A stretch of DNA of 64,000 bases, taken from assembly GCF_004337365.2 (NCBI RefSeq), contig NZ_CP044016.1, positions 2,046,001 to 2,110,000 on the forward strand. Reading direction: 5' to 3'. The stretch comes from Rhizosphaericola mali. GTDB lineage: Bacteria; Bacteroidota; Bacteroidia; Chitinophagales; Chitinophagaceae. Of this stretch, positions 1 through 64,000 are shown piece by piece; positions within the stretch are counted from its first letter, which is position 1; each line of letters opens with the position of its first letter. The notes below the pieces were generated by a model. The model had not been told where the DNA came from, made no database searches, and saw nothing but the letters and a program-made list of their open reading frames with translations. The translations under genes were made by a program, and so were the position numbers.

Positions 1-182
1 AATACTATGGTAAAATGACCATTTGCATCCGTCTCAGTCCAAGTATTACTTTTTTTTAGATTTAGGGTAGTGTGAGGTAGAATATTGCCATTAGAGGCTC
101 TTACAACTCCTCTTATCTTCTGTGCCAAAGAAAGTATGGGCAAAAGCATCCCCATTACGAATAGGATCGTTTTGAATTTCAT
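1..182 (-). CDS. 5' end of a TonB-dependent receptor-like or CarboxypepD_reg-like outer-membrane protein (partial)
   Basis: The reading frame starts at ATG 182 and runs off the left edge. It begins with a signal peptide (MKFKTILFVMGMLLPILSLA, then Q). This is followed by the first strand-turn-strand of a carboxypeptidase regulatory-like domain (GVVRASNG ... TETDANGHFTI). That domain normally opens SusC/RagA-type TonB receptors and some other Bacteroidota surface proteins. Only 60 codons are visible, so the receptor assignment is by N-terminal architecture alone. The next gene to the right points away, about 740 bp off. Confidence 0.6.
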   Translation of the reverse strand, partial: MKFKTILFVMGMLLPILSLAQKIRGVVRASNGNILPHTTLNLKKSNTWTETDANGHFTIV

Positions 183-585
183 TGAAAATCTGTTAGTTAG
201 TTAAAAAATGTTGTGCTATTTATGAGCCAACAAAATGAGTTATTTCACGATAGGAAAAACATTTTGGAATTGTGTAAATAAATATAAACAAGCAGTTATC
301 CTCAATCAGAGGAATGCAAGTAGTGTAATTTAAAAAGTCTATGACTTATAATTACAAAAAAAGTGAAGACTCTGGCAGTATTGAGTTCAACTATTTATTT
401 AAAATAGTAGGAGAACTCAATAGGAAAATTATTATTAGCTTGGGTTACGCGGTTTACACGCATATTGTTGATTAGCCTTGGCCATATGCCAATGCATTTG
501 TTGTTGAATTCTTTGTACGCTCTTTTTTTGAGGCGTGTGGGTAGTTATTGTTCTCATCGTCCTTAATTGACCAGTTAAGAATTAT

Positions 586-763
586 GAGTCTCTATCAAAA
601 GAATATGGGCCTGCCTTATCCTTTTCCAGTCCTAGTTGACAGCCAAGAGAGAAAAGTTACAGCAAGGCCCATACCTTTTTAATAACGCAATGTACGCATT
701 AAAAGACATGAGTATCTTACCGTCTCGTTCTCTTGGCTGTCATACTTTGGAACATCGAGACTC
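586..763. repeat. nested inverted repeats in a 740-bp gene-free stretch (possible structured element)
   Basis: The spacer 183-926 has no convincing gene. Inside it are three perfect pairings: GAGTCTC 586-592 with GAGACTC 757-763; a 13-mer 637-649 (TGACAGCCAAGAG) with 730-742; and TATGGGCC 604-611 with GGCCCATA 666-673. The third pairing crosses the second, so all three can coexist only as a pseudoknot. This could be a structured RNA, a regulatory DNA element or the end of an old mobile element. No known RNA family is recognised. Confidence 0.35.
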
Positions 764-842
764 TTTAATATGTTGAACTTCTATATATTTCTACATACAA
801 GATATTTTTATCTAAAAACAAAATTACCATAAAAATTCAAAT

Positions 843-881
843 AAAGTAAAATAATTTAATTCAAAAGTAAAATAATTTAAT
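843..881. repeat. 18-bp tandem direct repeat ahead of the small coiled-coil gene
   Basis: AAAGTAAAATAATTTAAT occurs at 843-860 and again at 864-881, a period of 21 bp (two helical turns). It lies 45 bp before the ATG at 927. The spacing puts both copies on the same DNA face, as expected for a paired protein-binding site. The sequence is very AT-rich, so chance is possible. Confidence 0.35.
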
Positions 882-926
882 CCTATTAAAAAAAGCCTTC
901 AATATTTGAAAAATGAACTTTGAGAA

Positions 927-1286
927 ATGGATAAATATATTGGAGCTCTTATTGAAAGAATCGCAAAAAGTAAAGAGTTGAATTCCAGAACATTAGGATT
1001 ATTAATAAATAAAACAAAGCCTGGCACTGCTGACATATTTAAAAGAACTGTAATTGATACTGATTTATTGATTGAGCTTTCCGATAAACTCGATTATGAT
1101 TTCTTTTCTTTTTTCTATAAAAATCCCATTATGGATAGATTCAAAAAGCAAGAAGAAAAAGTTTGGTTGGATAAATTAGCTTTATTAAAAAATGAGATAA
1201 GCAGATTGAAAGAACTACAAGATCAAATGCAGGATCACATAAATACTCAGAAAACTTACATTTTAGATTTGAAGAAAAGAAAATAA
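927..1286 (+). CDS. small putative DNA-binding protein with C-terminal coiled coil
   Basis: This 119-residue protein of unknown family has two visible parts. Residues 1-65 are helical with a helix-turn-helix-like pattern (a stretch TLGLLINKTKPGTADIF, then a conserved-looking acidic segment). Residues 70-115 form a strongly heptad-like, Lys/Glu-rich coiled coil. It carries no signal peptide and is probably cytoplasmic. It stands alone behind an AT-rich leader with an 18-bp tandem repeat. A regulator of a mobile element is the likeliest role, inferred from shape and setting only. Confidence 0.55.
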   Translation: MDKYIGALIERIAKSKELNSRTLGLLINKTKPGTADIFKRTVIDTDLLIELSDKLDYDFFSFFYKNPIMDRFKKQEEKVWLDKLALLKNEISRLKELQDQMQDHINTQKTYILDLKKRK

Positions 1287-1418
1287 TTTTAGAGCGGTAC
1301 GATAGGTATTCATTGATGAAGAAGTTTTCAATGAATATACTAAATCAACTCTTTAATGGCTTTAGAATAGCAATATAAAGTTAGCATTTAATGTACGTAA
1401 TTGTGAAATAAGAACTAT

Positions 1419-2522
1419 ATGAATAAAGCAATAATTTGTCTCACAGGTTTATTGATTTCTTTTACCGTATTTGGCCAAAAGGCTTTGCATAATTCATCTA
1501 AAATGAAGATTATCCATGCGAAGTCTAAAATGGTTAGTATCCGTGACGGGAATGAACTTCAGCAAAATTCATGGACTATAGTCCCATCCGCAAAGCCAGA
1601 TGTATATGAGACCACCGGCAAAAAAGTCACTTTTATTACGGACATGGATTCGATAACATTCAAGACAGAACTGAATGGAGTTTATGATTTTGTAATTTTA
1701 CTAGACAAAGATTCTGCATGGACTCAAATAAAATGTGTCCCTTCTAAACTGGAAATACTTAAACGAGCTGGTGCATATAAACAAGCTGACACAACAGGAT
1801 TACCCCATTTCTCTTATGAAACGCCCCAAAATGCCCGTTTACGAGACGTAAAGACCTATTTTAAACTTGACTCTATTGCAGGAGATGGTAATGAAGTTTC
1901 TAAAATACTGAACATCATGTATTGGATTCATAACAATGTTACACATGATGGTAGCAATTATGCCCTTGCGGAATTTGATGCAATAGATTTATATCAATAT
2001 CATAAGGCTACAAACAAAGGTCTAAATTGTAGACATTTGGCGATTTCTCTGAACGAGATGTATTTATCGATGGGTTTTAAATCTCGTTACGTAACCTGTC
2101 TCCCTAAAAACGAAAATGACCAGGATTGTCACGTTATTTGTAGTGTATGGGTTGATAGTCTACAAAAATGGATTTGGGTTGATCCGACTTTTGCATCTTA
2201 TATCAAAGACGAAAAGGGAAATCTTTTAAGTATTGAAGAAGTGAGAGAACGTTTAATTGATGGAAGGTCATTGATATTGAATGAAGATGCAAATTGGAAC
2301 AATAAAAATAAACAAACGAAAGAAAGTTATTTGATGAATTATATGGCGAAAAACTTATACTGGTTACAGATTCCTATAAGTAGTCAATTCAATCCTGAAA
2401 GTCGTTATCGTAATAATGTAAATAAATATGTTTCATTGTTGCCTATTGGTTATGCTCGTTCCAATATGAGCAATATAGGTAGCATTACGAACGATCCTCA
2501 ATACTTTTGGCAAAAACCATAA
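1419..2522 (+). CDS. secreted transglutaminase-like (papain-fold) protein
   Basis: The 367-residue protein has a signal peptide (residues 1-19, cleavage before Gln20). A transglutaminase-like core lies in its middle. The papain-type triad can be read as Cys204 (GLNCRHLAISLNEMY), His238 (DCHVICSVWVD) and Asp255 (WIWVDPTF), in the right order and spacing for Transglut_core proteins. Family members act as proteases or amidases, or sometimes as transglutaminases, on cell-surface substrates. The substrate here is unknown. The C-terminal 110 residues lack a recognisable domain and there is no T9SS tail. It is a single-gene unit 130 bp after the coiled-coil gene, with opposing transcription downstream. 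Confidence 0.75.
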   Translation: MNKAIICLTGLLISFTVFGQKALHNSSKMKIIHAKSKMVSIRDGNELQQNSWTIVPSAKPDVYETTGKKVTFITDMDSITFKTELNGVYDFVILLDKDSAWTQIKCVPSKLEILKRAGAYKQADTTGLPHFSYETPQNARLRDVKTYFKLDSIAGDGNEVSKILNIMYWIHNNVTHDGSNYALAEFDAIDLYQYHKATNKGLNCRHLAISLNEMYLSMGFKSRYVTCLPKNENDQDCHVICSVWVDSLQKWIWVDPTFASYIKDEKGNLLSIEEVRERLIDGRSLILNEDANWNNKNKQTKESYLMNYMAKNLYWLQIPISSQFNPESRYRNNVNKYVSLLPIGYARSNMSNIGSITNDPQYFWQKP

Positions 2523-2641
2523 ACAAAAAGGATATCTCTGGAAAGTCTCCTATTACAGGTCTTTCTGATTGTCATTGGATATGGTAATTTCCCCTTCAGA
2601 AGACTATAAGGAAAATGAATTATATTTTGTTATCTTTTAAT

Positions 2642-3349
2642 CTATTCATTATTTGAATTTCTATCTCCAATGAATGGAGACTTTCTATAAATATCAAGTA
2701 GCTGTCTTTGCATTAATTTAAAGTTTAATTTAAAAAGTTTTCCATAATTAGTTACTATCCTGTCAAAAGCCAAAAATGTTGAAAATGAGGCGATAATGAC
2801 CTTTAAGTGTTTTGTTTCCGGATGAATTAGATCTTGAATACTTGAATATACTATAAGTACAAAGAAAATCGCATAAATATAAAATGTGATTTTTCTATTA
2901 TCAGCAAATGATAACGAAAATTTCTCAAATAATTCATTCATTTTTCCATCATCTGATTTTCCCATTATTTTATTCACTTTTCTTAAAATGCTATCTAAAA
3001 AAAGTCTATTAATAATAGTCAAATAACTTATTAATAAATAAATTTTCAAATCGTAGGATAAAGTATAAAAAAAATGATTTACAACCGCTATAATTAGTAA
3101 TAATGGCGCTGCGGAAAATATAAGTGCCGCAAAAACATTTCCTAATGCCTTTATGAAAGGAAATAGTAATAAAAATATTAGAACCGGAACCTGGATGATA
3201 AATAAAATTGGTAATGTAATTTTCTTCTCTGGAATTGAAAAACTAAATATAAATAAAAATACCCAAAATAACATCGTGTACATTACTTTTACAAGTGTAT
3301 CATTATTTGAACTAATAAATTTTTTATAAAATAATGCTACGAGAATCAT
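2642..3349 (-). CDS. multi-pass membrane protein of unknown function
   Basis: The 235-residue protein has about five to six hydrophobic segments: near residues 18-40, 45-65, 70-90, 100-120, 155-172 and possibly 182-200. They are separated by short basic loops (KKFISSN, SILRKVNKIMGKSDDGK). No catalytic or transport motif is recognised. It lies downstream of the DUF488/dual-OB pair on the same strand after an 82-bp gap and could be the last gene of that unit, but the gap and its AT-richness leave this open. Confidence 0.55.
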   Translation of the reverse strand: MILVALFYKKFISSNNDTLVKVMYTMLFWVFLFIFSFSIPEKKITLPILFIIQVPVLIFLLLFPFIKALGNVFAALIFSAAPLLLIIAVVNHFFYTLSYDLKIYLLISYLTIINRLFLDSILRKVNKIMGKSDDGKMNELFEKFSLSFADNRKITFYIYAIFFVLIVYSSIQDLIHPETKHLKVIIASFSTFLAFDRIVTNYGKLFKLNFKLMQRQLLDIYRKSPFIGDRNSNNE

Positions 3350-3431
3350 TCCAATAATTCCAAAGATGGCAGCGCCGAACTTGTTGTCTGTTTGATTGTT
3401 TTTTTACCCATTAAATAAAAGTTAATAGATA

Positions 3432-4262
3432 TTAAAATAAAGCTAATTGAGATTCCCTTTTTGGTGAAAATGTTCCTATAATGATAAAAGGATTATGAGC
3501 CTTTTGCATATGAAACTTGTAACTAGTTCCTAAAAAGAAATATAAATCTTTCGTCTTAGCAAAATCATCAAAATATTTCTGGCGCACTTGCTCACAAGCA
3601 AGAGCTTCCCTATCATAACCATCAAATTTTTTCAAACAATTAAAGTACAGCATTCCTGTTTCCCAGTCCTCGATCATTAATGTCCTTACTTTTCCCGTTT
3701 CATCCTTGAATTTGTAAGAGAACTTATAGGGTAATTTATCAACCACCTTAAATGGATTTCCCGTTTCTTTGAACAAATTAGTCTGCTTATCTTTTTCGAT
3801 AACTGCTTTTAATTTTTCGGGATTCCACACTCTTTCATCTGGTTCAATAATAAAATCCAATATCTCTGTAGGTTTAAATACGGCAAGAGATGTGAACTTG
3901 TCTTTATCATATGCATCGGCGATTAACTGTTCCATATTGGTATAATGCTTATTTTTAAGAACTATTTCCTTACGTTTTAGCCAATTTCCTTCTGTCCCTA
4001 AAGATCCAATATGTTCAAATGGAACATCCAAATTGGGCCGGTAGCTTTCTGGCCGTTGGTCTTTAGGATTTTTGGTTACATCCATTATGTACCAATCGTA
4101 TTTATGATATTTATCACCATCTTCCAATTTCCTAAACGGAATGGGAAAAATTCTTATCCATGTTCCATCTTCCCGAAATCCGGCAGTGCATACCAATTCA
4201 TCATATTTGGCAGACAAGTTGGGATAGGTTTTTACAGTAATCAATATTTTCTCTTTAGCCAT
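3432..4262 (-). CDS. probable dual OB-fold domain protein paired with a DUF488 protein
   Basis: This 276-residue cytoplasmic protein has no signal peptide or membrane segment. Its N-terminal part is beta-rich (ILITVKTYPNLSAKYDELVC, then GTWIRIFPIPFRKL, WYIMDVTKN). A second beta-rich half ends in YFFLGTSYKFH. This resembles the two-OB-fold (DuOB-like) proteins that accompany DUF488 proteins, as far as I can judge from memory of the family. OB folds usually bind nucleic acid. It starts 3 bp after the stop of the SocA-like/DUF488 gene, so the two are surely co-transcribed. The biochemical role is unknown. A role in nucleic-acid repair or defence is inferred from fold and partner. Confidence 0.5.
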   Translation of the reverse strand: MAKEKILITVKTYPNLSAKYDELVCTAGFREDGTWIRIFPIPFRKLEDGDKYHKYDWYIMDVTKNPKDQRPESYRPNLDVPFEHIGSLGTEGNWLKRKEIVLKNKHYTNMEQLIADAYDKDKFTSLAVFKPTEILDFIIEPDERVWNPEKLKAVIEKDKQTNLFKETGNPFKVVDKLPYKFSYKFKDETGKVRTLMIEDWETGMLYFNCLKKFDGYDREALACEQVRQKYFDDFAKTKDLYFFLGTSYKFHMQKAHNPFIIIGTFSPKRESQLALF

Positions 4263-4265
4263 ATA

Positions 4266-5153
4266 TTATATGTGTTTTAGTTCATATTTCCAGCCAGGTA
4301 GGTTTTGAATTGCTTCTGCAAGATGTTTGCGGTGACATTGGCAAACATTAGCCTCAAAACATGTGAGAGCGATTCTTTCTTTTTCTTCCAATAATTTCAA
4401 TATGCGCCTCTGCTGTACGGTAGTTTTGGGTAGATTTTCTTTTCTGTAAATACTAAATAAATTATCGTAATCAGCTTGCGTTTTAAGCTCTTGACGATAT
4501 TCTGATTGTATACCGACTTCCGGGATGTGTAGATACTCTATATGGATTTTTTCACAAGCTGCATTTAATTGGGATTTCGAAAACCCAAATTTCATACTCA
4601 TTGGATTATTCCGTACATCGATTAACAGTTTAATATCATTACGTATCAACTTGTTTAAATATTCTTCTAAAGAAATACCCTCATATCCTATCGTATGCAG
4701 AATGATACCTTCCCGCTTAGGCCGGCTTTCCAATATTTTTTCATAAGCCTCATTAGGCAATATCCGCTGGGCTAAAACGCTGTTAATTGCATAATATTTA
4801 AAATTCAAATAAGTGTGTTGCATGAGAGTATGTGCATTCATGCGTCCATAATTCTTTTTAACCTCAGCAAGCAACAATTTGTCATTTGCTTTTAGTTTAG
4901 ATATATAGTTAGATTTATCTAATTTCTTAACTTCTTTTTCTCCCGAATTAAGGATATTTGCCTTTGCCAATGATTCAATATCAGAATTAGCTGTAATTGA
5001 ATAACAACCATATAAATAGGGTATAAAATGATATTCAGCATTTGCACCCTGCTTATTACAAAACAAGAAAAGGAGCTTTTGCAAAGAAATTTTATCTAAT
5101 TCTCCATCAAAAGCTTCCAATAACCCCAATAATAATTTGCGCCTATAAAACAT
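4266..5153 (-). CDS. SocA/Panacea-like domain fused to DUF488
   Basis: The 295-residue fusion has two parts. Residues 1-145 look like a Panacea/SocA-type helical domain (ISLQKLLFLFCNKQG, then YHFIPYLYGCYS), a fold found in antitoxins and phage-related regulators. Residues 150-295 are DUF488: an opening strand HTIGYEGISLEEYL, the LLIDVRNNPMS motif, and the cysteine/histidine signature LTCFEANVCQCHRKHLAEAI near the C-terminus. DUF488 is conserved, its activity is not settled, and it recurs beside nucleic-acid-acting proteins. Together with the dual-OB partner 3 bp downstream it forms a compact two-gene operon behind a mobilisation module, a typical place for accessory defence or TA-like genes. 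Confidence 0.7.
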   Translation of the reverse strand: MFYRRKLLLGLLEAFDGELDKISLQKLLFLFCNKQGANAEYHFIPYLYGCYSITANSDIESLAKANILNSGEKEVKKLDKSNYISKLKANDKLLLAEVKKNYGRMNAHTLMQHTYLNFKYYAINSVLAQRILPNEAYEKILESRPKREGIILHTIGYEGISLEEYLNKLIRNDIKLLIDVRNNPMSMKFGFSKSQLNAACEKIHIEYLHIPEVGIQSEYRQELKTQADYDNLFSIYRKENLPKTTVQQRRILKLLEEKERIALTCFEANVCQCHRKHLAEAIQNLPGWKYELKHI

Positions 5154-5338
5154 ACAGCAAAGATACTCTTTTTAGAAAGTCCTTTATTTTCATTTGAAAT
5201 CATACAAATATAAGTATTTCAATAAGGATAACTAAATTTCTTAGTATTCCCTCTCAATTGTAGCCTCATATGAAGCAATCTTGTTATATGTCTTGTGTTA
5301 AATAACAACTTTTTCTGTTTAATATTTAAATGAAGGAC

Positions 5339-5827
5339 TCACAAGAGTCCTTCATTTGCAAAAGATTGATAACTATCTGTAGTAAGGATTAGATGATCCA
5401 GTAGTGTAATATCCATTAGTTTGGCTGCATCTTTCAATCTTTCTGTAATCTTCAGATCAGCAGTACTGGCAGTTAGATTCCCACTCGGATGATTGTGTGC
5501 CACAATAATTTTACAAGCATTAGATTTTAAAGCTACCGTAAGTAAAATTCGAATATCTACAATAGTTCCAGCGGTACCACCTGTAGAACCGTGATATACA
5601 CCGAGGACTCTGTTAGCATTATTCATAAGAAGCATTTTGAAAGATTCCACCAATTCCATTTCATCTTCGTTCCAAACAGATCTAAAAAGCGAAAGTGCAT
5701 CTTCTGCCATATTGATTTTAGGTCTTTGTGTAGCTTTTATTTTGTTGCGATAAGATAGTTGAACTTCTTGTAATTCGGACCAATGAAGTTCATTTTCTCT
5801 GGTTGCTGTTGAGTTGTAAGTTTTCAT
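5339..5827 (-). CDS. RadC-like JAB/MPN domain protein (copy A)
   Basis: This is a 162-residue short RadC (YkfG/YeeS-like, lacking the N-terminal helix-hairpin-helix part). It shows the JAMM metal-binding motif HNHPSGNLTASTAD and the C-terminal LLDHLILTTDSYQSFAN. The frame is open further upstream, but ATG 5827 is chosen. From there the protein aligns with copy B (30677-31168), while the upstream part lies inside a conserved hairpin. The two copies are about 80 percent identical by eye. Short RadC proteins are typical of plasmids and integrative elements, with unproven function in repair or early transfer. It follows the mob genes on the same strand. Confidence 0.85.
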   Translation of the reverse strand: MKTYNSTATRENELHWSELQEVQLSYRNKIKATQRPKINMAEDALSLFRSVWNEDEMELVESFKMLLMNNANRVLGVYHGSTGGTAGTIVDIRILLTVALKSNACKIIVAHNHPSGNLTASTADLKITERLKDAAKLMDITLLDHLILTTDSYQSFANEGLL

Positions 5828-5856
5828 GATGTACTGTTTTTGTGTAACAGCGATAA

Positions 5857-5952
5857 AAGACGGTTCTCTAAAAAGAAGGCAGTACGTGGAATAGCGGAGC
5901 GTAGTGAGCATATGCCGTCGAAAGCTGCCTGCTTTTTAAAGAGAACCGTCTT
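5857..5952 (-). promoter_or_regulatory. large conserved hairpin ahead of radC (copy A)
   Basis: A 13-bp perfect stem (5857-5869 with 5940-5952) is followed by an inner stem of 13 bp with one mismatch (5873-5885 region with 5924-5936 region). These close a loop of about 40 nt. The loop contains GCATATGC and is nearly identical to that of copy B at 30549-30647. The stem sequences differ between the copies but stay complementary, so the structure rather than the arm sequence is conserved. Flanking blocks CACTAAGCTAAG and CTGTTACACAAAAACAG are also shared. It ends about 30 bp before the radC ATG. Confidence 0.75.
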
Positions 5953-6104
5953 AGCTTAGTGGAACTAAAAACGGTACATAAAATCTTACAACAGAAGAAG
6001 GAAAAAATTAAACTAAAACGATCATTACTCTGAAAATAAAATTGAATACGTACACAAAATAAACTGTCCCAAATTTGTATAAAATATGTGACAACAAAAG
6101 TTGA

Positions 6105-6692
6105 CTATTTCTTCTTTTTTGCTTTACGTTTTTTGAAAGAAGTTTTTTCGGAAATTTTGTTTTGTTCCAAATTTCTAGGAGGATGATCTAAAAAATAATA
6201 TGGATTTCTATTGTATACAGAATCTACAGCTCTGATAAAGTTTGGTGCCGCCTGTTGAACATAGTCATACTTTATGAGTAGTTCGTTGTATTGATTGTAA
6301 CGTGTAAAACTAAGCCAACCCAGAAAAATGGATAGTCCAATGAAAAACAATAGAAGAAGCAACCATCTCCAATCTTTGAAGCTGTGTTCATGGCGGATCC
6401 TTTGGTTTTCTGGATCTGCCAATTGTTGAATAATACGCTCTAAGGATCGCTGCAATTTTTCCATGGATTCTGGACGCAACATCTTATCCTCTTTAATGTC
6501 CTTTTTGACCACCAAATCTAAAAGTGCTTTCATATGGTCCACTTTTTTAAGTAGTATTCTCAGACTATAAGACAAGGAATCGGAAAGCTCGTTTTGTACT
6601 TGAGAGGGTTCCACCTTTTCAACAAGCACTTTGATTTCTTGCACTTCTTTTACTAAATCTTTTAATACGATTTCCACTTCAGAAAGATTCAT
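6105..6692 (-). CDS. mobilisation-module coiled-coil membrane protein
   Basis: The 195-residue protein has an acidic, heptad-rich N-terminal half (residues 1-100) and one transmembrane helix near residues 108-126 (WLLLLLFFIGLSIFLGWLSF). A short soluble part follows, with a very basic tail (FKKRKAKKKK). Its start lies 24 bp after the relaxase stop, so it belongs to the mob operon. Proteins of this shape are common behind Bacteroidota relaxases. Anchoring the relaxosome to the membrane or contacting the coupling protein is an inference. Confidence 0.6.
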   Translation of the reverse strand: MNLSEVEIVLKDLVKEVQEIKVLVEKVEPSQVQNELSDSLSYSLRILLKKVDHMKALLDLVVKKDIKEDKMLRPESMEKLQRSLERIIQQLADPENQRIRHEHSFKDWRWLLLLLFFIGLSIFLGWLSFTRYNQYNELLIKYDYVQQAAPNFIRAVDSVYNRNPYYFLDHPPRNLEQNKISEKTSFKKRKAKKKK

Positions 6693-6716
6693 AACTTGAG
6701 GATATTAAAGGGTTAC

Positions 6717-7793
6717 TTACATAGATAATTTTACTTTTCTTTTTTCTTTGAGGCGTTTTTTTTCTTCTGACTCATCCATCCCCATCGCACCAAAATAAAC
6801 GCTATCAATATCTACCTTAAGAGGACTAATCATATAATCAATCAGAGCTTTTGTCACTGTTTCAATAGTTACACTTTCACTAATATTATTTTTAGATGTT
6901 GGATGAACTTGACGAGGCATGAATCTATCTCTTAGGCGCAAAGTAGACTTAGATATTTTATCATTTATATCACCCCTTGCCAAGGCAATATTTCTTTCTA
7001 ATTGTACTAGTTGAGACGGACTCAATGGAGCTTTCTGTTGTTTTTTATTAAAGGCAATGATTTTCTCAATTTTAGAAAGACTACATCCTAAGGAACTCGC
7101 TTTAAAATAAATTCCAGAGGATTGATGTACAATTCCCAGTCCCCTTCCTTTGTGTAAACTATAACCGGCTTTTTGCATTTGTATAATAAATTCCAACATG
7201 GACGTTGCCTTATAAAGTGCATTTTTCAAAACCATTCTAGCTTGCAACTGCCGAGCATTCCAATGCTGTTTTTCGTTATTCGAACTATTTAATTTCTGTT
7301 TCCAAGTCTTCGGTGTCTTGACTTGTTTTAGATGAAATAGCATTTCACATTTTCGGGAAATTTTCATTAATCTTTGCTTGGACTGAAACAGATTTACAAC
7401 TTGTCTACCATCAATTGGAGGACGAACAATGATCGCATGGTAGTGATCCTTACTCTCCGGACTAGTGTGTTTACAAAGTAAAAACATATTCTCGTCTAGT
7501 TTGAACTCCTTCATTACCATTGCTGCCAATTGTAATTCTTGCGCTGCATTTAAAAATTCTCCTTCACTTAAAGAAAAGATCGCATGAAATAGCGGTTGAC
7601 TGCAACGGTTGTTATTTAAGTCCAATGCCATCTGCATTTGCGCCACAATTTCATCAGTATGTTCTCCTACAAGTGCATTTTGAAAAATGATTTGAGCTTT
7701 TTCTTCCGGATGTTTTAATCCATTTTCTCTAAGTACATAAGAGACCATATTAGAAATTGAAGACGCTTTTGCGGTAGTTTGTTTAGCGATCAT
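6717..7793 (-). CDS. relaxase/mobilisation nuclease (module A)
   Basis: This 358-residue relaxase nicks the transfer origin and pilots single-stranded DNA during conjugative mobilisation. The start MIAKQTTAKASSISNMVSYV and the metal-binding histidine motif at His117/His119 (KDHYHAIIVRPP) fit the relaxase/MobA-VirD2 domain. Helical segments continue to the C-terminus. It is preceded by the MobC-like gene (gap about 75 bp) and followed by a coiled-coil membrane protein. There is no coupling protein or transfer-pore gene nearby, so it would need a helper element. Confidence 0.8.
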   Translation of the reverse strand: MIAKQTTAKASSISNMVSYVLRENGLKHPEEKAQIIFQNALVGEHTDEIVAQMQMALDLNNNRCSQPLFHAIFSLSEGEFLNAAQELQLAAMVMKEFKLDENMFLLCKHTSPESKDHYHAIIVRPPIDGRQVVNLFQSKQRLMKISRKCEMLFHLKQVKTPKTWKQKLNSSNNEKQHWNARQLQARMVLKNALYKATSMLEFIIQMQKAGYSLHKGRGLGIVHQSSGIYFKASSLGCSLSKIEKIIAFNKKQQKAPLSPSQLVQLERNIALARGDINDKISKSTLRLRDRFMPRQVHPTSKNNISESVTIETVTKALIDYMISPLKVDIDSVYFGAMGMDESEEKKRLKEKRKVKLSM

Positions 7794-7867
7794 ACTCGTA
7801 AATGTGTAATGGAAATCGAAAAATATTGGACAGCTCGTAAATAAAAAATGCGACTATGATGCCAATT

Positions 7868-8194
7868 CTACTGAACCGCTTTTTTTATTTCACCAGCGAG
7901 ATAAAGGATTCTTTCACCATAGAATCGCAGTTCCTTTTCAGAAATATTCTGCACCGCTCCTTGGTGTAAATGGCGAACCAATTGGTTGAAATTGGAAGCC
8001 GTAAGTGTCAACGTCAAAACTACTTTGGATACAGAAGCAGGAATGGTTTTAAGGTACATTTTGATCTCGACTTTTCTAGCTGCTTCAATCAAAAAATGAG
8101 AAATGGGTAATTCAGATTGCCTAGCCTTCGAGTAAATACTACGGTATTCTTCAGGAGTGACGAGTATATTTAAACGACGTGTTTTATTTTTCAT
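7868..8194 (-). CDS. MobC-like plasmid mobilisation protein (module A)
   Basis: From ATG 8194 the protein has 108 residues. It opens with a basic ribbon-helix-helix-like segment (MKNKTRRLNILVTPEEYRSI). It then has the helical part typical of MobC proteins, ending with the pattern TASNFNQLVRHLHQ that recurs as NNFNQIVRRIN in module B. MobC-type proteins bind oriT and help the relaxase open it. Upstream codons 8195-8278 are open, but the ribbon-helix-helix start supports 8194. Confidence 0.75.
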   Translation of the reverse strand: MKNKTRRLNILVTPEEYRSIYSKARQSELPISHFLIEAARKVEIKMYLKTIPASVSKVVLTLTLTASNFNQLVRHLHQGAVQNISEKELRFYGERILYLAGEIKKAVQ

Positions 8195-8290
8195 ATACTT
8201 GGATTTGAAAATAAATAAATGACGAATGCGACAGTCATGAGAGAATAGATAATTTGGGCCTCGCATGAGTATGCCCAACCTGCTTGCTAT

Positions 8291-8370
8291 AGAAAACCAA
8301 GGGCTCCTATCATAGGGTTTTGAGATACTGATAATACAGCCTATTTTTACGACCTTCTAGGAGGTTTTCT
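8291..8370. other. inverted-repeat cluster upstream of mob module A (oriT candidate)
   Basis: AGAAAACC at 8291-8298 is complementary to GGTTTTCT at 8363-8370. Its core AAAACC (8293-8298) can also pair with GGTTTT at 8316-8321 around the small palindrome CCTATCATAGG (8306-8316). Alternative hairpins just before mobC/relaxase genes are what transfer origins look like. No nick site can be identified by eye. Confidence 0.35.
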
Positions 8371-8437
8371 GACTATATTATTCCATCTATTTGGATTGGC
8401 TCCCTTCTGGACTCTGGGGCTTTTATTTAGATGTTGA

Positions 8438-8653
8438 TTACAGTTTATCTTTGTTTGCAAGTGAAATCAGTCTGGGCATATCCTCTTCAAAGAATTTTTT
8501 TCTGTCGATAAATACACGTCCTCTGGGACAAAATTGTCTGGAATTAATTAGTCCGAATTTGCGTTTTTTGATAACGGTCTGCACCGAATAATGCAGCATA
8601 TCGGCAATTTGTTTTTGAGAGATGAATTCCTCATTTGTTGTTTCCTTTGTCAT
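8438..8653 (-). CDS. helix-turn-helix (MerR/excisionase-like, HTH_17) protein
   Basis: The 71-residue protein contains a winged-helix excisionase-type motif: FISQKQIADMLHYSVQTVIKK, then a wing with CPRGRVFIDRKKFFEE. Such proteins act as excisionases or as repressors of mobilisation genes. It is the first gene of the minus-strand mob cluster. The inverted-repeat cluster lies between it and mobC. Module B carries an equivalent at 31399-31698. Confidence 0.7.
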   Translation of the reverse strand: MTKETTNEEFISQKQIADMLHYSVQTVIKKRKFGLINSRQFCPRGRVFIDRKKFFEEDMPRLISLANKDKL

Positions 8654-8890
8654 AGGGGATATTTTTACGGTAGCGAAGGGATATTCCTTCGTAGTGCAAA
8701 GAGAAAAAGAAAACGAACTATATTTTTTGTGTACATCTATGTATATGGATGTAGATGAATACTACTATATGAAAATGGTCTTTACCGAATGGAAAACGAT
8801 GTTTAGCTGATGTAGTTTCTTTAACTATAGTGTAGTCTATTCAACCAAATCTAGCCCTAAGTGATTGACTTTAACCGATAGTAGAATTTT

Positions 8891-10042
8891 TTATCTATAT
8901 CTTTCCAATATCTGTAAAACAAGGGTATATTTTTGAGGATTTTGTCTACCTAGAATTTCCAGAAAGCTTTCTTTTTGATCGCGCATCCTATTGGCAATAG
9001 AGCGACTATCTGCCTGCTGCGGGAAAAGGAATTGTATGAGATTTTCATAATCCTTTAAAGTTCCTTCCTGTTTCCCTTTACCTTTTAAGTTGATCTCGTA
9101 GCAGATTCTTGCCGCCCCTAGAAGTAAATTTATGGAACGGACACCATGATCAAAATCTCCTGGACCCAGGGTTATAGCTTCCCTACTTGCTGAACTTTGA
9201 GTAAAAAGACCCTCAACTATTTGAGATGCAGTAAGTGATTTTTTTTCGTTTTTTAATTGTGGCGCCATACTTAAGTAAGCTTCCCAAACGGACAAAAGAT
9301 CTTTTGGTTCAGCAGTAGAAGTTACCTTTTGTGGAATGTTTTTACCGGATGAATCAGACTCAACTTGTATATTTTGGGAGGATGAACCTTCTGGCATCTT
9401 GCTATTTTCCGATGGTGAAATATTCACATTTTTACTCTGTACTCCTTGAAGAGGCAAAGATTTGGTGCGGTCGTTATAGTATTTAGCCGTTTGAATATCC
9501 ACAAAAAGATAGGCGCAGCAGATAAGATAAGCTTGTACTTTTCCATAAAATAGGATCCACTCAGGTACTGTTTCCCCGTCATAATGGAAAAGTCGTAGGA
9601 GTTCATCTCCCATGTCTTTTAAGAAAGATAACTTTCCCTCATTATCTTCTATCCATGTTAACACCGAGGTTTCTTCTTTAAAATTACGCATTCCGATATG
9701 GTATCCATTATGGAAATGGGACATAATTTCTTTGGCTTGTTCCTGCGTTATTTCTACATCTGTTCCATTATCACGCACAATATGTTGAGGAGTCCTATAA
9801 GGAACAACTATATCAAAAATATCTTGAAAACATCGATCTGTACAAAGGAAATCCATATTATCTATTGCATAACGTACTATGACACTATCCAGGTTAGCAG
9901 CCCAAAACTCAAAAGTATCCTCTGTTGCAAAGTCCTCAAAAAGTCCATACTTGCCATAAGACAACAAAGGATGCTTACCAAAATACCGATCCAGATATTG
10001 GCGGTAGTAACGGTAGTTCAGCTTTTTGAATGGAATGGACAT
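8891..10042 (-). CDS. hypothetical cytoplasmic protein with low-complexity linker
   Basis: This 383-residue protein belongs to no family I recognise. Residues 1-185 are a mixed alpha/beta domain rich in aromatic residues (KKLNYRYYRQYLDRYFGKHP). Residues 190-245 are a Ser/Lys/Pro-rich, probably disordered linker. Residues 250-383 are a helical domain (SVWEAYLSMAPQLKNEKKS ... YTLVLQILERYR). There is no signal peptide or membrane segment. It sits upstream of mob module A on the same strand, so it may belong to the same mobile element. No function is assigned. Confidence 0.6.
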   Translation of the reverse strand: MSIPFKKLNYRYYRQYLDRYFGKHPLLSYGKYGLFEDFATEDTFEFWAANLDSVIVRYAIDNMDFLCTDRCFQDIFDIVVPYRTPQHIVRDNGTDVEITQEQAKEIMSHFHNGYHIGMRNFKEETSVLTWIEDNEGKLSFLKDMGDELLRLFHYDGETVPEWILFYGKVQAYLICCAYLFVDIQTAKYYNDRTKSLPLQGVQSKNVNISPSENSKMPEGSSSQNIQVESDSSGKNIPQKVTSTAEPKDLLSVWEAYLSMAPQLKNEKKSLTASQIVEGLFTQSSASREAITLGPGDFDHGVRSINLLLGAARICYEINLKGKGKQEGTLKDYENLIQFLFPQQADSRSIANRMRDQKESFLEILGRQNPQKYTLVLQILERYR

Positions 10043-10556
10043 GGAAAAATTTATGGATTTGCTGAGATTAAAGATAACAAATTGTCCTTATTAATCATCT
10101 TTCCATAGACAGTTAAGATAGTATTTTAAACACCTAAACACGACTAATTGTAAAATTGCGATACCACATGTTTTAAGTTGTAAAATTATCAATTATCATT
10201 TTTTGAATAAAAAAGCAAGGATCTTTTACAAAATAATTTAGTTTGAAGCAATCGATATTCATATTTATTCTATATTTGAGAGGCTTTTTTACCCTAAAGA
10301 GATCTCAATGAGAGAATACTACACTTCTAATAGAAAGGTTTTCATACAATCGATTTTAAACGATATTAATTTGTTTTATAGAAATTTGAATACCAATGTA
10401 TTTTTAAATATTGGTGCGGATAAATATCTAAACATTAAAACCTAATTTTAAGTTGTTCGACTGAACGCCATTTTTTTATTTTCAAGCATAGAATAGATTT
10501 CTAATTTACTCCTTTGAAGAGTTGATACCTAATTGTTTTTTGGCAAACTAATACTT
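10043..10556. other. intergenic region ahead of the RHS cluster
   Basis: About 510 bp of AT-rich sequence separates divergent genes. A Bacteroidota-type -7 match (TATATTTG, 10271-10278) is present. A TTTG block at 10242-10245 is a little further away than the usual 19-21 bp, so this is a weak promoter candidate. No gene or strong palindrome was seen. Confidence 0.25.
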
Positions 10557-13500
10557 ATGCATACAAGACTTTTGCAAATTTTAGTCCTCATTTTAATTTT
10601 TTCAATTTATCAATCTTCTGCACAGGTTATACCTTCTGGAAGACAAGCAATCCCTAAAGTTATTGCCAGCAGTCCCCAAGCGGCATCGCTAGGTTCCTAT
10701 GGAGTTAACTCTATTAATATGTTCACAGGCAAACCTACGATTGACTTGAATCTTTATAGTATCACTCAAGGAGATTTCACGTTACCAATCAGTTTGAGTT
10801 ATAATTCAGATCTCATAAAGCCACAAGAGCATGCTGGTATAATGGGATTAGGTTGGATACTTAATGCTGGAGGTGTCATCAACAGAAGTGTCAATGAGGG
10901 TGTGGATGAAATATTGGTGGGTAATGGTGAGAGTCCAGATAATAAATATTCTTACTATGACAATTATGGAACACTAAATAACTCTTCATGGAGTACGACA
11001 TCCTTTCTTCAATCTCTTGGTAATGGTTTCGCGTACGTCCCATCCGGAACCTATGCGAATACAGCTCATCCAAACCCAGATGTGTTTAATTTTTCTGTAG
11101 GTTCAATAAGTGGTTCCTTCTATAAAAATCAAGTAGGTCAATGGGTGATATCCTCTTCCACAGATATTGATTTTAAAATAGAAGATACATTGGCATCGAA
11201 CTATCAAATAACTGAAAAAATTTACGGTGGAAATGCTAGTGCGTCCAGAACGATTAGTGTAAAGCGGATAATATATGGGTTTACCATCACAGATGATAAA
11301 GGGATAAAATATGTATTCGGTCGACAGCCAGGAAGTATAGAATTTTCAGCTAATGCAATGGATGGTACTACATCCTACAATGAAAACTATATAGCTAATG
11401 CATGGTATCTGACCAAAGTGATTCTTCCCAACAGTAATTATAGTTACACACTTGCTTATTCAATGGATAATAGTCCGATATTTAAAGTATATCCAAACTT
11501 CGCGGCGGGCAATTATAAAGTCAATAATGGTTCTGGTAGCTACCAAAATGTCAATTATGCCATTGTTCGCAATTACCAAACCTATCTCACTTCCATTACT
11601 TCTCCAGATATGGAGATAGACTTCTATAGAAGCCACTCTAATGACTTGGATTATAAGATTGCTTCTTTTAATAATACTAATAAAGATAACTGGTCTGCTT
11701 ATGGTACAGATTATGGACCCTATTCATCTAGTGTCCTAACATCGTATGACAATGTTTTACACTGGTACAAACTAGACAGTATGATCGTTAAATCATTGCT
11801 TTCTGGACAAAAAATAAATAAAGTAGTTCCTACTTATTTTGAAAACAGTAATTCGAGGCTTTTTCTTACAGGCCTTAGTTTATATGGCAGCGATACCTCC
11901 ATGGTTAAACGCTATCAATTTGGCTATAACAGCGGTCCTTTACCATCTACCTATCAGACTATGGAACTCGATGATTGGGGCAATTTTAATGGTAAAGATT
12001 TTTTTAATTCCGTTGCAGGGGATAGCTCTCTTGTGTACTCCGTAAACCAATTCAAAAATATTTATCCGACTTACCGCAAACCATCTATGGATTTAAACAT
12101 TGCAGGAGCTGGTTATCTTACTTCCATAACTTATCCTACGGGAGGTACGGACAATATAGAATATGAACTCAATAGCTATTCCAAATATGTGACGGGGAAT
12201 GCATCAACCATTAGTTTTGATGCCATTGATAGCACGCACAATGTATATACTGGTGGGCTTCGAGTACACAAAATAACTACGCTTACGGGTGATAGTTCAA
12301 AACCATTGGTTAGAACATTTTTCTATCAAAGAGATTATTTAGGAGGAGATACGCTAACTAGCGGAGTTGTAGCAGGAGTGCCATCCTATTTTGAAAGTGG
12401 AACAGATAATAACCAGTTTAATTATTATAAATTTAAAATTACTCCCGTTTTAATAGATAATTCAACAAATGGAGCACATGTTACTTACAGCAGGGTCTAC
12501 GAAAAAGGCAGTGATGGTTCTCTTACTCAATATGACTTTACCAATCATGATAACGGTTTTGGGGACAGACCAGCACTGAGTTACACTGAAAATTATATAA
12601 CTTATGATATAAATGGAAAAATTGCTTTCATGAATAAACTCAAATATAATTCCATGGCACATGAAAGAGGTAAACCCCTTTCTATAAAATACTACGATAG
12701 CGCTGCACATCTTTTAAAAAGTGAATCTTATAATTATTTCTTAGATTCAGTTACTACCGATACTAGGATACATGCTGTGGAATTTCAAAGCGAAATGTTT
12801 GGAAAACCAACGGAGGGTTCTATGTCTTTAGATCTTTCTAATATGTTTGAAGCACTTCAACTTTCGGCTTATATCCCTTATTCTTACCATTCACACCTTG
12901 CATCGAAGACAACAACAATGTATTATAGAGCTGGTAGTGATTCGTTGCAGGAGACGCAACGCTTTACCTATAATATTGGCAATACACACCAACTCAGGAC
13001 TTTGGAAACGATGAACTCAAAAGGAAAGTCTACGCGAGAAGGATATAAATATCCAACGGATTTTACGGGTAATACGGTTTATAATGCGATGGTGGGTAAA
13101 AATATGCTTTCTTCCATCGTAGAAGATACAAATAGCGTAAATAATGCCCAAACTGTTTTGTCAAGAACGAATTACCAAGCCATTTACCCCATTTCTGGAA
13201 CGCAAACACCTTTATTCTATTTACCATACAGCTATCAAACACAGTTGGGTAGTGCAACATTATCAGTAGATGATTCTATATTGGCTTATACTTATAAAGG
13301 TGATATCGCGGAAGTTAAACATCGTGACGGCATGAGAGATACTTATATATGGGGGTATAATTTTCAATATCCAGTGGCAAGAATACATAGCCAAACGGTT
13401 ACATACACGACTGCCATCGCTGCAATGGGAGGATCATGGAGTAGTTCTAATAGTCCTTACCTTTCAGATGCGGATATGCGCACCGCTTTAAATAACCTAC

Positions 13501-14702
13501 GCAGTGCATTGTCTTCGTCAGGTGCAGATATTTTTACCTATACGCACAATCCCCTCATTGGTATTACAAGTGAAACTGATCCCACTGGAAAAATTTCCTA
13601 TTATCAATATGATCCATTAGGACGACTAATTAGAATTTTAGATAATGATAAGAATATTGTGCGTACTATAAGTTATAACTATAGGAATGGATCACCGAAC
13701 TTAATATATAAAAATACAGCTAAGTCCGGATCTTTTACGGTGAATACTTGCTCTGCAAATCTCACGGGAGAAACAGTTACATATACTGTAGCGGCTGGAA
13801 AGTATGAATCTACGGTAAGTCAGGCCGCTGCAGACCAATTGGCTCAAAATGATGTTGATACAAACGGGCAAAATTATGCTAATTCTAATGGAGGATGCAA
13901 AGCGCTTATTAGTATCAACAATATTAATATGTTCAGCGCTTCTGTTATGGGAGTACTAAATTTTATAGGCCAAGATAGCTCCACTTATTCTATTGGTGCA
14001 TCCGGAAGCGGTACTTCCTTATTATTACCCACAGGAGCATACACAGTAGTATTTAATACGCCAGGTGCAAATGCATTAATTGATGTTAATGGGACCCAAA
14101 AGGTCGTAAATACGCCTGCGGGAGGTGCAACAACTCTTGGAAATTTTTCAATTTACCAACCTTATACCATAACAGGATATTCTACCTACTATGGAAATAC
14201 AGCACAGAGTCAAATATTTACTAAAAATAATTGTGCTTCTGGCTTACAAGGCTCACAAGTTACTTATACTGTTTCTGCTAACAGTTACTATTCATCTATC
14301 TCCCAAAGTGATGCCAACCAAAAAGCTACAGCAAATATCAATGCAAATGGACAAACATATGCCAATAATGTGGGAACTTGTAGTGCGCTTGTTTCCATTA
14401 CTCTTCAAAAAACATCATCAGTAAGTACATTTAATCCAGTTACTGTTCAAATAAGTTCTTCTGGGAATTCCAATATTGGCACTTATAATTTCCCGTCAAG
14501 TAATACGGGTAGCACAACCATTAGTCTACCAGCAGGAACTTATCAATTAAAGTTTACGCTTCCAAGTACAACTCCATATAATGTACCATTTACGTTAAAT
14601 GGTAGTCAAATAGCCAATATTGCCTCAGGGTTAACTACAACAGGTTCTGCAACTTTATCAGCTGGTACAAATTATACGCTTAAAGCCGTAATTGGAAGAT
14701 AA
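10557..14702 (+). CDS. giant secreted RHS/YD-repeat protein with two DUF5977 domains
   Basis: From ATG 10557 the protein has 1381 residues and a clear signal peptide (QILVLILIFSIYQSSAQ). Most of it is a beta-rich shell of the type seen before YD repeats, opening with PQAASLGSYGVNSINMFTGK. A YD-repeat signature (YYQYDPLGRLIRILDN) lies near residue 1015. Two DUF5977-like repeats follow near 1060-1115 and 1218-1275, each Cys-bounded and ending in NGQNYAN/NGQTYAN. Beta-sandwich segments come last. It lacks the RHS core and a toxin tip, so it is a shell or surface protein rather than the toxin. It is the first gene of the cluster, 49 bp before the Sel1 gene. TTG 10533 was rejected as start because it would displace the signal peptide. 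Confidence 0.75.
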   Translation: MHTRLLQILVLILIFSIYQSSAQVIPSGRQAIPKVIASSPQAASLGSYGVNSINMFTGKPTIDLNLYSITQGDFTLPISLSYNSDLIKPQEHAGIMGLGWILNAGGVINRSVNEGVDEILVGNGESPDNKYSYYDNYGTLNNSSWSTTSFLQSLGNGFAYVPSGTYANTAHPNPDVFNFSVGSISGSFYKNQVGQWVISSSTDIDFKIEDTLASNYQITEKIYGGNASASRTISVKRIIYGFTITDDKGIKYVFGRQPGSIEFSANAMDGTTSYNENYIANAWYLTKVILPNSNYSYTLAYSMDNSPIFKVYPNFAAGNYKVNNGSGSYQNVNYAIVRNYQTYLTSITSPDMEIDFYRSHSNDLDYKIASFNNTNKDNWSAYGTDYGPYSSSVLTSYDNVLHWYKLDSMIVKSLLSGQKINKVVPTYFENSNSRLFLTGLSLYGSDTSMVKRYQFGYNSGPLPSTYQTMELDDWGNFNGKDFFNSVAGDSSLVYSVNQFKNIYPTYRKPSMDLNIAGAGYLTSITYPTGGTDNIEYELNSYSKYVTGNASTISFDAIDSTHNVYTGGLRVHKITTLTGDSSKPLVRTFFYQRDYLGGDTLTSGVVAGVPSYFESGTDNNQFNYYKFKITPVLIDNSTNGAHVTYSRVYEKGSDGSLTQYDFTNHDNGFGDRPALSYTENYITYDINGKIAFMNKLKYNSMAHERGKPLSIKYYDSAAHLLKSESYNYFLDSVTTDTRIHAVEFQSEMFGKPTEGSMSLDLSNMFEALQLSAYIPYSYHSHLASKTTTMYYRAGSDSLQETQRFTYNIGNTHQLRTLETMNSKGKSTREGYKYPTDFTGNTVYNAMVGKNMLSSIVEDTNSVNNAQTVLSRTNYQAIYPISGTQTPLFYLPYSYQTQLGSATLSVDDSILAYTYKGDIAEVKHRDGMRDTYIWGYNFQYPVARIHSQTVTYTTAIAAMGGSWSSSNSPYLSDADMRTALNNLRSALSSSGADIFTYTHNPLIGITSETDPTGKISYYQYDPLGRLIRILDNDKNIVRTISYNYRNGSPNLIYKNTAKSGSFTVNTCSANLTGETVTYTVAAGKYESTVSQAAADQLAQNDVDTNGQNYANSNGGCKALISINNINMFSASVMGVLNFIGQDSSTYSIGASGSGTSLLLPTGAYTVVFNTPGANALIDVNGTQKVVNTPAGGATTLGNFSIYQPYTITGYSTYYGNTAQSQIFTKNNCASGLQGSQVTYTVSANSYYSSISQSDANQKATANINANGQTYANNVGTCSALVSITLQKTSSVSTFNPVTVQISSSGNSNIGTYNFPSSNTGSTTISLPAGTYQLKFTLPSTTPYNVPFTLNGSQIANIASGLTTTGSATLSAGTNYTLKAVIGR

Positions 14703-14751
14703 ATTTTAAATCTTGAATAGATAAAGATGATGAATATAAATTTAGAATAGT

Positions 14752-15984
14752 ATGCTTAAAATATCTTATTTATTAATATTACTCCATTTAATTTCAGTTA
14801 GAATTTGGTCGCAAAATATGGATAGTATAACACTGGCCCATATACGACAAGCGCGAACCTTCTATCAATTGGGGCAGCAATACCGCACAGGTACAGACGT
14901 TCCAATGGATTATGGCAAAGCCGTCGAGCAATTTGAAAAAGCAGCAGCTTTGGGGGATCCGCACGGCCAGTACGCTCTGGCCTACATGTCCTATAAGGGG
15001 CTTGGTTGCTCACAAGATTATGGAAAAGCTGTCAGTCTTTTTCGTCAAGGAGCTTTGCAGGGATACGATAATGCCATGTATTTCTATGGTTTGTGTTTAC
15101 GCAATGGCTACGGAATCGCCGCCAATAAGGACAGTGCAACGTATTGGTTGAAATATGCGGATTCTTTGGGAAGTAAACAAGCCCAGATGGAGCTTGCTGC
15201 CATATCAGCAGAAAATAGGGCGGACTCTGCAAAGGAACTATTGGAAAATATCCATAATGCAGCTCTGCCATCAACGGGGTCCATGAACAGTTTTGTACGT
15301 ATACCTGGTCATTTTCCCGTTGGTGATATTATCAACGGTAGGTATAAAGGTTATCTTTTACAATATGACTGGAGTGGTAAAAATCTCGTGCAGGCGAAAT
15401 CCATGGAGTTGGAACTGGGTAGCTTTGCTTCAAAAATAAGTGGGCAGTGGGTGGAAAGTGGTACGGATTCTTTCCATTTCTCTGCATCCTTAAGCGGAGA
15501 CTCTTTGGTATTTGAACCTACGACGTATGGTAGAACAGATCACTACAGTCCAGACAGTGCTTTATCCTATAGCTTAAAAGGCGCTGCATTTAATATCGTT
15601 CAAGGAGTTGATAGGATTTATTTGGCTGGAAATGTTACAATGTTTTCTGAAGATCGCGGAGAACCCTCTAAACCCATTGTTTTGGCATTGACGCGGGAAG
15701 TAAAAACCGAACAAAAGGATATTTTACTTACTGATACGAAGGTTTATCCTAATCCGTTCCATGATGTTTTAAATATCAGTTTTTCTTTGGGAGCAGAAGC
15801 TATGGTATCCTTGTCCTTAAATAGCATTTCAGGACAACAGGTGTATCAAAAAGCGGCACAGAAACTTTTTACGGGAACCTATAATTTCAGCCTACAGCCA
15901 CCCGCAGGATTGGCCCCCGGTGTTTATTTTTTGCAAGTATCGGTAAACGGTAAAATACATTCATTCAAGGCTGTCAAGATTTAA
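14752..15984 (+). CDS. Sel1-repeat protein with T9SS type A sorting domain
   Basis: The 410-residue secreted protein begins with a signal peptide. Residues 30-150 hold three Sel1-like (TPR-type) repeats (YGKAVEQFEKAAALGDPHGQ, then YGKAVSLFRQGALQGYDNAM). A beta-rich middle part follows. A C-terminal type IX sorting domain starts at KVYPNPFHDVLNISF and contains APGVYFLQVSVNGKIHSFK. The tail predicts export by the type IX system and attachment to, or release from, the surface. It is 13 bp upstream of the toxin-bearing RHS gene, so it is part of the same operon. A scaffold or delivery role for its RHS neighbours is inferred. Confidence 0.8.
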   Translation: MLKISYLLILLHLISVRIWSQNMDSITLAHIRQARTFYQLGQQYRTGTDVPMDYGKAVEQFEKAAALGDPHGQYALAYMSYKGLGCSQDYGKAVSLFRQGALQGYDNAMYFYGLCLRNGYGIAANKDSATYWLKYADSLGSKQAQMELAAISAENRADSAKELLENIHNAALPSTGSMNSFVRIPGHFPVGDIINGRYKGYLLQYDWSGKNLVQAKSMELELGSFASKISGQWVESGTDSFHFSASLSGDSLVFEPTTYGRTDHYSPDSALSYSLKGAAFNIVQGVDRIYLAGNVTMFSEDRGEPSKPIVLALTREVKTEQKDILLTDTKVYPNPFHDVLNISFSLGAEAMVSLSLNSISGQQVYQKAAQKLFTGTYNFSLQPPAGLAPGVYFLQVSVNGKIHSFKAVKI

Positions 15985-15997
15985 CCCAAAACTTTTT

Positions 15998-18900
15998 ATG
16001 ATATACAGATTAAGATTATTCGCTTTTTTAATATTATTACTTTGTATCTCTACTGTAGTAAATGCTCAGACGAGCGCCCAAAATTATATAGCCACTTGGT
16101 CCGCCATGGCCCCTGAGGCGAGTGCAACCAACCTGCTTACACGTCCGGGCAAGGATGTACAATTGGGAGTACAGTACTTTGATGGACTCGGTAGACCGAT
16201 GCAAACCGTTATCCGTCAAGGCTCTTTAATAACTGGAGCTACGGCTGGTGATTTGGTAACCCCTATCGAATACGATAGTTATGGTAGGCAATCCAAAAAC
16301 TACTTGCCATATGCAGCTTCAGCTACAGACGCAGGTTTTAAAAGTAGTGCCACCTCTGCACAATCGACTTTTTATGCATCAGGCAATCCCTCCAGTCCGG
16401 TTGCAGGTCAAGGTGAAAACTTGTTTTATAGTCAAACCAATTTTGAACTATCTCCTCTGGATCGCCCGATAAAAACGCTGGCTCCGGGTAACAGTTGGTT
16501 GGGGGCAGCAAAAGGGGTTGCTACTGGTTACTATGCAAATACAACAGCAGATGGTGTGCGTATTTGGAATGTTACCATAGGAAGTAGCAGCGGAAGTATC
16601 TTAAGTTCTTATGCCAGTCTATCTACTTATGGTGTGGGACAACTTTATAAAACAATTACTACAGACGAAGCTGATAAACAGGTCATAGAATTTAAGGACA
16701 AGGATGGCCTTGTAGTTCTAAAAAAAGTGCAACTTACAGGCAGCGCGGATGATGGTTCTGGACAGGGTCATGACGGATGGCTTTGTACTTATTATATGTA
16801 CGATGATTTAGGGAATCTACGCTGTGTCATACAGCCTGAAGGCGTTAAAACCCTTTCTTCTTCTGGATGGGTATTGAGCCAAACAACGAACGCCAAAGTT
16901 TTATCTGAACAATGTTTTCGCTACGAATACGATGGTCGTAATAGAATGACGATCAAGAAAGTTCCTGGTGCAGGTCCAGTATATACAGTCTATGACGCAC
17001 GTGATTTACCTGTAATGGTGCAGGATTCTACCTTGCGAGCTTTGGGCACTTGGAATGTTACTAAATATGATAATCTGAACCGTCCTTATAAAACTTATCA
17101 GACGTCTAATAGTACCGCATTTGCCACTTTGTTATCGGCAGCTTACAACGTCTCCCCCTATATTCCTTCTGGGGATAGCTCCAATATACTGACAGTAACC
17201 CATTATGATGATTATAACGGGCTTCCAGCAGGATTGTCATCTTCCATGCTGACAACTTGGAACACTTATTTTTCTGCTACGAGCACTTCCTGGCCATATC
17301 CAGTAATGCCCGCGAAAAATAGTACGATCACAACCAAGGGTTTGGTGACTTGGTCACAGGTAAAGTTACTTGGAAGCTCCACCTACTTGTCTTCAGCAAA
17401 CATATATGATGACAAGGGACGGGTGGTGCAGATACAATCACAAAATGTAACCGGTGGTATAGACGTATCGACCACTCAGTACAGCTGGAATGGCAAACCT
17501 CTTATTACCGTCAACAAGACCCAAAAAGTAGGGACAAAACCAGATACGACCGTTATCGTCAACCGTTACACCTATGATGAGCTTTGGAGAACGATAAAAG
17601 AGGAAACAAAAATAGCCTATTCTAAAGTACGCAAGGATACCGCTAGTGATTGGCTTGTATTGTCGCAGAGTAGTTATGACGCTATTGGTCAGCTAAAACG
17701 TAAACTCGTAGGGCTTAAAAGAAACGGTAATACAAATACGTATCTTTCTACGCCTATTGATACACTAGACTATGATTATAATATCAGGGGATGGTTATTG
17801 GGCGTTAATAGAGCTTATACCAAAGAAGGGGTTACAACCGATAATACCACACCTCCCTTGGGTGAAGGCTACGCGGAACCGTCAGGAACGCTCTATGATC
17901 CAGCTTCCCGACTTTGGGGTTTTGATCTTGCCTACGACAAGATAGCATCGGCCTTAATTAATGGTCAATCCTATAATACCACAGCCCAGTTAACGGGCAA
18001 CATTGCAGGTATGGCATGGAAAACAAATAGTCATGGTAGAGTAAGAAAATATGATTTTAATTACGATGCCTCGAATAGGCTTACCGGTGCTACTTTTGGT
18101 CAGTACACAGGAAGTGCATTTTCCAACACCACTGTGAATTATAATGTATCTGGGTTGACATATGATAACAATGGCAATATCACTGCCATGAACCAATACG
18201 GGCTGAAAACCTCGTCCAATAGCTCTGCTCTGGTGGATCAGTTGACTTATACCTACCAGAGTGGCAGCAATAAATTGGCAAAAGTGGCAGATGCCGTAAG
18301 TAATGCGTCTGAAAACTTGGGGGATTTTCAAAATGGAACCAATACGGATGATGATTACGCCTACGATGGTAATGGAAATTTGACAAAAGACCAGAACAAA
18401 ACAATTTCCTCCATAACGTATAATTACCTAAATTTACCGCAGGTAGTCACGGTGACTGGCACAGGTACGGTTACCTATGTGTATGATGCATCTGGAAACA
18501 AGTGGAAAAAAGCGGTTTATAATCAGGCAACGGGAAAAACCGATTCCACACTATACTTGGGTAATAACCAGTACCGCAATGACACATTACAGTTCTTTGG
18601 CACAAGTGAAGGTAGAGTCAGGACAAAGGATAGTACGGGATTAATACTGGACTATTTCTTTAAGGATCATTTAGGAAATGTTCGCTTAGTAGTAACTGAT
18701 CAATATGGTCTACAAAGCCCCATTCTTGAAGAAACTCATTACTATCCGTTCGGGCTCACAATGAAGGGAATATCTTCAAGTCAGAGCAACCCGATGCTGA
18801 CAAACAAGGACAAGACGTTCCAAGGACAGAAGTTCGATGATGAGTTAGGACTTGATTGGTTAGAATTTAAATACCGTAATCATGATCCACAAATCGGTAG

Positions 18901-19582
18901 ATTTATTGAAATCGATCCTCTGGCAGATCAGTATGAATACAATAGTACTTATGCATTTAGTGAAAATAAAGTCACAGGAAATGTAGAGTTAGAAGGGTTG
19001 GAATCTGTGACAGTACCAACTCCCGAAGGTCCAATACCAATGGTTCCGATTGTACAAAATCCTTCTGCTTCACACAGTGGGCCTCGTCCTCAAACATTGG
19101 GAGAAGCATTGCACGATCTTATTGTAAATACTGCGTCTTTTTTACGTGAAGCAATTATAACAACTGCCACAAGTACAGTAGCAAATGGATATCGATTACA
19201 CGCTTTGCTTTCTGAAGGTTCTAATGAAAAAAAAGATGTTGACGGTGTTAGACCACAGACACTTGTTAAATCAAATGGCGTTAGCAAACAGAATAAGACG
19301 AATACAGAAACGGGATCCTATACAAATACACATAAAAGTGGTAAGACTTATAGTGGAAAGGGAAGTAAAAGTAGGTCTCAAAAATCAGCCAAAAGGGTTG
19401 AGAGAGAAAATAATGATCCTCATATAGCTACAGATTTTACTCCAGCTAATTCAGAACGTGACGCTTTTAAAGATGAGGATACACGCATTGAACAAAATGG
19501 AGGACATGGTAATTCCTCTAAAAATTATAATAGAAGAGCATCTCCTGGTAAAAAATATAAAAAACAAGATAATACACCTTAA
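15998..19582 (+). CDS. RHS-core protein with DUF6443 start and GIY-YIG-like C-terminal nuclease toxin
   Basis: The 1194-residue polymorphic toxin has a signal peptide (LLLCISTVVNAQ) and a DUF6443-type N-terminal domain (PGKDVQLGVQYFDGLGRPMQ). YD repeats follow, then the RHS-associated core at about residues 886-1000 (KDHLGNVRLVVTDQYG ... YYPFGLTMKG ... PQIGRFIEIDPLADQY). The variable tip after about residue 1010 ends in a GIY-YIG-like motif. GSY and YSG are separated by nine residues (GSYTNTHKSGKTYSG), and basic residues and a later Glu follow (ERDAFKDEDTRIEQ). This suggests a DNA-cutting toxin. The LRR gene 8 bp downstream is its probable immunity protein. GIY-YIG is a by-eye call; other nuclease folds are possible. 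Confidence 0.8.
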   Translation: MIYRLRLFAFLILLLCISTVVNAQTSAQNYIATWSAMAPEASATNLLTRPGKDVQLGVQYFDGLGRPMQTVIRQGSLITGATAGDLVTPIEYDSYGRQSKNYLPYAASATDAGFKSSATSAQSTFYASGNPSSPVAGQGENLFYSQTNFELSPLDRPIKTLAPGNSWLGAAKGVATGYYANTTADGVRIWNVTIGSSSGSILSSYASLSTYGVGQLYKTITTDEADKQVIEFKDKDGLVVLKKVQLTGSADDGSGQGHDGWLCTYYMYDDLGNLRCVIQPEGVKTLSSSGWVLSQTTNAKVLSEQCFRYEYDGRNRMTIKKVPGAGPVYTVYDARDLPVMVQDSTLRALGTWNVTKYDNLNRPYKTYQTSNSTAFATLLSAAYNVSPYIPSGDSSNILTVTHYDDYNGLPAGLSSSMLTTWNTYFSATSTSWPYPVMPAKNSTITTKGLVTWSQVKLLGSSTYLSSANIYDDKGRVVQIQSQNVTGGIDVSTTQYSWNGKPLITVNKTQKVGTKPDTTVIVNRYTYDELWRTIKEETKIAYSKVRKDTASDWLVLSQSSYDAIGQLKRKLVGLKRNGNTNTYLSTPIDTLDYDYNIRGWLLGVNRAYTKEGVTTDNTTPPLGEGYAEPSGTLYDPASRLWGFDLAYDKIASALINGQSYNTTAQLTGNIAGMAWKTNSHGRVRKYDFNYDASNRLTGATFGQYTGSAFSNTTVNYNVSGLTYDNNGNITAMNQYGLKTSSNSSALVDQLTYTYQSGSNKLAKVADAVSNASENLGDFQNGTNTDDDYAYDGNGNLTKDQNKTISSITYNYLNLPQVVTVTGTGTVTYVYDASGNKWKKAVYNQATGKTDSTLYLGNNQYRNDTLQFFGTSEGRVRTKDSTGLILDYFFKDHLGNVRLVVTDQYGLQSPILEETHYYPFGLTMKGISSSQSNPMLTNKDKTFQGQKFDDELGLDWLEFKYRNHDPQIGRFIEIDPLADQYEYNSTYAFSENKVTGNVELEGLESVTVPTPEGPIPMVPIVQNPSASHSGPRPQTLGEALHDLIVNTASFLREAIITTATSTVANGYRLHALLSEGSNEKKDVDGVRPQTLVKSNGVSKQNKTNTETGSYTNTHKSGKTYSGKGSKSRSQKSAKRVERENNDPHIATDFTPANSERDAFKDEDTRIEQNGGHGNSSKNYNRRASPGKKYKKQDNTP

Positions 19583-19589
19583 TATATTT

Positions 19590-20447
19590 ATGGCAATAAT
19601 AATAAAAGAAGGATTTAAATTTTTTGAAAATACATCTGGTAAAAACGTCGAATTAATAATAGATGTATCTCGAATTGAAGAGTCAATGAATTATTATAAG
19701 AAAAATAAAGTTGATGGAATCATTATTTCACCTGCACACGGATATAATATTGAAAATGTAGACTTTCTTAAAAAGTATTCTTTTATTAAAAATGTTTCAA
19801 TATCAGATATACCTAATATTGATGGATTATTTTTCTTAAAAAAATTAGAATCTTTGTATATCTCTGGAACAGACCTTCATATTGATTTTGCAAATTTTCC
19901 AAATCTAAAAAAATTAATAGTTGATTGGAGCCCATTTGTTATAAATATAAATGAATGTAGAGCTCTGGAGATTTTATCTTTATACAAATATAAACCTGCA
20001 TCAAAAGATTTATCAGAATTTTCAGAAATTGATAGTCTAAAATCTTTAACGATAACCCAATCTACAGTTAATTCCTTGAATGGATTGGATAGTTTAAAAA
20101 AAATGGAGAATTTAGAACTAAACTATTGTAATAAATTACTAAAGTTAGGTCATTTAGAAGGTTGTAAATATAATTTAACTCAATTATTAATAGATCATTG
20201 TAAAAATATCGAAAATTATGAATACGTCAAGTTATTAAATGCTTTAAAAATATTGGCATTTAATAATTGTGGTTCAATCTCTTCGATTCAATTTATTAAA
20301 GAAATGTCTAATCTAAAAGATTTTAGGTTTGTAGGCACCTCCGTTATTGACGGGGATTTAACTCCGTGTGTTGGTTTAGAACATGTAGGCTTTTTTGATA
20401 AGAAACATTATTCACATACTTACAATAGTTTAAATAAAAACAGTTAA
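19590..20447 (+). CDS. leucine-rich-repeat protein, probable immunity partner of the RHS toxin
   Basis: This 285-residue cytoplasmic protein (no signal peptide) is made of irregular leucine-rich repeats, about nine units of 20-24 residues (LKKLESLYISGTDLHIDF, LKSLTITQSTVNSLNGLDSL, MENLELNYCNKLLKLGHL). ATG 19590 lies 7 bp after the toxin gene's stop. The longer open frame overlaps the toxin gene and is not used. LRR proteins are known as immunity proteins next to polymorphic toxins. The very low GC compared with the RHS gene fits a toxin/immunity tip acquired by exchange. Direct evidence of neutralisation is lacking. Confidence 0.65.
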   Translation: MAIIIKEGFKFFENTSGKNVELIIDVSRIEESMNYYKKNKVDGIIISPAHGYNIENVDFLKKYSFIKNVSISDIPNIDGLFFLKKLESLYISGTDLHIDFANFPNLKKLIVDWSPFVININECRALEILSLYKYKPASKDLSEFSEIDSLKSLTITQSTVNSLNGLDSLKKMENLELNYCNKLLKLGHLEGCKYNLTQLLIDHCKNIENYEYVKLLNALKILAFNNCGSISSIQFIKEMSNLKDFRFVGTSVIDGDLTPCVGLEHVGFFDKKHYSHTYNSLNKNS

Positions 20448-20616
20448 ATTTGTTTCTTTAATTTTTTTGCTGTGTTTGAATATTTTATTTTCTGAACAAA
20501 TAGATGTATTAGAATAGATGAATTAATATTTGTTTGTATAGCATAAATTTTTTTTAGGAATATTTTTTGCTATTTATACTATATATAGATTATTATCAAT
20601 ATTCGTAACATAATCA

Positions 20617-21852
20617 TTATCGACTTTTAAACATATTCTGCATTTCCTTTATTGCATTAATTCTTTTGGATTTGACATAAGACATAAAGGTTCTTTCTGA
20701 GTTGTGACCAGTGATAGCCATTATGGTTTGTATATTGATACCTCTTTTATACATATTTGTTGCAAAACTCCTTCTAGCAGTATGTGTTGTAACAAGACGG
20801 TAAAAAGGTTCGTTCATGGAAACCTTTCGTCCTCCTTTACTAATGGAGTAAGCAACATCATCAGTAAAGCCCGCCATTTTTACAATATCTTTAATCCTTC
20901 GATTAATTTGCCATTCACTGATTGAATTTGGTAATACTCCTCCATATTTGACAATAGTTTTCTTCACGATAGGATGTAAAGGAATGTCAATATATTCAGC
21001 GGTCTTTTCACTTCTTAGCGAAATTACATTACCATGAACATGACTTTTAGTAATTTCCAACAAATTACCAACTCTCAAACCTAACCAGCAGGATGCTACA
21101 AATAAATCTCGGATGACTTCATCTTGTGAATTATTTTCTAAGTGCATTTTATTTAAGGTTTTTATCTGGTCTTCTGACAGATAAACTGAGAAACTCTCTT
21201 CTGATGTCTTTTTGAAGCGTTTGCTTTTAAATTTGAAGTTGGAGTGTAGTTCTCTTTCTTCCGCCTCTGCCATAAAGAATTTGATATGCTTTACTTCTTT
21301 ACCTATTGTATTTACAGAATACTCTTTTTCCAATTGACAATAAGAAACATAGGCATTATAAAAATCCATGTCAATACTTTCAAAATGTACAGGTCTCTTA
21401 TAACACTCTTTTTGAAAGGACTTCAGATTTTTAAGTGTCGTCCGGTATTGCGCTAATGTACCAGATGTGCGGTTGAGTGTAGGAATTAATTTTTCCATGA
21501 ATTGTATAAGACTTCCGCCTTCTGACAAATCTATTCGGACTTTTTCCGCCTTCTTTATCTCAACTTGCTTTATTTGCTGCTTGAATTTTACAAGTATATT
21601 TTGTTCCTTATTCTGTATCAAATCTGTTAGTTTTGAAACAGCACTTGCACCAAAGAATTGTAGATAATTATTAAATTCCATCGTTTCGGAAGAGGTACCC
21701 CTTGCTCGTTGTGCATTTTCATTCCAATTAGCTGGTTTTATGACCTTGCCGGTGCTTATGGTAATTCTTTTACCGTGACAATACAAATAGAGCATTACTG
21801 TTGAACGTCCTTGTTTATTGAGTTTGTTGCTGAGATAAAAACGAGGTTCCAT
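20617..21852 (-). CDS. tyrosine site-specific recombinase (integrase A)
   Basis: The 411-residue integrase has an arm-type N-terminal domain (residues 1-90), a SAM-like core-binding domain (110-210) and a catalytic domain. The catalytic Arg is in CWLGLRVGNLLEITK. The second box is HTARRSFATNMYKRG, and the final His and Tyr are in ITGHNSERTFMSYVK. It recombines short att sites for integration or excision of a Bacteroidota mobile element. It is transcribed away from the att-like repeat at 22010 and stands back to back with integrase B, so it may serve a separate element lying to the left (RHS cluster, mob module A). Its own att sites were not found. Confidence 0.85.
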   Translation of the reverse strand: MEPRFYLSNKLNKQGRSTVMLYLYCHGKRITISTGKVIKPANWNENAQRARGTSSETMEFNNYLQFFGASAVSKLTDLIQNKEQNILVKFKQQIKQVEIKKAEKVRIDLSEGGSLIQFMEKLIPTLNRTSGTLAQYRTTLKNLKSFQKECYKRPVHFESIDMDFYNAYVSYCQLEKEYSVNTIGKEVKHIKFFMAEAEERELHSNFKFKSKRFKKTSEESFSVYLSEDQIKTLNKMHLENNSQDEVIRDLFVASCWLGLRVGNLLEITKSHVHGNVISLRSEKTAEYIDIPLHPIVKKTIVKYGGVLPNSISEWQINRRIKDIVKMAGFTDDVAYSISKGGRKVSMNEPFYRLVTTHTARRSFATNMYKRGINIQTIMAITGHNSERTFMSYVKSKRINAIKEMQNMFKSR

Positions 21853-22009
21853 GATAATAAATTTTTACTTACAATTACTTACAGTATTTTGGATATTTAC
21901 TTAAAATAAAGATAATCTATTTTCACAAAATATATTATAACTATTTGGTAAATAGTTGATTATATTAATATTTATTAAAGTGTATTAAACTCTATTTATG
22001 CTAAATAAG

Positions 22010-22024
22010 TCCCAGCGGGATCAC
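22010..22024. repeat. attL: 15-bp direct repeat at the left end of the 22-kb element
   Basis: TCCCAGCGGGATCAC is repeated exactly at 44003-44017. It reads like a tRNA 3' end: T-stem CCCAG, acceptor strand CGGGATC, discriminator A. A hairpin follows it, as one follows the other copy. The integrase-B gene starts 264 bp to the right. No complete tRNA is attached to either copy, so an intact tRNA would lie elsewhere, for instance at the far end of a tandem array. Confidence 0.7.
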
Positions 22025-22068
22025 AGAAAGCAGTAGAACAAAGTTAAACTGATTTCAATAAAATTAAA

Positions 22069-22101
22069 AAAGCCGTGTAAATCAATAGATTACACGGCTT
22101 T
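22069..22101 (+). terminator. hairpin downstream of attL
   Basis: Stem AAAGCCGTGTAA (22069-22080) pairs with 22090-22101 around the loop ATCAATAGA, with A-rich and T-rich flanks. The same loop core recurs in a different stem after the right att copy (44024-44070). It is likely the terminator of the tRNA gene that is rebuilt at the att site. Confidence 0.65.
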
Positions 22102-22161
22102 CTTGTTAAGTGTCGTTAAGTTAAATATTTAAATAATTAAGAACTCCAAGGTGAGCAGATA

Positions 22162-22194
22162 GGTTAGCAACATTTTGTCTAACTTGTGCTAACC
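22162..22194. promoter_or_regulatory. inverted GGTTAGCA motifs: probable integrase arm sites, left end
   Basis: GGTTAGCA at 22162-22169 faces TGCTAACC at 22187-22194. The same 8-mer is found twice in direct orientation at 43924-43931 and 43936-43943, just inside the right att. Tyrosine integrases bind such arm-type repeats with their N-terminal domain. Confidence 0.6.
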
Positions 22195-22287
22195 TTTGAA
22201 AAGCCGAAATGCTTATCCACATTACGTTTCACAAGGTTAAGACAGTAATAAAAATAGTAATGTTTTTCTGTTTTAGCCACAAAAAAA

Positions 22288-23532
22288 ATGTTGGTTATGG
22301 CAAAACTTAATCCCACTTTATCCATCTTATTTTGGCTTAATCGCCAAAGAAGTAAAAACGAAACTTTTCCAATTTACGCCCGTATTACACTGAATGGGAA
22401 GCGGATGGAATTATCCACTCATTTGTATCTAAATCCATCTCAATGGGACCAAAAGAATCAGCGTGTGAAAGGGGCTGGAGAACAATCTCGTAAAATCAAT
22501 ATTTCTCTTACGCAAATTTCAGGTTCCTTGCAGGGATTATATACAAAATTATCTCTACTAGAAAGTCCGATATCATTAGAAATATTGAAAAATACCTATT
22601 TGGGGAAAAAGGTTAATCAAAAAAGTTTGCTGGAAGTCTTTGCTTTGCATAATCAAAGATTCTTCGCAAAAGTCGCATCTGGTCGCAACAGTGATCGTAC
22701 CTACAAAAGATATGAAATAACAAAAGAGAAAGTTTCTACATTCCTAAATGAACAGTATAAGTTAGACGATCTACCGTTGTCTCAAATACAGTTTGGCTTA
22801 GCATCTGATTTCGAACATTACCTGTGTAACGTGACCAAGATTGGTTCCAATACAGCCATGAAATACATCAAAATCACAAAACAGGTTTTGAAGTTCGCTG
22901 TAGATCAAGGATGGATACCCTATAATCCAATTGGAGGATTTAAGTGCAACTATGAAAATCCACAAAGGGAAATTCTAACTATGGAAGAAATTGAAAGAAT
23001 TTATAATAAATCTTTACTACCTAGATTGGCGCAAGTGAGGGATGTATATATATTTTGTTGTTTTACCGGATTAGCATTTACGGATGTAATGCAGCTTACG
23101 GCTAGCAATATTATAACTGGCATGGATGGCGAAAAATGGATTATAACAGATCGTCAAAAAACAGGAACATTGGAAGAAGTTCCGCTTTTACCTGTTGCTC
23201 TTGAAATTTTGGAGAAGTATAGCTGTAATATAGTATTACAGAAAAAGAAACAATTACTTCCTTTATGTAGCAATCAACGCTTTAATGGTTATTTACAGGA
23301 AATTGCAGATATCTGTGGCATAGATAAACATCTTACATCTCATACGGCAAGACATACTTTTGCAACTACCGTTACACTCGAAAATGATGTACCAATTGAA
23401 ACAGTTAGCCGAATGTTGGGACATAAAAGCATTCGGACTACTCAAATTTATGCGAAAATAACCCGAAAGAAGATTAGCAACAATATGCGCACTTTAAAAG
23501 ACAAACTTAAAATGGGTAGTGAAGCACACTAA
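22288..23532 (+). CDS. tyrosine site-specific recombinase (integrase B)
   Basis: This 414-residue integrase has an arm-binding N-terminal domain (SILFWLNRQRSKNETFPIYA), a SAM-like core-binding domain (about 110-210) and a catalytic domain. The catalytic domain shows the second box HTARHTFATTVTLEND, GHKSIRTTQIYAKI with the final His and the nucleophilic Tyr, and a first box FCCFTGLAFTDVMQLT. In that first box the usual Arg position reads Ala-Phe-Thr-Asp. This TGLAFTD variant is common in Bacteroidota integrases. It reads inward from the left att and is the enzyme expected to move the 22-kb element. ATG 22297 is an alternative start. Confidence 0.9.
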   Translation: MLVMAKLNPTLSILFWLNRQRSKNETFPIYARITLNGKRMELSTHLYLNPSQWDQKNQRVKGAGEQSRKINISLTQISGSLQGLYTKLSLLESPISLEILKNTYLGKKVNQKSLLEVFALHNQRFFAKVASGRNSDRTYKRYEITKEKVSTFLNEQYKLDDLPLSQIQFGLASDFEHYLCNVTKIGSNTAMKYIKITKQVLKFAVDQGWIPYNPIGGFKCNYENPQREILTMEEIERIYNKSLLPRLAQVRDVYIFCCFTGLAFTDVMQLTASNIITGMDGEKWIITDRQKTGTLEEVPLLPVALEILEKYSCNIVLQKKKQLLPLCSNQRFNGYLQEIADICGIDKHLTSHTARHTFATTVTLENDVPIETVSRMLGHKSIRTTQIYAKITRKKISNNMRTLKDKLKMGSEAH

Positions 23533-23571
23533 GTATAAATTAAACGTATATAGTAATTATAAACATGTATT

Positions 23572-23635
23572 TATTTAGTTTTAAAAGGACTAAATAGGCT
23601 AGGCTCTGTATACTATAAAAATAAAATGGTACTAT
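23572..23635. repeat. 64-bp direct repeat, copy 1 (left of the 4-kb cargo block)
   Basis: It is identical at 61 of 64 positions to 27590-27653. It contains ATTTAGT...ACTAAAT as an inverted repeat, and just at its end begins a hairpin (AAAATGG ... CCATTTT) that continues to 23648. It lies 40 bp after the integrase-B stop, so it could be that gene's terminator duplicated by an insertion. Confidence 0.75.
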
Positions 23636-23831
23636 GAAAGTGCCATTTTGATAGGATATTTAAAGACATAGAAAAGTTATAAACTAATCCAAATAGCAAG
23701 TTGAGTAAAGAATTAAAAGAACTATACTAGATAACTACTTATCATTGTACTTCCTAATTGGATAACAGAATGATAATATAATTATTTTTTGAGATAATCA
23801 TTTAAGAGTCTGATTAAATGGATTTGTTAAC

Positions 23832-24988
23832 TTATTTCATGCTTCGTTTTTGGTAGTTTATCGCAAATATAAATATGGAAGTTATTGCCCCAATAATAGC
23901 TGATGTTAAAAATGCATATTGTATATGAGTAAATAGTTCTGTAAAAAATGAGGACAAGAATTGCCCCCCAAAAATTCCCATAGAATAATATCCTAGATTT
24001 TTTCCTCTTTCTTCTGAACTGCTACTCTGAACCATCCAATGATTTAATAACGGAACGGTCATTCCAAATCCAATTCCCATGCTAATCGCGCCACAAAATA
24101 ATAAAGGTACATTTGAAGCCACATAAAAAAGTAAAAGTCCAATCATAAAAAAAAGAAAACCTGTACCAATTGTGGGCTCTGTACCAATTTTAAAAACAAA
24201 TTTTGGCATCTGACTTGCACATATCACGGCAACCAATGATATGAAAGCCATAAAGTAACCCGTTTGTGATTCCGAAAACTTAAACATCTCTGGAAGCAAT
24301 AAGGGTAAACCAACAAATGCTGTAAAAAACAAGATCATCGATACTAAAGAACATAAGACTATAATGCATACAATGCTTGTTTTCTTTGTATTTGTTTTAT
24401 TGACATTTAAGTCATGGCTTGTTTTAGGAATTATAGTTATTTGCGGAATAGATATTTTTTGCAATATCAAACAAATAAAAGCAATAAGATAAATTGCGAA
24501 GGGGTAAAACCAGTCCATTCCACCCAATATACCTCCAACACTAAGAAAAACAACGCCGCCTAATCTATAGCCATGCCTTGCCATGCTATCATTTTCATTC
24601 TCTTTTCCCCTTGAAAAAGTTCAGCTATCAATACAGTCCCTGATGCCTGTATTGCTGCTGTAGCTCCACCTAGTAAAATACGATCAATAACAACCAATGA
24701 TGGGTATTTTAAAAATGCACCTCCAAAACCAAATATTGCATAAGGTATCAAACCTAAAATCATCATATTATATGCACCTTTTCGATCTATTAATCGCCCC
24801 ATTACAGGTGCAAATAATACCACTCCCAATGATGGCAAAGTGACAAGCCATCCTGGACTTTTTGAAAATCCAAGTTGCGCGGCTATTTGGTATAATGATG
24901 GAGCTATTACAGTACCAACCATAATTGTTAAGCTACTGATAAGAAGAATCGTAAAGATTCCAGTATTAGACACTTTTAAATTTTGCAT
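23832..24988 (-). pseudogene. MFS transporter broken by a single-base frameshift
   Basis: Two overlapping frames together make one MFS drug/metabolite exporter of about 385 residues and 12 membrane segments. The first frame starts at ATG 24988, shows the loop motif APVMGRLIDRKGAYN, and stops at 24560. The second continues with LGGVVFLSVGGILGG in the next frame to 23832. Adding one T to the run at about 24560-24563 restores a continuous protein. The gene is divergent from the AraC gene at 25114, a common regulator/transporter pairing. It is either a true pseudogene or a sequencing error in a short T run. Confidence 0.8.
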
Positions 24989-25113
24989 ATTTAAAATTTT
25001 ATGCAAAGGTCATTATATAACCTTATCCTATTGTTATCTTATTTCCCAAATAGCTAGTACAATTTGGAAATTTAATAAACTGGGTATAGTTTTAGATAAA
25101 TAATTTGAATTAA

Positions 25114-25941
25114 ATGAAATTTCAAAATATCAAATCGACTAACTATAGTCACCTTTTAGATCCTTCTAAGTTTGTGGTTTCAGAATTAACCCAAAATCAT
25201 AATAATAAAATATTTAAAACGAATCAAGTTCTATTGTTTAAGATGTTTTGGTATCATGAGAATATTAATAGAAATGAGGATGCCTCCCGACTTAATACTA
25301 TATTATTCGTACCTCCTTCACAAACGTTAAACAAATCTATTTTTTATGAGGAAGGGTTTATTATCGCATTTGACAGAGAATATCTTCAAGAAGACGATAA
25401 AGAATTTTCAATAGATGTCTTCAATCTCTTTAATTCAGATGAACAAAATCGAAAACTAATTATATCAAAAGAGGTTGAAGATAATCTAAATCATGTTATG
25501 CAATTAATGAGATTTGAGGTAGATAATGAGTTTGGAAGTTTTTTAGTATTAAAACCACTCGTTAAGGTCTTTCTATTGCAGTTAATACGATTGTCTCAAA
25601 ACAAGTTTTTAAAACAGGACGTTCATCAGAAAAGAATTTATCAGTTTTTAATGTTATTGGAAGAGAATTTTATAACTCAAAGGAAATGCAGTTTTTATGC
25701 CAACCACTTAGGTTTAAGTGCTAAAAGATTAAATCAGATATTAAACACTAAAATGAATACAACTGTCACTCAACAGATTCATTCAAGGCTGTTACTAGAA
25801 GCGAAAAGAATGTTGGTAGAAAGTGAATTGACAATCAAGGAAATTGCGTACAATCTTCAATTTAATGATCATTCTTATTTTAGCCGATTTTTTAAAAAAA
25901 ATAGTGGCTTTACTCCAGAAGAATATAAAAAGCATAATTAA
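25114..25941 (+). CDS. AraC-family transcriptional regulator (cargo block)
   Basis: The 275-residue protein has an N-terminal ligand-sensing part (residues 1-165, beta-rich) and a C-terminal double helix-turn-helix of AraC type. The latter is seen in FYANHLGLSAKRLNQILNTK, LTIKEIAYNLQFNDHSYFSR and FFKKNSGFTPEEYKK. It is divergent from the frameshifted MFS gene 107 bp away and most likely regulates it. This layout (AraC, MFS exporter) is typical of Bacteroidota accessory regions. The effector is unknown. Confidence 0.85.
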   Translation: MKFQNIKSTNYSHLLDPSKFVVSELTQNHNNKIFKTNQVLLFKMFWYHENINRNEDASRLNTILFVPPSQTLNKSIFYEEGFIIAFDREYLQEDDKEFSIDVFNLFNSDEQNRKLIISKEVEDNLNHVMQLMRFEVDNEFGSFLVLKPLVKVFLLQLIRLSQNKFLKQDVHQKRIYQFLMLLEENFITQRKCSFYANHLGLSAKRLNQILNTKMNTTVTQQIHSRLLLEAKRMLVESELTIKEIAYNLQFNDHSYFSRFFKKNSGFTPEEYKKHN

Positions 25942-26123
25942 TTATGTTAACAATGAGTCTTTTACTACTTTATTTTGTATATTGATTCTAGATTCCATCA
26001 TGTTAAAGGTATTTCAATATTATTATCAGTTGAGTTTATCTTAGCTTAAATGCATAATAGCTTAATTTTAATTTCTACTAACGTGGCGAAGTCTACAAAT
26101 TGTTCTTTTGTAAACATAAAAAT

Positions 26124-26723
26124 TTAGAATAGAGTTTGCGGCGTGGTTAGATATGGATAAAATAGACTTTTTAACATTTTACAGTGTTCTCTTACGGCTT
26201 CCTTTCCTTCTTTTCGAAAACTTGCTTCATTATAAGCTATCCAAAAATCACCTACAATAAAAATCTGACGTACTAAATATAAAAATTGCTTCTCTGGTAT
26301 ATCTTTTCGGAATATTTTTTTCTGAACAAGCTGTAGGAAAATTTCTAAAAATTCAACTTTCCTACGCTTATTTATGTCAATGTAAGCACTTCGTATCTTT
26401 TGATTTTTTTGGGATAGAGATTGAAAATTTAAAGGAACAAATTTGTACTTATGTACTAGAACAACGGAATCTACAATAAATTGATTTAGAGAATCCAGTG
26501 AAAAATGGTGCTGATTTTGCAACGTTGCCATTAGCGTATCAAATTCTTTCTCAAATGCATGAAAGAGCTGTATTAAAATGTCTTCTGTGTGTTTAAAATG
26601 GTAGTGTAAATTCCCTGCGCTAATAGCTATATCCTTAGCAATATCTCTAGTTGTGATGTTGTCAATACCGTACTTGTTATATAAAAATCGCGCACTCTCT
26701 AATATTTTTTCTTTTGTAGACAC
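26124..26723 (-). CDS. TetR-family repressor
   Basis: The protein has about 199 residues. The N-terminal TetR helix-turn-helix is clear (KEKILESARFLYNKYGIDNI, then TTRDIAKDIAISAGNLHYHF). The rest is an all-helical ligand/dimerisation domain. GTG 26723 is preferred as start because TTG 26729 lies inside the adjoining palindrome. The divergent small membrane-protein genes begin 55 bp away with a perfect operator between, so the repressor likely controls itself and them. Confidence 0.85.
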   Translation of the reverse strand: MSTKEKILESARFLYNKYGIDNITTRDIAKDIAISAGNLHYHFKHTEDILIQLFHAFEKEFDTLMATLQNQHHFSLDSLNQFIVDSVVLVHKYKFVPLNFQSLSQKNQKIRSAYIDINKRRKVEFLEIFLQLVQKKIFRKDIPEKQFLYLVRQIFIVGDFWIAYNEASFRKEGKEAVREHCKMLKSLFYPYLTTPQTLF

Positions 26724-26726
26724 ATC

Positions 26727-26754
26727 CAAAATTAGAACAAATGTTCTAATTTTG
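26727..26754. promoter_or_regulatory. perfect 13-bp inverted repeat: TetR operator
   Basis: CAAAATTAGAACA (26727-26739) and its exact reverse complement (26742-26754) are separated by AA. This 28-bp palindrome sits between the divergent TetR gene and the gene at 26779. Its size and place match an autoregulatory TetR operator covering both promoters. Confidence 0.8.
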
Positions 26755-26778
26755 TAAAAATTATTATATTCGAATATT

Positions 26779-26973
26779 ATGAAAAACGAAAAAAGTCGAC
26801 TTAAAAATTATTTCAAAGATTTATATAAAAATTTTAGAGAGTCTGTACTTCCGTTAAATGAAAAGGATTCTACAATAAAAAAATATTCTAAAAATATCGG
26901 AGCATCTGCAATATTGGTGCTTGCAGTAGTCGTATTTTCTGTTGTAGTGCTTGCTATAAGTTTCGTTTTATGA
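26779..26973 (+). CDS. small single-pass membrane protein under TetR control
   Basis: The 64-residue protein has a charged N-terminal half (MKNEKSRLKNYFKDLYKNFR) and one C-terminal transmembrane helix (ASAILVLAVVVFSVVVLAIS). It starts 24 bp after the TetR operator and overlaps the next gene by 4 bp (ATGA), so the two are translationally coupled. No family is recognised. Confidence 0.6.
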   Translation: MKNEKSRLKNYFKDLYKNFRESVLPLNEKDSTIKKYSKNIGASAILVLAVVVFSVVVLAISFVL

Positions 26974-27338
26974 AAATAAGGCTATGTGATAAATATTTTA
27001 GAATGTATGTATTAAGTTGGTCTTGTGTACATATACTCAGATTTTTAAAGTTCCCTATTCCAATTCTGAATAACTGGTTGACTGATTTTTTCTTTATTCC
27101 TTTTATATTTCACTTATCCTATTATTTACATAATCTATGTTCTAAATGTAATTTTTACATCTATCCCAAGAGAATAATTTTACTTATTGCATTGATATGC
27201 GGTATTTTATTTGAATTCATATTACCATGTTTTAATTCAAATTATACTGCGGATATATTTGACATAATTTTCTATTTTTTGGGAGCTCTATTTTATAATT
27301 TTATTCATCAGAATTACTATATAAATAAGTATTCTTAA
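26970..27338 (+). CDS. small multi-pass membrane protein
   Basis: The 122-residue protein has about three to four hydrophobic segments and short loops (FPIPILNNWLTDFFFIPFIF, then IILLIALICGILFEFILPCF, IFDIIFYFLGALFYNF). The pattern of an Asp before a helix and a later Asp-Ile-Phe-Asp helix resembles small Bacteroidota proteins often annotated as magnesium-citrate transporter-like, though this is weak. It is coupled to the 64-residue gene by a 4-bp overlap and is probably repressed by the neighbouring TetR protein. Confidence 0.6.
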   Translation: MKIRLCDKYFRMYVLSWSCVHILRFLKFPIPILNNWLTDFFFIPFIFHLSYYLHNLCSKCNFYIYPKRIILLIALICGILFEFILPCFNSNYTADIFDIIFYFLGALFYNFIHQNYYINKYS

Positions 27339-27589
27339 TTAACTTTTGACCATTCAGATAATATTGATTTTTAGATTGTTTAAGTTTCGTTTAAACACCG
27401 TTTTGTTTAAGAATGGAACGAAAGTTCGGTATTCTAGTTTTGAAACCATTAAAAAATTTAGTAAAATGTCATTGGTATATGATCTGTTTGAAGTATCTTT
27501 TTTTATTTTTCCTAAATGCACAATAGGTTAATAATAGTTTTTTAAGGCAGCTAATTACAACAAGGTGCAGAAATCTGTGGAGTAAAAAG

Positions 27590-27653
27590 TATTTAGTTTT
27601 TAAAGGACTAAATAGGCTTGGCTCTGTATACTATAAAAACAAAATGGTACTAT
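27590..27653. repeat. 64-bp direct repeat, copy 2 (right of the 4-kb cargo block)
   Basis: It matches 23572-23635 with three substitutions. The following hairpin (AAAATGGTAC ... GTACCATTTT, ending near 27666) keeps its pairing although the bases differ from copy 1. It faces the stop of the HU gene. If the block between the copies were removed, integrase B and HU would converge on one shared terminator. Confidence 0.75.
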
Positions 27654-27721
27654 AAGTACCATTTTGTTTGATTTTTTAAATCTACAAAAAATCCTACTAG
27701 CTTATTACTAAGATCAATGTA

Positions 27722-28021
27722 TTATTTCTTAGTTTTTTTCTTTGGCTTTACATTCAAAGCTTCACTGACGGCTTTGCCAGCTTTAAATTTAGCCACTTTA
27801 CTAGCTTTTATTTTGATAGTCTCACCAGTTTGAGGGTTGCGACCATCGCGTGCTGAACGCTCAGATACACTAAAAGTACCAAAGCCAATTAATGTAATAG
27901 AATCACCACCAGCCAATGTTTCGGTTACTGATTGGGTAAATGCATCTAATACTTTAGCCGCATCAGTTTTAGTTGTACCTGATTTAGAAGCCAAAAGATC
28001 AATTAATTCAGATTTGTTCAT
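27722..28021 (-). CDS. HU/IHF-family DNA-bending protein
   Basis: This 99-residue HU family protein is recognised by MNKSELIDLLASKSGTTKTD, the beta-arm region GFGTFSVSERSARDGRNPQT and a basic C-terminus (KPKKKTKK). HU proteins bend DNA, and tyrosine recombinase excision complexes commonly need them or IHF. Its presence inside the element, near the integrase, may supply that accessory function, but host-type nucleoid roles are equally possible. Confidence 0.9.
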   Translation of the reverse strand: MNKSELIDLLASKSGTTKTDAAKVLDAFTQSVTETLAGGDSITLIGFGTFSVSERSARDGRNPQTGETIKIKASKVAKFKAGKAVSEALNVKPKKKTKK

Positions 28022-28295
28022 GAGGATATGAGTTTTAAAATTTCTATTTAGAATTTGAATTTACACAAACAGTGCCAATATCCAAACACATCTGTCTCCC
28101 TTTCATAATTCATCCAAACACGAATCCTTCTAATGTAAAGGTTGAAAATCGGCATTTCTAAAACAAACCAAAATTTCGGGACCTGAATTAATGCCTAGAC
28201 AAAATTGGAATGTATCAAAGACAATGACAAGATTAGCAATGTTTTTTTTAATAACTAGTACATAATAGTCAAAAGAAGTACAGATAGAATGGAAG

Positions 28296-29252
28296 ATGCT
28301 CCATCATTCAAATCTATTAGTTAATATGCGTAAATTAGAGAATCAATCAATTATCCCAATCATGACACTTATCCCTAATTTTTCAGGCAGCTTGTTTTGG
28401 CGTACCATGAAGGCGTCCTTATTTGGCAGAACAGAAACCTCTAATCAACCTGGGAACTTCAAATCCTATTTCCAGTATCAAATAGGAAAGAATAGTACCG
28501 GATATGATTTGTTCTTTTCCAAGGAGCCTAATGCGCAGCAGTATTACAACGAAGCATTTGGTAAGATGGCAGGCTACTTACCCATTGAGATGTCTGATTT
28601 TCTTTCGTACCATTATCAGGCGTACACCAACAATGAAGAATTTTTACATTTCCTGACATTAGAATTAGCACACAGAATAAGAAATGCAGGTTCTCAAGCA
28701 TACAGAAAGAAACTCGAAATAGCTGTCGATTGGCTAAATACACAAAAAGATACACGTTTGGAGGTAAACAGAAATGCTATGAGAGTGTCTGTAAGAGCAG
28801 ATTTGGATACGGTTTTAGCTCAAAGCGAAAAAGAGGCTCTATCTGCAGAGAGGATGGAGGAAATTGTTGGAAATCTAGCTATCCGAATGGAAGATAGAAT
28901 GAATAGCGTCATAGATTCCGCAGAAAACGAAATACAACAAATAACCAGTGGACTTAGCACAGGAAATATCCAATTGTCCAATCGAGAACACGAAGGTCTT
29001 ATAATACGATTTTTTATCCTCTTACAACAAGTACAAGCTCCAAGTTCTAACAATAATGAATCTATAAAATATTTGTTTGCTAATTTTTCTAAAACAGATT
29101 TAGCAGCTTTTTTACGAATGCACTTTGAAGCCTTTCGAAGCTACAAGACGAGCACGCTCCAAAAGATGATTACCTCACAACAAGAGCGAATCAAACCTCA
29201 ACACGAAAAGGTGAAACAATTGGAAGAGGCTATGGTTAATTTTTTTTATTGA
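28296..29252 (+). CDS. hypothetical protein of the mobile element
   Basis: The 318-residue soluble protein belongs to no family I recognise. The N-terminal 120 residues contain aromatic-rich segments (SFQYQIGKNSTGYDLFF would be typical; the sequence reads FKSYFQYQIGKNSTGYDLFF). Residues 140-318 are mainly helical, with long amphipathic stretches that may form coiled coils (QQERIKPQHEKVKQLEEAM). ATG 28326 or a later Met may be the true start. It precedes the zeta toxin module on the same strand. Confidence 0.55.
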   Translation: MLHHSNLLVNMRKLENQSIIPIMTLIPNFSGSLFWRTMKASLFGRTETSNQPGNFKSYFQYQIGKNSTGYDLFFSKEPNAQQYYNEAFGKMAGYLPIEMSDFLSYHYQAYTNNEEFLHFLTLELAHRIRNAGSQAYRKKLEIAVDWLNTQKDTRLEVNRNAMRVSVRADLDTVLAQSEKEALSAERMEEIVGNLAIRMEDRMNSVIDSAENEIQQITSGLSTGNIQLSNREHEGLIIRFFILLQQVQAPSSNNNESIKYLFANFSKTDLAAFLRMHFEAFRSYKTSTLQKMITSQQERIKPQHEKVKQLEEAMVNFFY

Positions 29253-29413
29253 GTATTGGCAAGAAGTATACTATTATGGAAATATAAATCATTATAAAAT
29301 AGTTAGTTCAAGTTCGTTTTTACATAAGAGAAGTTAGCTAGCTATGGAAATCAGTAGATAAATGTTTAATTTTGAATAGGTAGAAACAAAATATAATCAT
29401 TAAATATTAATTT

Positions 29414-29635
29414 ATGGAAGAAACGTTAAAAGATTTAAAAGACGAAGAATTGGTTTCCTTTGGAACTATGGATAAGTCCCCTTCGAATATGTCTGAAAAG
29501 GAATATGAAGAATGGAAGATAAAAAGTAAAGACTTTGTGCGTGAATATCTCTTTTCTATTAATCAACCACTCGTCTATGAAAAGGACGGCGTGATGGTTG
29601 CAGAGTATAAAAATGGAAAAGTTGTAAATATATAG
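29414..29635 (+). CDS. probable antitoxin of the zeta-like toxin
   Basis: The 73-residue acidic protein (MEETLKDLKDEELVSFGTMD) ends 5 bp before the zeta-like kinase gene. Small size, acidity and tight linkage fit an antitoxin. It has no recognisable similarity to streptococcal epsilon by eye, so the role rests on context. The C-terminal segment EKDGVMVAEYKNGKVV looks beta-hairpin-like. Confidence 0.55.
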   Translation: MEETLKDLKDEELVSFGTMDKSPSNMSEKEYEEWKIKSKDFVREYLFSINQPLVYEKDGVMVAEYKNGKVVNI

Positions 29636-29640
29636 CTTAT

Positions 29641-30333
29641 ATGGCCAGAATTTACATTATCGCAGGTGCTCCTGGTGCGGGAAAAAGTACATCTGGTAGA
29701 CTCTTCATACCCAAGGGATTGGAAATTCTGGACTCTGATGATATGTCCCTAAAGTATAAAATAGCTGGCTATACAGATTTCAAAGAAATGGGGCAGCTTA
29801 AATTCAATCGGATATTTAACAATCGACTTTTCTCAAATGCGAATTTTGCCATAGAACTTAATCTAGGGTTTGAACACCATTACAATTATGTAAAAAGAAT
29901 TAAACAGGTCAATTCTGAAAATGAAATAATAGTTGTACTGTTCCATACTGATGATGTAAATCTTTGTCTGGATAGGGCAAAAATGAGAGCGGAAAATGGC
30001 AGACATTTCGTAGCTCCAGATGTTATACAAAGTATGTATGATAATATATTTCCTCTATTCAATAAATATAAAGATCGCTTTAGTGGTCTTATTGCTGTGA
30101 ATGTAGAAAAAACGGGTAATACATATATTAGCATGGAGTATGACTTCAAAAACAAAAAAGCATTGCCAACACTACCTCTTCCAGATTGGGTTAAAAGAGA
30201 ATTTAAAGAACTCATTCGGGATTTGAGTCCCCAAATAAAAAGATTACCACGCCGTAATCCACTACCTCCCCTGACGACCCCGATGAACCTAAAAAAAGTA
30301 GAGGTTTTAGACGCTAAGCTGTTCTTTTCATAA
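29641..30333 (+). CDS. zeta-toxin-like P-loop kinase
   Basis: The 230-residue P-loop protein has Walker A GAPGAGKST at residues 9-17, a Walker B-like ILDSDDM, and the zeta-type segment NGRHFVAPDVIQSMY near residue 120. Zeta toxins phosphorylate UDP-N-acetylglucosamine and block wall synthesis. Others of this family act on other small molecules. The likely antitoxin gene lies 5 bp upstream. In an integrative element such a pair would stabilise inheritance. The basic C-terminal tail (KRLPRRNPLPP) is unusual for zeta. Confidence 0.75.
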   Translation: MARIYIIAGAPGAGKSTSGRLFIPKGLEILDSDDMSLKYKIAGYTDFKEMGQLKFNRIFNNRLFSNANFAIELNLGFEHHYNYVKRIKQVNSENEIIVVLFHTDDVNLCLDRAKMRAENGRHFVAPDVIQSMYDNIFPLFNKYKDRFSGLIAVNVEKTGNTYISMEYDFKNKKALPTLPLPDWVKREFKELIRDLSPQIKRLPRRNPLPPLTTPMNLKKVEVLDAKLFFS

Positions 30334-30548
30334 GTTCTAACTGTAATACTAATAGCATATCAACTTCGATATTATTTGTCCTATAGACTAAATAAACAAC
30401 GCTCATAACTTGAGTTCCAAAATATGTTCTGTATTTGAATAATAACATTACTGTTTATCCCAATTTTTTCATTCCTATGAATTAGCTGTAATTTTCTTAT
30501 AGTAATATGCTGAACAATTTTTCTATTCTGTTTTTTGTTTCACTAAGC

Positions 30549-30647
30549 TAAGAAGGTTTGTATCAAGAATGCTGGCAGCTTTCGACGGCATATGCTCACT
30601 GTGTTCCGCTATTCCACGTTCTACCAGCCTTCTTGCAAACCTTCTTA
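30549..30647 (+). promoter_or_regulatory. large conserved hairpin ahead of radC (copy B)
   Basis: A 12-bp perfect outer stem (30549-30560 with 30636-30647) continues into a 15-bp inner stem with two mismatches (30564-30578 with 30621-30635). The loop of about 40 nt is nearly identical to that of copy A (5857-5952). The two copies differ in the stems yet both pair. CACTAAGCTAAG before it, and CTGTTACACAAAAACAG between it and the ATG at 30677, are also conserved. Confidence 0.75.
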
Positions 30648-30676
30648 TGACGCTGTTACACAAAAACAGTATAAAA

Positions 30677-31168
30677 ATGAAAAAGTACAGCACCATCCAA
30701 GAATTAGAAAATGAACAATCTCATTGGTCAGAACTACAAGAAGTGAAGTTGTCCTATCGTAATAAACTCAAAGCATCTCAAAGACCCAAAATCAATCAGT
30801 CTGAAGATGCTTTGACCCTGTTTAGATCCGTATGGAACGAAAATGAAATGGAACTTGTAGAATCCTTTAAAATGCTTTTAATGAATAATGCCAATAGAGT
30901 GCTTGGTGTATACCATAGTTCTACTGGAGGTTCTACAGGAACTATAGTTGATATTCGCATCTTACTTACGGTAGCTTTAAAATGTAATTCCTGTAAATTG
31001 ATTGTTGCGCATAACCATCCGAGTGGGAACCTTACTCCAAGCCAAGCCGATCTGAAAATGACAGAAAAATTAAAGGAGGCTGCAAAATTGATGGACATTA
31101 CTTTGTTAGATCATTTGATTCTTACCACTGATAGTTATCAATCTTTTGCCGATGAAGGACTCTTATAA
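30677..31168 (+). CDS. RadC-like JAB/MPN domain protein (copy B)
   Basis: This 163-residue short RadC carries the JAMM motif HNHPSGNLTPSQAD. It is close to copy A at 5339-5827, sharing for example NRVLGVYH and TLLDHLILTTDSYQSFA. ATG 30677 is chosen since upstream codons fall in the conserved hairpin. It is located in the element between the zeta module and the mob genes. Keeping its own hairpin in a different gene order from copy A shows that hairpin and radC travel as one unit. Confidence 0.85.
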   Translation: MKKYSTIQELENEQSHWSELQEVKLSYRNKLKASQRPKINQSEDALTLFRSVWNENEMELVESFKMLLMNNANRVLGVYHSSTGGSTGTIVDIRILLTVALKCNSCKLIVAHNHPSGNLTPSQADLKMTEKLKEAAKLMDITLLDHLILTTDSYQSFADEGLL

Positions 31169-31398
31169 GTCCTTCATTTGATTTTTATAACTGTTTTGAT
31201 GTTGCGTTTTTACTATTCAAAATAGAATTGCTATTCAAATGGAGTATTCGGATAAAATATAGTTATATACTTTTTTACAAATCTTAAACTTTACATTATT
31301 CTAAGTTATTGAAAGTCTAACTTCTATTATCTACGCCGCATCTATCCTTGTTTGAAAGTGTTGAACCTGCCATATTGCAGTCCTAAACACAGAACAAT

Positions 31399-31698
31399 AT
31401 GGAAAAATTATTCATCCCCACAGAAGAAGACTTTCGACGTTGGATTGCAGAAGCATTGGAAAGCTCCTTGCGAAAACTTCCACAAATATTAAAAACGCCC
31501 ATGAATGAACCAGAAAAACTACTCAATCGCAAAGAGGTGGCAGGTATTTTTCAAATCTCTTTGGTGACACTACACCAATGGATGCATCAGGGCTTGCCTT
31601 TTCACAAACAAGGCGGAAGAGTTTACTTTCTGCGCTCAGAAGTGATGCATTATTTGAAAGATAAAAATCCCAAACAATTGCAAAATCGCATTGCTTAA
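31399..31698 (+). CDS. helix-turn-helix (HTH_17/excisionase-like) protein
   Basis: The 99-residue protein has an excisionase-type winged helix-turn-helix at residues 45-90 (LLNRKEVAGIFQISLVTLHQ, then a wing GGRVYFLRSEVMHYLKD). The N-terminal 40 residues are helical. Such proteins in Bacteroidota elements act as excisionase or as regulator of mobilisation. The next gene's ATG lies 20 bp downstream. Module A has a counterpart at 8438-8653. Confidence 0.75.
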   Translation: MEKLFIPTEEDFRRWIAEALESSLRKLPQILKTPMNEPEKLLNRKEVAGIFQISLVTLHQWMHQGLPFHKQGGRVYFLRSEVMHYLKDKNPKQLQNRIA

Positions 31699-31717
31699 CT
31701 TTTCAAAACCAAATATT

Positions 31718-32062
31718 ATGGCAGATATTAAAAGAAGAATTCTGGGCTTTAGTACCGGAAAACAAATCAAACTTTATGGCAATAGTCTTTCCATCGGCAA
31801 CGACCTACAAATTGGAGAAGGTGGTGCTCCCAATCTGTTATCCTATCAGGAAACTATCATGAATAAAAATCTTTCCTCCAACAAAGAAGAAGAATTCAAA
31901 TCAGAGGTTAAGAAAAAAGCTTTGGTGATCAATAGTAATAACTTTTCCAAAGAAGAAATCTTTGAACTGGCAGATTATGCCATTAGTTTGTGGATGGAAC
32001 TCAAAGACAGTATCCGAAGATATGGGTTGGATAATCCCAAAATATTCAAGAAAGATAGTTGA
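31718..32062 (+). CDS. small hypothetical protein of the mob module
   Basis: The protein is 114 residues from ATG 31718. The N-terminal part is basic (MADIKRRILGFSTGKQIKLY). The C-terminal part is helical and acidic (KEEIFELADYAISLWMELKD). No family is recognised. It lies between the excisionase-like gene and the oriT candidate, so an accessory role in mobilisation is plausible but unproven. ATG 31718 follows an AACCAAATATT leader and avoids overlap with the upstream stop. Confidence 0.5.
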   Translation: MADIKRRILGFSTGKQIKLYGNSLSIGNDLQIGEGGAPNLLSYQETIMNKNLSSNKEEEFKSEVKKKALVINSNNFSKEEIFELADYAISLWMELKDSIRRYGLDNPKIFKKDS

Positions 32063-32384
32063 ATTACTTGAGTGTATTTAAGTTTCATTGGGCGGGTGAA
32101 AAGAAAAAGAAATTTCAAATTTATACTTTTCATTTTATTGAATCTTGTTGTAAGGTGATAGTTGCTCTTTTACAAACATCCTGATACTATCATCTTAAAC
32201 TTTTGCACTAATATGTTTTAAAGATTTTATAGGGGACAAAAAAGTAGAAAATCAATTCTCTTCAAATTCAACTAGCAAAATAAATGGCGGGCATACGCCT
32301 ATAAGTAAAATCGTTTCTGGCAATATCCATTGCATTTCTTCCTATCAAGAGAGATTGGTAAGCTATTGACATCGTTCGTTCGAT

Positions 32385-32422
32385 GAGCCAGATGTACTGT
32401 TGTATGACAACAGACCTGGCTC
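32385..32422. other. compound palindrome upstream of mob module B (oriT candidate)
   Basis: GAGCCAG (32385-32391) pairs with CTGGCTC (32416-32422). Nested inside, CTGTTGT (32397-32403) pairs with ACAACAG (32407-32413) around a 3-nt loop. It lies in a 444-bp gene-free stretch (32063-32506), 85 bp before the MobC-like gene. That is where a transfer origin is expected. The rest of the stretch shows only short repeats (TCGTTCGTTCGATG, TCGC ... GCGA). Confidence 0.5.
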
Positions 32423-32506
32423 ACTCGCTGCCATAGTTGCGAGAAGACTATAAAAAGGCTCGAAACTCGCCTGTTTTTCATTTTCAATAAATTTAATTAA
32501 TCACTT

Positions 32507-32929
32507 ATGGAAGCTCATAATCCAAACCGAATCCACCGGATAAATTTTCGATTGACAGAAGCAGAACACCAAAAGATATTAGCCTCCTGGCAAAAAAGCT
32601 CCGACCATAAACTCAGCGATTATGGAAGAAAACTATTGTTGGGCAAACCCGTGACCTTTTTTATACGGGATCGATCATTGGATCTTTTCACCGCAGAAAT
32701 GGCCAGACTCCGAAAAGAACTGAAAGCTCTTGGCAATAATTTCAACCAGATCGTCCGACGCATCAACGGGCTGAAAGAATTACCCAGATATGAATTTTGG
32801 TTACAGGATGCCAAGAGAAAACAGGAAATACTATTGGAAATTACCAAAGACATTCAGCAACAAATCAATAAAAATGCTTCGATATGGTATCAAAGATCAT
32901 CACAGGAAAAAGCATCCGAGGAGCCTTAA
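32507..32929 (+). CDS. MobC-like plasmid mobilisation protein (module B)
   Basis: The 140-residue protein opens with a ribbon-helix-helix-type start (RIHRINFRLTEAEHQKILAS). The MobC signature region follows (MARLRKELKALGNNFNQIVR). It binds oriT together with the relaxase. Its 3' end overlaps the relaxase start by 46 nt, the common arrangement for mobC/relaxase pairs. The palindrome at 32385-32422 directly precedes it. Confidence 0.85.
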   Translation: MEAHNPNRIHRINFRLTEAEHQKILASWQKSSDHKLSDYGRKLLLGKPVTFFIRDRSLDLFTAEMARLRKELKALGNNFNQIVRRINGLKELPRYEFWLQDAKRKQEILLEITKDIQQQINKNASIWYQRSSQEKASEEP

Positions 32930-34341
32930 ACTACAATGAAAAGAAAGTTAAGGAAGCAGAGGCTTTTCCTTTGGACTGTAATGGTTATTCAAAATCGATT
33001 TTTCAACTTTCCTTTTCCGAGAAATTGTTGACACTGGAAAGGCAGGTAGCACTCAATGAACGGATAAAAACCAATTGCCTGCATATCAGTCTGAACTTTG
33101 ATCCATCAGAAAAACTATCCCCACAAAAACTGGCAGAAGTAACTTCTTTTTATATGGAAGAATTGGGATTTGGAGAACAACCGTACCTCGTCTATCAACA
33201 TATAGATGTCGGTCATCCACATGTCCACATTATAACCACCAATGTTCAAGAAGATGGAACTGCGATTTCTTTACACAATATTGGGAGAATCAAAAGTGAA
33301 GTCGCCAGAAAGAAAACCGAACTAGAGTTTGGATTGGTCAAAGCAGAAGATCACAAAAACAAAAAGGAAGAACAGCGTATAAAACCTGTAGTTGCCCAAA
33401 AAGTAATCTATGGCAAAGGAGAAACAAAAGCGGCTATTGCAAATGTAGTAAAGTCAGTTATGAGAGATTACCGCTTTACTTCACTGGCAGGATTCAATGC
33501 CGTACTCAAAGGATATAATGTGCAAGCTTACCGGGGAGAACCGAGAACGACTATGTTTGAGAAAGGTGGATTAGCCTATAGTGTACTGGATAGAAATGGA
33601 AAGCGTATTGGTGTTCCTGTGAAAGCAAGTGATCTTTCCGCAAGACCAACATTAAAGAATTTGGAAAAAGTATTTCAGCAGAAAAAAGATTTTACCGGAC
33701 ATTACTACCGAAAAATAAGGGAGGCTATTGACAAAGCAATAAGTAGCAACCTACCGAATTTAAAGGCATTAGAATCTGAATTAAAAAAGGAACAAATAGA
33801 AATGGTCATTTATCAAAATAAACAAATGGTCTACGGTATTGCTTTTACAGACCATACCTCAAAAGTGGTGGTCAATGGAAGTGAACTGGGTAGAAACTAT
33901 TCCGCCAAGAGAATACAAGAACAATTAGGGATTAGAGGGTTGCTGGAAAGAAAACAAAACATGTTGGATCAAGAAAGATTATCTGCATATGCAAAGGGCA
34001 TTCTGACTCAAGGCAATGCTGCAAATGCGCTATCCTATATCTATAGTAATGGTTTAAAATTGGAGGCATCCAACGGAAAATATCAAAACCTTGATTATCG
34101 GCTTTCATTTCAGGATCAAAAAGGTAATTCTTCCATTGGTTTATATGGGAAAACAAGAACCTATCTTGAAGAGCGTAACATCACGCCCGAACTATGTGCG
34201 CATCTGAATAATCATGTACAAGATAATGGAATAAAACTAATACAAGATTACATTCATGGGTTATTTGCTCAACAATTTGAAACTTTATTCGGACATATCA
34301 TACAAGATAAAAAGAAATCTAAACGGCGGATTAATTGGTAA
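32884..34341 (+). CDS. relaxase/mobilisation nuclease (module B)
   Basis: This 485-residue relaxase has an N-terminal segment GKSIRGALNYNEKKV with a candidate nucleophilic Tyr17, and a histidine metal motif GHPHVHIITTN (His111, His113, His115). The long C-terminal part is mainly helical. This matches the relaxase/MobB group typical of Bacteroidota mobilisable elements. It nicks oriT and leads the strand to the recipient. No coupling protein or mating-pore genes follow, so transfer depends on a co-resident conjugative element. It differs clearly from the 358-residue relaxase of module A. Confidence 0.85.
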   Translation: MVSKIITGKSIRGALNYNEKKVKEAEAFPLDCNGYSKSIFQLSFSEKLLTLERQVALNERIKTNCLHISLNFDPSEKLSPQKLAEVTSFYMEELGFGEQPYLVYQHIDVGHPHVHIITTNVQEDGTAISLHNIGRIKSEVARKKTELEFGLVKAEDHKNKKEEQRIKPVVAQKVIYGKGETKAAIANVVKSVMRDYRFTSLAGFNAVLKGYNVQAYRGEPRTTMFEKGGLAYSVLDRNGKRIGVPVKASDLSARPTLKNLEKVFQQKKDFTGHYYRKIREAIDKAISSNLPNLKALESELKKEQIEMVIYQNKQMVYGIAFTDHTSKVVVNGSELGRNYSAKRIQEQLGIRGLLERKQNMLDQERLSAYAKGILTQGNAANALSYIYSNGLKLEASNGKYQNLDYRLSFQDQKGNSSIGLYGKTRTYLEERNITPELCAHLNNHVQDNGIKLIQDYIHGLFAQQFETLFGHIIQDKKKSKRRINW

Positions 34342-34671
34342 ATAAGCGATTTTCAGATTTGAGAAGTATATTATTATTTCTGTTCAAGACACTGTGTTTT
34401 TGTCTGTACAAAATTGTAATATGAGGAACTATAGGATCGCAAGGTGTTTACAAGTTGGGAAGTTAAAGATTGTTAAAAAGAAATAAGCAAGGAGATTTCC
34501 TGGATTAAGTATGAAATTAAAGGAAAATTTTCCAAATAATATCTAAAAATATATATGTTAATTTTATTGTAAAATATATTAATATTGACCCTTATTTGAC
34601 TAAAAAATTAGTACCTTGTAAGATTAAAACATTGATGAGTTTGTTATATGATTTTATTGTAAAAGACTTAT

Positions 34672-36309
34672 ATGAAAGACCTATTTAATAACTTAATTAG
34701 TCCGACTTCCAATATAGCGAATATCACTTACATTTTTTGCCACGAGTTAAAAGTTACAATTACAAAAACGACTCTTCAAAAAGAGTTGGAGGAACATCCA
34801 GATTATCCTAGCTTATTGTCCATAAGTGATGTTTTAAAAAGTTTAGGTGTAGAAAATTTTGCAATTAAAAAAGAAATTGAAAATTTTTCAGAATTTCCTG
34901 TTCCATTTATAACGCAACTTAAGATAGGTCACGAAAATCTTTTCTCAGTTGTTTTTAATACAAGCAACAATCAGATTTTTTTTTGGCATCCAATAGAAAA
35001 GAAAAAAATAAGTTTATCTTATGGTCAATTCAATGAATTGTTTAGTGGTTATATTTTGTTGGCTGAAGCTTCTGATATGGCAGGAGAGACGGATTATGCA
35101 AAACATCTAAAACATGAGAAGGTAAGCCAAATTAAAAAGATTATTTCGCTATTGTCGATGCCTCTTTTAACAATTATAGCATGCGTTATTTGTTTTGTAA
35201 GTTTTGAGATTTCTGCATTCCCTGCTGTGGTGTACACATTGCTTGCATTAGCAGGTACTTTTATAGGGACATTATTGCTTTGGTATGAAGTGGATAAGTA
35301 TAATCCCGCTCTACAACAAATTTGCTCTAGAGGAAAGAAAACGAATTGCAATGCAATCTTGAGTTCCACAGGTTCCTCTATTTTTGGCATTAGTTGGAGC
35401 ACTATTGGCTTTACTTATTTCGCTGGAATGTTAATAAGTTTGCTTGTGTCGGGAATATATAACCGGACTAATTTGGATATTCTTATATGGTTGAGTGTAT
35501 TAGCATTGCCTTATATTATATTCTCTATTTATTACCAAGCAAAAATTGCAAAACAATGGTGCACTTTGTGTTTAACTGTACAAGCGATTTTAGCTTTACA
35601 GTTTATGTGCGTATTTTTTGGGGGATATTACAAAACGTTTAATATTACTAATATTCATGTTTTAAATGTATTTATTGTACTACTCTCATTTACAATTACG
35701 TTTCTGATTGTAAGTATTTTATTGCCTGCTTTACGTTCTGCGAGGGAAAATAAACAAAACAAAAATGAATTACAAAGGTTAAAGCATAATCCGCAGATAT
35801 TTAATACCTTACTTATTAAGCAAAGGTCAATCAGCGAGCCTTCGGATGGCTTGGGTATTAGTTTGGGACATCCTAATGCAAAATATAAATTGATTAAAGT
35901 TTGTAACCCTTATTGTGGCCCGTGTGCTAAAGCTCACCCCGCTATCGAAGAATTATTAAAAAACAATCCAGATGTTCAAGTACAAATAATATTTACAGCC
36001 TCAGATGATGAAAAGGATATTAAAGCATATCCTGTAAAACATTTGCTCGCAATAGCTGGAATGAATAATAAACAACAGACAAAACAAGCGCTTGATGATT
36101 GGTATTTGGCAGATAAAAAGAATTATGGCTTATTTGCTGCTAAATATCCAATGAACGGTGAATTAAACCAACAAGGAGAAAAAGTAAAAGCAATGAGGCA
36201 ATGGTGCAACAAGACAGAGATTGCTTTTACACCTACTTTTTTTTTAAATGGTTATCTGTTACCAGAACAGTATTCAGTAACAGATTTAAAATATTTACTT
36301 TCTGTTTAA
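34672..36309 (+). CDS. C39-like/VKOR/thioredoxin fusion: disulfide-forming maturation protein of the bacteriocin
   Basis: The 545-residue membrane protein has three modules. Residues 1-135 resemble a peptidase C39 domain without the usual CG..C nucleophile motif, probably a leader-binding rather than cutting domain. Residues 155-355 form a vitamin K epoxide reductase membrane domain with Cys218/Cys226 and the CTLC motif at 297-300. Residues 395-545 are a thioredoxin/DsbA-like domain with CGPC at 415-418 and the cis-Pro segment FTPTFF. Such fusions drive oxidative folding of exported peptides. The precursor gene 490 bp downstream has six cysteines, which gives the enzyme an obvious substrate. 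Confidence 0.8.
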   Translation: MKDLFNNLISPTSNIANITYIFCHELKVTITKTTLQKELEEHPDYPSLLSISDVLKSLGVENFAIKKEIENFSEFPVPFITQLKIGHENLFSVVFNTSNNQIFFWHPIEKKKISLSYGQFNELFSGYILLAEASDMAGETDYAKHLKHEKVSQIKKIISLLSMPLLTIIACVICFVSFEISAFPAVVYTLLALAGTFIGTLLLWYEVDKYNPALQQICSRGKKTNCNAILSSTGSSIFGISWSTIGFTYFAGMLISLLVSGIYNRTNLDILIWLSVLALPYIIFSIYYQAKIAKQWCTLCLTVQAILALQFMCVFFGGYYKTFNITNIHVLNVFIVLLSFTITFLIVSILLPALRSARENKQNKNELQRLKHNPQIFNTLLIKQRSISEPSDGLGISLGHPNAKYKLIKVCNPYCGPCAKAHPAIEELLKNNPDVQVQIIFTASDDEKDIKAYPVKHLLAIAGMNNKQQTKQALDDWYLADKKNYGLFAAKYPMNGELNQQGEKVKAMRQWCNKTEIAFTPTFFLNGYLLPEQYSVTDLKYLLSV

Positions 36310-36798
36310 AAAGCCGACTAGGCATGAAAGGCGATCATCTTTATCTACATTAGCAAAACCATTAATGTGATATTATAATGTTATTGCTAGAAATAAAAGC
36401 CAAAATATTAAGAACGAGTCAAGTATAAAGGTATCGATTATGTTAATAATCACTTGGCGATGGCACATTTTTATTACTCCTATATTCAAAACATCCTTCC
36501 TCACAAATTGTAGAATATTGTATATCAAAATGGAAAATAGATATATATATTAAAAAACTAGGATATTTTATTCCCAAACCCATATCCTTGATAATTTAAT
36601 GTCAAATTTAAGTTTATTTAAATTAATATGTAACTCTTTGGGAGTTTAAATCAAAATAATACGTTGTAATAATTATCCTTAAAGGGCAACATAATTTTTA
36701 ATAATTAAATTAATTGTTTATATAGGAAAAAATAATTATATTGCAAGAAAATATTTTCTAATCCTAAAATTTTATCAATTATTAGTTTCTTAAACAAA

Positions 36799-37065
36799 AT
36801 GATGCAAGTATTATCTTCTGATAATAATATTTATGTACTTACTAAAGATGAATTACGAAATATTACAGGTGGGCTTGCAGAACCAACGTGTCCTGAAAAC
36901 ACTGTTGCGTGCACCTGCCGTGATGCAGGTGGAAATGTAAATATAGCGTTTGATGTGAATGCTTCTAGTGCAGTACAAGCGGCCGCAATTGCGAATAAGT
37001 ATTGTGAAGGACAGGGAGTTGGCGGTTCGGGGGGGTATACCTGCAATAGCGATTGGAGTTGTTAA
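36799..37065 (+). CDS. GG-leader, six-cysteine bacteriocin-like precursor peptide
   Basis: The 88-residue precursor has a double-glycine leader at residues 1-25 (VLTKDELRNITGG). The predicted core of 63 residues has cysteines at 31, 38, 40, 69, 82 and 88, enough for three disulfides, and a Gly-rich stretch (GQGVGGSGGY). The leader motif with Leu/Asp-Glu-Leu before GG is what C39 transporters recognise in Bacteroidota. The C39-VKOR-Trx gene upstream and C39 ABC/HlyD/TolC genes downstream complete the system. ATG 36802 is an alternative start. Antibacterial action is inferred; a signalling peptide is the main alternative. A separate self-immunity gene is not obvious. Confidence 0.8.
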   Translation: MMQVLSSDNNIYVLTKDELRNITGGLAEPTCPENTVACTCRDAGGNVNIAFDVNASSAVQAAAIANKYCEGQGVGGSGGYTCNSDWSC

Positions 37066-37119
37066 ATTTTACCGCTTAATATAGTTTCGCTATAAGTAAT
37101 AAATTTAAACAAATATTTT

Positions 37120-37485
37120 ATGATTATGGTAAGGAAAAATCTGCTAATTACTTCAATAATTTTGTTGTCTCTATCATTATATGGATTCAATCGTATAAAT
37201 TATAATGTTAATATCAAGTTTAATAGTTCTATAAGGACTAATAAAGAGCTAAAAGATTCTACTAAGCAATTTAAAAATATTAGAGATTTCATTGTAAGTC
37301 AAAATTTTAATGGGGTCGTAGTATTTAGAGGCAAGGTTTTATCTCCAAATGATTCATTACTTTATATTGACCTAAAAGCATCTGGTATCAACCCCTCTTC
37401 AGTTGATTTTCTGAGGAAAGTACCTTCTGATTCTTTACTTAAATATGGGCTTGAAGCAAAAAAAGGATTATTGATCATTAATTAA
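37120..37485 (+). CDS. small exported protein with a TonB-plug-like C-terminus
   Basis: The 121-residue protein has a signal peptide or anchor (LLITSIILLSLSLYGF). The last 55 residues (GKVLSPNDSLLYIDLKASGI, then NPSSVDFLRKV and LLKYGLEAKKGLLIIN) follow the pattern of the plug end of TonB receptors. In those, 'YVVDG...INPxDIxSIEVLK...YGxxAxNGVIxI' is usual. It has no barrel. It begins 55 bp after the precursor gene, so it belongs to the bacteriocin unit. Immunity by mimicking or occupying a receptor, or a role in export, are both guesses. Confidence 0.6.
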   Translation: MIMVRKNLLITSIILLSLSLYGFNRINYNVNIKFNSSIRTNKELKDSTKQFKNIRDFIVSQNFNGVVVFRGKVLSPNDSLLYIDLKASGINPSSVDFLRKVPSDSLLKYGLEAKKGLLIIN

Positions 37486-37637
37486 TTTAATGTCACATTT
37501 CTTACTTGAGTTAAGAATTATTATTAAGAAACTAAGTAAGTTAAAGTTTAATTTGTATTAGGGTAAAATAAATAAACTAAAAGTGATTAAAAATCTATCT
37601 AATTTTACCTATAATTGTCTAATATTACAAGCAAAAG

Positions 37638-37680
37638 TTAAAATAAAGTATCAAACTAAAACTTTGATACTTTATTTTAA
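37638..37680. terminator. 18-bp perfect hairpin after the precursor/plug-like genes
   Basis: Arms 37638-37655 and 37663-37680 are perfectly complementary (core AAAGTATCAAA/TTTGATACTTT) with a 7-nt loop and run into T- and A-tracts on both strands. It stands about 150 bp after the plug-like gene and probably ends that transcript. Confidence 0.7.
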
Positions 37681-38115
37681 TAAAGTTTTATTAAAATTAT
37701 AATTATTTTATATTTTAACATTTGCAACTAGTTGCGTTGATACTTAGATCTTTCAAAATGAAATATTACATAATTTCAAACCTCCACTATTTGAGATTTA
37801 ATGTTAAATGATGGGTTAAAAAATATCATGTTAGGCAGATAATCTATAAAATAGTTCTAGAATCAATTTAAAATGTATTTTTACTATGGAGGGTATAAAC
37901 TTCATCAAACGAAAATTGAAGAAAAACTGTTTTTTGTTTTCTGTACCAGTTTATTTATTATATGAGATGTATGTTGTCAAATAAAATTACACTAAATTTT
38001 AAGGAGTTTTTTTAGTTTTAAAAGTTAGGAAATAAATTTAGTTTTTGCTGTTGAAAAAAATATCGTGGGCTTATAGATCTTTTTTTAATGAGGTTTTGTT
38101 GTTTTAAAATGAGTT

Positions 38116-38300
38116 AGTCTCTGCAATAATAAACGTCGGAGGGTGTAAGGCTATTCAAAGATTCGTGATAGTGTTGGTAGTTATAGAGTTGTACAAAACA
38201 ACCAATAGCATATTCCAAATTCTGGGGCTGAAATAATTTTCCAATTTCACTCTATTTTTGATATATCTCCCATAGCATTCTATTTTACCTTTGGGTTGAG
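38116..38300 (-). pseudogene. remnant of an IS3-type transposase (3' end)
   Basis: Translating the minus strand gives KGKIECYGRYIKNRVKLENY and, after one frameshift, LYNYQHYHESLNSLTPSDVY. These are the last part of a DDE integrase core as found in IS3-family OrfB proteins. The rest of the 1.36-kb gene-free stretch 37486-38846 holds the hairpin at 37638 and AT-rich sequence but no gene. An IS probably landed between the precursor and exporter genes and later decayed. Confidence 0.75.
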
Positions 38301-38846
38301 GGGCTTCCTACAAAAACAAGTAGATGCTTCATTTTTACCGTATATTTCATTTTGCAGAAATTATCAAAGTACAGTAATATAAGATTGCACTTTTTTTACA
38401 AATTTTAGTTTCTATTTCAGAAATCCTTGATTTAAAGTCTTTTTGGAAGATATCGAAAAAATATAAAGGTTGGAAGGTTTTGTTAATTTGAATTTATATA
38501 AACAGATTGTAGAGATTAGAATGAAACTTGATTAATAAATGAAAAGGCGAAAATTGCAATTATAGTCCAAATACTGTTTTTTAGAGTAGATACTATGAAA
38601 AAGATCATATAATCTTATGCAAGTTTTCATATATAGTTCAAATAATTCTTTGGCCTAGTCTTCTCTTACCCATTTTTAATAGAAATAATAAAAAATCTAC
38701 AAAAAAATGGAGGGGAGATTTTGAATCAAATTATCTTAACATAATAGCTATCCCCGTATAATTGCTTTAACCTAAAAGGATAAGTAGTAAATAAATAGTT
38801 CATATACAGATTATTTCTTTCTGTATATGTGAAAATATCTGGAAAG

Positions 38847-41087
38847 ATGAAATTTTCTTTTTATAAACAACTGAATACCATGGATTGTGGTCCCACCTGT
38901 TTGAAAATGGTGGCAAAATATTATGGAAAAAGCATTCCTATCGATTTTCTCCGACGGCAAATGGGCTTCAATAAAACAGGGGTTACTTTGTTGGGAATAA
39001 GTACAACAGCTGAGTATTTTGGGTTTCGTACAAGAGGGGTTCAATTAACAGAATCACAAATAAGTGAGATTCCGTTGCCAGCAATATTGCACTGGGACCA
39101 AAACCATTTTGTTGTTCTAATATCAAATAAAAGGAATAGTGTAAGAATTGCCAACCCTGCTGCTAGGATCATGGATTATTCAAAGGATGATTTTTTATCG
39201 CATTGGTTAAGTAGTAAAACAAATGATGGCAGCAAGGCAGGTATAGCCCTTTTGCTGGAACCTACCCCTAAATTCAACGAACAGGAGGATAAAAAAGAAC
39301 AAAAACTCAGTTGGAAATTAATAGTTCGATATCTATATAACAGCAAAGGAAAAATCGGACAGGTATGTGTTGCGCTTTTAGTCTCTTCCTTATTACAACT
39401 CGTCTTTCCTTTCTTAACCCAAAGCATTGTTGACACCGGAATAAATACGCAGAATCTCCAGTATGTAGTAATTGTATTGATGGCTCAGTTAATGCTAACT
39501 TTCAGTCAGACAGTCATCGACTTTATACGTAGCAGGATATTACTTCGACTTTCTAACCTACTCAACATACAAATACTATCCGATTTTTGGATCAAATTGG
39601 GACGTCTACCTTTGTCTTATTATGATACACACCATACGGGTGATACGCTTCAGCGCATTGGTGATCACAGAACCATACAAAGCTTCCTAACTGGAACTGC
39701 CTTGAGTACAGTCTTCTCAACAGTTAACTTTGTTGTCTATTCTATCGTTTTACTTATGTATAGTGTGGAGTTGTTTTTTGTTTTTTTAATAGGCAGTATT
39801 GTCTATTTTTCATGGGTACAACTGTTTTTACGAATCAGAAGAAAAATTAACTATCAAACATTTCATATCTCATCTAAGGAAAACAATGCGACCCTTCAAA
39901 TGATACAAGGGATGCAGGAAATTCGTCTCAATAATGCAGAAAGACAAAAACGTTGGGAATGGGAGAATATACAGGCTACTATATTCAGACTTGGTTTTAA
40001 AAGCCTCAATTATAGTCAGTGGCAATCGGCTGGAGCTACATTGATCAATCAGGTACAAAACATTGCGATTAGTTTTATTGTAGCAAAGCTCGTCATTGAT
40101 GGTAAATTGACACTGGGAACTATGTTAGCCGTCCAATACATCATTGGACAAATGAGTGGACCTATTTCTCAATGGGTTGGTTTTGTGCAATCAGCTCAGG
40201 ATGCAAAAATAAGTATGGAGCGTCTTAATGAAGTACATAGTCTTTCTGATGAAGAATCTCCAGAACGAAGCTATACTTCTATGCTTCCAACTGACAAGAG
40301 TATATCTATTGAAAAATTAAGTTTTTCTTATCCTGGTGCGGGAAATGAAAATGTATTGGAACAAATTAACCTATATATCCCCTCTGGTAAAACGACTGCA
40401 ATAGTTGGCATCAGTGGTAGTGGTAAAACAAGTCTACTTAAATTGCTTCTTAAGATCTACGAGCAATATAACGGTGATATTTTTATAGGAGGTAATCACT
40501 CATTAAGCCAAGAAGGTAATTTTGATAAACAAGATGAAAGTAATGGATTAAGATTCGACCATATTAATCATTCTTATTGGAGAAGTATATGTGGTACCGT
40601 CATGCAAGATGGTTATATATTTAACGATACAATAGCCCGCAATATTTCTGTCGGACAGGAAAATATAGACATGGAAAGGCTTACTTATAGTTGTAGAACG
40701 GCTAATATTTATTCTTTTATAGAATCTCTTCCGAACGGATTTTATACAAAACTGGGAAGTGAGGGTACAGGGCTCAGTCAGGGACAGAAACAACGCCTGT
40801 TAATTGCTAGAGCCATTTATAAAGATCCACAATATTTGTTTTTTGACGAAGCAACAAATTCTTTAGATGCAAACAATGAAAAAGAAATTGTAGAGAACCT
40901 GGAACGTTTTTTTAAAGGACGTACGGTCGTTATTGTTGCACACAGATTAAGCACTGTTAAAAATGCGGACAAGATTGTCGTGCTACATAAAGGTCATATT
41001 GTGGAAGAGGGGACACATGATTATCTTATTTCAATCAAAGGTTATTATTACGAGTTAGTCAAAAATCAATTGGAATTAGGTAACTAA
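38847..41087 (+). CDS. C39 peptidase-containing ABC bacteriocin exporter
   Basis: The protein is 746 residues from ATG 38847 (GTG 38829 is less likely). Residues 1-135 are the C39 leader peptidase, with catalytic Cys14 (MDCGPTCLKMVAKYYGK) and His87 (WDQNHFVVL). The third triad position reads Asn103 (RIANPAA) where Asp is usual. Residues 150-440 are the six-helix ABC membrane domain. The ATPase domain has Walker A GISGSGKTS, signature LSQGQKQRLLIARAI and Walker B YLFFDEATNSLD. It would cleave the precursor after GG and export the core through HlyD and TolC partners encoded next in the operon. Confidence 0.9.
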   Translation: MKFSFYKQLNTMDCGPTCLKMVAKYYGKSIPIDFLRRQMGFNKTGVTLLGISTTAEYFGFRTRGVQLTESQISEIPLPAILHWDQNHFVVLISNKRNSVRIANPAARIMDYSKDDFLSHWLSSKTNDGSKAGIALLLEPTPKFNEQEDKKEQKLSWKLIVRYLYNSKGKIGQVCVALLVSSLLQLVFPFLTQSIVDTGINTQNLQYVVIVLMAQLMLTFSQTVIDFIRSRILLRLSNLLNIQILSDFWIKLGRLPLSYYDTHHTGDTLQRIGDHRTIQSFLTGTALSTVFSTVNFVVYSIVLLMYSVELFFVFLIGSIVYFSWVQLFLRIRRKINYQTFHISSKENNATLQMIQGMQEIRLNNAERQKRWEWENIQATIFRLGFKSLNYSQWQSAGATLINQVQNIAISFIVAKLVIDGKLTLGTMLAVQYIIGQMSGPISQWVGFVQSAQDAKISMERLNEVHSLSDEESPERSYTSMLPTDKSISIEKLSFSYPGAGNENVLEQINLYIPSGKTTAIVGISGSGKTSLLKLLLKIYEQYNGDIFIGGNHSLSQEGNFDKQDESNGLRFDHINHSYWRSICGTVMQDGYIFNDTIARNISVGQENIDMERLTYSCRTANIYSFIESLPNGFYTKLGSEGTGLSQGQKQRLLIARAIYKDPQYLFFDEATNSLDANNEKEIVENLERFFKGRTVVIVAHRLSTVKNADKIVVLHKGHIVEEGTHDYLISIKGYYYELVKNQLELGN

Positions 41088-41108
41088 ACAACAACTTCAA
41101 CTGGAAAA

Positions 41109-42476
41109 ATGCCAAACAAGGATATTGACAATATAGAAACAAGATTAGACGATATAGCAAGCGGACGATGTAATTCTGAAATAGAAATAAATCAAAAAGA
41201 ATCTATTGTCATTAGATCCGAAGAAGCACAAGAAATAATCGATCATAAAAGTGGCCCTTTAGAAAGATGGGCGCTATGGATATTTTTATGTATATTATTA
41301 CTTTTACTAACAACTTCTGGGTTTATTCTCTATCCTGATATCCTTCAAGTAAGAACTACACTCACCTCATTGGATGGCCCTAAAGAAATCGTACCAAATC
41401 AGTCAGGAAGAATTACTCAACTCTTTGTAACAAATGGGCAAACAATAAGAAAAGGAGCAACATTAGCTTACATAGAAAGTGTTGCAGATATCGATCAAAT
41501 GTTGTCCCTATTTAAACGGGTAGAAAAAGCTAATCAATTACTAACAGATAATAAGCTCGGAGATATTTCTTCATTATTTCTACAGCCCTATGATCAATTA
41601 GGTGAAGATCAAAGCGCTTATCAAACCTTTATGACTGCCTTACAACAATTCAATGACTATTACGTCAACGGCTTTTATGATAGAAAAAAAACAATGTTAG
41701 AACAAGATCTGGGTGCATTAAAGAAAATGAATAATGCGCTTGGACAACAACGTCAAATTGAAGAACAGGATAATGAGCTTGCGCAGGAGAATTATAAAAT
41801 GAACAAAAAACTCTTTGATGCTAAAATTATATCTGCTGAAGAATATCGACAAGATCAAAGTCAATTGCTAAGTAAGCAAATGGCACTACCACAAACGAAT
41901 TCTAGCATATTTTCTAATCAAAATGAACAACGTGAAAAACTAAAAGATCTCGAACAGCTGGATCATGATGTAATACAACAGCGTATAACAATGGAGCAAG
42001 CACTACAAACACTAAAAAGTGCGTTAGATACCTGGATAAAGCAATATGTACTTATTGCTCCAGTGGATGGTACTGTATATTTTTCAAAACCCATACAAAA
42101 AAATCAATACCTACAATCAGGTAAAACAATCGGTTATATAGCTACTGATAACAATAAACTCTTTACAGAATTATATTTACCTCAAAATAATTTAGGAAAG
42201 GCCGATACTGGTATGGAAGTACAGTTGCGCTTTGATGCATATCCATATCAAGAAAAGGGAATAGTAAAAGGCAAGCTTATATATATATCGAGAGTAGTAT
42301 CGGATAGTGGCTACCTCGGAATTGTAAGACTCAATAATGGCTTACTTACAAGTCAACATCAAATCCTTCCATACAAGGACGGACTTAAGGCGGATGCATT
42401 AATTATAACAAAGAATATGAGCTTATTGAACAGACTATATTATAATATTACAAAAGCAACGAGTCTCAATAAATGA
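41109..42476 (+). CDS. HlyD-family periplasmic adaptor of the bacteriocin exporter
   Basis: This 455-residue membrane fusion protein has a cytoplasmic N-tail with one transmembrane helix near residues 56-78. A split biotinyl-lipoyl-like domain follows (VPNQSGRITQLFVTNGQTIR ... YVLIAPVDGTVYFSKPIQKN). Between its halves is a long coiled-coil hairpin (residues 150-310, rich in Gln/Leu/Lys). The C-terminal beta-barrel comes last. It bridges the ABC exporter and the outer-membrane channel. The gene begins 21 bp after the exporter stop. Confidence 0.9.
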   Translation: MPNKDIDNIETRLDDIASGRCNSEIEINQKESIVIRSEEAQEIIDHKSGPLERWALWIFLCILLLLLTTSGFILYPDILQVRTTLTSLDGPKEIVPNQSGRITQLFVTNGQTIRKGATLAYIESVADIDQMLSLFKRVEKANQLLTDNKLGDISSLFLQPYDQLGEDQSAYQTFMTALQQFNDYYVNGFYDRKKTMLEQDLGALKKMNNALGQQRQIEEQDNELAQENYKMNKKLFDAKIISAEEYRQDQSQLLSKQMALPQTNSSIFSNQNEQREKLKDLEQLDHDVIQQRITMEQALQTLKSALDTWIKQYVLIAPVDGTVYFSKPIQKNQYLQSGKTIGYIATDNNKLFTELYLPQNNLGKADTGMEVQLRFDAYPYQEKGIVKGKLIYISRVVSDSGYLGIVRLNNGLLTSQHQILPYKDGLKADALIITKNMSLLNRLYYNITKATSLNK

Positions 42477-42518
42477 TTTTTTTAATAATATAAAAGGATA
42501 CGAATAAAGATTTGGATC

Positions 42519-43859
42519 ATGCTTAGAACACAAAATTATATAGGATGGAGCTGTATTATAATTTTTTTCTTGTGTCTTTCATTACAAGGAAAGGCTCAAA
42601 AAACATGGACGTTAGACGATTGTATCGACTATGCTTACGAACATAATATATACATTAATTCTGCTAAAATGCAGGTGTTGACGATGGAAAACACCTATAA
42701 GCAATCACGTAATAATCGATTTCCAACACTTAGCTATTCTTCATCACTCGCCTCACAATTTGGTCGTTCAATTGATCCTACTACAAATTCTTATACGAAT
42801 ACTCATATTACCTATAACAGTATGGGATTCTCATCTGGTATAACACTCTTTAACTGGTTCTCGGTTAAAAATACGATTAAGTGTAATAGTAAAAATGTGG
42901 AGGTAGCAAATCTGGAGACTGAAAGACTCAAAAATGATTTGAAGCTTAATATTGCAGCAGCCTATTTACAAGTTTTACTTGCAGAAAAACAATTAGAAAT
43001 CTCCCAACAGCAGATTGACCTTACATTACAGCAACTTGACATAACAAGTAAACAGGTAGAATATGGGAAAAAACCCAAAAGTGACCGCCTACAAATCGTC
43101 GGAGAACTATCATCGGATAGTACTACTTATTTTAATCAATTATCAGCAATACAACAAGCCAAATTACAAGTCATGCTTTTATTGAATATAGATCCTCAAG
43201 ATGGCTTTGAAATAAATAAAGCAGATACCGTTGTAGAAAATCAACTGCCTATATTAGAAGAACCTGAATATATATATGAAATCGCTAAAATAAAACAACC
43301 CCTTCAAAAAGAAGATAAACTAAAATTAGAAGCATTGGGTTATCAAAAGGCTATATCAAAGGCTAGTTTTTACCCTACACTATCAGCTAATGCTACGATA
43401 TCTTCTAATTACTCAAATGCATATACAAATAGTTATGGAAACCCCTATAGTTATTTTAACCAGCTATTCAATATTAACTTATATCAATATGTCGGTCTTT
43501 CATTGAGCATCCCAATTTTTAATAATAAGACGGCCTATTACAATTATAAAAATATCTGTGTACAAATAAAAACACAACAACTTCAAAACGAAGGAGACAA
43601 TCAACAACTCAAACAAGATATTTATAATGCATATAATACGGCACACACAAATTTATCCGTTTATATGTCAACTAAGAGGACGCTGAATGCAACACAAGAA
43701 GGTTATATGATGTCACAAAAAAGATTTGAGATAGGCAAGTCGACTTTATCAGATTATTTAACTGCACTAAATACTTTATATCAAGCAAAAACAAATTATA
43801 TTAACGCCTATTATAACTATATCTTTTCGTTCAAAATATTGGCGTTTTATAAAGTTTAA
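42519..43859 (+). CDS. TolC-family outer-membrane channel of the bacteriocin exporter
   Basis: The 446-residue protein has a signal peptide (IIIFFLCLSLQGKAQ) and two repeats of the outer-membrane efflux domain. The first starts at TWTLDDCIDYAYEHNIYINS. The second ends with SQKRFEIGKSTLSDYLTALN and a final transmembrane-strand segment. It completes the type I export path across the outer membrane. It is the last gene of the operon, 42 bp after hlyD-like, and sits 65-85 bp before the right-end arm sites of the element. Confidence 0.9.
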   Translation: MLRTQNYIGWSCIIIFFLCLSLQGKAQKTWTLDDCIDYAYEHNIYINSAKMQVLTMENTYKQSRNNRFPTLSYSSSLASQFGRSIDPTTNSYTNTHITYNSMGFSSGITLFNWFSVKNTIKCNSKNVEVANLETERLKNDLKLNIAAAYLQVLLAEKQLEISQQQIDLTLQQLDITSKQVEYGKKPKSDRLQIVGELSSDSTTYFNQLSAIQQAKLQVMLLLNIDPQDGFEINKADTVVENQLPILEEPEYIYEIAKIKQPLQKEDKLKLEALGYQKAISKASFYPTLSANATISSNYSNAYTNSYGNPYSYFNQLFNINLYQYVGLSLSIPIFNNKTAYYNYKNICVQIKTQQLQNEGDNQQLKQDIYNAYNTAHTNLSVYMSTKRTLNATQEGYMMSQKRFEIGKSTLSDYLTALNTLYQAKTNYINAYYNYIFSFKILAFYKV

Positions 43860-43923
43860 GGATACCTGTATTTTGTGTATTAATGATCAAATTAATATAC
43901 TTATCTTCGATAATATAAAAATA

Positions 43924-43943
43924 GGTTAGCATTTCGGTTAGCA
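43924..43943. promoter_or_regulatory. two direct GGTTAGCA motifs: probable integrase arm sites, right end
   Basis: GGTTAGCA lies at 43924-43931 and 43936-43943, a 12-bp period, 60 bp inside the right att repeat. The same 8-mer is present as an inverted pair near the left end (22162-22194). Confidence 0.6.
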
Positions 43944-44002
43944 AATAAATATTTTAATATTTAAGAAAGTTTTATTCACGGCATTAGTTATTATAGTATG
44001 AC

Positions 44003-44017
44003 TCCCAGCGGGATCAC
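44003..44017. repeat. attR: 15-bp direct repeat at the right end of the element
   Basis: TCCCAGCGGGATCAC is identical to 22010-22024 and is followed by a hairpin. It marks the right boundary of the integrative element. The sequence before it (TTATTATAGTATGAC) is not tRNA-like, so this copy is only a 3'-end fragment. Confidence 0.7.
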
Positions 44018-44023
44018 TTGTAT

Positions 44024-44070
44024 AAAAAATAAAGCATTGATAATCAATAGATTTCAATGCTTTATTTTTT
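44024..44070 (+). terminator. hairpin downstream of attR
   Basis: A 17-bp stem (44024-44040 with 44054-44070) closes the loop TAATCAATAGATT and ends in a T-run. The loop shares ATCAATAGAT with the hairpin after attL, while the stems differ and each pairs. This suggests two related tRNA terminators, one brought by the element. Confidence 0.7.
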
Positions 44071-44824
44071 ATACTTACAGTTTTTCAGATATAACCAGTT
44101 TATTTTAAAAATACTAATGTTACTTGACATTTTTAGTATTAATTAATTACAGTCCATAATTTGTAATAAATAAAAGAATTCTGAAGAAGATACTTGAATC
44201 ACAGGATAACAAATCTCTCTTTTTGGAGTATTTACATTTTTAAATAATATAACTTAAAAATCCCAATAGTTTCAGAAAAATCTGGGTCAAAATTTAATCA
44301 GTTATTGGTCTAAATATTAGTTTTTTTGATTTCAAATAAAACAAATATTAAAGTTTTCCAGCTACATACATTTGTTCCATAGTTGGGGATTTGCTTCCGC
44401 CTTTAGGCACCATCGTAATTGCAAACATACACCGCATGCTGAAACACCCGAAAAGTAAAAGATTAAGCCCAAGAATTGGCACTATAAAAAACAGTGGTTA
44501 AAGAAATAGCAGAACCAAAAGGACAAATAAAGCAGATAATGAAAGTATCTTTTTCAAAAGACCTGATACCAATGCCCGTGACGAGAAAAGGTTTTAAAGC
44601 AGACTAGATTTTCACAAAAAGATGTCACATATTGTACACGTTATCGGTGAAGATAAGACAACTATTTAGACAACTTGCTGGATTACTTGGAATCGTGCAC
44701 AAGACATAACTTGTAGTGACTGACAAAAAACGAAGATATGAGTTCACAGATTTAACGTTCTAATTGCAGGCAGCTTTTCTAATGTATAGTCTGTATGATA
44801 CGGCTTATTCTTTAGTTTAACCTC
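44071..44824. other. gene-free stretch right of the element
   Basis: About 750 bp without an intact reading frame. Around 44450-44720 short open pieces in several frames (for example AEPKGQIKQIMKVSFSKD) are broken by stops and look like eroded coding sequence, but no family can be named. No strong palindromes beyond the terminator at 44024-44070. Confidence 0.3.
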
Positions 44825-45460
44825 TTACTGCAAGTGTTCATAAGTTTTGTCGATCAAAAAAGACAAGGCATCTTCTACTAGTATGCGTCCTTCATCTGAT
44901 TGCATGTCTACTCCAGAAAAATGACTACCGTTTACCGAAGCATAAAGGTCCAGATAATACAAACCTGAAACAAGTATAGCCGTTATCGCCCGAAACATTT
45001 TGGCATTTTTTCCAAATTGTGGATCAAAAATGGATCTAAACAGTTTTTCGCCATTTTCTTCCTGCAGATCGGTCATTTTTCGAAGCGCAGATCGCTCTTC
45101 CGATAGTCCCCAAAGCAATAATTTTTGTAGTTCTTCATTTTTACTAACATACAAAAATTGCTTACATAGCATTTCCTTCAACAAAGTTTTTCCTCCATCG
45201 TGTGAGTCGACAAGTATATTGCTAGACGGTACATTAATCCAATAGTCTTGAGAGCGTATGTATGTATCCACCAAACCGTCCAGGCCTCCAAAATAAGTAT
45301 AAATCATCTTTTTATCCACACCTGCTTCACTGGCAATATTGTTGATTTTCAACGCTGAAAAACCTTTGGTTTTCAATATCTTCCCTACAGCGTCTAAAAA
45401 TTTTAATTTGCTACGTTCCTTGTTACGCAGGGTTCCGGAAACTTCTTTTCTATCCATCAT
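44825..45460 (-). CDS. TetR/AcrR-family regulator
   Basis: The 211-residue protein has an N-terminal TetR helix-turn-helix (KFLDAVGKILKTKGFSALKI, then NNIASEAGVDKKMIYTYFGG) and a helical ligand domain. ATG 45460, or the next Met two residues on, can start it. No palindromic operator of note was found directly upstream. It is not divergently paired with a close neighbour, so its target is unclear. Confidence 0.85.
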   Translation of the reverse strand: MMDRKEVSGTLRNKERSKLKFLDAVGKILKTKGFSALKINNIASEAGVDKKMIYTYFGGLDGLVDTYIRSQDYWINVPSSNILVDSHDGGKTLLKEMLCKQFLYVSKNEELQKLLLWGLSEERSALRKMTDLQEENGEKLFRSIFDPQFGKNAKMFRAITAILVSGLYYLDLYASVNGSHFSGVDMQSDEGRILVEDALSFLIDKTYEHLQ

Positions 45461-45838
45461 ACAAAAGGTTAATGTGCAAGTTTAAGGAAATTTCCAAAAC
45501 ATAAGACTTTAATCAAAGTTTTGTTGCCGTATTGAGAATTATTTGACTGAAAAAATTAAGACACCGATAAGTGTTTTATATGTATATTTGCTTAATTATG
45601 TAGATATAATGTAACGATGGTCGAAATTTTGACGCTACCGAATACGAAGCTGTTTCGGAGTACCAAAAATGTATCTTCAGATAATTAAGACTACTAAAAA
45701 AAAACGGGGTATGGTGTAATATTTGAATACTGTATAAAAGCTAATGATTGGTTCTTCCTAGTAAGCATCAAAGAAATTGTAGAATAACAGTTTTATCGAC
45801 CAGATACGAAATACATAAAAACTAATAATATAATACTT

Positions 45839-46141
45839 ATGAGATCAACAAGATCATCAGACTTAAGCAACGAGCAGATTGCAAAACGAAGAAACATACT
45901 AAAGGGTGTGGTCGTTGGATTCTGTACAATGGCAGTTGTTGCTATTGATAATATAGTACATCTGTCTGCCATTCGGGTATTAGAAAACGTCAGTATTGCT
46001 ACATTAATCCCCATTTTGGCCTTACCTACTACTTTAATACTTGCCTTGAGCAGTATGGTTACTACCAACAAAAAAATTAAAGCATGCGGGACAATTTCGC
46101 ATTTATTTTTTGTGTCAACGAAAGCGAAAACGTTTGGATAG
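45839..46141 (+). CDS. small two-helix membrane protein (uncertain)
   Basis: The 100-residue frame has a basic, polar N-terminus (MRSTRSSDLSNEQIAKRRNI). Two hydrophobic segments follow near residues 25-42 and 52-72 (ATLIPILALPTTLILALSSM). The last 25 residues look less protein-like, so the 3' end may be frameshifted. It is preferred over the overlapping minus-strand frame because of its start and hydrophobic pattern. Function unknown. Confidence 0.45.
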   Translation: MRSTRSSDLSNEQIAKRRNILKGVVVGFCTMAVVAIDNIVHLSAIRVLENVSIATLIPILALPTTLILALSSMVTTNKKIKACGTISHLFFVSTKAKTFG

Positions 46142-46336
46142 TCATATCCACTCCTCATTGCCGAAAACAACCAACCATATCCCATTAGTAAAAGATTCCA
46201 TGTTGATCTATTAAAAATCACCATGCACTTCTGGTTTTGAACTGTATGGACCAAAGGCAAAAACAATGTACATCATCCTAAAAAGATAATCAGATAAACA
46301 ACAAAAACTAATATCGGTTTAACTAAAAAATGAAAA

Positions 46337-47131
46337 ATGAAAAAAAACGTATTATTTTCCTTGCTTCTTCTATCCGCGTCATTTTCAACTAAGGCTCAAA
46401 TGGACGATAATTTCTATCAACCTAAAAAAGAAATGAAGCTATTAGCGTTTAAAAATATCGAAAACATTAATTTTCCAGTAGAGCATGACACCATCACTGC
46501 AGTCATATTAAAACCGGAATCCCATACCATCAAGAAAACGATTGTGTTTTTCCATGGGGCTGCGGGCAACATCTCTACCTACCAATACATAACAAAACCA
46601 CTCGTAACGGATGGATTTCAAGTAGTTATGGTGGACGTAAGGGGCTACGGAAAATCCACAGGAAAGCCCACACACCTGAATGTAGCAGAGGATGGTCAGA
46701 AAATATTTGATTATTTATTAAATAGAAAAGATATCGTTAATACCAAGATCTATTTGTATGGAGCTTCTTTGGGATCCCAAATTGCGACCCATCTAGCGAA
46801 AGAAAATAAAGCTAAAATTTCGGGATTGATCTTGGATGGAGGAATGTCCTCTTTTACGGATATTGCGATTCGTTTCAAACCTGAAATGAAAGCGATAATT
46901 GAAAAATATGTAGTATCTCCCTATTCCGCAAAGGAGGATGTAAAATCTTTAAGTGGCATACCAAAACTATTTATATATGGTAGAGGAGACTCAACCGTAC
47001 CTTTTGAACAGGGACAACTAATTTTTAAAAATGCACCTGAACCGAAAGCATTTTTTGAATATTCTGGAGACCACTTGCAGGCTATGGTGATAGAACCGGT
47101 CCAAACTCTAAAAGCGATTGAAAAGCTGTAA
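46337..47131 (+). CDS. secreted alpha/beta hydrolase
   Basis: The 264-residue protein has a signal peptide (MKKNVLFSLLLLSASFSTKA). Its alpha/beta-hydrolase fold shows the oxyanion strand TIVFFHGAAGN, the nucleophile elbow YGASLGSQIA (Ser), the segment LFIYGRGDSTVPFEQG with the acid, and the late His in SGDHLQAM. The BAAT/dienelactone-hydrolase-like layout suggests an esterase. The substrate is unknown. It is a monocistronic gene between the TetR region and a dead IS. Confidence 0.8.
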   Translation: MKKNVLFSLLLLSASFSTKAQMDDNFYQPKKEMKLLAFKNIENINFPVEHDTITAVILKPESHTIKKTIVFFHGAAGNISTYQYITKPLVTDGFQVVMVDVRGYGKSTGKPTHLNVAEDGQKIFDYLLNRKDIVNTKIYLYGASLGSQIATHLAKENKAKISGLILDGGMSSFTDIAIRFKPEMKAIIEKYVVSPYSAKEDVKSLSGIPKLFIYGRGDSTVPFEQGQLIFKNAPEPKAFFEYSGDHLQAMVIEPVQTLKAIEKL

Positions 47132-47289
47132 TGATATAAAGCTAAATTTTCCAGTAAAAAACTGATAAACAAAATACCAGGTGGAAATTATGTCTATTTT
47201 TTCCTTAAATCACATACAGCTATTTACCCTAAACGTTGGAGACAGATTTAAAAATTATAAAATTAAATTTGTATTCAATGAAACTAAGA

Positions 47290-48300
47290 TTATTTACAGA
47301 AGAATTTAAGAAAAAGCAGTAGGATTATAGATTAGTAGAGAATTAGTAAAATGAGTAGCGCAGGAATTAGGTATTCGTTCCGAGTTATTAAGTAAATGGC
47401 GGAACTATCCATTATATAAAGGCGACAACTTATTACCAGACAATACCAAATTAAGTGAAGAGTAATTAAAAATCCGCCGTTTGGAAAAAAAACTTCGAAA
47501 AATAAAATTGGAAAGCGAAATACTAAGAAAAGCACTTAGTATTTTCTCAAGGAACGAAAAGACTACTGCGAATTTATAAAATCCAATGAGAAAGATTATA
47601 TCGTTAGGATGATGTGTAAGGTGTTACATATAAGTTGTAGTGCTTATTACAGCTAGAGAAAATGCCCGAATCAAACTATGACAAAGTTGGATCAACAAAT
47701 CGTTGAAATACATAACAGCAGCCATAAGAGATATGGTAGTCCACGGATCAAAGCAGAACTAAACGAAAACGGTCAATATGTATCATTAAAGATGGTGGCT
47801 AATATCATGCGTCGCAAAAGTTTGAAAAGTATTGTCAGAAAGCGTTAGCGTGTATGTACAACCGATTCCAGTCATAGATACAAAATAAGTAACAATTTAT
47901 TGGACCGTTATTTCTACGCTGAATTGCCATCACAAAAGTGGGTGAGTGATATGGCTCACATACCTACTTTTCAAGGCTGGTTATATGTAACTATAGTAAT
48001 GGATTTGTATGATAGAAAAAATAATTGGCGGGCCTTCCCCCCTACGTGACGGTTTTAAATAATTCGGTAAAGGCCCTGCATATAGCATTTATGAACCGTC
48101 CACCAAGTAAAGGAATATTGTTTCATTCAGATCGGGCATACAATATGCCAGTGAGGCATTCAGGCATAAACTAGGCAATCGCAATATTACACAATCCATG
48201 AGTCAAAAGGGCGATCTAACCGGAATAAATAGTCGTTGACTGATTTTACTTATATAAAGCTAAAAAGCAATCTGTTTCGAAAAATATAGTGCTTTTTAAT
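47290..48300 (+). pseudogene. decayed IS3-family insertion sequence (OrfA and OrfB remnants)
   Basis: OrfA remains are read as VAQELGIRSELLSKWRNYP and KKLRKIKLESEILRKAL, interrupted by stops. OrfB remains include HKRYGSPRIKAELNENG, LPSQKWVSDMAHIPTFQGW and GILFHSDRA, in changing frames with several stops. Near the end the usual DNA-AE-FF part of the DDE core is lost. The order OrfA-OrfB on the plus strand fits IS3 of the IS150 type. This fills most of the 1.24-kb gap 47132-48371. No clean terminal inverted repeats or target duplication were found. Confidence 0.85.
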
Positions 48301-48371
48301 GATACATAGAATCAACTATAAAAAACAGCTAGGTACTCTTTGATATTCAATCAGTAAAAGAAGTTGAATAA

Positions 48372-48860
48372 TTACAAGGATTTGTTTATTTTTCTTTGTC
48401 TCCTTAATTGTAAAATAGAACCAACTATAAGCATAACAAAGAGCAAAAGAAGCGTCTTGCCAATCAGAGGATCTTTAGGGCCATGTACTAAAGGATGCCC
48501 AACCGGGATACGATTAAAAGTCTCATTGACAGTTGGAATCATGGAAAGGAAAAAGCTAAATGACAGGGAGAAATTTTCTAAATAACGAAACTTGTTGTTT
48601 CCCTTTTTTTTCAGATAAAGGTAATAAGCCAATGATACCAAAATCAAAACCAGCAATGCAAGGATATGCCCAGGGTTCACACCTTTGACGTGAGATAACC
48701 CCAGCGCCGTTAAGGAGGTGACAACAGTAAAATAAAAATATATTTTGCCTGTAACACGGCTTAAATCTATCTTACCGTTTCTAACGAATGCTACAACTGC
48801 GGCAACTATAGCCACTATACCGATAATAGTGTGAAAAATACCCAAATTTGATAGTCCCAT
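48372..48860 (-). CDS. membrane protein (four to five helices)
   Basis: The 162-residue protein has hydrophobic helices near 8-25, 40-57, 65-85, 95-112 and 130-152. A histidine-containing loop (RIPVGHPLVHGPKDPLIGKT) lies before the last helix. It resembles small DUF2306-like membrane proteins only loosely. It is downstream of the AraC/NTF2 pair on the same strand with an 85-bp gap, so it may be a target of that regulator. Confidence 0.65.
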   Translation of the reverse strand: MGLSNLGIFHTIIGIVAIVAAVVAFVRNGKIDLSRVTGKIYFYFTVVTSLTALGLSHVKGVNPGHILALLVLILVSLAYYLYLKKKGNNKFRYLENFSLSFSFFLSMIPTVNETFNRIPVGHPLVHGPKDPLIGKTLLLLFVMLIVGSILQLRRQRKINKSL

Positions 48861-48945
48861 TTTTTACAATTTGAATTTACATTGTCTTTATTGACAATGC
48901 AAAACTGCAACAATCGAAAATGGAAAACTTCGTAAATTAGGTCAA

Positions 48946-49794
48946 TTACTTGGCAATTCGGTCCAATCTGTATTTACTGGGCGAAACATGGAATTTGTCG
49001 TTGAAACTCTTAGTAAAGTTCGCCAAATCATTAAAACCACAATCAAACGCAATTTCTGTAATAGGTTTATCTGAAACCAAAAGAAGTTCAGCAGCCTTGT
49101 CCAACCTCTTATTTTTAAGGTATTTGGCTGGAGTATTATTGTACATTTTCGCAAATTCCCTTTTGAAGGAGGATAAACTTAAATTGGTTTTCTTTGCTAA
49201 CTCTTCAATACCGACTTGTTCGATTGAATTTGCTTCAATTATTTGTTTAAAACTATAGGTTGTAGGTGAAAAAAGTTGGGACAATATAACCTGCATCGTC
49301 TCTGCATCCTGCGTTTGGGCCAATAAAAGAATAATTTCCTTTAGTTTCAATACAAGGATTTCTTCATCAACCAAAACGGGGTTTTCAAAATAAAAAAGAA
49401 GTCCTTCTACGTATTTTTGGATCAGGAAATCATTGTTGACCATGCTGCCTGACTGGTTGCTCACTTTGTGACTCGGTCGCAAAATCTTAGGAAGATCGTT
49501 TTCATAGATTTTCTTAAGTACGTCGGGGTGAAAAGTCACAATTACGACCTCTCCGTCATTGGAATCCGCATTCTGCACCCGCTTTCCTGGATGAAGACAA
49601 TTCAACAACAATGAATAATTAGATGGAATATTGAAATTGTCCGAATGAGACTGATAGCGCAACTCACCATTCAATACATATAAAAAACAGGCACGATCCT
49701 CTACTGGAAAATCAAAATCAAACGGAGGTTTCAGCGCTATTTTCTGGATGAAGGACCGCCCAAACAAATCAATTTTTTTATAGCCGTATTCCAT
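48946..49794 (-). CDS. AraC-family transcriptional regulator
   Basis: The protein is 282 residues from ATG 49794, chosen to avoid overlap with the upstream NTF2-like gene. It has an N-terminal cupin-like sensing part and a C-terminal AraC double helix-turn-helix (IEELAKKTNLSLSSFKREFA, then PITEIAFDCGFNDLANFTKS, FNDKFHVSPSKYR). It is 14 bp after the NTF2-like gene, so the two form an operon. Confidence 0.85.
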   Translation of the reverse strand: MEYGYKKIDLFGRSFIQKIALKPPFDFDFPVEDRACFLYVLNGELRYQSHSDNFNIPSNYSLLLNCLHPGKRVQNADSNDGEVVIVTFHPDVLKKIYENDLPKILRPSHKVSNQSGSMVNNDFLIQKYVEGLLFYFENPVLVDEEILVLKLKEIILLLAQTQDAETMQVILSQLFSPTTYSFKQIIEANSIEQVGIEELAKKTNLSLSSFKREFAKMYNNTPAKYLKNKRLDKAAELLLVSDKPITEIAFDCGFNDLANFTKSFNDKFHVSPSKYRLDRIAK

Positions 49795-49808
49795 CTTCTT
49801 GTTTATTT

Positions 49809-50165
49809 TCAATAATAGTAAATTTCTTGGAAAATCTTTTCCCCTTTTACTAAAAATACACAAACTTCCTTAAACGAAATCCTACCCTTGTCGCTAGTGT
49901 CCGCTTCAAAAGAAAATAAAATAGCGATGGTATTGTCTGTCACAAGTGGATCTGAAATTTCTAAATGATTTACCTTATCAATATTTGCCCTAAAATTGGC
50001 GCCATTTTGTAAAATATTGCTGAGTCCTTCGGTTTCTTGTGGAAAAATAGATCCGTTAGGTTCTATACTGACTACGTCCTCTGCTAGGAATGTCTTTTGA
50101 GCCTTCTCAAAATATCCAGATCTAAGTAAATCAACCAATCCGGTCGCGATTTCTTGTATAGTCAT
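49809..50165 (-). CDS. NTF2/SnoaL-like fold protein
   Basis: This 118-residue protein has the cone-shaped NTF2-like pattern: two starting helices (IQEIATGLVDLLRSGYFEKA), LAEDVVSIEPNGS as the first strand, and FKEVCVFLVKGEKIFQEIYY as the closing strands. These proteins bind or convert small molecules or act as stress-related accessory proteins. It is the first gene of an operon with the AraC regulator. Substrate unknown. Confidence 0.75.
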   Translation of the reverse strand: MTIQEIATGLVDLLRSGYFEKAQKTFLAEDVVSIEPNGSIFPQETEGLSNILQNGANFRANIDKVNHLEISDPLVTDNTIAILFSFEADTSDKGRISFKEVCVFLVKGEKIFQEIYYY

Positions 50166-50346
50166 AAAACTTTCAATTTTTAAATTAAGTAAAAAAAATT
50201 ATATGTAGCTAAATTGTGTAACTCAATAATTAGTACTATAAATGCATAGTTTACAACAACGTTTCCTAAACTATGCATTTTATTGTCAACAAAATATCTA
50301 TAAATCCATTAATATGGCAAGTATGTAGTTCTTACATCATTACTAA

Positions 50347-51102
50347 TTAGTATTTATAGTTGGCTGCATCCTTAATCACTTGAAGCACTTCTTTGGGATG
50401 TGAATTCATGATTACATGACTAGAGGATATTTCTATAGTCTTTCCTTTAGATCTTTTTGCCATGAAGCGCTCTAAGTCCGGATTAATGGCTTTGTCATTC
50501 TTTGCGACTATATACCATGTAGGTTTATTTTTCCACGCGGGATCTTTACTTCTTTCTGAAAAAATATGCTGAGCCGCTGGCGTTTGGGTAGCATATATCA
50601 ACGCTTGATCTTTTGCATCCAAATCAGGTGCGAATGCAGTTTTTACTCCTTGTTCAGAAAGATAAACGAAGCTATTTTGAACGATGAAATATTTAGACAA
50701 AGTTGTATTTGATACTTTTTCGTTTAAAGAAGCTACACTCTCTCCCATTTCAGGAGCGAATGCCGCTATATATACCAGCCCCTCGACTTTGGATTCTTGA
50801 CTAAATTGAGAAATAACAAAGCCTCCCCATGAATGTCCAACTAAAATGACAGGACCTTCTATCTGATCAATTATCCGTTGTGTAGCTACAACATCGTCAG
50901 ATAGCGATGTGATAGGGTTTTGAACAGATTTTACATCGTATCCGCTGGCGTGTAAAGCTTTTATTTGTTTAGCAAAACTGCTTCCATCTGCCCAAATACC
51001 ATGAACGAATACAATAGTTGGTTTCCTTATTGTTTTAGTTTGTGCTGGAGTACGCATACCAACCATAAGCGCTAGGACTAAAAGTGAAATATAAATTTTC
51101 AT
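50347..51102 (-). CDS. secreted alpha/beta hydrolase
   Basis: The 251-residue protein has a signal peptide (SLLVLALMVGMRTPAQ). Its alpha/beta-hydrolase fold shows TIVFVHGIWADGSSF, the nucleophile elbow VGHSWGGFVIS (Ser), an acid near KNDKAINPDLERF and His in SSHVIMNSHPKEV. It resembles the salicylate-esterase-like/haloperoxidase-like hydrolases common in soil bacteria. It is a single gene with a perfect CRP/FNR-type palindrome centred about 78 bp before its ATG. Confidence 0.85.
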   Translation of the reverse strand: MKIYISLLVLALMVGMRTPAQTKTIRKPTIVFVHGIWADGSSFAKQIKALHASGYDVKSVQNPITSLSDDVVATQRIIDQIEGPVILVGHSWGGFVISQFSQESKVEGLVYIAAFAPEMGESVASLNEKVSNTTLSKYFIVQNSFVYLSEQGVKTAFAPDLDAKDQALIYATQTPAAQHIFSERSKDPAWKNKPTWYIVAKNDKAINPDLERFMAKRSKGKTIEISSSHVIMNSHPKEVLQVIKDAANYKY

Positions 51103-51167
51103 AATCTTATTTGTTTGTACAAAACTAAGTTGGACACAACAAGAAAAATAGGACTATGATCACTAAA

Positions 51168-51191
51168 AAGATGTGATTGAAATCACATCTT
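51168..51191. promoter_or_regulatory. CRP/FNR-type palindrome upstream of the hydrolase
   Basis: AAGATGTGAT (51168-51177) and ATCACATCTT (51182-51191) are exact inverted repeats around TGAA. The core TGTGA-N6-TCACA equals the classic CRP box. No T-tract follows closely on the minus strand. It lies 66-89 bp before the hydrolase ATG, so an activator or repressor site is likelier than a terminator. Confidence 0.5.
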
Positions 51192-51341
51192 ATAAAAAAA
51201 GGCTTCGCGAAAAGTAACAGCTCAAAAGCAATTTAACAGAGGGCTTCATAGAAATAAATTAGCCGAATTTCAGAAAGATTTATTTAGAACATGAAAGGAA
51301 TTTAACTTCTTAATAAATGCTAACCTATGATTGATTGCCCT

Positions 51342-52028
51342 CTATTCAAGTGCATAATTTATTGCTGCTTCAATATGAATGAGTGTAGTATCGAATAGTA
51401 TAGTAGAGCAATCTAATGGCTTAAACAACGTTAATTCAGTACAGCCAAGTATAACTCCCTCTGCGCCAGACAAAACAAGATTATTGATAATTTTGGTATA
51501 GGCAACTTTAGATTCGGTACTCACGACTCCCTGAATTAATTCTTTGTATATAATTCTATCCATGGTTGCTTGATCATCTTTGTTGGGAACTATTGCTTTG
51601 ATGCCGTGCTGAGAAAGGCGTTCAATATAAAATCTTTCCGACATAGTGATACTCGTTCCAGTAAGGCCGATAATTTTTATTCCTGCTTTTTTTATGCTAA
51701 TTGCGGTGATATCAATTATATGTAAAAAAGGTATATTAATTACAGACTCTAGAAAGTTTGCAACCAGATGGAGGGTATTTCCTGCCAGCAAAATAAAATC
51801 AGCCCCCGCTTTTTGTAATGCGAGCGCAGCATTGGCAATAATTTTGCCTTGTGATGACCAATCTCCTTTTTGCCTAAATTGCCAAATCTCTCCTCCATCA
51901 ACTGAAAAAATAATCATTTTGGCCTGATGCTGCTGTTGAGTACGTATACGGATTCCGTTATTAAGTTCTTTATAATACACTGATGTAGATTCCGGGCTAA
52001 TACCCCCTACTATTCCTATAGTTTTCAT
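51342..52028 (-). CDS. aspartate/glutamate racemase-family protein
   Basis: The protein is 228 residues from ATG 52028. The start MKTIGIVGGISPESTSVYYK and the second active-site loop GVILGCTELTLF (Cys196) are typical of the Asp/Glu racemase family. In canonical members two cysteines act on either side of the substrate. Here the first loop reads LLAGNTLH, so position 83 is Gly instead of Cys (CNT). It may be a one-sided racemase, a deaminase-like variant, or inactive. It is monocistronic. Confidence 0.8.
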   Translation of the reverse strand: MKTIGIVGGISPESTSVYYKELNNGIRIRTQQQHQAKMIIFSVDGGEIWQFRQKGDWSSQGKIIANAALALQKAGADFILLAGNTLHLVANFLESVINIPFLHIIDITAISIKKAGIKIIGLTGTSITMSERFYIERLSQHGIKAIVPNKDDQATMDRIIYKELIQGVVSTESKVAYTKIINNLVLSGAEGVILGCTELTLFKPLDCSTILFDTTLIHIEAAINYALE

Positions 52029-52591
52029 TTTTTTAAGATATCCATTCCAGAGTAACACAATTCTCATGAATAGTTCCAATCAGAATACATTAAAATACAA
52101 ATATTTATATAGATTATCCGCTCGATATTGAGATATAATTCATAAAATTATACTATCAGAACTTTTAATAACATTGAAATACACACATAGTCTATATAAT
52201 TGAATTATATCTAAATACAAAAAGTGGAAATATGGCTTAAGAGTTGGATTATAAGTACTCCATAATAAAACATAAATAAATAATAGCTCTATATTGAAAT
52301 TTAGTACCCCCAAAAAACCTCTATTAATTCTATAAATATCGTTTAAATAAATTCCTATATTTTAGTAATCTGTTTTAGTTTTTACTTTAAAAATCTTGCG
52401 AAAAATACATCTCCAAATTTTATATTACCTAAATGCATACAAATCAATATTTTCAAGGATAAAATTTCCAAAAAACTCTATTAAACATCTATTAAACCTC
52501 TGCTAACATACTGGAGATTATAGAAAAAAATATAGTCAAAATAGAATTGAAAAATTACCATTAAAATTATATTAATTACAATGCATATTGT
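52029..52591. other. gene-free AT-rich spacer
   Basis: About 560 bp of very AT-rich sequence between the racemase-family gene and the pectin locus. No gene, convincing palindrome or repeat was seen. It separates ordinary chromosomal genes from the polysaccharide utilisation locus. Confidence 0.3.
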
Positions 52592-55102
52592 CTATAATGC
52601 TTGAACATAAATATTATCCATTTTGGCTAATGCCTTAAACGCTCGCAAGCCAATATTTCCATTTATATAAGTAGCATCATTTGCCGTAATAATAGAATTT
52701 CCATTTACAAAAATTTCGAACGCGTCCCCTTTTGCATTTACTTTTATCTGGTAATTTTCATTTAATTTAATGTCTTTGGGAGCAGATTTAATCACTTCCC
52801 ATTTTCCTCCACTTGCTTTTCCAAATACCACTTGACCTTCCTCAGCATCCAATCCTACATAGTATCCGTTGTATGCATCGGTACCAATAGCTGGTTTATT
52901 TACACGAAAAACCAATCCTGCATTGCCGTTCATTTTAATTGTAATATTAGCACTATAGTTAAAATCAGAAAATTTTGTTCCTGTTGCTATAATTTTAGGA
53001 CCAGCACCAGAATTATTTACATCAATGGAACCACAATTGATAGCATTGTCTTTATAAAACCAATTACCTCCATATACAACCCAACCATTCGACTTATTGT
53101 CTTTAAAAACCTCCTTTAAATCAGTAGAAATCCATCTAGACTCTCCAATAGTAGGAAAAATGCTTATCCGAATATTTTCAGATCCAAACGGAATGAGGGT
53201 AATTTCCTCTGTCTTTTCATTTGAAGCAATAGGGCTCAAAGGAACATCGAATGCCGAAGTACCGCGATAGTCAGCAGTCCAAGATGGTATTTTTTTTGCT
53301 TTTACCCTTAATTGAATAGGTGTTCGATTCATAATATAGGGATCATTTGTCATCCTAGTCTTAACCACTTCAAATTGATTATTTACATCATCAGTATTTA
53401 ACAAAAGTCCATAATTCCAAGGAGTAGAGGGTATTATCTGAGTATCATAAAAGCCTGGAACCTTGTGCTCTTTTAAATGAGTTATATTTTGCCCAATTTT
53501 CAACGCATATACAATCGGACCTCTTTCCACACTTACAGCATTGTTTACTTCTTTTTTTATCGAAATATGCATCGGAAATTTCAAACTTATTTTATCTCCA
53601 TTTTTCCAACTACGATTTAATTCTGCAATAGTTCCTTTTTTAATATGATTCAACAACTTACCATTAACCCATATCTGTGGGGAATTACACCAATTTGGAA
53701 TTCGCAGGCGAATCGGAAATTTTTCTGAATGATTCAATTTCAAATGAAGATTAATCATTTCTTCAAATGGATAATTTGTTTCTTCTTCTACTTGTAATTT
53801 ATTATTATTACCAACTATTGCATTTACTTCCATAGGACCATAAGTATTAATTGCAATACCATTATCTGGAGTAGCCATTACACTATTTTTTATAAAATAA
53901 GGCCAGCCCATATGCATATTAAACCTGCAACAAGGATAACCAGAATATGGACTTAATAGTAGGCCATTGTTATAGTCTTGATTAAAACCATGCAATCCCT
54001 CCGCAGCCCTTATTTCATTTGGTAGGGCATAATAGGAATGCTCTTTCAAATCTCTACTAAACTGTGCGGGCAGAGCGTTAAAAGCTACTTTTTCCAAAAA
54101 ATCGCCTATGCTTCCATCATGAAATACGCGTGATGCGGTTTCTAAACTTTGCATCCACTCTACAACAGTACAAGTTTCCACACCTTCAATTGAATTATGT
54201 CCTGACATGTGTTCCGTCCCTGCGCCCAAACCTTCAGGTTGACCATTTTCGTCAAAAATATGCGCCATCCCTTTTTGCATTGCAGTCTTATAAATAGAAT
54301 CAGTAGAAAACTCTGCACATACTGCAGGATATTTCAATGCTTGAGCAACGTTTACCATGTGTCTTGGTTGATAATCGTCTCCATAATAATGAAACGTATT
54401 ACCTGTAAAAATATCTTGCCACTGATAAGCCTGCATCCTAAGTTTATTGGCTAGTTCAAGTAGAAATGAATCTCCAGTTTTGTTATACACCCATAATACC
54501 AATTCTATATTATCTCCAGCCCTTGATTTACCCCAACTATCTAAGGGTTGCGCATTTAAGTTAGCCAATTGATATTTAAAATATTTAATTAAACATGGGA
54601 TAACACGATGGTCGTTTGTCGCCTCGTAATACGTCTGTAATGCATACATAAAAGGCATTCGAGGCCACCAATCATTCATTTTAGGAGGCCCAAATAATCC
54701 ATTATCTTGTTGATGTAAGAGTGTATATTCAATCCATTTTTGGGATTTCAATTTTAAATCTTCGTCATTTAAAATATAGGCTAAAGACACAAGTCCTTTT
54801 ACATAATAAGCAACCTTTTCCCACCCATTTCCAGATCCACCAAGCCAATCAGAATTCGAACCAAGTTCGTTGTCTCCAGAATACAACTCTTCTGCATGCC
54901 CTGTAAATCCCTCTTTTTGCAATTCAAGTTGATTCAGCAACCATCCTTTTGCCTTTATACTTCCCAATGGTAATTGCACATAAACATCTTGTTTTAATGG
55001 CTTTCGATTGAAAATGTAGTTACCAGGATTACTTTGAGAATCCACATTATTAAATACGAAGAGACTCGAGAAAATGAGAATGATTGAAGCACTTATTTTC
55101 AT
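52592..55102 (-). CDS. GH127-like (beta-L-arabinofuranosidase-type) hydrolase with C-terminal lectin-like domain
   Basis: This 836-residue exported enzyme has a signal peptide and an alpha/alpha-barrel of the DUF1680/GH127 type. The barrel carries ETCTVVEWM (Glu309, Cys311, Glu315) and the double cysteine Cys391-Cys392 (GYPCCRFNMHMGWPYF). Both are part of the zinc/catalytic centre in this family. A beta-sandwich follows. The last 190 residues form a concanavalin/LamG-like domain (NGNAGLVFRVNKPAIGTDAY ... VFGKASGGKWEVIKS). In a pectin locus it probably trims arabinose or related sugars from rhamnogalacturonan side chains. Confidence 0.8.
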   Translation of the reverse strand: MKISASIILIFSSLFVFNNVDSQSNPGNYIFNRKPLKQDVYVQLPLGSIKAKGWLLNQLELQKEGFTGHAEELYSGDNELGSNSDWLGGSGNGWEKVAYYVKGLVSLAYILNDEDLKLKSQKWIEYTLLHQQDNGLFGPPKMNDWWPRMPFMYALQTYYEATNDHRVIPCLIKYFKYQLANLNAQPLDSWGKSRAGDNIELVLWVYNKTGDSFLLELANKLRMQAYQWQDIFTGNTFHYYGDDYQPRHMVNVAQALKYPAVCAEFSTDSIYKTAMQKGMAHIFDENGQPEGLGAGTEHMSGHNSIEGVETCTVVEWMQSLETASRVFHDGSIGDFLEKVAFNALPAQFSRDLKEHSYYALPNEIRAAEGLHGFNQDYNNGLLLSPYSGYPCCRFNMHMGWPYFIKNSVMATPDNGIAINTYGPMEVNAIVGNNNKLQVEEETNYPFEEMINLHLKLNHSEKFPIRLRIPNWCNSPQIWVNGKLLNHIKKGTIAELNRSWKNGDKISLKFPMHISIKKEVNNAVSVERGPIVYALKIGQNITHLKEHKVPGFYDTQIIPSTPWNYGLLLNTDDVNNQFEVVKTRMTNDPYIMNRTPIQLRVKAKKIPSWTADYRGTSAFDVPLSPIASNEKTEEITLIPFGSENIRISIFPTIGESRWISTDLKEVFKDNKSNGWVVYGGNWFYKDNAINCGSIDVNNSGAGPKIIATGTKFSDFNYSANITIKMNGNAGLVFRVNKPAIGTDAYNGYYVGLDAEEGQVVFGKASGGKWEVIKSAPKDIKLNENYQIKVNAKGDAFEIFVNGNSIITANDATYINGNIGLRAFKALAKMDNIYVQAL

Positions 55103-55507
55103 ACCAAAAATTTAACCAAAAACCGAATATAAGCCATTAAACTCAAGTATCCTTTGCCATTAGGAATTTATTTAATATTCACTTTTGTTAATCTAAAATG
55201 TAAATATGCTACACTTAAGAATATCAATTATTTTTGAATAAATTAATCATAACCAAACCTAAAAATAGAGAGATTTTTGATTTCAATATTAATAATATTG
55301 CAGAAAGTATTATTATGAGTAAATTATCCTTATGTTGAAATTAAAGGCATTTCTGATTTATCTCTAAATGAATTAACTAGCTAAACAAAATCAAGCACTC
55401 TCGAAAAACTTGCAGAAGTAAAAACACAACTTAAGATTTAGTTTAAATTTATTTGACAACAAATAATAAATAGAATAAATTTGAAAAATTCCTGATTGGT
55501 TGCCAAT

Positions 55508-56548
55508 ATGATAGATAAGTCATTATATTATAAATATCTTTTTATAGATTTCGACTCCGCAACGCCACTCTATGTACAGTTGGCAAATGCGATTAGTCGA
55601 GCTATTGAAGATAAATATTTGGATACTGGAGAGCCTCTCCCATCGATTAACGAATTAAGCTATGAATTAGAATTATCAAGAGATACGATAGAAAAAGCTT
55701 ATAAAAGACTTAAAAAACTAAATATTTTAGATTCAATTCCGGGCAAGGGCTATTTTGTTTTGGATAATAATATCAATTTGTCTTCAGGAATCCTATTGAT
55801 TTTTAATAAATTAAGCACCCATAAAAAAATCATCTATGACGCGTTTGTTAATGCATTAGGCGATAATTATCCAATTTCTTTTTATATCTATAACAACGAT
55901 TACCATCAATTTAAAAAAATTATTGAAAAAAAAGTTAAGCAAGGAAATTATGCATACTATGTAATTATCCCACACTTTTTAGGCATGGAAGACAAGGCGA
56001 TAGAATTGATCAATACTTTGCCCAAAGAAAAACTCATACTATTGGATAAAAGATTAGAAAGTGTAATTGGTAATTACAGTACAGTATATGAGGATTTTGA
56101 AAAAGACATTTTCACTTCATTGGGCACACTTAAAACAGCAATCAGTCCTTATAAAAAAATCAATATCGTTTTTCCTGAAAAGACATATCATCCGACAGAA
56201 ATCATTACTGGTTTGATTAATTTTTGCAAGGAAGAACAGATGGACTATAGTGTATTATCCAAACTAGAATTAAATGACCTTGCTAAAGACAATCTATATA
56301 TTACGCTCATGGAGCAAGACTTAGTCCTTTTGATTGAATATGCACTAGAAAAAAATTGGACTGTCGGAGTAGACATAGGAGTCATATCTTATAATGAAAT
56401 CGGGCTAAAAAAAATTATTTTAAATGGAATTACAACATTCTCAACTGATTTTGAATGGATGGGAAAAAAGGCTGCAGACCTTATATTAAATAATAAAGTA
56501 GAGAATATTGCCGTTCCATTTTCAGTATTCAAAAGAGCTTCCATTTAA
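55508..56548 (+). CDS. GntR-type regulator with periplasmic-binding-protein-like sensor
   Basis: The protein is 346 residues from ATG 55508 (TTG 55496 is possible). It has a winged helix of GntR type at residues 5-75 (TPLYVQLANAISRAIEDKYL, then LPSINELSYELELSRDTIEK). A LacI-type sugar-sensing domain follows. Such hybrids control sugar catabolism in Bacteroidota. It is encoded divergently from the GH127-like gene and convergently with the CE12 gene. The 400-bp upstream spacer (55103-55507) shows nothing definite. It is a candidate regulator of the pectin genes. Confidence 0.8.
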   Translation: MIDKSLYYKYLFIDFDSATPLYVQLANAISRAIEDKYLDTGEPLPSINELSYELELSRDTIEKAYKRLKKLNILDSIPGKGYFVLDNNINLSSGILLIFNKLSTHKKIIYDAFVNALGDNYPISFYIYNNDYHQFKKIIEKKVKQGNYAYYVIIPHFLGMEDKAIELINTLPKEKLILLDKRLESVIGNYSTVYEDFEKDIFTSLGTLKTAISPYKKINIVFPEKTYHPTEIITGLINFCKEEQMDYSVLSKLELNDLAKDNLYITLMEQDLVLLIEYALEKNWTVGVDIGVISYNEIGLKKIILNGITTFSTDFEWMGKKAADLILNNKVENIAVPFSVFKRASI

Positions 56549-56565
56549 AATAATCTAACTATAAA

Positions 56566-57339
56566 TTAAGGCAACAAATATTTTTTCAAATCATAAGATT
56601 GAATAAGTCTTATCTGATTAGCCACGACTTTAGCATTGTAACGTGCACCAGCCTCATTGGTATGAGTATGCTCCTCCGGAAAGAAATTTGCAATATATGC
56701 TTTACCTTCTTTTTGATAGTCATCTGCCAAAACATTATTTAGATCAATAAAAGGAACTTTTTCTTCGGTAGCAACTTGTTTTGCCCACAAAGCATAACTA
56801 TCATTGTTTCTCAAGACCTTACCATCTTTCCAATCATTCCTGGGAATAGGTGAGCAAATAATAGGATATACACCTTTGGCTTTTGCATCTTTAATATATT
56901 TTCTTAAATACCATCCATAGGTATGCACCGTTTCCTTTTTCTTTAGTACAGGATTGTAGACATCTTTGGATTCTTCTCCAATGCCTTTAATAGACCCCCT
57001 TGCTCTTGCCGTATCATCCAAAGGTCCACTATCATTATGACCAAATTGAACAAGTAAGAAATCACCTTTTTGTACTTTATTTAAAACAGAATCCCATCGA
57101 CCTTCTCCAATGAAAGAGCGCGAACTACGTCCACCAATAGCATCATTTTCAACATAAATTTTTGATGAATCAAAATAATTACCGAGATAACTCCCCCACC
57201 CTTGCAATACATTTTTAGCACTGCCTGATCCATTTCTAACTGTACTATCTCCAATAATGAATAAAGCAGGTTTAGGTCGAATAAATGCAAATAATGTAAT
57301 CAAAACGACTAATGCAAAAAGCCAATTTATCTTTTTCAT
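56566..57339 (-). CDS. rhamnogalacturonan acetylesterase (CE12, SGNH hydrolase), copy 1
   Basis: The 257-residue exported esterase has a signal peptide or anchor (LFALVVLITLFAFIRPKP). Its SGNH blocks are block I FIIGDSTVRNG, block II GGRSSRSF, block III FGHNDSG and block V EEHTHTNEAGA. It removes acetyl groups from the rhamnogalacturonan backbone so that lyases and hydrolases can act. Its start is 8 bp before the PL11 remnant's stop in the reading direction. A second CE12 lies at 59355-60122, about 30 percent similar by eye. Confidence 0.9.
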   Translation of the reverse strand: MKKINWLFALVVLITLFAFIRPKPALFIIGDSTVRNGSGSAKNVLQGWGSYLGNYFDSSKIYVENDAIGGRSSRSFIGEGRWDSVLNKVQKGDFLLVQFGHNDSGPLDDTARARGSIKGIGEESKDVYNPVLKKKETVHTYGWYLRKYIKDAKAKGVYPIICSPIPRNDWKDGKVLRNNDSYALWAKQVATEEKVPFIDLNNVLADDYQKEGKAYIANFFPEEHTHTNEAGARYNAKVVANQIRLIQSYDLKKYLLP

Positions 57340-57346
57340 TTCTTCT

Positions 57347-57793
57347 TTATTTAAATTTTACAATTTTTATATTGGGATTCGGAGGATTGGACATTTTATC
57401 TCCAAGATAGTAATCAACATAAGCAGGCTGATTATAACCCACATTTTGCCAGACTATACTTAGTCGATATTTGGGATTGTGCATCAAAGAGTACAAACGT
57501 CTATCCGTGGGGATTGCACTGGAAAAGATACGCAAATGCTTATTGTCTTTTGTTCTATAAATCACTTCTTCTCTCCAATCTCCAAATAAATCAGCACAAA
57601 GTGCCGGCGTATTTTTAGTTCCGTTATTAGCGACACAATCATATTTAGAAAAATCAGACAACACATTTATTTTACTATTCTTAGAATCCCATTTCTGAAT
57701 TTTCGTTCCATCTAACAACTCCGTCATATCATCCCCATCCCACCAAATTTTAAAATTTACAGACCTAGGAGCAATTCCAATAGCTGTTCCATC
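57347..57793 (-). pseudogene. rhamnogalacturonan lyase (PL11) 3' remnant
   Basis: The 148-codon frame begins without a start right after a stop (57794-57796). It reads APRSVNFKIWWDGDDMTELL, TPALCADLFGDWREEVIYRT and YRLSIVWQNVGYNQPAYVDY, the highly conserved C-terminal end of PL11 rhamnogalacturonan lyases, which are normally about 600 residues. More than 70 percent of the gene is missing. The break lies just behind the GH28 gene's terminator, so a deletion has joined the terminator to the tail of the lyase. Confidence 0.9.
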
Positions 57794-57806
57794 CTAGAAA
57801 CAAAAA

Positions 57807-57827
57807 AGTCCGATGAATCATCGGACT
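57807..57827 (-). terminator. Rho-independent terminator of the GH28 gene
   Basis: AGTCCGATGA (57807-57816) pairs with TCATCGGACT (57818-57827). On the minus strand a run of T follows (57801-57806). It lies 22 bp after the GH28 stop. Confidence 0.85.
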
Positions 57828-57848
57828 ATATAGTAGTTAAGAATCTTA

Positions 57849-59339
57849 TCACTTAATTATAATAGCATCCTTAAGCGAACTAGGAATCTCAAAATTTTTA
57901 CCTCCATTTATCAAAACATTATCGAATACAATATTTTTTGCTTGCTCACCTGTAATGGTTTCACTACTTTTTATAACTATATTTTTGAAATATAAATCTT
58001 GAATTGGTTGTTCAGGTAATCCTCTAAATTGAAATGCAATTTTAGCATCATTACAAACAACGTTAGTCACATGAAATTCATGAAAAAAAGGAATTTTATC
58101 GCCAGAATGTTGTGCAGCCCTTGACTTATTCGTACTTCCAATAGGTGCATCATCATAGTAAGTATCAAATAGTATTGCCGTATTTTTTATTTTTGGCATG
58201 GCAATATTCTCAATATAAATATTGCTCACATCCCCTCCTCTACCTGAATTACTTTTAACTCTAATACCATTATCCGTACCTTCAAAAACACAATTAGTAA
58301 CATAGATATTTTTCATACCTCCATCCGTATTGCTTCCTATAACAAATCCTCCATGTCCCTCATTGACAATACAATCGGCAATCAAGACATTTTGCAAACC
58401 AACTTTACCTTCTTTGAATCCACTTGACTTCATACAAATACCGTCGTCACCTGCATTTACTTTTGTACGGTAAATAACTACATTTTCAGAAGCACTAATA
58501 TCGATCCCATCACCATTTTGCGCCCAACCTGGATTGTAAACTATTACATTCTGAATCAACAAGTTGGTAATTTGCCTTGGATTAATCACGAAATTGGGCG
58601 AATTACGAAAAGTTGGTCCATCCAACAATAGATTTTTAACTTTAGAAAGCGTGAACATTTTAGGACGTAAAAAATCATGCAATTGTTGATAATCAGCAAG
58701 CGTAGCATCTTTATTTTTTGTAATTGATTTAGATAAAATTTCCCCATTTTTAGCCGCCGCAGTTGGCCACCATATTTTTCCATCGTCACTTAAAACACCT
58801 CCAACATTTTGTAAACTATCCCATTGTGCATTGGTAACTTTCATTTTTTTCACTGGACGCCATGAACCACCAGCGCCATCAAAAATCCCTTTTCCAGTAA
58901 AAGATACATCATGCAAATTATTTCCCCATATCGGAGAAACTACATCATATTTACCTGGAGAAGTTTCATACATAGGAAACTGTGAAATATCACTAGAAAA
59001 TTGTACCAATGCTCCTTCATCTACATGAAAATCTATGTTACTTTTTATCTCAATCGGCCCTGTAATCCAATTACCTTTAGGTACTAGTAGTTGACCACCT
59101 CCTTCTTTATCCAATGCTGTAATCGCTTTTGCAAAAGCTTCCGTATTTAATGTTTTACCGTCACCGATCGCGCCATAATCTACAACATTGACAACGTGGT
59201 TAGGAATAGTGGGTAAAACTATCGCTGGCATTTTGAAAGGAGCGTTTTGTATATAATTGTCAAGGTCTTTTTTTTGTGCAAAACTGACCGAAGAAAAAAG
59301 AAAGGCACCAAGTAACAAATACGTTTTTTTATAAGTCAT
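57849..59339 (-). CDS. GH28 polygalacturonase-type pectin hydrolase
   Basis: The 496-residue exported enzyme has a signal peptide (LLGAFLFSSVSFAQ) and a right-handed parallel beta-helix. The GH28 active-site motifs are in order: NGDGIDI, AGDDGI (paired Asp) and NEGHGGFVIG (His). It cleaves galacturonic acid linkages in homogalacturonan or rhamnogalacturonan. The 15-bp gap from the second CE12 indicates an operon reading CE12, GH28 and then the terminator. Confidence 0.9.
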   Translation of the reverse strand: MTYKKTYLLLGAFLFSSVSFAQKKDLDNYIQNAPFKMPAIVLPTIPNHVVNVVDYGAIGDGKTLNTEAFAKAITALDKEGGGQLLVPKGNWITGPIEIKSNIDFHVDEGALVQFSSDISQFPMYETSPGKYDVVSPIWGNNLHDVSFTGKGIFDGAGGSWRPVKKMKVTNAQWDSLQNVGGVLSDDGKIWWPTAAAKNGEILSKSITKNKDATLADYQQLHDFLRPKMFTLSKVKNLLLDGPTFRNSPNFVINPRQITNLLIQNVIVYNPGWAQNGDGIDISASENVVIYRTKVNAGDDGICMKSSGFKEGKVGLQNVLIADCIVNEGHGGFVIGSNTDGGMKNIYVTNCVFEGTDNGIRVKSNSGRGGDVSNIYIENIAMPKIKNTAILFDTYYDDAPIGSTNKSRAAQHSGDKIPFFHEFHVTNVVCNDAKIAFQFRGLPEQPIQDLYFKNIVIKSSETITGEQAKNIVFDNVLINGGKNFEIPSSLKDAIIIK

Positions 59340-59354
59340 ATTTCAAGATTTGGA

Positions 59355-60122
59355 TTATTTGACAAATTGGGATAAGGGAATGTTTAATTTCTTTATACCC
59401 TCTGCAGCTAATCCCGCGATTTGATAAGCGCCTTCAGGATTTAAATGAGTATCATCTTTTTTTCCTGTAGGATAATTCACATGTCCACTATCCACATGAT
59501 TAAATAGTTTTACAGAATTTTGCGCCCCTAAATTACCAACTAAATCAGATGAAAGTTTTTGCATATCTACAAAATCGACATGCAAAGAATCCGCCAAAAA
59601 TCTTACTGCATCTGCATATTTCCCATGTGTATCCTGCAGCTTATCACCTATAAAAGTTCGGCGTACAATGGGAGTCATTAAAATAGGAATCGAATGTTTA
59701 GATTGGGTTTCCAAAATATATCGGATTAGATTATTTTTAAATTCGTCCACATTTGTTCCGATTAAAGGTTTCTCTACTTTTTCGTCATTATGACCAAATT
59801 CAATAATCACATAATCTCCTGGTTTTAAACCATCCAAAATGTGCTGCCAATGATCTATTATAGTATTGTTTTTTTCATCCACATCTTTACGAAAAGATTT
59901 CGTACTTCTTCCATTCAGTGCATAGTCTTTTACAATGATTCCTTTTTTCAAATATTTTGGAAACTCCATTCCCCAGCCCGTTTCGGGATAGGCGGTAGGC
60001 TTCTTAATACTCATCGTCGAATCACCAATCATATACACTGTGATATCTTTTTTTATTGGCACAAATGCCAATACCACAATAATCATCAAATAGACACCAG
60101 CGAAGTATGATTTTTTTTTCAT
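59355..60122 (-). CDS. rhamnogalacturonan acetylesterase (CE12, SGNH hydrolase), copy 2
   Basis: The 255-residue exported esterase has an N-terminal signal/anchor (VYLMIIVVLAFVPI). Its SGNH blocks are YMIGDSTMSI, NGRSTKSF, FGHNDEK and DDTHLNPEGA. The role is the same as copy 1, but it differs in sequence and may prefer a different acetylation pattern. It starts 12 bp after the truncated DUF4957-like gene and runs into GH28, so its promoter may have been supplied by the genes now deleted upstream. Confidence 0.9.
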   Translation of the reverse strand: MKKKSYFAGVYLMIIVVLAFVPIKKDITVYMIGDSTMSIKKPTAYPETGWGMEFPKYLKKGIIVKDYALNGRSTKSFRKDVDEKNNTIIDHWQHILDGLKPGDYVIIEFGHNDEKVEKPLIGTNVDEFKNNLIRYILETQSKHSIPILMTPIVRRTFIGDKLQDTHGKYADAVRFLADSLHVDFVDMQKLSSDLVGNLGAQNSVKLFNHVDSGHVNYPTGKKDDTHLNPEGAYQIAGLAAEGIKKLNIPLSQFVK

Positions 60123-60134
60123 AATTTTTTTATA

Positions 60135-61676
60135 TTAATAAGTCCATCTTGGATCTCCAATCGACTTGCCATCATCTGCTGCTGCTCGTAACGTAGATAT
60201 AGCGGGCAAGGTAAAATCCGTTGTCGTAGAAGTCCATCCCAAATTTACGCTTTGGTTTGATGACATGGAAACAGTTGTTGGAAATGTAAGTGAAGTGCCT
60301 CCAGATAAAGCCGACAATAATCCGAAATAGTTACAATTTGCAATGGATGTCGTTGCTCCTGAGCCTGATGATCTGAGCGCCGCAGCTACTACAGTTCCCG
60401 ATTTTGGAGAATTGGCAAAAATGGAATTCTTTAATGTGAAATTAACAGGATTGGTATTGGCATCCAACAATAAATATTTCGCAGCACCACCCCAACCATT
60501 TAAAGTAGTATGATCTATCGTTACACTTGGTGGAGTTCCCGTTAAAACCGTACTTGCGATAACCAAACCTGGACCACAGTTATATAGTGTTGATTTTGTG
60601 ATATTTATTGCTGTAAACTGTAGTTTTGTAAAGTTGAATAGATAATAGGAAGAACTCCCATTTGAGCCGATATCGTAAATCAAAGAATTATTGATTGTAA
60701 TTGTTCCTATCTGCTGTGTATTGGCGGTTGTTCCTCGATCACCTCTTACAAGACAATTCGCGGCTCCATGAATAGTGCAATTATCAATCGAAATAGTAGT
60801 AAATATCGCTGCACTAGCATTAGTGGCTTGCGAACCGATCAAATTAACAATATAAGAAGCTCCGCCAGATGTTCCATCTATCTCAAGCCCCGACAAGATC
60901 AGACCAGCACCAGTCCCCTCTAAATCCAACTCCTTGATATTTACTTTTGTATCTGTAGGATTTCCAGAGGTAGATTTCAATGTAATCGTTTTTTGCGTAA
61001 TAAACGTCGCGAGCGTAGTTATTGAGTATGTTCCTGGATTCAAACCTATTATAGCATTATTGGACGCAGCCGCAATAGTGGATGCCAGATCATCAGATGG
61101 ATTCAAAATAATTGAGTAGTTTGTTTTGGCAAGTGTTGTAAATGTGATAGTTCCCACATTTCGTGTTCCTAAATACAAATTGGCGGTGTACGAGGTGGCC
61201 GCCAGTAGACCTGTTATGGATTTCAAACCAGCATTTACATCTGTTGCACTTAAACTAATCGTTGAGTCACTTGCATCTTTGTGCGATAAAACAATCGAAC
61301 TTAGACCAGTTGTAGGGACAAAACGAAGCACCACACTATTTTCTTTTAATTCATTATCCCTTACTGCCCAAAAAAGTTGTAAACCAGTAATCTGAAAATA
61401 AGATGAGGTCCTTAAATAATTAGATTCTGGTTGTGTACTTGTCGCATTTGCCTTGACTCGCGCATAATAATGCGTTTTAATTTTCAATGAATCATCTGTC
61501 ACGGTTAATTGCAAACTATCTGTTACGGCGGTAAAGTTGACTGTAGCGAAAGTAGAATCAGTAGCAATATCTACCGTATATGACAAAGATTTCCCACTAG
61601 ACATTAGAGGCGCAGTCCAAGTTAAAGTGGAAAAAGTCTCGCCTGAAGAAACTTTTAAATCACTCTTAGAATTTCG
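60135..61676 (-). pseudogene. DUF4957/pectate-lyase-like beta-helix protein lacking its 5' end
   Basis: The frame opens directly after a stop at 61677-61679 and runs for about 513 codons. Fibronectin-III-like strands come first (SDLKVSSGETFSTLTW, YTVDIATDSTFATVNF). A right-handed beta-helix follows (TISIDNCTIHGAANCLVRGD, ITINNSLIYDIG). The end is a typical closing segment of these exported proteins (DDGKSIGDPRWTY). No signal peptide remains, and the first part has been replaced by a susC fragment. An internal ATG at 61604 exists but would give a protein that cannot be exported. Confidence 0.8.
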
Positions 61677-62259
61677 CTAGGAGATAATATGGATAGGGCG
61701 TTTTCCATTTGTACACCGTCTACTATGTACAATGGTGCATTATCACCCGTTAAGAAACTGCCCCCTCTTACCCTAACGTAAAATCTGCGCCAGGTGCGCC
61801 TTCCGTTCTTTTTACAGAAACACCCGCTAATTTTCCAGACAATGCATCTGCGACTGTACCTACCGGAAAATCTGCCAAATCTTTAGAAGAAATAGAGGAT
61901 ACGGCTCCAGTTATCGCTTCTTTTCTAACTGTTCCATAGCCAATATTTACAACAACAACCTCATCAAGATTGGAACTTGAATCTACTAATTGTACATTAT
62001 AAGATTGGGTATTTTTTATATTTAAAACAAAACTTGCATAGCCAACATGGTAAAACTTCAACAAAGAATCGGCATCATTAATAGATACTTTGTATTTTCC
62101 AGAGGAATCACTCATTCCAATATTTTTTCCAGAGAGAATAGAGGAAATCGTGACACCAGATAATGGCTCACGATTTTTAGCAGTTGTAATAACACCATTT
62201 ATTTTTACTTTTTGACTCAAGAGTGCAGTTGGTAAACAAAAAAGTAAAAAAAGAATCAC
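61674..62259 (-). pseudogene. SusC-like TonB receptor, frameshifted and truncated after the plug start
   Basis: The visible parts are a signal peptide (FLLFCLPTALLSQ), a carboxypeptidase regulatory-like domain (VITTAKNREPLSGVTI), the SusC hallmark LDEVVVVNIGYGTVRKEAIT and the plug beginning ALSGKLAGVSVKRTEGAPGA. A one-base deletion near 61768-61772 stops the first frame. The next frame continues with VRGGSFLTGDNAPLYIVDGV to LSPSEI. There the sequence switches to the DUF4957-like gene, with no barrel and no susD. The start is GTG 62259 or lies slightly upstream. The gene cannot make a receptor. Confidence 0.9.
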
Positions 62260-62436
62260 TCCACGTAAACAATTAGAAATATAGTTACTATTATTAATGA
62301 TAAAAATTTGATTTTACAATAGGTTGCAGTTAAATTTCTCAAAACATCAAGCAAACAATGCAACAAGCAATCTCTTTTAGCAATGTTAGTAAATGAATTC
62401 AATATACAAACAAGCGTTAGTTGTAAAATTTCCGCA

Positions 62437-62454
62437 ATCGTTACCGATAACGAT
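62437..62454. promoter_or_regulatory. LacI-type operator between susC remnant and lacI-family gene
   Basis: ATCGTTA (62437-62443) and TAACGAT (62448-62454) are exact inverted repeats around CCGA. A CG-containing, slightly asymmetric-spaced palindrome of 18 bp is the usual operator shape of LacI-family regulators. It sits between the divergent susC remnant and the regulator gene, 55 bp before the regulator's ATG. Confidence 0.65.
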
Positions 62455-62508
62455 AACACATCAATTTCATTGAATAAATAAAGTATATTGCGATAGAATT
62501 GTTCCTAT

Positions 62509-63525
62509 ATGAAAAGAGAAATCACTACCATTAAAGACATTGCAAAGACCTTAGGATTATCTACATCTACGGTTTCAAGAGCCTTGAGAGATAGTTATGA
62601 AATTAGTGATGAGACAAAACAAAAAGTACTTGAATATGCTAACAAAATTAACTACAAACCCAATCCTATAGCACTATCTTTAAAAGAAAGGCGTACTTAT
62701 ACCATCGGTGTTGTTTTGAGTGAAATCGCCAATAATTTTTACTCTCAAATAATTGATGGCGTAGATGCTATTGCAATTAAAAAAGGATATCAAGTAGTCA
62801 TCTCTCAAACGCACGAATCATTTGAGTTGCAAAAAATGATTATTTCAAATTTCGGGTCAAGAGCAATAGATGGTTTACTCGTTGCATTATCAGCTGATAC
62901 TACTGATATAAATTATTTAAAAGATTTACAAGCAAGCGGATTACCGATTGTGTTTTTTGATAGAATAACCAATGAGATTAATACTCATAAGGTTGTTATT
63001 GACAATTATCAAAGTTCTTTTACGATCACCGAAAATTTACTAAAAAAAGGCAAAAAGAAAATTGTACATATAACCAATTCCGCTCATTTACCTAATATGA
63101 TGGAAAGATTGGCTGGTTATAAGGCCGCATTAGAAAAATATGGAATTCAATTTGATCCCAATCTTGTACGATATACTAGAGAAACTGGTAATATCGCATT
63201 AGATTTACAACATGTAATACAAGATATAACAAAGACAGATTGTGACGGTTTATTTATTGCAAATGACCGTCAAACAACAGGTTCATTATTAGCATTAAAA
63301 AGAACAAATCCAGAAAAATTACGTCATCTAGGAATTGTAGGATTTACCAACTCCAATCTTATTGAGCTTGTAGCTGCAGAAGTCGATATTGTATATCAAC
63401 CTGCATTCGAAATGGGACAAATCGCCACTCAATTATTATTAGAATTGATAGAAGCAAAACGCCCAATTACAGAGTTCAAAACGATTGCACTACAAAGCGA
63501 GATTATTCATTATTCTGGCGAATAG
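62509..63525 (+). CDS. LacI-family transcriptional regulator of the pectin locus
   Basis: The 338-residue protein has a LacI helix-turn-helix and hinge (TIKDIAKTLGLSTSTVSRAL ... YKPNPIALSLKE). A periplasmic-binding-protein-like ligand domain follows (GVVLSEIANNFYSQIIDGVD, FFDRITNE, GLFIANDRQTTGSLLALKR). It is divergent from the decayed susC and next to a palindromic operator. Control of the susCD-led pectin operon by a galacturonate- or rhamnose-derived signal is the natural inference. It is apparently intact although its main target is broken. Confidence 0.9.
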   Translation: MKREITTIKDIAKTLGLSTSTVSRALRDSYEISDETKQKVLEYANKINYKPNPIALSLKERRTYTIGVVLSEIANNFYSQIIDGVDAIAIKKGYQVVISQTHESFELQKMIISNFGSRAIDGLLVALSADTTDINYLKDLQASGLPIVFFDRITNEINTHKVVIDNYQSSFTITENLLKKGKKKIVHITNSAHLPNMMERLAGYKAALEKYGIQFDPNLVRYTRETGNIALDLQHVIQDITKTDCDGLFIANDRQTTGSLLALKRTNPEKLRHLGIVGFTNSNLIELVAAEVDIVYQPAFEMGQIATQLLLELIEAKRPITEFKTIALQSEIIHYSGE

Positions 63526-63537
63526 AATGCCACGCAT

Positions 63538-64000
63538 CTATTCTTTAAGAGATGGAATCCATGTGTCATTGAGATTAAAGATGTTATTAATTGAGTATAA
63601 TTTGGCTTCTTTTGACGTTAGTTGATATGACCACTTAACTCGTTTTGATAGATTTGCGCCGGAGCCAGTAGAATGATATTCTGCATAAAAAGCCGTTTTT
63701 TCATTTGTAGTATCTCTCCAATTATCCCAACCATCTGGACGTATAAATCCCCCCATATTACAGTCTAGAAATACTGTTTTGGCAAAAGGTCGCCAAGGTC
63801 TCCCCAAAAATACCTGATTAACCGTATTATCGGAGGCCATTAGTTTGCATTTAAAAAAAACAAAACCATATTTCTGCTCAGGATCGGATGATGCCGCCGT
63901 TATATAAGAATTTTGTTTGCTCACAATTGTACAATTACTAAAAATAGCAATTGCTTTTCCAAATATAAAATCCGTGGTTCCTTCAATAATGCAATCCTGA
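63538..64000 (-). CDS. pectin methylesterase (CE8), C-terminal part
   Basis: The frame continues off the right edge. The visible 153 codons contain the CE8 active-site stretch QDCIIEGTTDFIFGKAIAIF (catalytic Asp, aromatic residues) and the conserved Arg-Trp motif FLGRPWRPFAKTVFLDC. The end is typical (WSYQLTSKEAKLYSINNIF). It demethylates homogalacturonan and so prepares it for the polygalacturonase of the same locus. It stops 12 bp after the lacI-family gene, convergent to it. Confidence 0.9.
   Translation of the reverse strand, partial: QDCIIEGTTDFIFGKAIAIFSNCTIVSKQNSYITAASSDPEQKYGFVFFKCKLMASDNTVNQVFLGRPWRPFAKTVFLDCNMGGFIRPDGWDNWRDTTNEKTAFYAEYHSTGSGANLSKRVKWSYQLTSKEAKLYSINNIFNLNDTWIPSLKE

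Follow-up and report, generated by a model that had tools for sequence, protein, structure and literature searches.

A family of covarying hairpins before radC, ssb and other leading-region genes of Bacteroidota mobile elements, predicted to act as a start signal on single-stranded DNA

Single-stranded promoters have been demonstrated for enterobacterial plasmids, and the question raised here is whether two long hairpins of Rhizosphaericola mali, each lying directly before a short radC gene of a mobilisable module, serve a comparable purpose. Both are found in a 64,000-nucleotide stretch of contig NZ_CP044016.1 (positions 2,046,001 to 2,110,000; hereafter the window, to which coordinates refer unless stated otherwise). 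Based on the structure of these hairpins, its covariation, the gene contexts, the co-orientation with relaxases, the strand-specific enrichment of a promoter box and the presence of the core in F, R64 and viral contigs, we consider it probable that the element is a start signal (a promoter, possibly also a primer site) used on single-stranded DNA in leading regions, of conjugative as well as of mobilisable elements. Its function could be that of a promoter, of a second-strand primer, or of both.

Hairpins A (5857-5952) and B (30549-30647) are real structures, as the initial annotation had claimed, since none of the shuffled sequences folds as well (z-scores on the two strands of -7.1 and -5.9 for A and of -4.1 and -6.1 for B) and the two share an exactly matching 26-nt block, GCAGCTTTCGACGGCATATGCTCACT, where chance would give none. 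The hairpins do lie at these positions, but the palindromes are longer than initially described, given that an outer stem (CTGTTTTT/AAAAACAG, which reads CGGTTT/AAACCG in a sister genome) extends them to about 5831-5978 (A, minus strand in the sense of radC) and 30525-30672 (B, plus strand). Each full palindrome thus consists of the outer stem, a variable stem and a conserved core, and is matched by R2, a covariance model built on window-type elements with A and B in its training set, at 5836-5968 (160.9 bits) and 30534-30667 (142.7 bits), respectively. What had been read as a shared loop is indeed conserved between A and B, but it is a structured core with pairs of its own (in A GCAGCTTTCGACGGCATATGCTCACT..TCCGCTATTCCACGTACTGC, at 5879-5928 on the minus strand; in B at 30575-30624 on the plus strand), in which the window-type alignment contains a compensatory change from G-C to C-G. 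The observation that the stems differ in sequence and nevertheless pair also held, with 88.4% of the cells paired and 43 double changes in an alignment of 13 window-type copies (40-51% in slid controls), and with 91.7% paired and 46 double changes among 24 sequences of a wider family from many Bacteroidota genera (slid controls, 41-55%). Read in the sense of the gene, the layout comprises an outer arm with CAAAGnTA, the variable stem, a conserved helix (CAAAAG/CTTTTG or CAAGG/CCTTG), the core CGGCATAAA..TTTATTCCG with its invariant C.T mismatch, and a mirror arm which finishes near the start codon. Upstream of the hairpin, at about 6064-6098 (plus strand) and in class A relatives, there is also a TGTCAC..GTGACA-type dyad, at which a regulator may act when the DNA is duplex.

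In module A, the gene directly after the element is a short radC of 162 residues (5339..5827, minus strand; RadC/JAB domain, PF04002, E 1.8e-34 on the ORF) with the conserved start ATGAAAACTTAC; the gene begins at 5827 and not at 5911, where the listed ORF opens within the hairpin itself. The same strand also carries a MobA/VirD2-type relaxase (6717..7793; PF03432, E 2.6e-14) and a NikA/MobC-like relaxosome accessory protein (7868..8278; PF21983, E 3.3e-9). Module B has an equivalent set on the plus strand, formed by a 163-residue radC directly after the element (30677..31168; PF04002, E 2.4e-36), a MobC/NikA-like protein (32507..32929; PF19514, E 3e-12) and a MobA/VirD2-type relaxase oriented as radC (32884..34341; PF03432, E 1.9e-26). 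A near-identical second copy of this module (window positions of about 22300-34300), hairpin and radC included, lies at about 1.152-1.165 Mb of the same genome and is a recent duplication or transfer.

The two copies initially reported are part of a much larger set. A loop pattern returned 14 matches in the genome and none in the controls, each just upstream of a short radC start, and the R2 search raised the number to 17 copies, 14 of them before short radC genes and three before ssb-DUF932-PRTRC operons (with ssb about 106-110 nt downstream of the element in two of these three). The genome has 15 RadC genes; all 14 short ones carry the hairpin, and the single longer one (a 239-residue frame, 35% identity) is remote from every copy. 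The element does not behave as a mobile repeat unrelated to radC, and the three remaining copies imply that it is not tied to this gene; the promoter role initially proposed is supported with two revisions, namely that the element is not radC-specific and that a role in second-strand priming is compatible with it as well. One radC (4064138-4064626 in genome coordinates) is interrupted by an internal stop, and partial degradation is also seen in its hairpin, which is what one would expect of a gene and a hairpin maintained together. The stretch ATGAAAACG, found 3' of the element before radC, is also retained by the three window-type elements that precede ssb, although in two of them it does not coincide with the start of ssb, and the 3' flank of the element may extend into the coding region. 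We also counted 15 MobA/VirD2-type relaxase matches in this genome, an unusual load of mobilisable elements.

Outside this genome, the search for the structure upstream of other radC genes, proposed in the initial annotation, revealed many more carriers, with the covariation described above. Of the 80 close radC relatives fetched, about 30 have the core 50-117 nt upstream of the start codon, and more than half have no recognisable element; none was found upstream of radC in Pontibacter, Pedobacter and Adhaeribacter plasmids, and a blastn comparison of two elements with plasmids gave no match. R1, a covariance model built on the wider family, produced 55 matches in 38 of 395 genomes of the class and, beyond Bacteroidia, one weak match only. 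R1 gives no score to the window copies, and what links them to the wider family is the core, the layout and the genes that they have in common with it. No Rfam family matches the element at gathering score in the window and eight related loci (short stretches returned at most chance microRNA-precursor matches, far below gathering scores), and we found no published description of this hairpin family in the literature; A and B are members of a previously unlisted family, absent from Rfam.

Among the products of the genes downstream of family members are RadC, SSB, ParB, DUF932, DUF1281, DUF6876, DUF6943, a DnaJ-like protein and ArdC, the last of which is required in recipients and not in donors (PMC7213743). 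The element occurs twice in three loci (L118, L121 and L125), before ssb and before radC, with mobC (and the relaxase, where in view) oriented as the element genes, and twice in L105, before radC and before the antirestriction gene ardC. In one ICE the order is element, ssb, DUF932, further genes, primase, mobC-like gene, relaxase, ParA and tra (names past ssb and DUF932 were assigned by sequence inspection), on a single strand apart from the cargo. Of the downstream genes, radC, ssb, ardC, parB and DUF932 belong to the set of leading-region genes, the first to enter the recipient.

The nearest relaxase is on the strand of the element for all 17 genome copies (within 42 kb for 16 of them), although these are not independent events, because the modules are related. 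Elsewhere, 15 of 18 element-bearing radC loci with mobC or relaxase in view have it on the same strand, the three opposite cases (L108, L132 and L134) being one related group, and the R1 genome matches with a relaxase less than 70 kb away on the contig all agree, except for one weak match; in two Algoriphagus loci (L105 and L107) a TraG homologue is on the opposite strand. In conjugation the mob genes are transferred last, and hence the antisense strand of the leading genes would be the transferred strand. We therefore presume that the transferred strand of the modules is antisense to radC and ssb, a polarity of oriT that we infer.

The promoter boxes are biased to one strand. Bacteroidota promoters have the consensus TTTG / TAnnTTTG (PMC6847099, PMC7366714), and among 65 non-redundant elements an exact TAnnTTTG is present on the antisense strand of the left (outer) arm in 26 (2.9 expected; at most 7 in 200 shuffles), whereas the right arm, read in the sense direction, has none (3.5 expected). 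The stricter TAHHTTTG occurs on the antisense strand in 25 of 73 (2.4 expected), a TTTG lies 17-23 nt from the -7 box, that is, at -33 spacing, in 15 of 53 (2.4 expected), and in DNA folding the -7 box is the least paired segment (0.49, against 0.66-0.83 around it). In duplex DNA this box is directed away from the gene; a double-stranded promoter reading leftward into a divergent gene was considered and rejected, since in 66 of 94 cases the upstream gene is not divergent but shares the strand. In the folded antisense strand, the outer arm is the non-template strand, and transcription would therefore exit the hairpin towards the gene. As the -7 box is on the antisense arm and absent from the sense arm, it is the folded antisense (presumed transferred) strand that would read out the gene, following the principle of the Frpo promoter of the F plasmid with boxes suited to the Bacteroidota sigma factor. 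The window-type copies have a poor -33 region and only a one-mismatch box (TAGCTTAG or TTGCTTTG); in A and B it is TAGCTTAG, on the presumed transferred strand (5952..5959, plus strand, and 30543..30550, minus strand, respectively), and in A, which also has a disfavoured G at -10, it is weak on its own. A scan of the F plasmid Frpo regions for -35/-10 consensus boxes gave nothing on either strand, so that this yardstick could not confirm the rule that the boxes sit on the 3' arm.

It might be argued that the element works instead as RNA, as a structured 5' leader governing translation or termination downstream. Its RNA folds are strong, in conjugative elements it is always just 5' of a gene, and a proteobacterial "radC" motif of this kind is listed in Rfam (RF01754; PMC2864571). 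We nevertheless consider such a leader very unlikely: a sense promoter is not enriched in the regions upstream of the element (3 of 73, 5.4 expected) or in the 5' UTR, nearly all of the window-type forms scored have their better fold on the antisense strand, the element is common to genes of very different function, and it has no Rfam match. Wobble counts show no preference for the sense strand; mismatches (G.T 45, A.C 69) lean towards the antisense strand, and this count was not used as proof of strand, because its entries are not independent.

The mechanism that we favour, that of a start signal on single-stranded DNA, can be outlined as follows, the identity of the transferred strand, transcription and priming being the parts that we infer. 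The transferred strand, antisense to radC and ssb, would fold into a long hairpin on entering the recipient, with the non-template boxes on its 3' arm (the -33 TTTG in the stem and the -7 TAnnTTTG in a partly open loop), and with the 5' arm and the DNA beyond it as template. The host RNA polymerase would then transcribe outward from the base of the hairpin, supplying radC, ssb, ardC and others with early mRNA and, probably, the second strand with a primer. Conversion to duplex would remove the hairpin, leaving boxes that face away from the gene.

The core of the element extends beyond Bacteroidota. In F, R2 matches GCTTTCG-CGGCATAT..ATATTCCACGGTCGGC (25 bits, E 9e-4), a sequence identical in R64 and, in both plasmids, about 100 nt upstream of a leading-region DNA methylase; chance would not be expected to produce the exact core pattern in 20 kb, and at least 5000 plasmids have the F stretch with 95-100% conservation. 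An Frpo/ssi has been described upstream of ecoGIXM, a plasmid methylase gene (PMC7736820). The F leading region (ssb, ParB-like, DUF932, antirestriction and methylase genes) is oriented as traM/J/Y; in it R1 finds nothing and R2 only the site before the methylase, with no match of either model to Frpo1 or Frpo2, and no element was found in the R388 record. Exact matches to the core were found in 29 viral contigs, far above chance by a rough estimate; many of these contigs are 7-14 kb long and many are filamentous-phage-like (five Zot-type proteins of the small contigs were confirmed by Pfam). Most of the coding capacity of the small contigs is opposite the strand of the core motif, an arrangement which also speaks against an RNA leader. 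In known filamentous phages the packaged strand is the coding strand; if this applies here, it carries the same face of the motif as the presumed transferred strand. The viral arms beside the core often have a -35-like TTGAC(A) or TTGAT at the place of the Bacteroidota TTTG, and a -10 box is not enriched in them. This sharing with viral contigs suggests a common host-recognised structure, and we tentatively propose, at somewhat less than even confidence, that filamentous phages, enterobacterial conjugative plasmids and Bacteroidota mobile elements share one general signal for the entry of single-stranded DNA, the structural motif (stem - TTTCG - CGGCATA .. TATTCCACG - stem'), in which the core is kept while stems and promoter boxes are swapped to suit the host polymerase.

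The viral contigs also bear on the main rival to a single-stranded promoter, a hairpin that is primarily a priming signal, that is, a single-strand origin (sso/ssi, as in phage minus-strand origins) for which gene expression would be secondary or absent. The core on the face carried by the coding strand of filamentous-phage-like contigs is in its favour, as are the Frpo transcripts, which act as primers in addition to being mRNA (PMC7736820), and the functional sso of ICEBs1 (PMC4595007). A pure origin needs neither the near-constant distance to the gene start in conjugative elements nor the recurrence before several leading genes of one element, and we regard it as unlikely. Still less probable, to the point of being remote, is that the folded DNA is recognised by some protein besides RNA polymerase (as a relaxosome, recombination or packaging site) and is carried along with the leading genes: this reading would account for a core far more conserved than the stems, including the C.T mismatch, but leaves the one-strand promoter box, the gene-start distance and the multiple copies per element unexplained.

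If the single-stranded start signal is confirmed, it would explain how ssb, antirestriction and RadC genes of gut and soil Bacteroidota elements are expressed on entry, would suggest that RadC is an establishment protein, would let leading regions and the polarity of transfer be read straight from sequence and, through the covariance models, would allow such genes to be found at scale. The Bacteroidota counterpart of Frpo/ssi proposed in the initial annotation is well supported, though not proven, by the leading-gene contexts, the relaxase co-orientation, the antisense-only -7 box of the wider family and the core in F and R64. Like Frpo of the F plasmid and ssi of ColIb-P9 (PMC9849209, PMC7736820, PMC11541004), the element is a long hairpin on the strand presumed here to be transferred, in what is probably the leading region, precedes genes of the ssb, DUF932 and methylase type that are oriented as the transfer operon, is often present in more than one copy per element and would re-form promoter boxes on folding (those of the wider family; the window copies have a one-mismatch -7 and a weak -33). 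It differs from them in its host phylum, its sigma boxes (TTTG/TAnnTTTG) and its shorter hairpins (about 150-220 nt), and is known from sequence alone. The Rfam radC motif RF01754 is also structured and upstream of radC genes, but is listed for Proteobacteria (PMC2864571) and matches neither the window and eight related loci at gathering score nor two short stretches at E up to 10. With the sso of ICEBs1 and rolling-circle plasmids and with M13-type minus-strand origins, the element shares a folded, strand-specific signal, predicted here to be active only in single-stranded form and, for the M13 type, a core present in filamentous-phage-like contigs on a consistent strand face; it is set apart from the sso by its position at gene starts and by its promoter box.

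What the first reader, a model, noticed from the sequence alone, without database searches (positions are those of the whole stretch)
10557..20447. Secreted RHS trio with a T9SS-tailed Sel1 protein, nuclease tip and LRR immunity protein
Two giant secreted RHS proteins enclose a Sel1 protein with a type IX sorting domain, with gaps of 49 and 13 bp. Only the second RHS protein has the core and a toxic tip. The first has paired DUF5977 domains instead. All have signal peptides, so delivery goes through the periplasm and probably type IX export rather than a type VI needle. This may be a distinct contact-dependent toxin apparatus of Bacteroidota with a separate surface anchor and shell.
Basis: partly seen in the sequence, partly recalled or inferred. 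Interest (0 to 1): 0.6.

Follow-up and report, generated by a model that had tools for sequence, protein, structure and literature searches.

The report
Split RHS toxin with swappable exporter
[quoted passage not shown] in most related bacteria an outer-membrane barrel-like protein sits there instead, which suggests how such bacteria may move these toxins to their surface.

Summary
In detail: P1 (10557-14702), P2 (14752-15984), P3 (15998-19582) and an LRR gene (to 20447) are co-directional, with the stated gaps and domains. The word 'nuclease' for the tip rests only on a GIY-YIG-like residue pattern; no profile supports it.

P1 and P3 are two halves of one shell. Across 395 Bacteroidota genomes they co-occur (52 genomes with both, 10 and 6 with one). 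58 of 63 strong P1 places have P3's marker domain just downstream, sometimes in one reading frame. The P1 model matches TcB of Tc toxins (Z 16 over 612 residues) and P3 matches TcC. Relatives' tips fall into 62 families over a shared core, some with known antibacterial toxin domains.

The trio recurs, but only in one Arachidicoccus-like clade. In 41 of 62 RHS loci not chosen for P2, the third gene is instead an unnamed signal-peptide, coiled-coil, barrel-like protein; no locus has both. More distant P2 relatives stand directly before non-RHS variable effectors.

Best reading: a split TcB/TcC-type RHS toxin whose surface display needs a P2/T9SS partner. Export is inferred. T9SS-neighbouring SpvB/TcdB RHS proteins were already reported in Apibacter, so this is a new variant, not a new kind.

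The parts
10557..14702 (+). P1, 1381 aa: N-terminal half of the RHS shell (TcB-like), signal-peptide-like start, SpvB-like N-terminal region
   Evidence: ORF; RHS repeat and DUF5977 x2; AlphaFold2 model of residues 27-1061 matches TcB (Foldseek E 7e-18, VIA Z 16.0, 612 aligned, rmsd 3.4) and the SpvB N-terminal domain (Z 15.4, 232 aligned)
13710..14384 (+). C-terminal tail of P1 with two DUF5977 domains (about residues 1052-1118 and 1212-1276)
14752..15984 (+). P2, 410 aa: signal-peptide-like start, Sel1 repeats (about 14863-15195), beta-rich middle (by eye), T9SS type A sorting domain (15742-15978)
   Evidence: relatives at RHS loci and at non-RHS effector loci
15998..19582 (+). P3, 1194 aa: C-terminal half of the RHS shell (TcC-like) with signal-peptide-like start, DUF6443 (16097-16531), Rhs core (18740-18997) and variable tip
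   Evidence: model matches TcC and Rhs shells (4igl_B TM-score on target 0.59; VIA Z 13-14); profile hits YenC2
18998..19579 (+). Toxin tip of P3; GIY-YIG-like residue order in about 19313-19579, no profile match
   Evidence: low GC
19593..20447 (+). LRR protein, presumed immunity protein, 10 bp after P3 (ORF can open at GTG 19458)
   Evidence: position after the tip and low GC

Best explanation
This is a split RHS polymorphic toxin of the TcB/TcC kind. P1 (SpvB-like region plus the first half of the RHS spiral, DUF5977 tail) and P3 (second half, core, toxin tip) are exported separately by Sec and close together in the periplasm into one cocoon that holds the P3 tip. Neither half has a T9SS sorting domain. 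The neighbouring P2, a Sel1 scaffold with a T9SS type A sorting domain, binds the cocoon and, with T9SS, carries or anchors it at the cell surface; in most relatives an outer-membrane barrel-like protein does this job. On contact with another bacterium the tip is released and acts inside it; the LRR protein protects the producer. Shown here: gene order, domains, phylum-wide P1-P3 pairing and fusion, shell folds by model, tip polymorphism, recurrence of P2 where relatives have the barrel gene, a P2 clade specific to RHS loci. Inferred: assembly in the periplasm, P2 binding, T9SS export, contact delivery, toxicity of this tip, immunity by the LRR protein.
For: P1-P3 pairing: 52 genomes with both, 10 P1 only, 6 DUF6443 only, of 395 (Fisher p 9e-48), and 58 of 63 strong P1 places have DUF6443 downstream on the same strand. 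Fusion of both in one ORF of about 2.6 kaa (L109). Folds. Polymorphism: 78 tips in 62 families while 69 of 78 core pieces form one family, with a gene directly downstream in 71; Tae4, colicin E5, CDI EC869-like, HNH, EndoU and REase domains among the tips. P2 beside RHS genes in L134 (= L235), L137, L163, L234, L236, L237 (P1 only, contig end), L238 and L247. Barrel 41, P2 2, both 0, neither 19 among the 62 named loci not chosen for P2 (the 66 less four P2-selected loci); middle genes (TRX, SPY, 143-aa) occur with either partner. Barrel absent from this genome. P2-type RHS loci form one exclusive clade in the P3 tree (7 leaves, support 0.51) and in the P2 tree (8 leaves, support 0.96). Other P2 relatives sit directly before variable secreted proteins, among them one with Endonuclea_NS_2 and one with DUF3289. 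SprA of T9SS is in the genome.
Against: No T9SS sorting domain in P1 or P3. The P2 association is confined to one clade, so it may go back to a single event. 19 of 62 RHS pairs have neither partner by these profiles, so neither is strictly required. SprA is split in two frames in this assembly and PorU was found only weakly. No interaction, secretion or toxicity data exist.
Confidence: 0.55

Rival explanations
1. The RHS pair is a real polymorphic toxin, but P2 and T9SS play no part; the pair leaves the periplasm by another route (vesicles, lysis, an unknown channel) and P2 is a passenger gene.
For: 19 of 62 named loci have neither P2 nor the barrel; P1 and P3 have no sorting domain.
Against: P2 is kept beside RHS genes at several loci although the P2 proteins are only about 42-50% identical and the gene order varies; its relatives also sit directly before unrelated secreted proteins.
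Confidence: 0.25
2. A Tc-like toxin against eukaryotes (insects, amoebae): P1-P3 are B and C subunits that dock on a TcA-type pore.
For: Best Foldseek matches of P1 are TcB and TcB-TcC, and P3 matches TcC.
Against: Relatives' tips include bacterial-wall and colicin-type domains (Tae4, colicin E5, CDI-like) and are followed by a separate gene; Pfam TcB mid-region models did not appear for P1. TcA was not sought.
Confidence: 0.08
3. A T6SS Rhs effector delivered by a needle.
For: P3's shell also resembles T6SS Rhs effectors.
Against: Both halves begin with a Sec-signal-like stretch and no PAAR or VgrG domain was found; the shell is split over two chains.
Confidence: 0.02
4. A surface or adhesion structure rather than a weapon, with a decayed or inactive tip.
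For: The tip has no recognised domain; RHS folds also occur in adhesion proteins such as teneurins.
Against: Tip polymorphism with recognised toxin domains in relatives; low-GC tip plus downstream gene.
Confidence: 0.1

Closest known systems
SpvB/TcdB-type RHS proteins beside T9SS type A sorting-domain proteins in Apibacter (PMC8125069)
   Same: RHS proteins with TcB-like N-terminus, next to a T9SS type A protein, proposed to be T9SS-linked
   Different: Here the shell is split over two genes, the T9SS protein is a Sel1 protein, and most relatives have a barrel-like protein in its place; the family studied is Chitinophagaceae
TcdB/TcaC class of polymorphic toxins (PMC3482391) and the TcB-TcC (BC) component of Tc toxins
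   Same: Signal peptide, SpvB-like region, RHS cocoon, variable C-terminal tip, two-chain B/C division
   Different: P1 gave no Pfam hit for SpvB or the TcdB mid region, ends in DUF5977, and is accompanied by P2 or a barrel-like protein; TcA was not sought
TANFOR polymorphic toxins (PMC7073777)
   Same: Bacteroidetes toxins with signal peptide, T9SS substrates encoded nearby, export by T9SS proposed
   Different: No TANFOR domain; RHS shell
SprB-SprF/PorP pairs of T9SS (own knowledge, not tested)
   Same: A T9SS-exported protein encoded with its own outer-membrane barrel protein
   Different: The barrel-like protein here has a long coiled-coil part, no Pfam match over cut-off, and accompanies RHS proteins without a sorting domain

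Membership tests
RHS polymorphic toxin | RHS-associated core domain | tested here: met
   TIGR03696 in P3, E 2e-11
RHS polymorphic toxin | Variable C-terminal tip after a conserved core, with a gene directly downstream | tested here: met
   62 tip families in 78 relatives, 71 with a downstream gene; GC step in the window
RHS polymorphic toxin | RHS cocoon fold | tested here: met
   Models of P1 and P3 against PDB; predicted, each half alone
RHS polymorphic toxin | Tip is toxic and neutralised by the downstream protein | not testable with these tools
   Needs expression tests; only a GIY-YIG-like residue order
TcdB/TcaC (TcB-TcC) class | SpvB domain at the N-terminus | tested here: inconclusive
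   Structure match to SpvB N-terminal domain, Z 15.4, 232 residues, rmsd 3.5; no Pfam hit
TcdB/TcaC (TcB-TcC) class | Beta-propeller between SpvB and RHS parts | tested here: inconclusive
   TcB aligned over 612 residues with gaps; no propeller or mid-region model in the Pfam output
TcdB/TcaC (TcB-TcC) class | Shell made of two chains, B and C | tested here: met
   P1-P3 pairing and folds; that they bind was not tested
TcdB/TcaC (TcB-TcC) class | TcA-type pore partner | not tested
   Not sought
T9SS substrate | C-terminal sorting domain on P2 | tested here: met
   TIGR04183 and PF18962
T9SS substrate | C-terminal sorting domain on P1 and P3 | tested here: not met
   No hit in Pfam or NCBIfam
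T9SS substrate | T9SS machinery in the genome | tested here: inconclusive
   SprA present but in two frames; PorU only weak; other components not sought
T6SS Rhs effector | PAAR or VgrG domain, no Sec signal | tested here: not met
   No PAAR or VgrG hit; hydrophobic N-termini
TANFOR toxin | TANFOR domain TIGR02542 | tested here: not met
   Not among the NCBIfam hits of the four proteins

The most novel reading that the evidence does not exclude
P2-type Sel1 proteins are portable T9SS adaptors: they lend their sorting domain to toxins that have none, and have replaced an unrelated outer-membrane barrel-like exporter in one clade. The barrel, the small thioredoxin-fold or Spy-like helper and the two half-shells would then make up an undescribed periplasm-assembled delivery apparatus of Bacteroidota.
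Probability: 0.3. Interest if true: 0.75.

Novelty: new variant of a known kind. Interest (0 to 1): 0.5.

Why it matters
How toxins without a sorting domain leave Bacteroidota cells is an open question raised for TANFOR and Apibacter RHS toxins (PMC7073777, PMC8125069). Here the same RHS pair exists with two different third partners, which makes the question testable by single-gene deletions, and the P2 family links T9SS to RHS toxins and to a second, non-RHS set of variable secreted proteins.

Tried and rejected
P2 as a remote relative of the barrel protein: hhalign gives no match. PADLOC: no match. Tip relatives: none in 198 genomes, plasmids, phages, viral contigs or PDB. GIY-YIG: residue order fits (0 of 78 other tips, 30 of 20,000 shuffles), but the pattern was written after seeing the tip and no profile agrees, so it is not claimed. 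Attachment repeats of a mobile element: only weak 23-32 bp repeats. Collection scan with the P1 alignment: too diverse, so P3 was used, which biases the 80 named loci towards close P3 relatives. Promoter and terminator scan: promoters 57 against 44 (sd 6) and terminators 9 against 7 in shuffles, not used. Barrel match to TssC in Pfam is below cut-off and taken as chance. The barrel nature is read from the sequence (Gly-rich C-terminal half, aromatic end in many members), not modelled. Literature searches found no description of the split pair with its partners; most subscription journals are not held.

Full report
What is there. The window carries P1 (10557-14702), P2 (14752-15984), P3 (15998-19582) and an LRR gene (19593-20447) in one direction with gaps of 49, 13 and 10 bp. 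All three large proteins begin with a hydrophobic stretch (read from the sequence; not run through a predictor). The window is G000:C1:2046001-2110000, and this is the only DUF6443 locus in the genome.

P1 and P3 are one unit. In 59 genomes mostly of the same family and order, P1 and DUF6443 matches fall side by side. Of 40 fetched regions, most show P1 directly upstream of P3 on the same strand, and one genome has P1 and P3 matches in a single ORF of 2599 aa, with a second fused-length ORF of 2575 aa in which the P1 part was detected only by the search. Over 395 genomes of the phylum, 62 hold P1, 58 hold DUF6443 and 52 both (p 9e-48); 58 of 63 strong P1 places have DUF6443 downstream on the same strand within 9 kb. 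Only two P1 candidates per genome were scored, so counts are lower bounds, and related genomes are not independent, so the p-value is only a guide.

Folds. An AlphaFold2 model of P1 residues 27-1061 (pLDDT 73, pTM 0.79, 53 sequences) has TcB and TcB-TcC entries as its best Foldseek matches (4igl_C E 7e-18). VIA-align gives Z 16.0 with 612 residues aligned at 3.4 A to TcB, and Z 15.4 over 232 residues to the SpvB N-terminal domain, with T6SS Rhs shells within one Z unit. The P3 model (pLDDT 72, residues after about 917 not modelled) matches TcC (4igl_B, TM-score on target 0.59) and other Rhs shells at Z 13-14. Sequence profiles agree: P3 with YenC2, P1 weakly with bacterial teneurin-like proteins. 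So P1 and P3 look like the B and C halves of one cocoon; their binding to each other was not modelled.

Toxin character. In 78 relatives the last 140 residues fall into 62 families, whereas 69 of 78 core pieces form one family. A gene follows directly in 71 cases. Recognised tip domains include Tae4, colicin E5, CDI EC869-like, Tox-HNH-EHHH, EndoU, AHH, Ntox44, Tox-REase-7, M91 and CHAP. In the window, GC drops from 0.43 to 0.245 over tip and LRR gene. The window tip itself has no relatives found and no profile match. Its residues follow a GIY-YIG-like order (G-Y, Y-G, R, E, N), seen in 30 of 20,000 shuffles and in none of 78 other tips, which is suggestive only. The core motif reads ELEG in the window where most relatives read DPxG.

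The third partner. In 41 of the 62 named P1-P3 loci, which were not chosen for P2, a protein of mostly 470-520 aa accompanies the pair: a signal-like N-terminus, a long helical part and a barrel-like C-terminal half. It is absent from the window's genome and, in 395 genomes of the phylum, found only in the same family apart from weak matches in two genomes. P2 relatives occur beside RHS genes in Arachidicoccus (L134 = L235; L137) and in L163, L234, L236, L237, L238 and L247, as P2-P1-P3 or with P2 before P3; L238 and L137 have nearly the same P3, and L237 shows only P1 before the contig end. No locus has both P2 and the barrel. The small middle gene (a glutathione-peroxidase/thioredoxin-fold protein, a Spy-like protein, or a 143-aa protein) occurs with either partner: for example P2-P1-143aa-P3 in L163 and barrel-P1-143aa-P3 in L158 and L175. 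In trees, the P2-type loci are an exclusive clade by P3 (support 0.51) and by P2 (support 0.96). This suggests one replacement of the barrel gene by P2, kept since. Four of the P2 loci were fetched because they hold P2, so they do not count for frequency.

P2 beyond RHS. P2 relatives are in 17 of 294 genomes of the family. The more distant ones lie in another cluster, where P2 is mostly followed directly by a secreted protein, many with a shared N-terminus (MKKIIL...LIP...) and a variable remainder, once with an Endonuclea_NS_2 domain and once with DUF3289. P2 is thus attached to two unrelated kinds of variable secreted protein, which is the best support for a role in export or display.

Mechanism. 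Sec export of P1 and P3, closure into a cocoon in the periplasm, and P2-assisted T9SS display are inferred from anatomy and association. SprA is present, although split into two overlapping frames next to a run of six G; PorU was only weakly detected. No sorting domain lies on P1 or P3, so a partner is needed if T9SS is the route. 19 of 62 pairs have neither partner recognised here, so other partners or routes exist.

Known and new. The TcdB/TcaC class of polymorphic toxins (signal peptide, SpvB, RHS) is described in PMC3482391. RHS proteins with SpvB/TcdB domains beside T9SS type A proteins are reported in Apibacter (PMC8125069). T9SS-linked export of TANFOR toxins is proposed in PMC7073777. 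New here, as far as the held library shows, are the phylum-wide split into paired half-shells, the exchange between a barrel-like and a Sel1/T9SS partner, and the second set of variable secreted proteins with the same P2 family.

Noticed in passing
L240:1857-5912, L243:7808-15845, L245:4680-12873, L246:7210-15838, L248:9053-13635, L249:3983-11614, L251:5846-13027: A non-RHS cluster: P2-type Sel1/T9SS protein directly before a secreted protein with a shared N-terminus and variable, sometimes toxin-like C-terminus; in L246 with a transglutaminase-like and an O-antigen-ligase-like protein upstream. May be another T9SS-linked polymorphic toxin class.
   Followed up: partly
L139:9246-9875, L147:9441-9956, L195:9631-9963, L158:9511-9942: Small secreted genes between the two RHS halves: glutathione-peroxidase/thioredoxin fold, Spy/DUF4890-like, or an unnamed 143-aa protein; possible periplasmic folding helpers.
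   Followed up: partly
L092:10396-11832, L094:167-1657, L106:4880-6289: Unnamed family of mostly 470-520 aa: signal-like start, coiled coil, barrel-like C-terminal half, found beside RHS pairs; no Pfam family.
   Followed up: partly
L281:469-7766 (G000:C1:3776968-3784265): The SprA gene of the window's genome is read in two overlapping frames, with a run of six G in the overlap; assembly error or real frameshift.
   Followed up: partly
window:6717-8278 and 20617-23532: MobA-type relaxase and NikA-like mobilisation genes left of the locus and two tyrosine recombinases right of it: the toxin locus may be cargo of a mobilisable element; no attachment repeats found.
   Followed up: partly
L144:14966-23591, L155:14798-25050, L184:15989-23324: Arrays of partial RHS core pieces downstream of P3, like displaced spare tips.
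   Followed up: no

Follow-up and report, generated by a model that had tools for sequence, protein, structure and literature searches.

Comparison with described elements

Integrative and mobilisable elements (IMEs) of Bacteroidota include NBU1, Tn4555 and MTnPi, and the composite at tRNA-Lys in S. agalactiae is a tandem (accretion) array (PMC5704250). Bacteriocin genes are carried by the mobilisable elements GIE492 (microcin E492) and Tn6104 (lantibiotic genes), of 22.3 and 15.6 kb, respectively (PMC5704250). Bacteroidetocin B is encoded on a 96-kb conjugative element, and in bacteroidetocins A and B a 15-aa leader precedes a 42-aa mature peptide with 4 Cys (PMC6671954).

We analysed a stretch of 64 kb (the window) that holds the element A2Y2. 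In all likelihood, A2Y2 is a Y-family IME that is stacked with elements of the X family behind two tRNA-Lys genes in a Chitinophagaceae-like bacterium. Like NBU1, Tn4555 and MTnPi, it has a site-specific integrase and relaxase-type mobilisation and would need a helper conjugative element, whereas its tRNA-Lys target, the alternating arrays, the bacteriocin-type cargo with its own exporter and the fact that transfer is predicted here set it apart (PMC5704250). The S. agalactiae composite likewise combines distantly related integrases, one tRNA-Lys target and tandem order, but here one genome has two arrays in parallel, with 3 full elements in one and 4 in the other, and a recent copy of one element in both (PMC5704250). 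GIE492 and Tn6104 are similar in size and in carrying bacteriocin cargo; they differ in phylum and, by gene set, in the type of peptide (PMC5704250). With the bacteroidetocins A2Y2 shares a double-glycine, Cys-containing peptide, a peptidase ABC exporter, a thiol oxidoreductase and horizontal acquisition, yet its 25-aa leader, its 63-aa core with 6 Cys and its C39-like/VKOR/thioredoxin fusion are different (PMC6671954). As tandem and bacteriocin-bearing mobilisable elements are already known, A2Y2 is a further example of such elements.

Boundaries and target gene

An exact 15-mer stands at both ends of the element, at 22010-22024 (+) and 44003-44017 (+), as reported in the first-pass annotation, and these are the sole matches in the 64 kb at up to 2 mismatches (expected 0.02). 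The left att copy is the junction between A2X2 and A2Y2, and the right one joins A2Y2 to the remnant of an X-type left end. ARAGORN detected no tRNA gene in the window; outside it, at two genome sites, it identified a tRNA-Lys(ttt) whose 3' end is the 15-mer. The earlier parsing of the repeat as a tRNA 3' end was therefore correct, and the genome search that it had called for found its gene twice. The tRNA-Lys(TTT) of this array lies 107 kb upstream of the element, beyond the window. Genome-wide, the 15-mer occurs 10 times, all on one strand, and marks two stacks of elements; one copy sits at C1:3155922. A site-specific recombinase of its own and matching att copies at both ends, which are expected of an IME, are thus present. 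A terminator-like hairpin, so named by its presumed function, occupies 22066..22104 (+) and would come right after the tRNA if the element adjoined the tRNA gene.

Alternating arrays behind tRNA-Lys

A2Y2 is the last of four full elements arranged in tandem behind tRNA-Lys and thus the most distal of them; their array is one of two parallel ones in the genome. Two families alternate in them: X, with its own integrase and ACTTACA repeats, and Y, which has GGTTAGCA arms and includes A2Y2. An intact tRNA-Lys opens each array and occurs nowhere else in the array stretches examined, so direct att repeats go together with a single intact tRNA, at one end, the pattern of accretion. On both sides A2Y2 is flanked by other elements or remnants; it is not alone. 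Positions 1..22009 belong to the neighbour A2X2, an X-type element (C1:2029780-2068009), and make up its right part, with a relaxase, a NikA-like protein, RadC and Rhs-like cargo, and with its own integrase at 20617-21852 (-). The 65 bp at 44018..44082 (+) are either a remnant of an X-type left end or an ancestral tRNA-Lys flank.

In four of four cases an X right end runs into a Y left end, and in three of three a Y right end runs into an X-type left end, as would be seen if an X+Y pair or the whole array travelled with the internal 15-mers as passengers. The integrase frame of A2X1 has only 352 aa vs 410-411 aa in the other three X elements, so A2X1 may not move alone, which also speaks for this larger unit. 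We nevertheless consider it unlikely. All 3 full Y copies have full-length integrase and relaxase frames, and among the X elements (Pfam was run on A2X2 only) a relaxase-like frame is found in 4/4 and a full-length integrase frame in 3/4. Moreover, the identical copies described below comprise Y alone, and the X elements adjoining them differ from each other in cargo and sequence as well as in length.

A second copy in the other array

The Y element of the other array, A1Y1, ends at the same two 15-mers as A2Y2 and shows 0 substitutions over 19.9 kb; the differences between the copies are a 2,077-bp deletion and two indels of 1 base each. The segment absent from A1Y1 corresponds to 34790..36866, its ends share AGG, and the deletion destroys the precursor and maturation gene. 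Both copies, near-identical over 20 kb, lie within one 4.67-Mb contig. Their left neighbours, A1X1 and A2X2, match in blocks only (77-97% identical, ~5 kb in total), and their right-hand neighbours differ. A near-identical copy behind the other tRNA-Lys gene indicates that A2Y2 moved as a unit. This substitution-free copy at the same 15-mers is the strongest support for the earlier proposal, namely that the 22 kb are an integrative mobilisable element whose att and arm sites match and whose cargo is of bacteriocin type.

Instead of the integrase, gene conversion or homologous recombination from one array to the other could have produced the second copy, the block being a fixed genomic island. 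Pairing could take place between the left neighbours, both of them X elements and related, whose final 1.38 kb up to the junction have 96.8% identity, and no circle was found in PLSDB or in exact-pattern scans of IMG/VR. However, after 19.9 kb free of substitutions the first mismatches come 16 bp to the left and 7 bp to the right of the two 15-mers (flanks read by eye). A conversion tract is not expected to stop at both att sites, and the right-hand neighbours are not the same, which makes a fixed island improbable. More improbable still is an assembly artefact, in which the second copy would be a misplaced duplicate of one real element: near-identity of this length is a hard case for assemblers, but the deletion, the indels and the different neighbours within one contig distinguish the two copies.

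A clean empty site at the 15-mer had also been set beforehand as a test; none between matching flanks came up along three routes (TrhO loci, the right flank and a relative's tRNA-Lys flank). Upstream of the A2 tRNA-Lys lies a gene that by eye we take to be TrhO; it has a match in 112 of 117 genomes, our own included; 30 loci among the matches listed were examined, and tRNA-Lys stood beside TrhO in 0/29 other family loci among the matches listed. The right flank of the element had no useful counterpart in one other genome of the genus. There, an X-type left end comes after tRNA-Lys, and the flank of the tRNA-Lys gene matches C1:2643628 here (68%), away from both tRNA-Lys genes. A search of PLSDB gave no match to the element, nor did a scan of IMG/VR with two exact patterns, and neither contained a circle junction. 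Scanning of genome contigs for copies returned 4 loci. In one, from an Arachidicoccus MAG (L078), a 15-mer with one mismatch precedes a Y left end of 87.6% identity, and the matches jump from the integrase to the relaxase end; this element is therefore internally deleted.

Arm sites

The motif GGTTAGCA is present at 22162..22169 (+) and 22187..22194 (-) on the left and at 43924..43931 (+) and, 12 bp further, 43936..43943 (+) on the right, which accounts for 4 of its 6 copies in the window (expected 1.6). An inverted pair on the left and a direct pair on the right are what the first-pass annotation had described. It had not listed a third, degenerate left site, GGTGAGCA at 22150..22157 (+), 12 bp before the next site, which is an exact GGTTAGCA in the sister element A2Y1. 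Each of the 3 full Y copies carries the motif on the left and on the right, and none of the 4 X copies has it at either end.

The left-arm triple, made up of two direct copies at a spacing of 12 bp and one inverted copy, was recovered in 19 of 37 distinct family loci and was missing in 18 under the criterion used (L060 was removed because it duplicates the site L040); shuffling gives an expectation of 0.28 for 38 loci. The motif itself drifts. The same arm motif stands at both ends in four of four relatives with both ends compared (G077, G003, G186 and G125, the two ends of the last combined from two separate searches). Conservation of the arm motifs in relatives had been set beforehand as a refutation test, and the reading passed it.

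A tentative idea, which we think may well prove wrong, is that the 15-bp core serves the elements as a common address, with the arm motif acting as a private key. If so, integrases of the Y kind would keep one arm geometry, with each lineage having its own arm word, and X integrases would use another arm word again. With a shared core and private arm words, elements could stack, leave and re-insert between others without disturbing their neighbours. Growth of the arrays would take place both at the tRNA and internally, and the order X-Y-X-Y would arise because like neighbours recombine each other out. Because both parallel stacks of mobile elements, with cargo of the competition type, are in one genome, and one element is present there twice, substitution-free, the rules of stacking (who inserts where, and the role of the arm motif) can be tested in a single strain.

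Mobilisation functions

A MobC/NikA-like accessory protein (32507..32929, +) and a MobA/VirD2-type, MobB-like relaxase (32884..34341, +) both score over their Pfam cut-offs, as the first-pass annotation had anticipated; against the Bacteroides MobB model the relaxase scores 269.5, short of the curated cut-off of 400. Directly upstream of mobC, a conserved non-coding block at 32338..32506 (+) with two short inverted repeats (32424-32443 and 32456-32472) appeared as a candidate oriT. In the alignment behind this block and behind the C39-like/VKOR/thioredoxin protein, 7 of 30 loci were left out as short or interrupted. An IME is expected to carry its own relaxase and/or oriT and to lack a mating pore: relaxase and MobC are present, oriT is a candidate, and no mating-pore gene was detected among the 22 element proteins scanned with Pfam, in agreement with the earlier view. 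Elsewhere in the genome, outside the element, three TraG-type (conjugation) ATPases exceed a cut-off that is reached in 0/14 control genomes.

A tRNA-directed tyrosine integrase would also suit a prophage or phage satellite, and the excisionase-like HTH_17 protein (31399..31698, +), a candidate excision factor by presumed role, has a weak match to a Nu1-like phage packaging protein (19.9 bits, cut-off 30). With no other phage-type match among the 22 proteins scanned with Pfam, and with relaxase and MobC present, we regard such an origin as very unlikely indeed.

For the mobilisable element, the following course can be proposed. The tyrosine integrase would bind the GGTTAGCA arms at both ends and recombine the 15-bp tRNA-Lys 3' end, and excision would join 22010 to 44003 as a circle. 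Relaxase and MobC would nick oriT, most likely directly upstream of mobC, and the strand would leave by a mating pore that a conjugative element at another place in the genome provides. Re-insertion would use a copy of the 15-mer, possibly one within an existing array.

Bacteriocin-type cargo

The peptide precursor (36799..37065, +) has 88 aa, with a double-glycine leader and 6 Cys in a 63-aa core. The export set that had been predicted was recovered over Pfam cut-offs as a peptidase-containing ABC exporter (C39 + ABC; 38829..41087, +), an HlyD-type adaptor (41109..42476, +) and a TolC-type outer-membrane channel (42519..43859, +). A double-glycine leader clustered with a C39-peptidase ABC exporter is typical of double-glycine bacteriocins, and the precursor matched bacteriocin and named leader models below cut-off only. 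With its 25-aa leader it lies outside the bacteroidetocin pattern (15-aa leader, ~42-aa mature peptide, 4 Cys). The leader search used a loose regular expression, and hits without Cys (one each in L127, L129 and L135) were set aside as chance.

By its domains, the C39-like/VKOR/thioredoxin fusion protein (34672..36309, +) is the proposed disulfide catalyst that would form the disulfides of the Cys-rich peptide; ABC-HlyD-TolC would then cleave the leader and export the peptide. The 121-aa protein adjoining the precursor (37120..37485, +), with no family match over cut-off, is a candidate for immunity solely because of its position. Gene order and leader type suggest that the peptide is antibacterial, and the element probably lets its host make and export it. 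The elements share a common chassis, in which the bacteriocin slot is exchanged between elements and destroyed in one copy.

Recombination and accessory genes

The Pfam scan of the 22 element proteins applied curated cut-offs, and the integrase and the HU protein named earlier both exceed them. The tyrosine integrase (22288..23532, +) has arm-binding, SAM-like and catalytic domains; the HU-type DNA-bending protein (27722..28021, -) is kept in the sister A2Y1, as is a 318-aa protein with no assigned function (28296..29252, +). A 73-aa ORF and a P-loop kinase-like protein (29414..30333, +) had been taken for a zeta toxin module. We rejected this assignment, as Zeta_toxin scored 13.0 bits (E 0.072) vs a cut-off of 22.3. 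A RadC-like protein (30569..31168, +) has relatives in X and Y elements. The remaining cargo includes an AraC-type regulator (25114..25941, +), a TetR-type regulator (26124..26729, -) and an MFS efflux pump (23832..25006, -) in two overlapping frames (overlap 24560-24584), a gene that looks frameshifted and broken.

Tandem elements behind two tRNA-Lys genes

The first-pass annotation described window positions 22010-44017 as a 22-kb integrative mobilisable element bounded by an exact 15-bp repeat from the 3' end of a tRNA. A scan of the 64 kb at up to 2 mismatches located the 15-mer at both ends, 22010 and 44003, and nowhere else; no tRNA was found in the window. The R. mali genome contains ten copies, all on the same strand. 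Two of them, at C1:1121801 and C1:1961114 on the genome contig, terminate intact tRNA-Lys(ttt) genes according to ARAGORN, which agrees with the proposed tRNA origin, and a search of the genome with a tRNA-form pattern matched these same two. ARAGORN showed no tRNA-Lys at the remaining eight copies in the stretches read.

Nine of the ten copies are accounted for by two arrays, in which two families of elements, X (with ACTTACA repeats) and Y (with GGTTAGCA arms), are stacked behind tRNA-Lys. Array 1 consists of the tRNA, X (30.2 kb), Y (19.9 kb), X (42.2 kb) and a Y left-end remnant. Array 2 consists of the tRNA, X (30.1 kb), Y (38.6 kb), X (38.2 kb), Y (22.0 kb) and an X-type left-end remnant. 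The studied element, A2Y2, is the final full element of array 2, and its tRNA lies 107 kb away. The tenth 15-mer (C1:3155922-3155936, L020) is without tRNA-Lys; by eye it is flanked by an integrase gene and a second integrase-like gene, with two tRNA-Pro genes about 3-4 kb away.

The left third of the window belongs to the adjoining X element, A2X2, in which Pfam identified a relaxase, a NikA-like protein, RadC and an RHS repeat. A2X2 carries a separate integrase of its own, and the X and Y integrases share 22% identity. Rhs-like proteins with DUF5977 and DUF6443 occupy window 10533-19582, and frames of more than 2,000 aa and similar appearance were seen by eye in two further X elements. In A2X1, the first X of array 2 (C1:1961115-1991189), the integrase frame has 352 aa against 410-411 in the three other X elements and is probably disrupted near its start. 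An X-type left end also lies immediately 3' of tRNA-Lys in R. mali's congener (L058, G001:C113:3741-3893), the sole other genome of the genus in the comparison set.

A2Y2 is of a kind already known, since PMC5704250 describes tandem mobilisable elements, including an S. agalactiae tRNA-Lys case, and the bacteriocin-bearing elements GIE492 and Tn6104. In our literature search on such arrays, arm sites and islands, which reached few subscription journals, none of the matches listed dealt with these elements in title or abstract, and none named Arachidicoccus.

Integrase and arm sites

The gene beginning at 22288 encodes a tyrosine integrase with an arm-binding domain and, as had been proposed, is oriented inward. 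The closest named match of this integrase comes from an Arachidicoccus MAG (85%); a Chitinophagaceae MAG has another (43%). The predicted arm motifs are also present: GGTTAGCA forms an inverted pair inside the left end, 22162(+) and 22187(-), and a direct pair inside the right end, 43924(+) and 43936(+), with two further copies in the window distant from these. All three full Y copies have two direct sites with 12 bp spacing at the right end, and a direct pair at 12 bp plus an inverted copy at the left end, the outermost left site being degenerate in A2Y2 and in its near-identical copy in array 1, A1Y1, and exact in the sister element A2Y1. GGTTAGCA was absent within 300 bp of either end of all four X elements, with one mismatch allowed. 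In A1X1 and A2X2, the two X elements scanned for it, the spacing of ACTTACA is 12 bp on the left side and 10 bp on the right, and no inverted copy was found near the ends; the X elements thus match the arm geometry only in part.

Of 37 distinct loci of Y-integrase relatives, a set that includes the window's own locus and seven picked for a 15-mer adjoining the integrase, 19 have the triple of a 12-bp direct pair and an inverted copy upstream of the integrase gene. No other spacing between 8 and 24 gave more than six loci. Downstream of the integrase gene, stretches shorter than 200 bases being omitted, the triple occurred in one locus at 12 bp and at most two at any spacing. Dinucleotide shuffles gave an expectation of 0.28 triples for 38 loci, one of them a duplicate. 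The motif varies with the integrase across relatives: it is GGTTAGCA in G077 (integrase 56% identical, its gene with one stop), GGGTAGG in G003, ACTGGTGCC in G186 and CGGTTACC in G125. Both ends were read in these four genomes, and the left end alone in five others. The motif is identical at the left and right ends in G077, G003 and G186, and in G125 the distal pair agrees with the left-hand sites found at the second tRNA-Lys of that genome. The arm sites are conserved in relatives. By eye, some other integrase loci are placed behind different tRNA-like 3' ends. In CTnDOT a host factor acts as a bending factor, and HU could by analogy play that part here; in a literature search, none of the papers listed carried that factor's name.

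Among 195 family genomes, a sample from a larger group, 100 contain the 15-mer, 90 contain its tRNA form and 68 encode a Y-integrase relative at E <= 1e-60. Copies beyond the tRNA form occur in 15 of the 90 (tables compared by hand), led by R. mali with 8 and followed by a genome with 4. The tRNA pattern overlooks variant genes, among them the tRNA-Lys of G077, which is intact, so a few of these additional copies may be tRNA genes of variant form.

Two nearly identical Y copies and the order of events

A1Y1 and A2Y2 show no substitutions across 19.9 kb. Their differences are one single-base indel each at window 22281 and 30268, and a 2,077-bp deletion in A1Y1. Outside the 15-mers, with flanks read by eye, the first mismatches come at 16 bp on the left and 7 bp on the right. 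The left neighbours, A1X1 (30 kb) and A2X2 (38 kb), are related through six common blocks (77-97%, about 5 kb in total), and their final 1.38 kb is 96.8% identical. The deletion fuses the gene for a C39-like/VKOR/thioredoxin protein to the precursor, with a common AGG at the junction. Because A2Y1 retains parts of the lost segment at 72-76%, we take A1Y1 to be the derived state.

Both identical copies lie between X-type ends, away from the tRNA. This arrangement would imply either that X entered at the tRNA after very recent copying of Y, or that a 15-mer inside the array served as the insertion site of Y; the latter seems the simpler history. X and Y alternate in seven of seven neighbour pairs including remnants, a notable pattern in a small sample. 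Y-like integrases of relatives sit directly behind tRNA-Lys, and therefore an adjoining X is dispensable for Y.

Mobilisation

The relaxase (Pfam 93.3 bits, cut-off 24.6) and the MobC-like protein (46.8, cut-off 27.5) named by the first-pass annotation both hold up. The relaxase is closest to the Bacteroides MobB model, yet falls below that model's cut-off. A non-coding block at 32338-32506 is almost identical in Y1 and Y2 of array 2 while the preceding sequence has diverged, and appeared as a candidate oriT. TraG-family ATPases score above the cut-off at C1:1743858, 2224276 and 3191985; a control of 14 genomes gave five weak matches and none above it. Judged by these ATPases, a helper for transfer may be available in the R. 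mali genome. Two of the three have equal scores of 833.3 bits, and a single conjugative element present twice is suggested by this.

Cargo and the peptide system

A2Y1 shares the chassis of A2Y2 (integrase, HU, a 318-aa protein, RadC, an HTH protein, MobC, relaxase and exporter) and differs in cargo, with another 6-Cys double-glycine peptide, a LanC-like gene and a glycosyltransferase-like gene. The proposed zeta toxin module found no support.

In the C39-like/VKOR/thioredoxin fusion, the VKOR Cys pairs and the thioredoxin CxxC are kept throughout the alignment (24 of 24 rows, of which 23 are distinct, the window's protein being entered twice). No column of the C39-like part has Cys in half of the rows, suggesting a leader-binding domain without protease activity. 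A double-glycine Cys-rich precursor adjoins the fusion gene in 14 of 30 family loci (L125-L154, extending about 1.5 kb each side), two in R. mali, as found with our own leader pattern without a random control, 13 by a looser form and one by a stricter form demanding at least 3 Cys. Fifteen of the 16 precursors beside the fusion gene have 6 or 8 Cys, and one has 7. For bacteroidetocins, PMC6671954 proposes that a neighbouring thiol oxidoreductase forms disulfides. Among the matches listed in a search that reached few subscription journals, none contained the VKOR term together with a bacteriocin or RiPP term.

The peptide of A2Y1 (L012:130-354) has 74 aa and six core Cys ordered C-C-CC-C-C, an order that resembles the knottin pattern. 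The hlyD of A2Y1 is interrupted by what looks by eye like an IS21-type insertion sequence. In A2Y2, the MFS pump is split over two overlapping frames.
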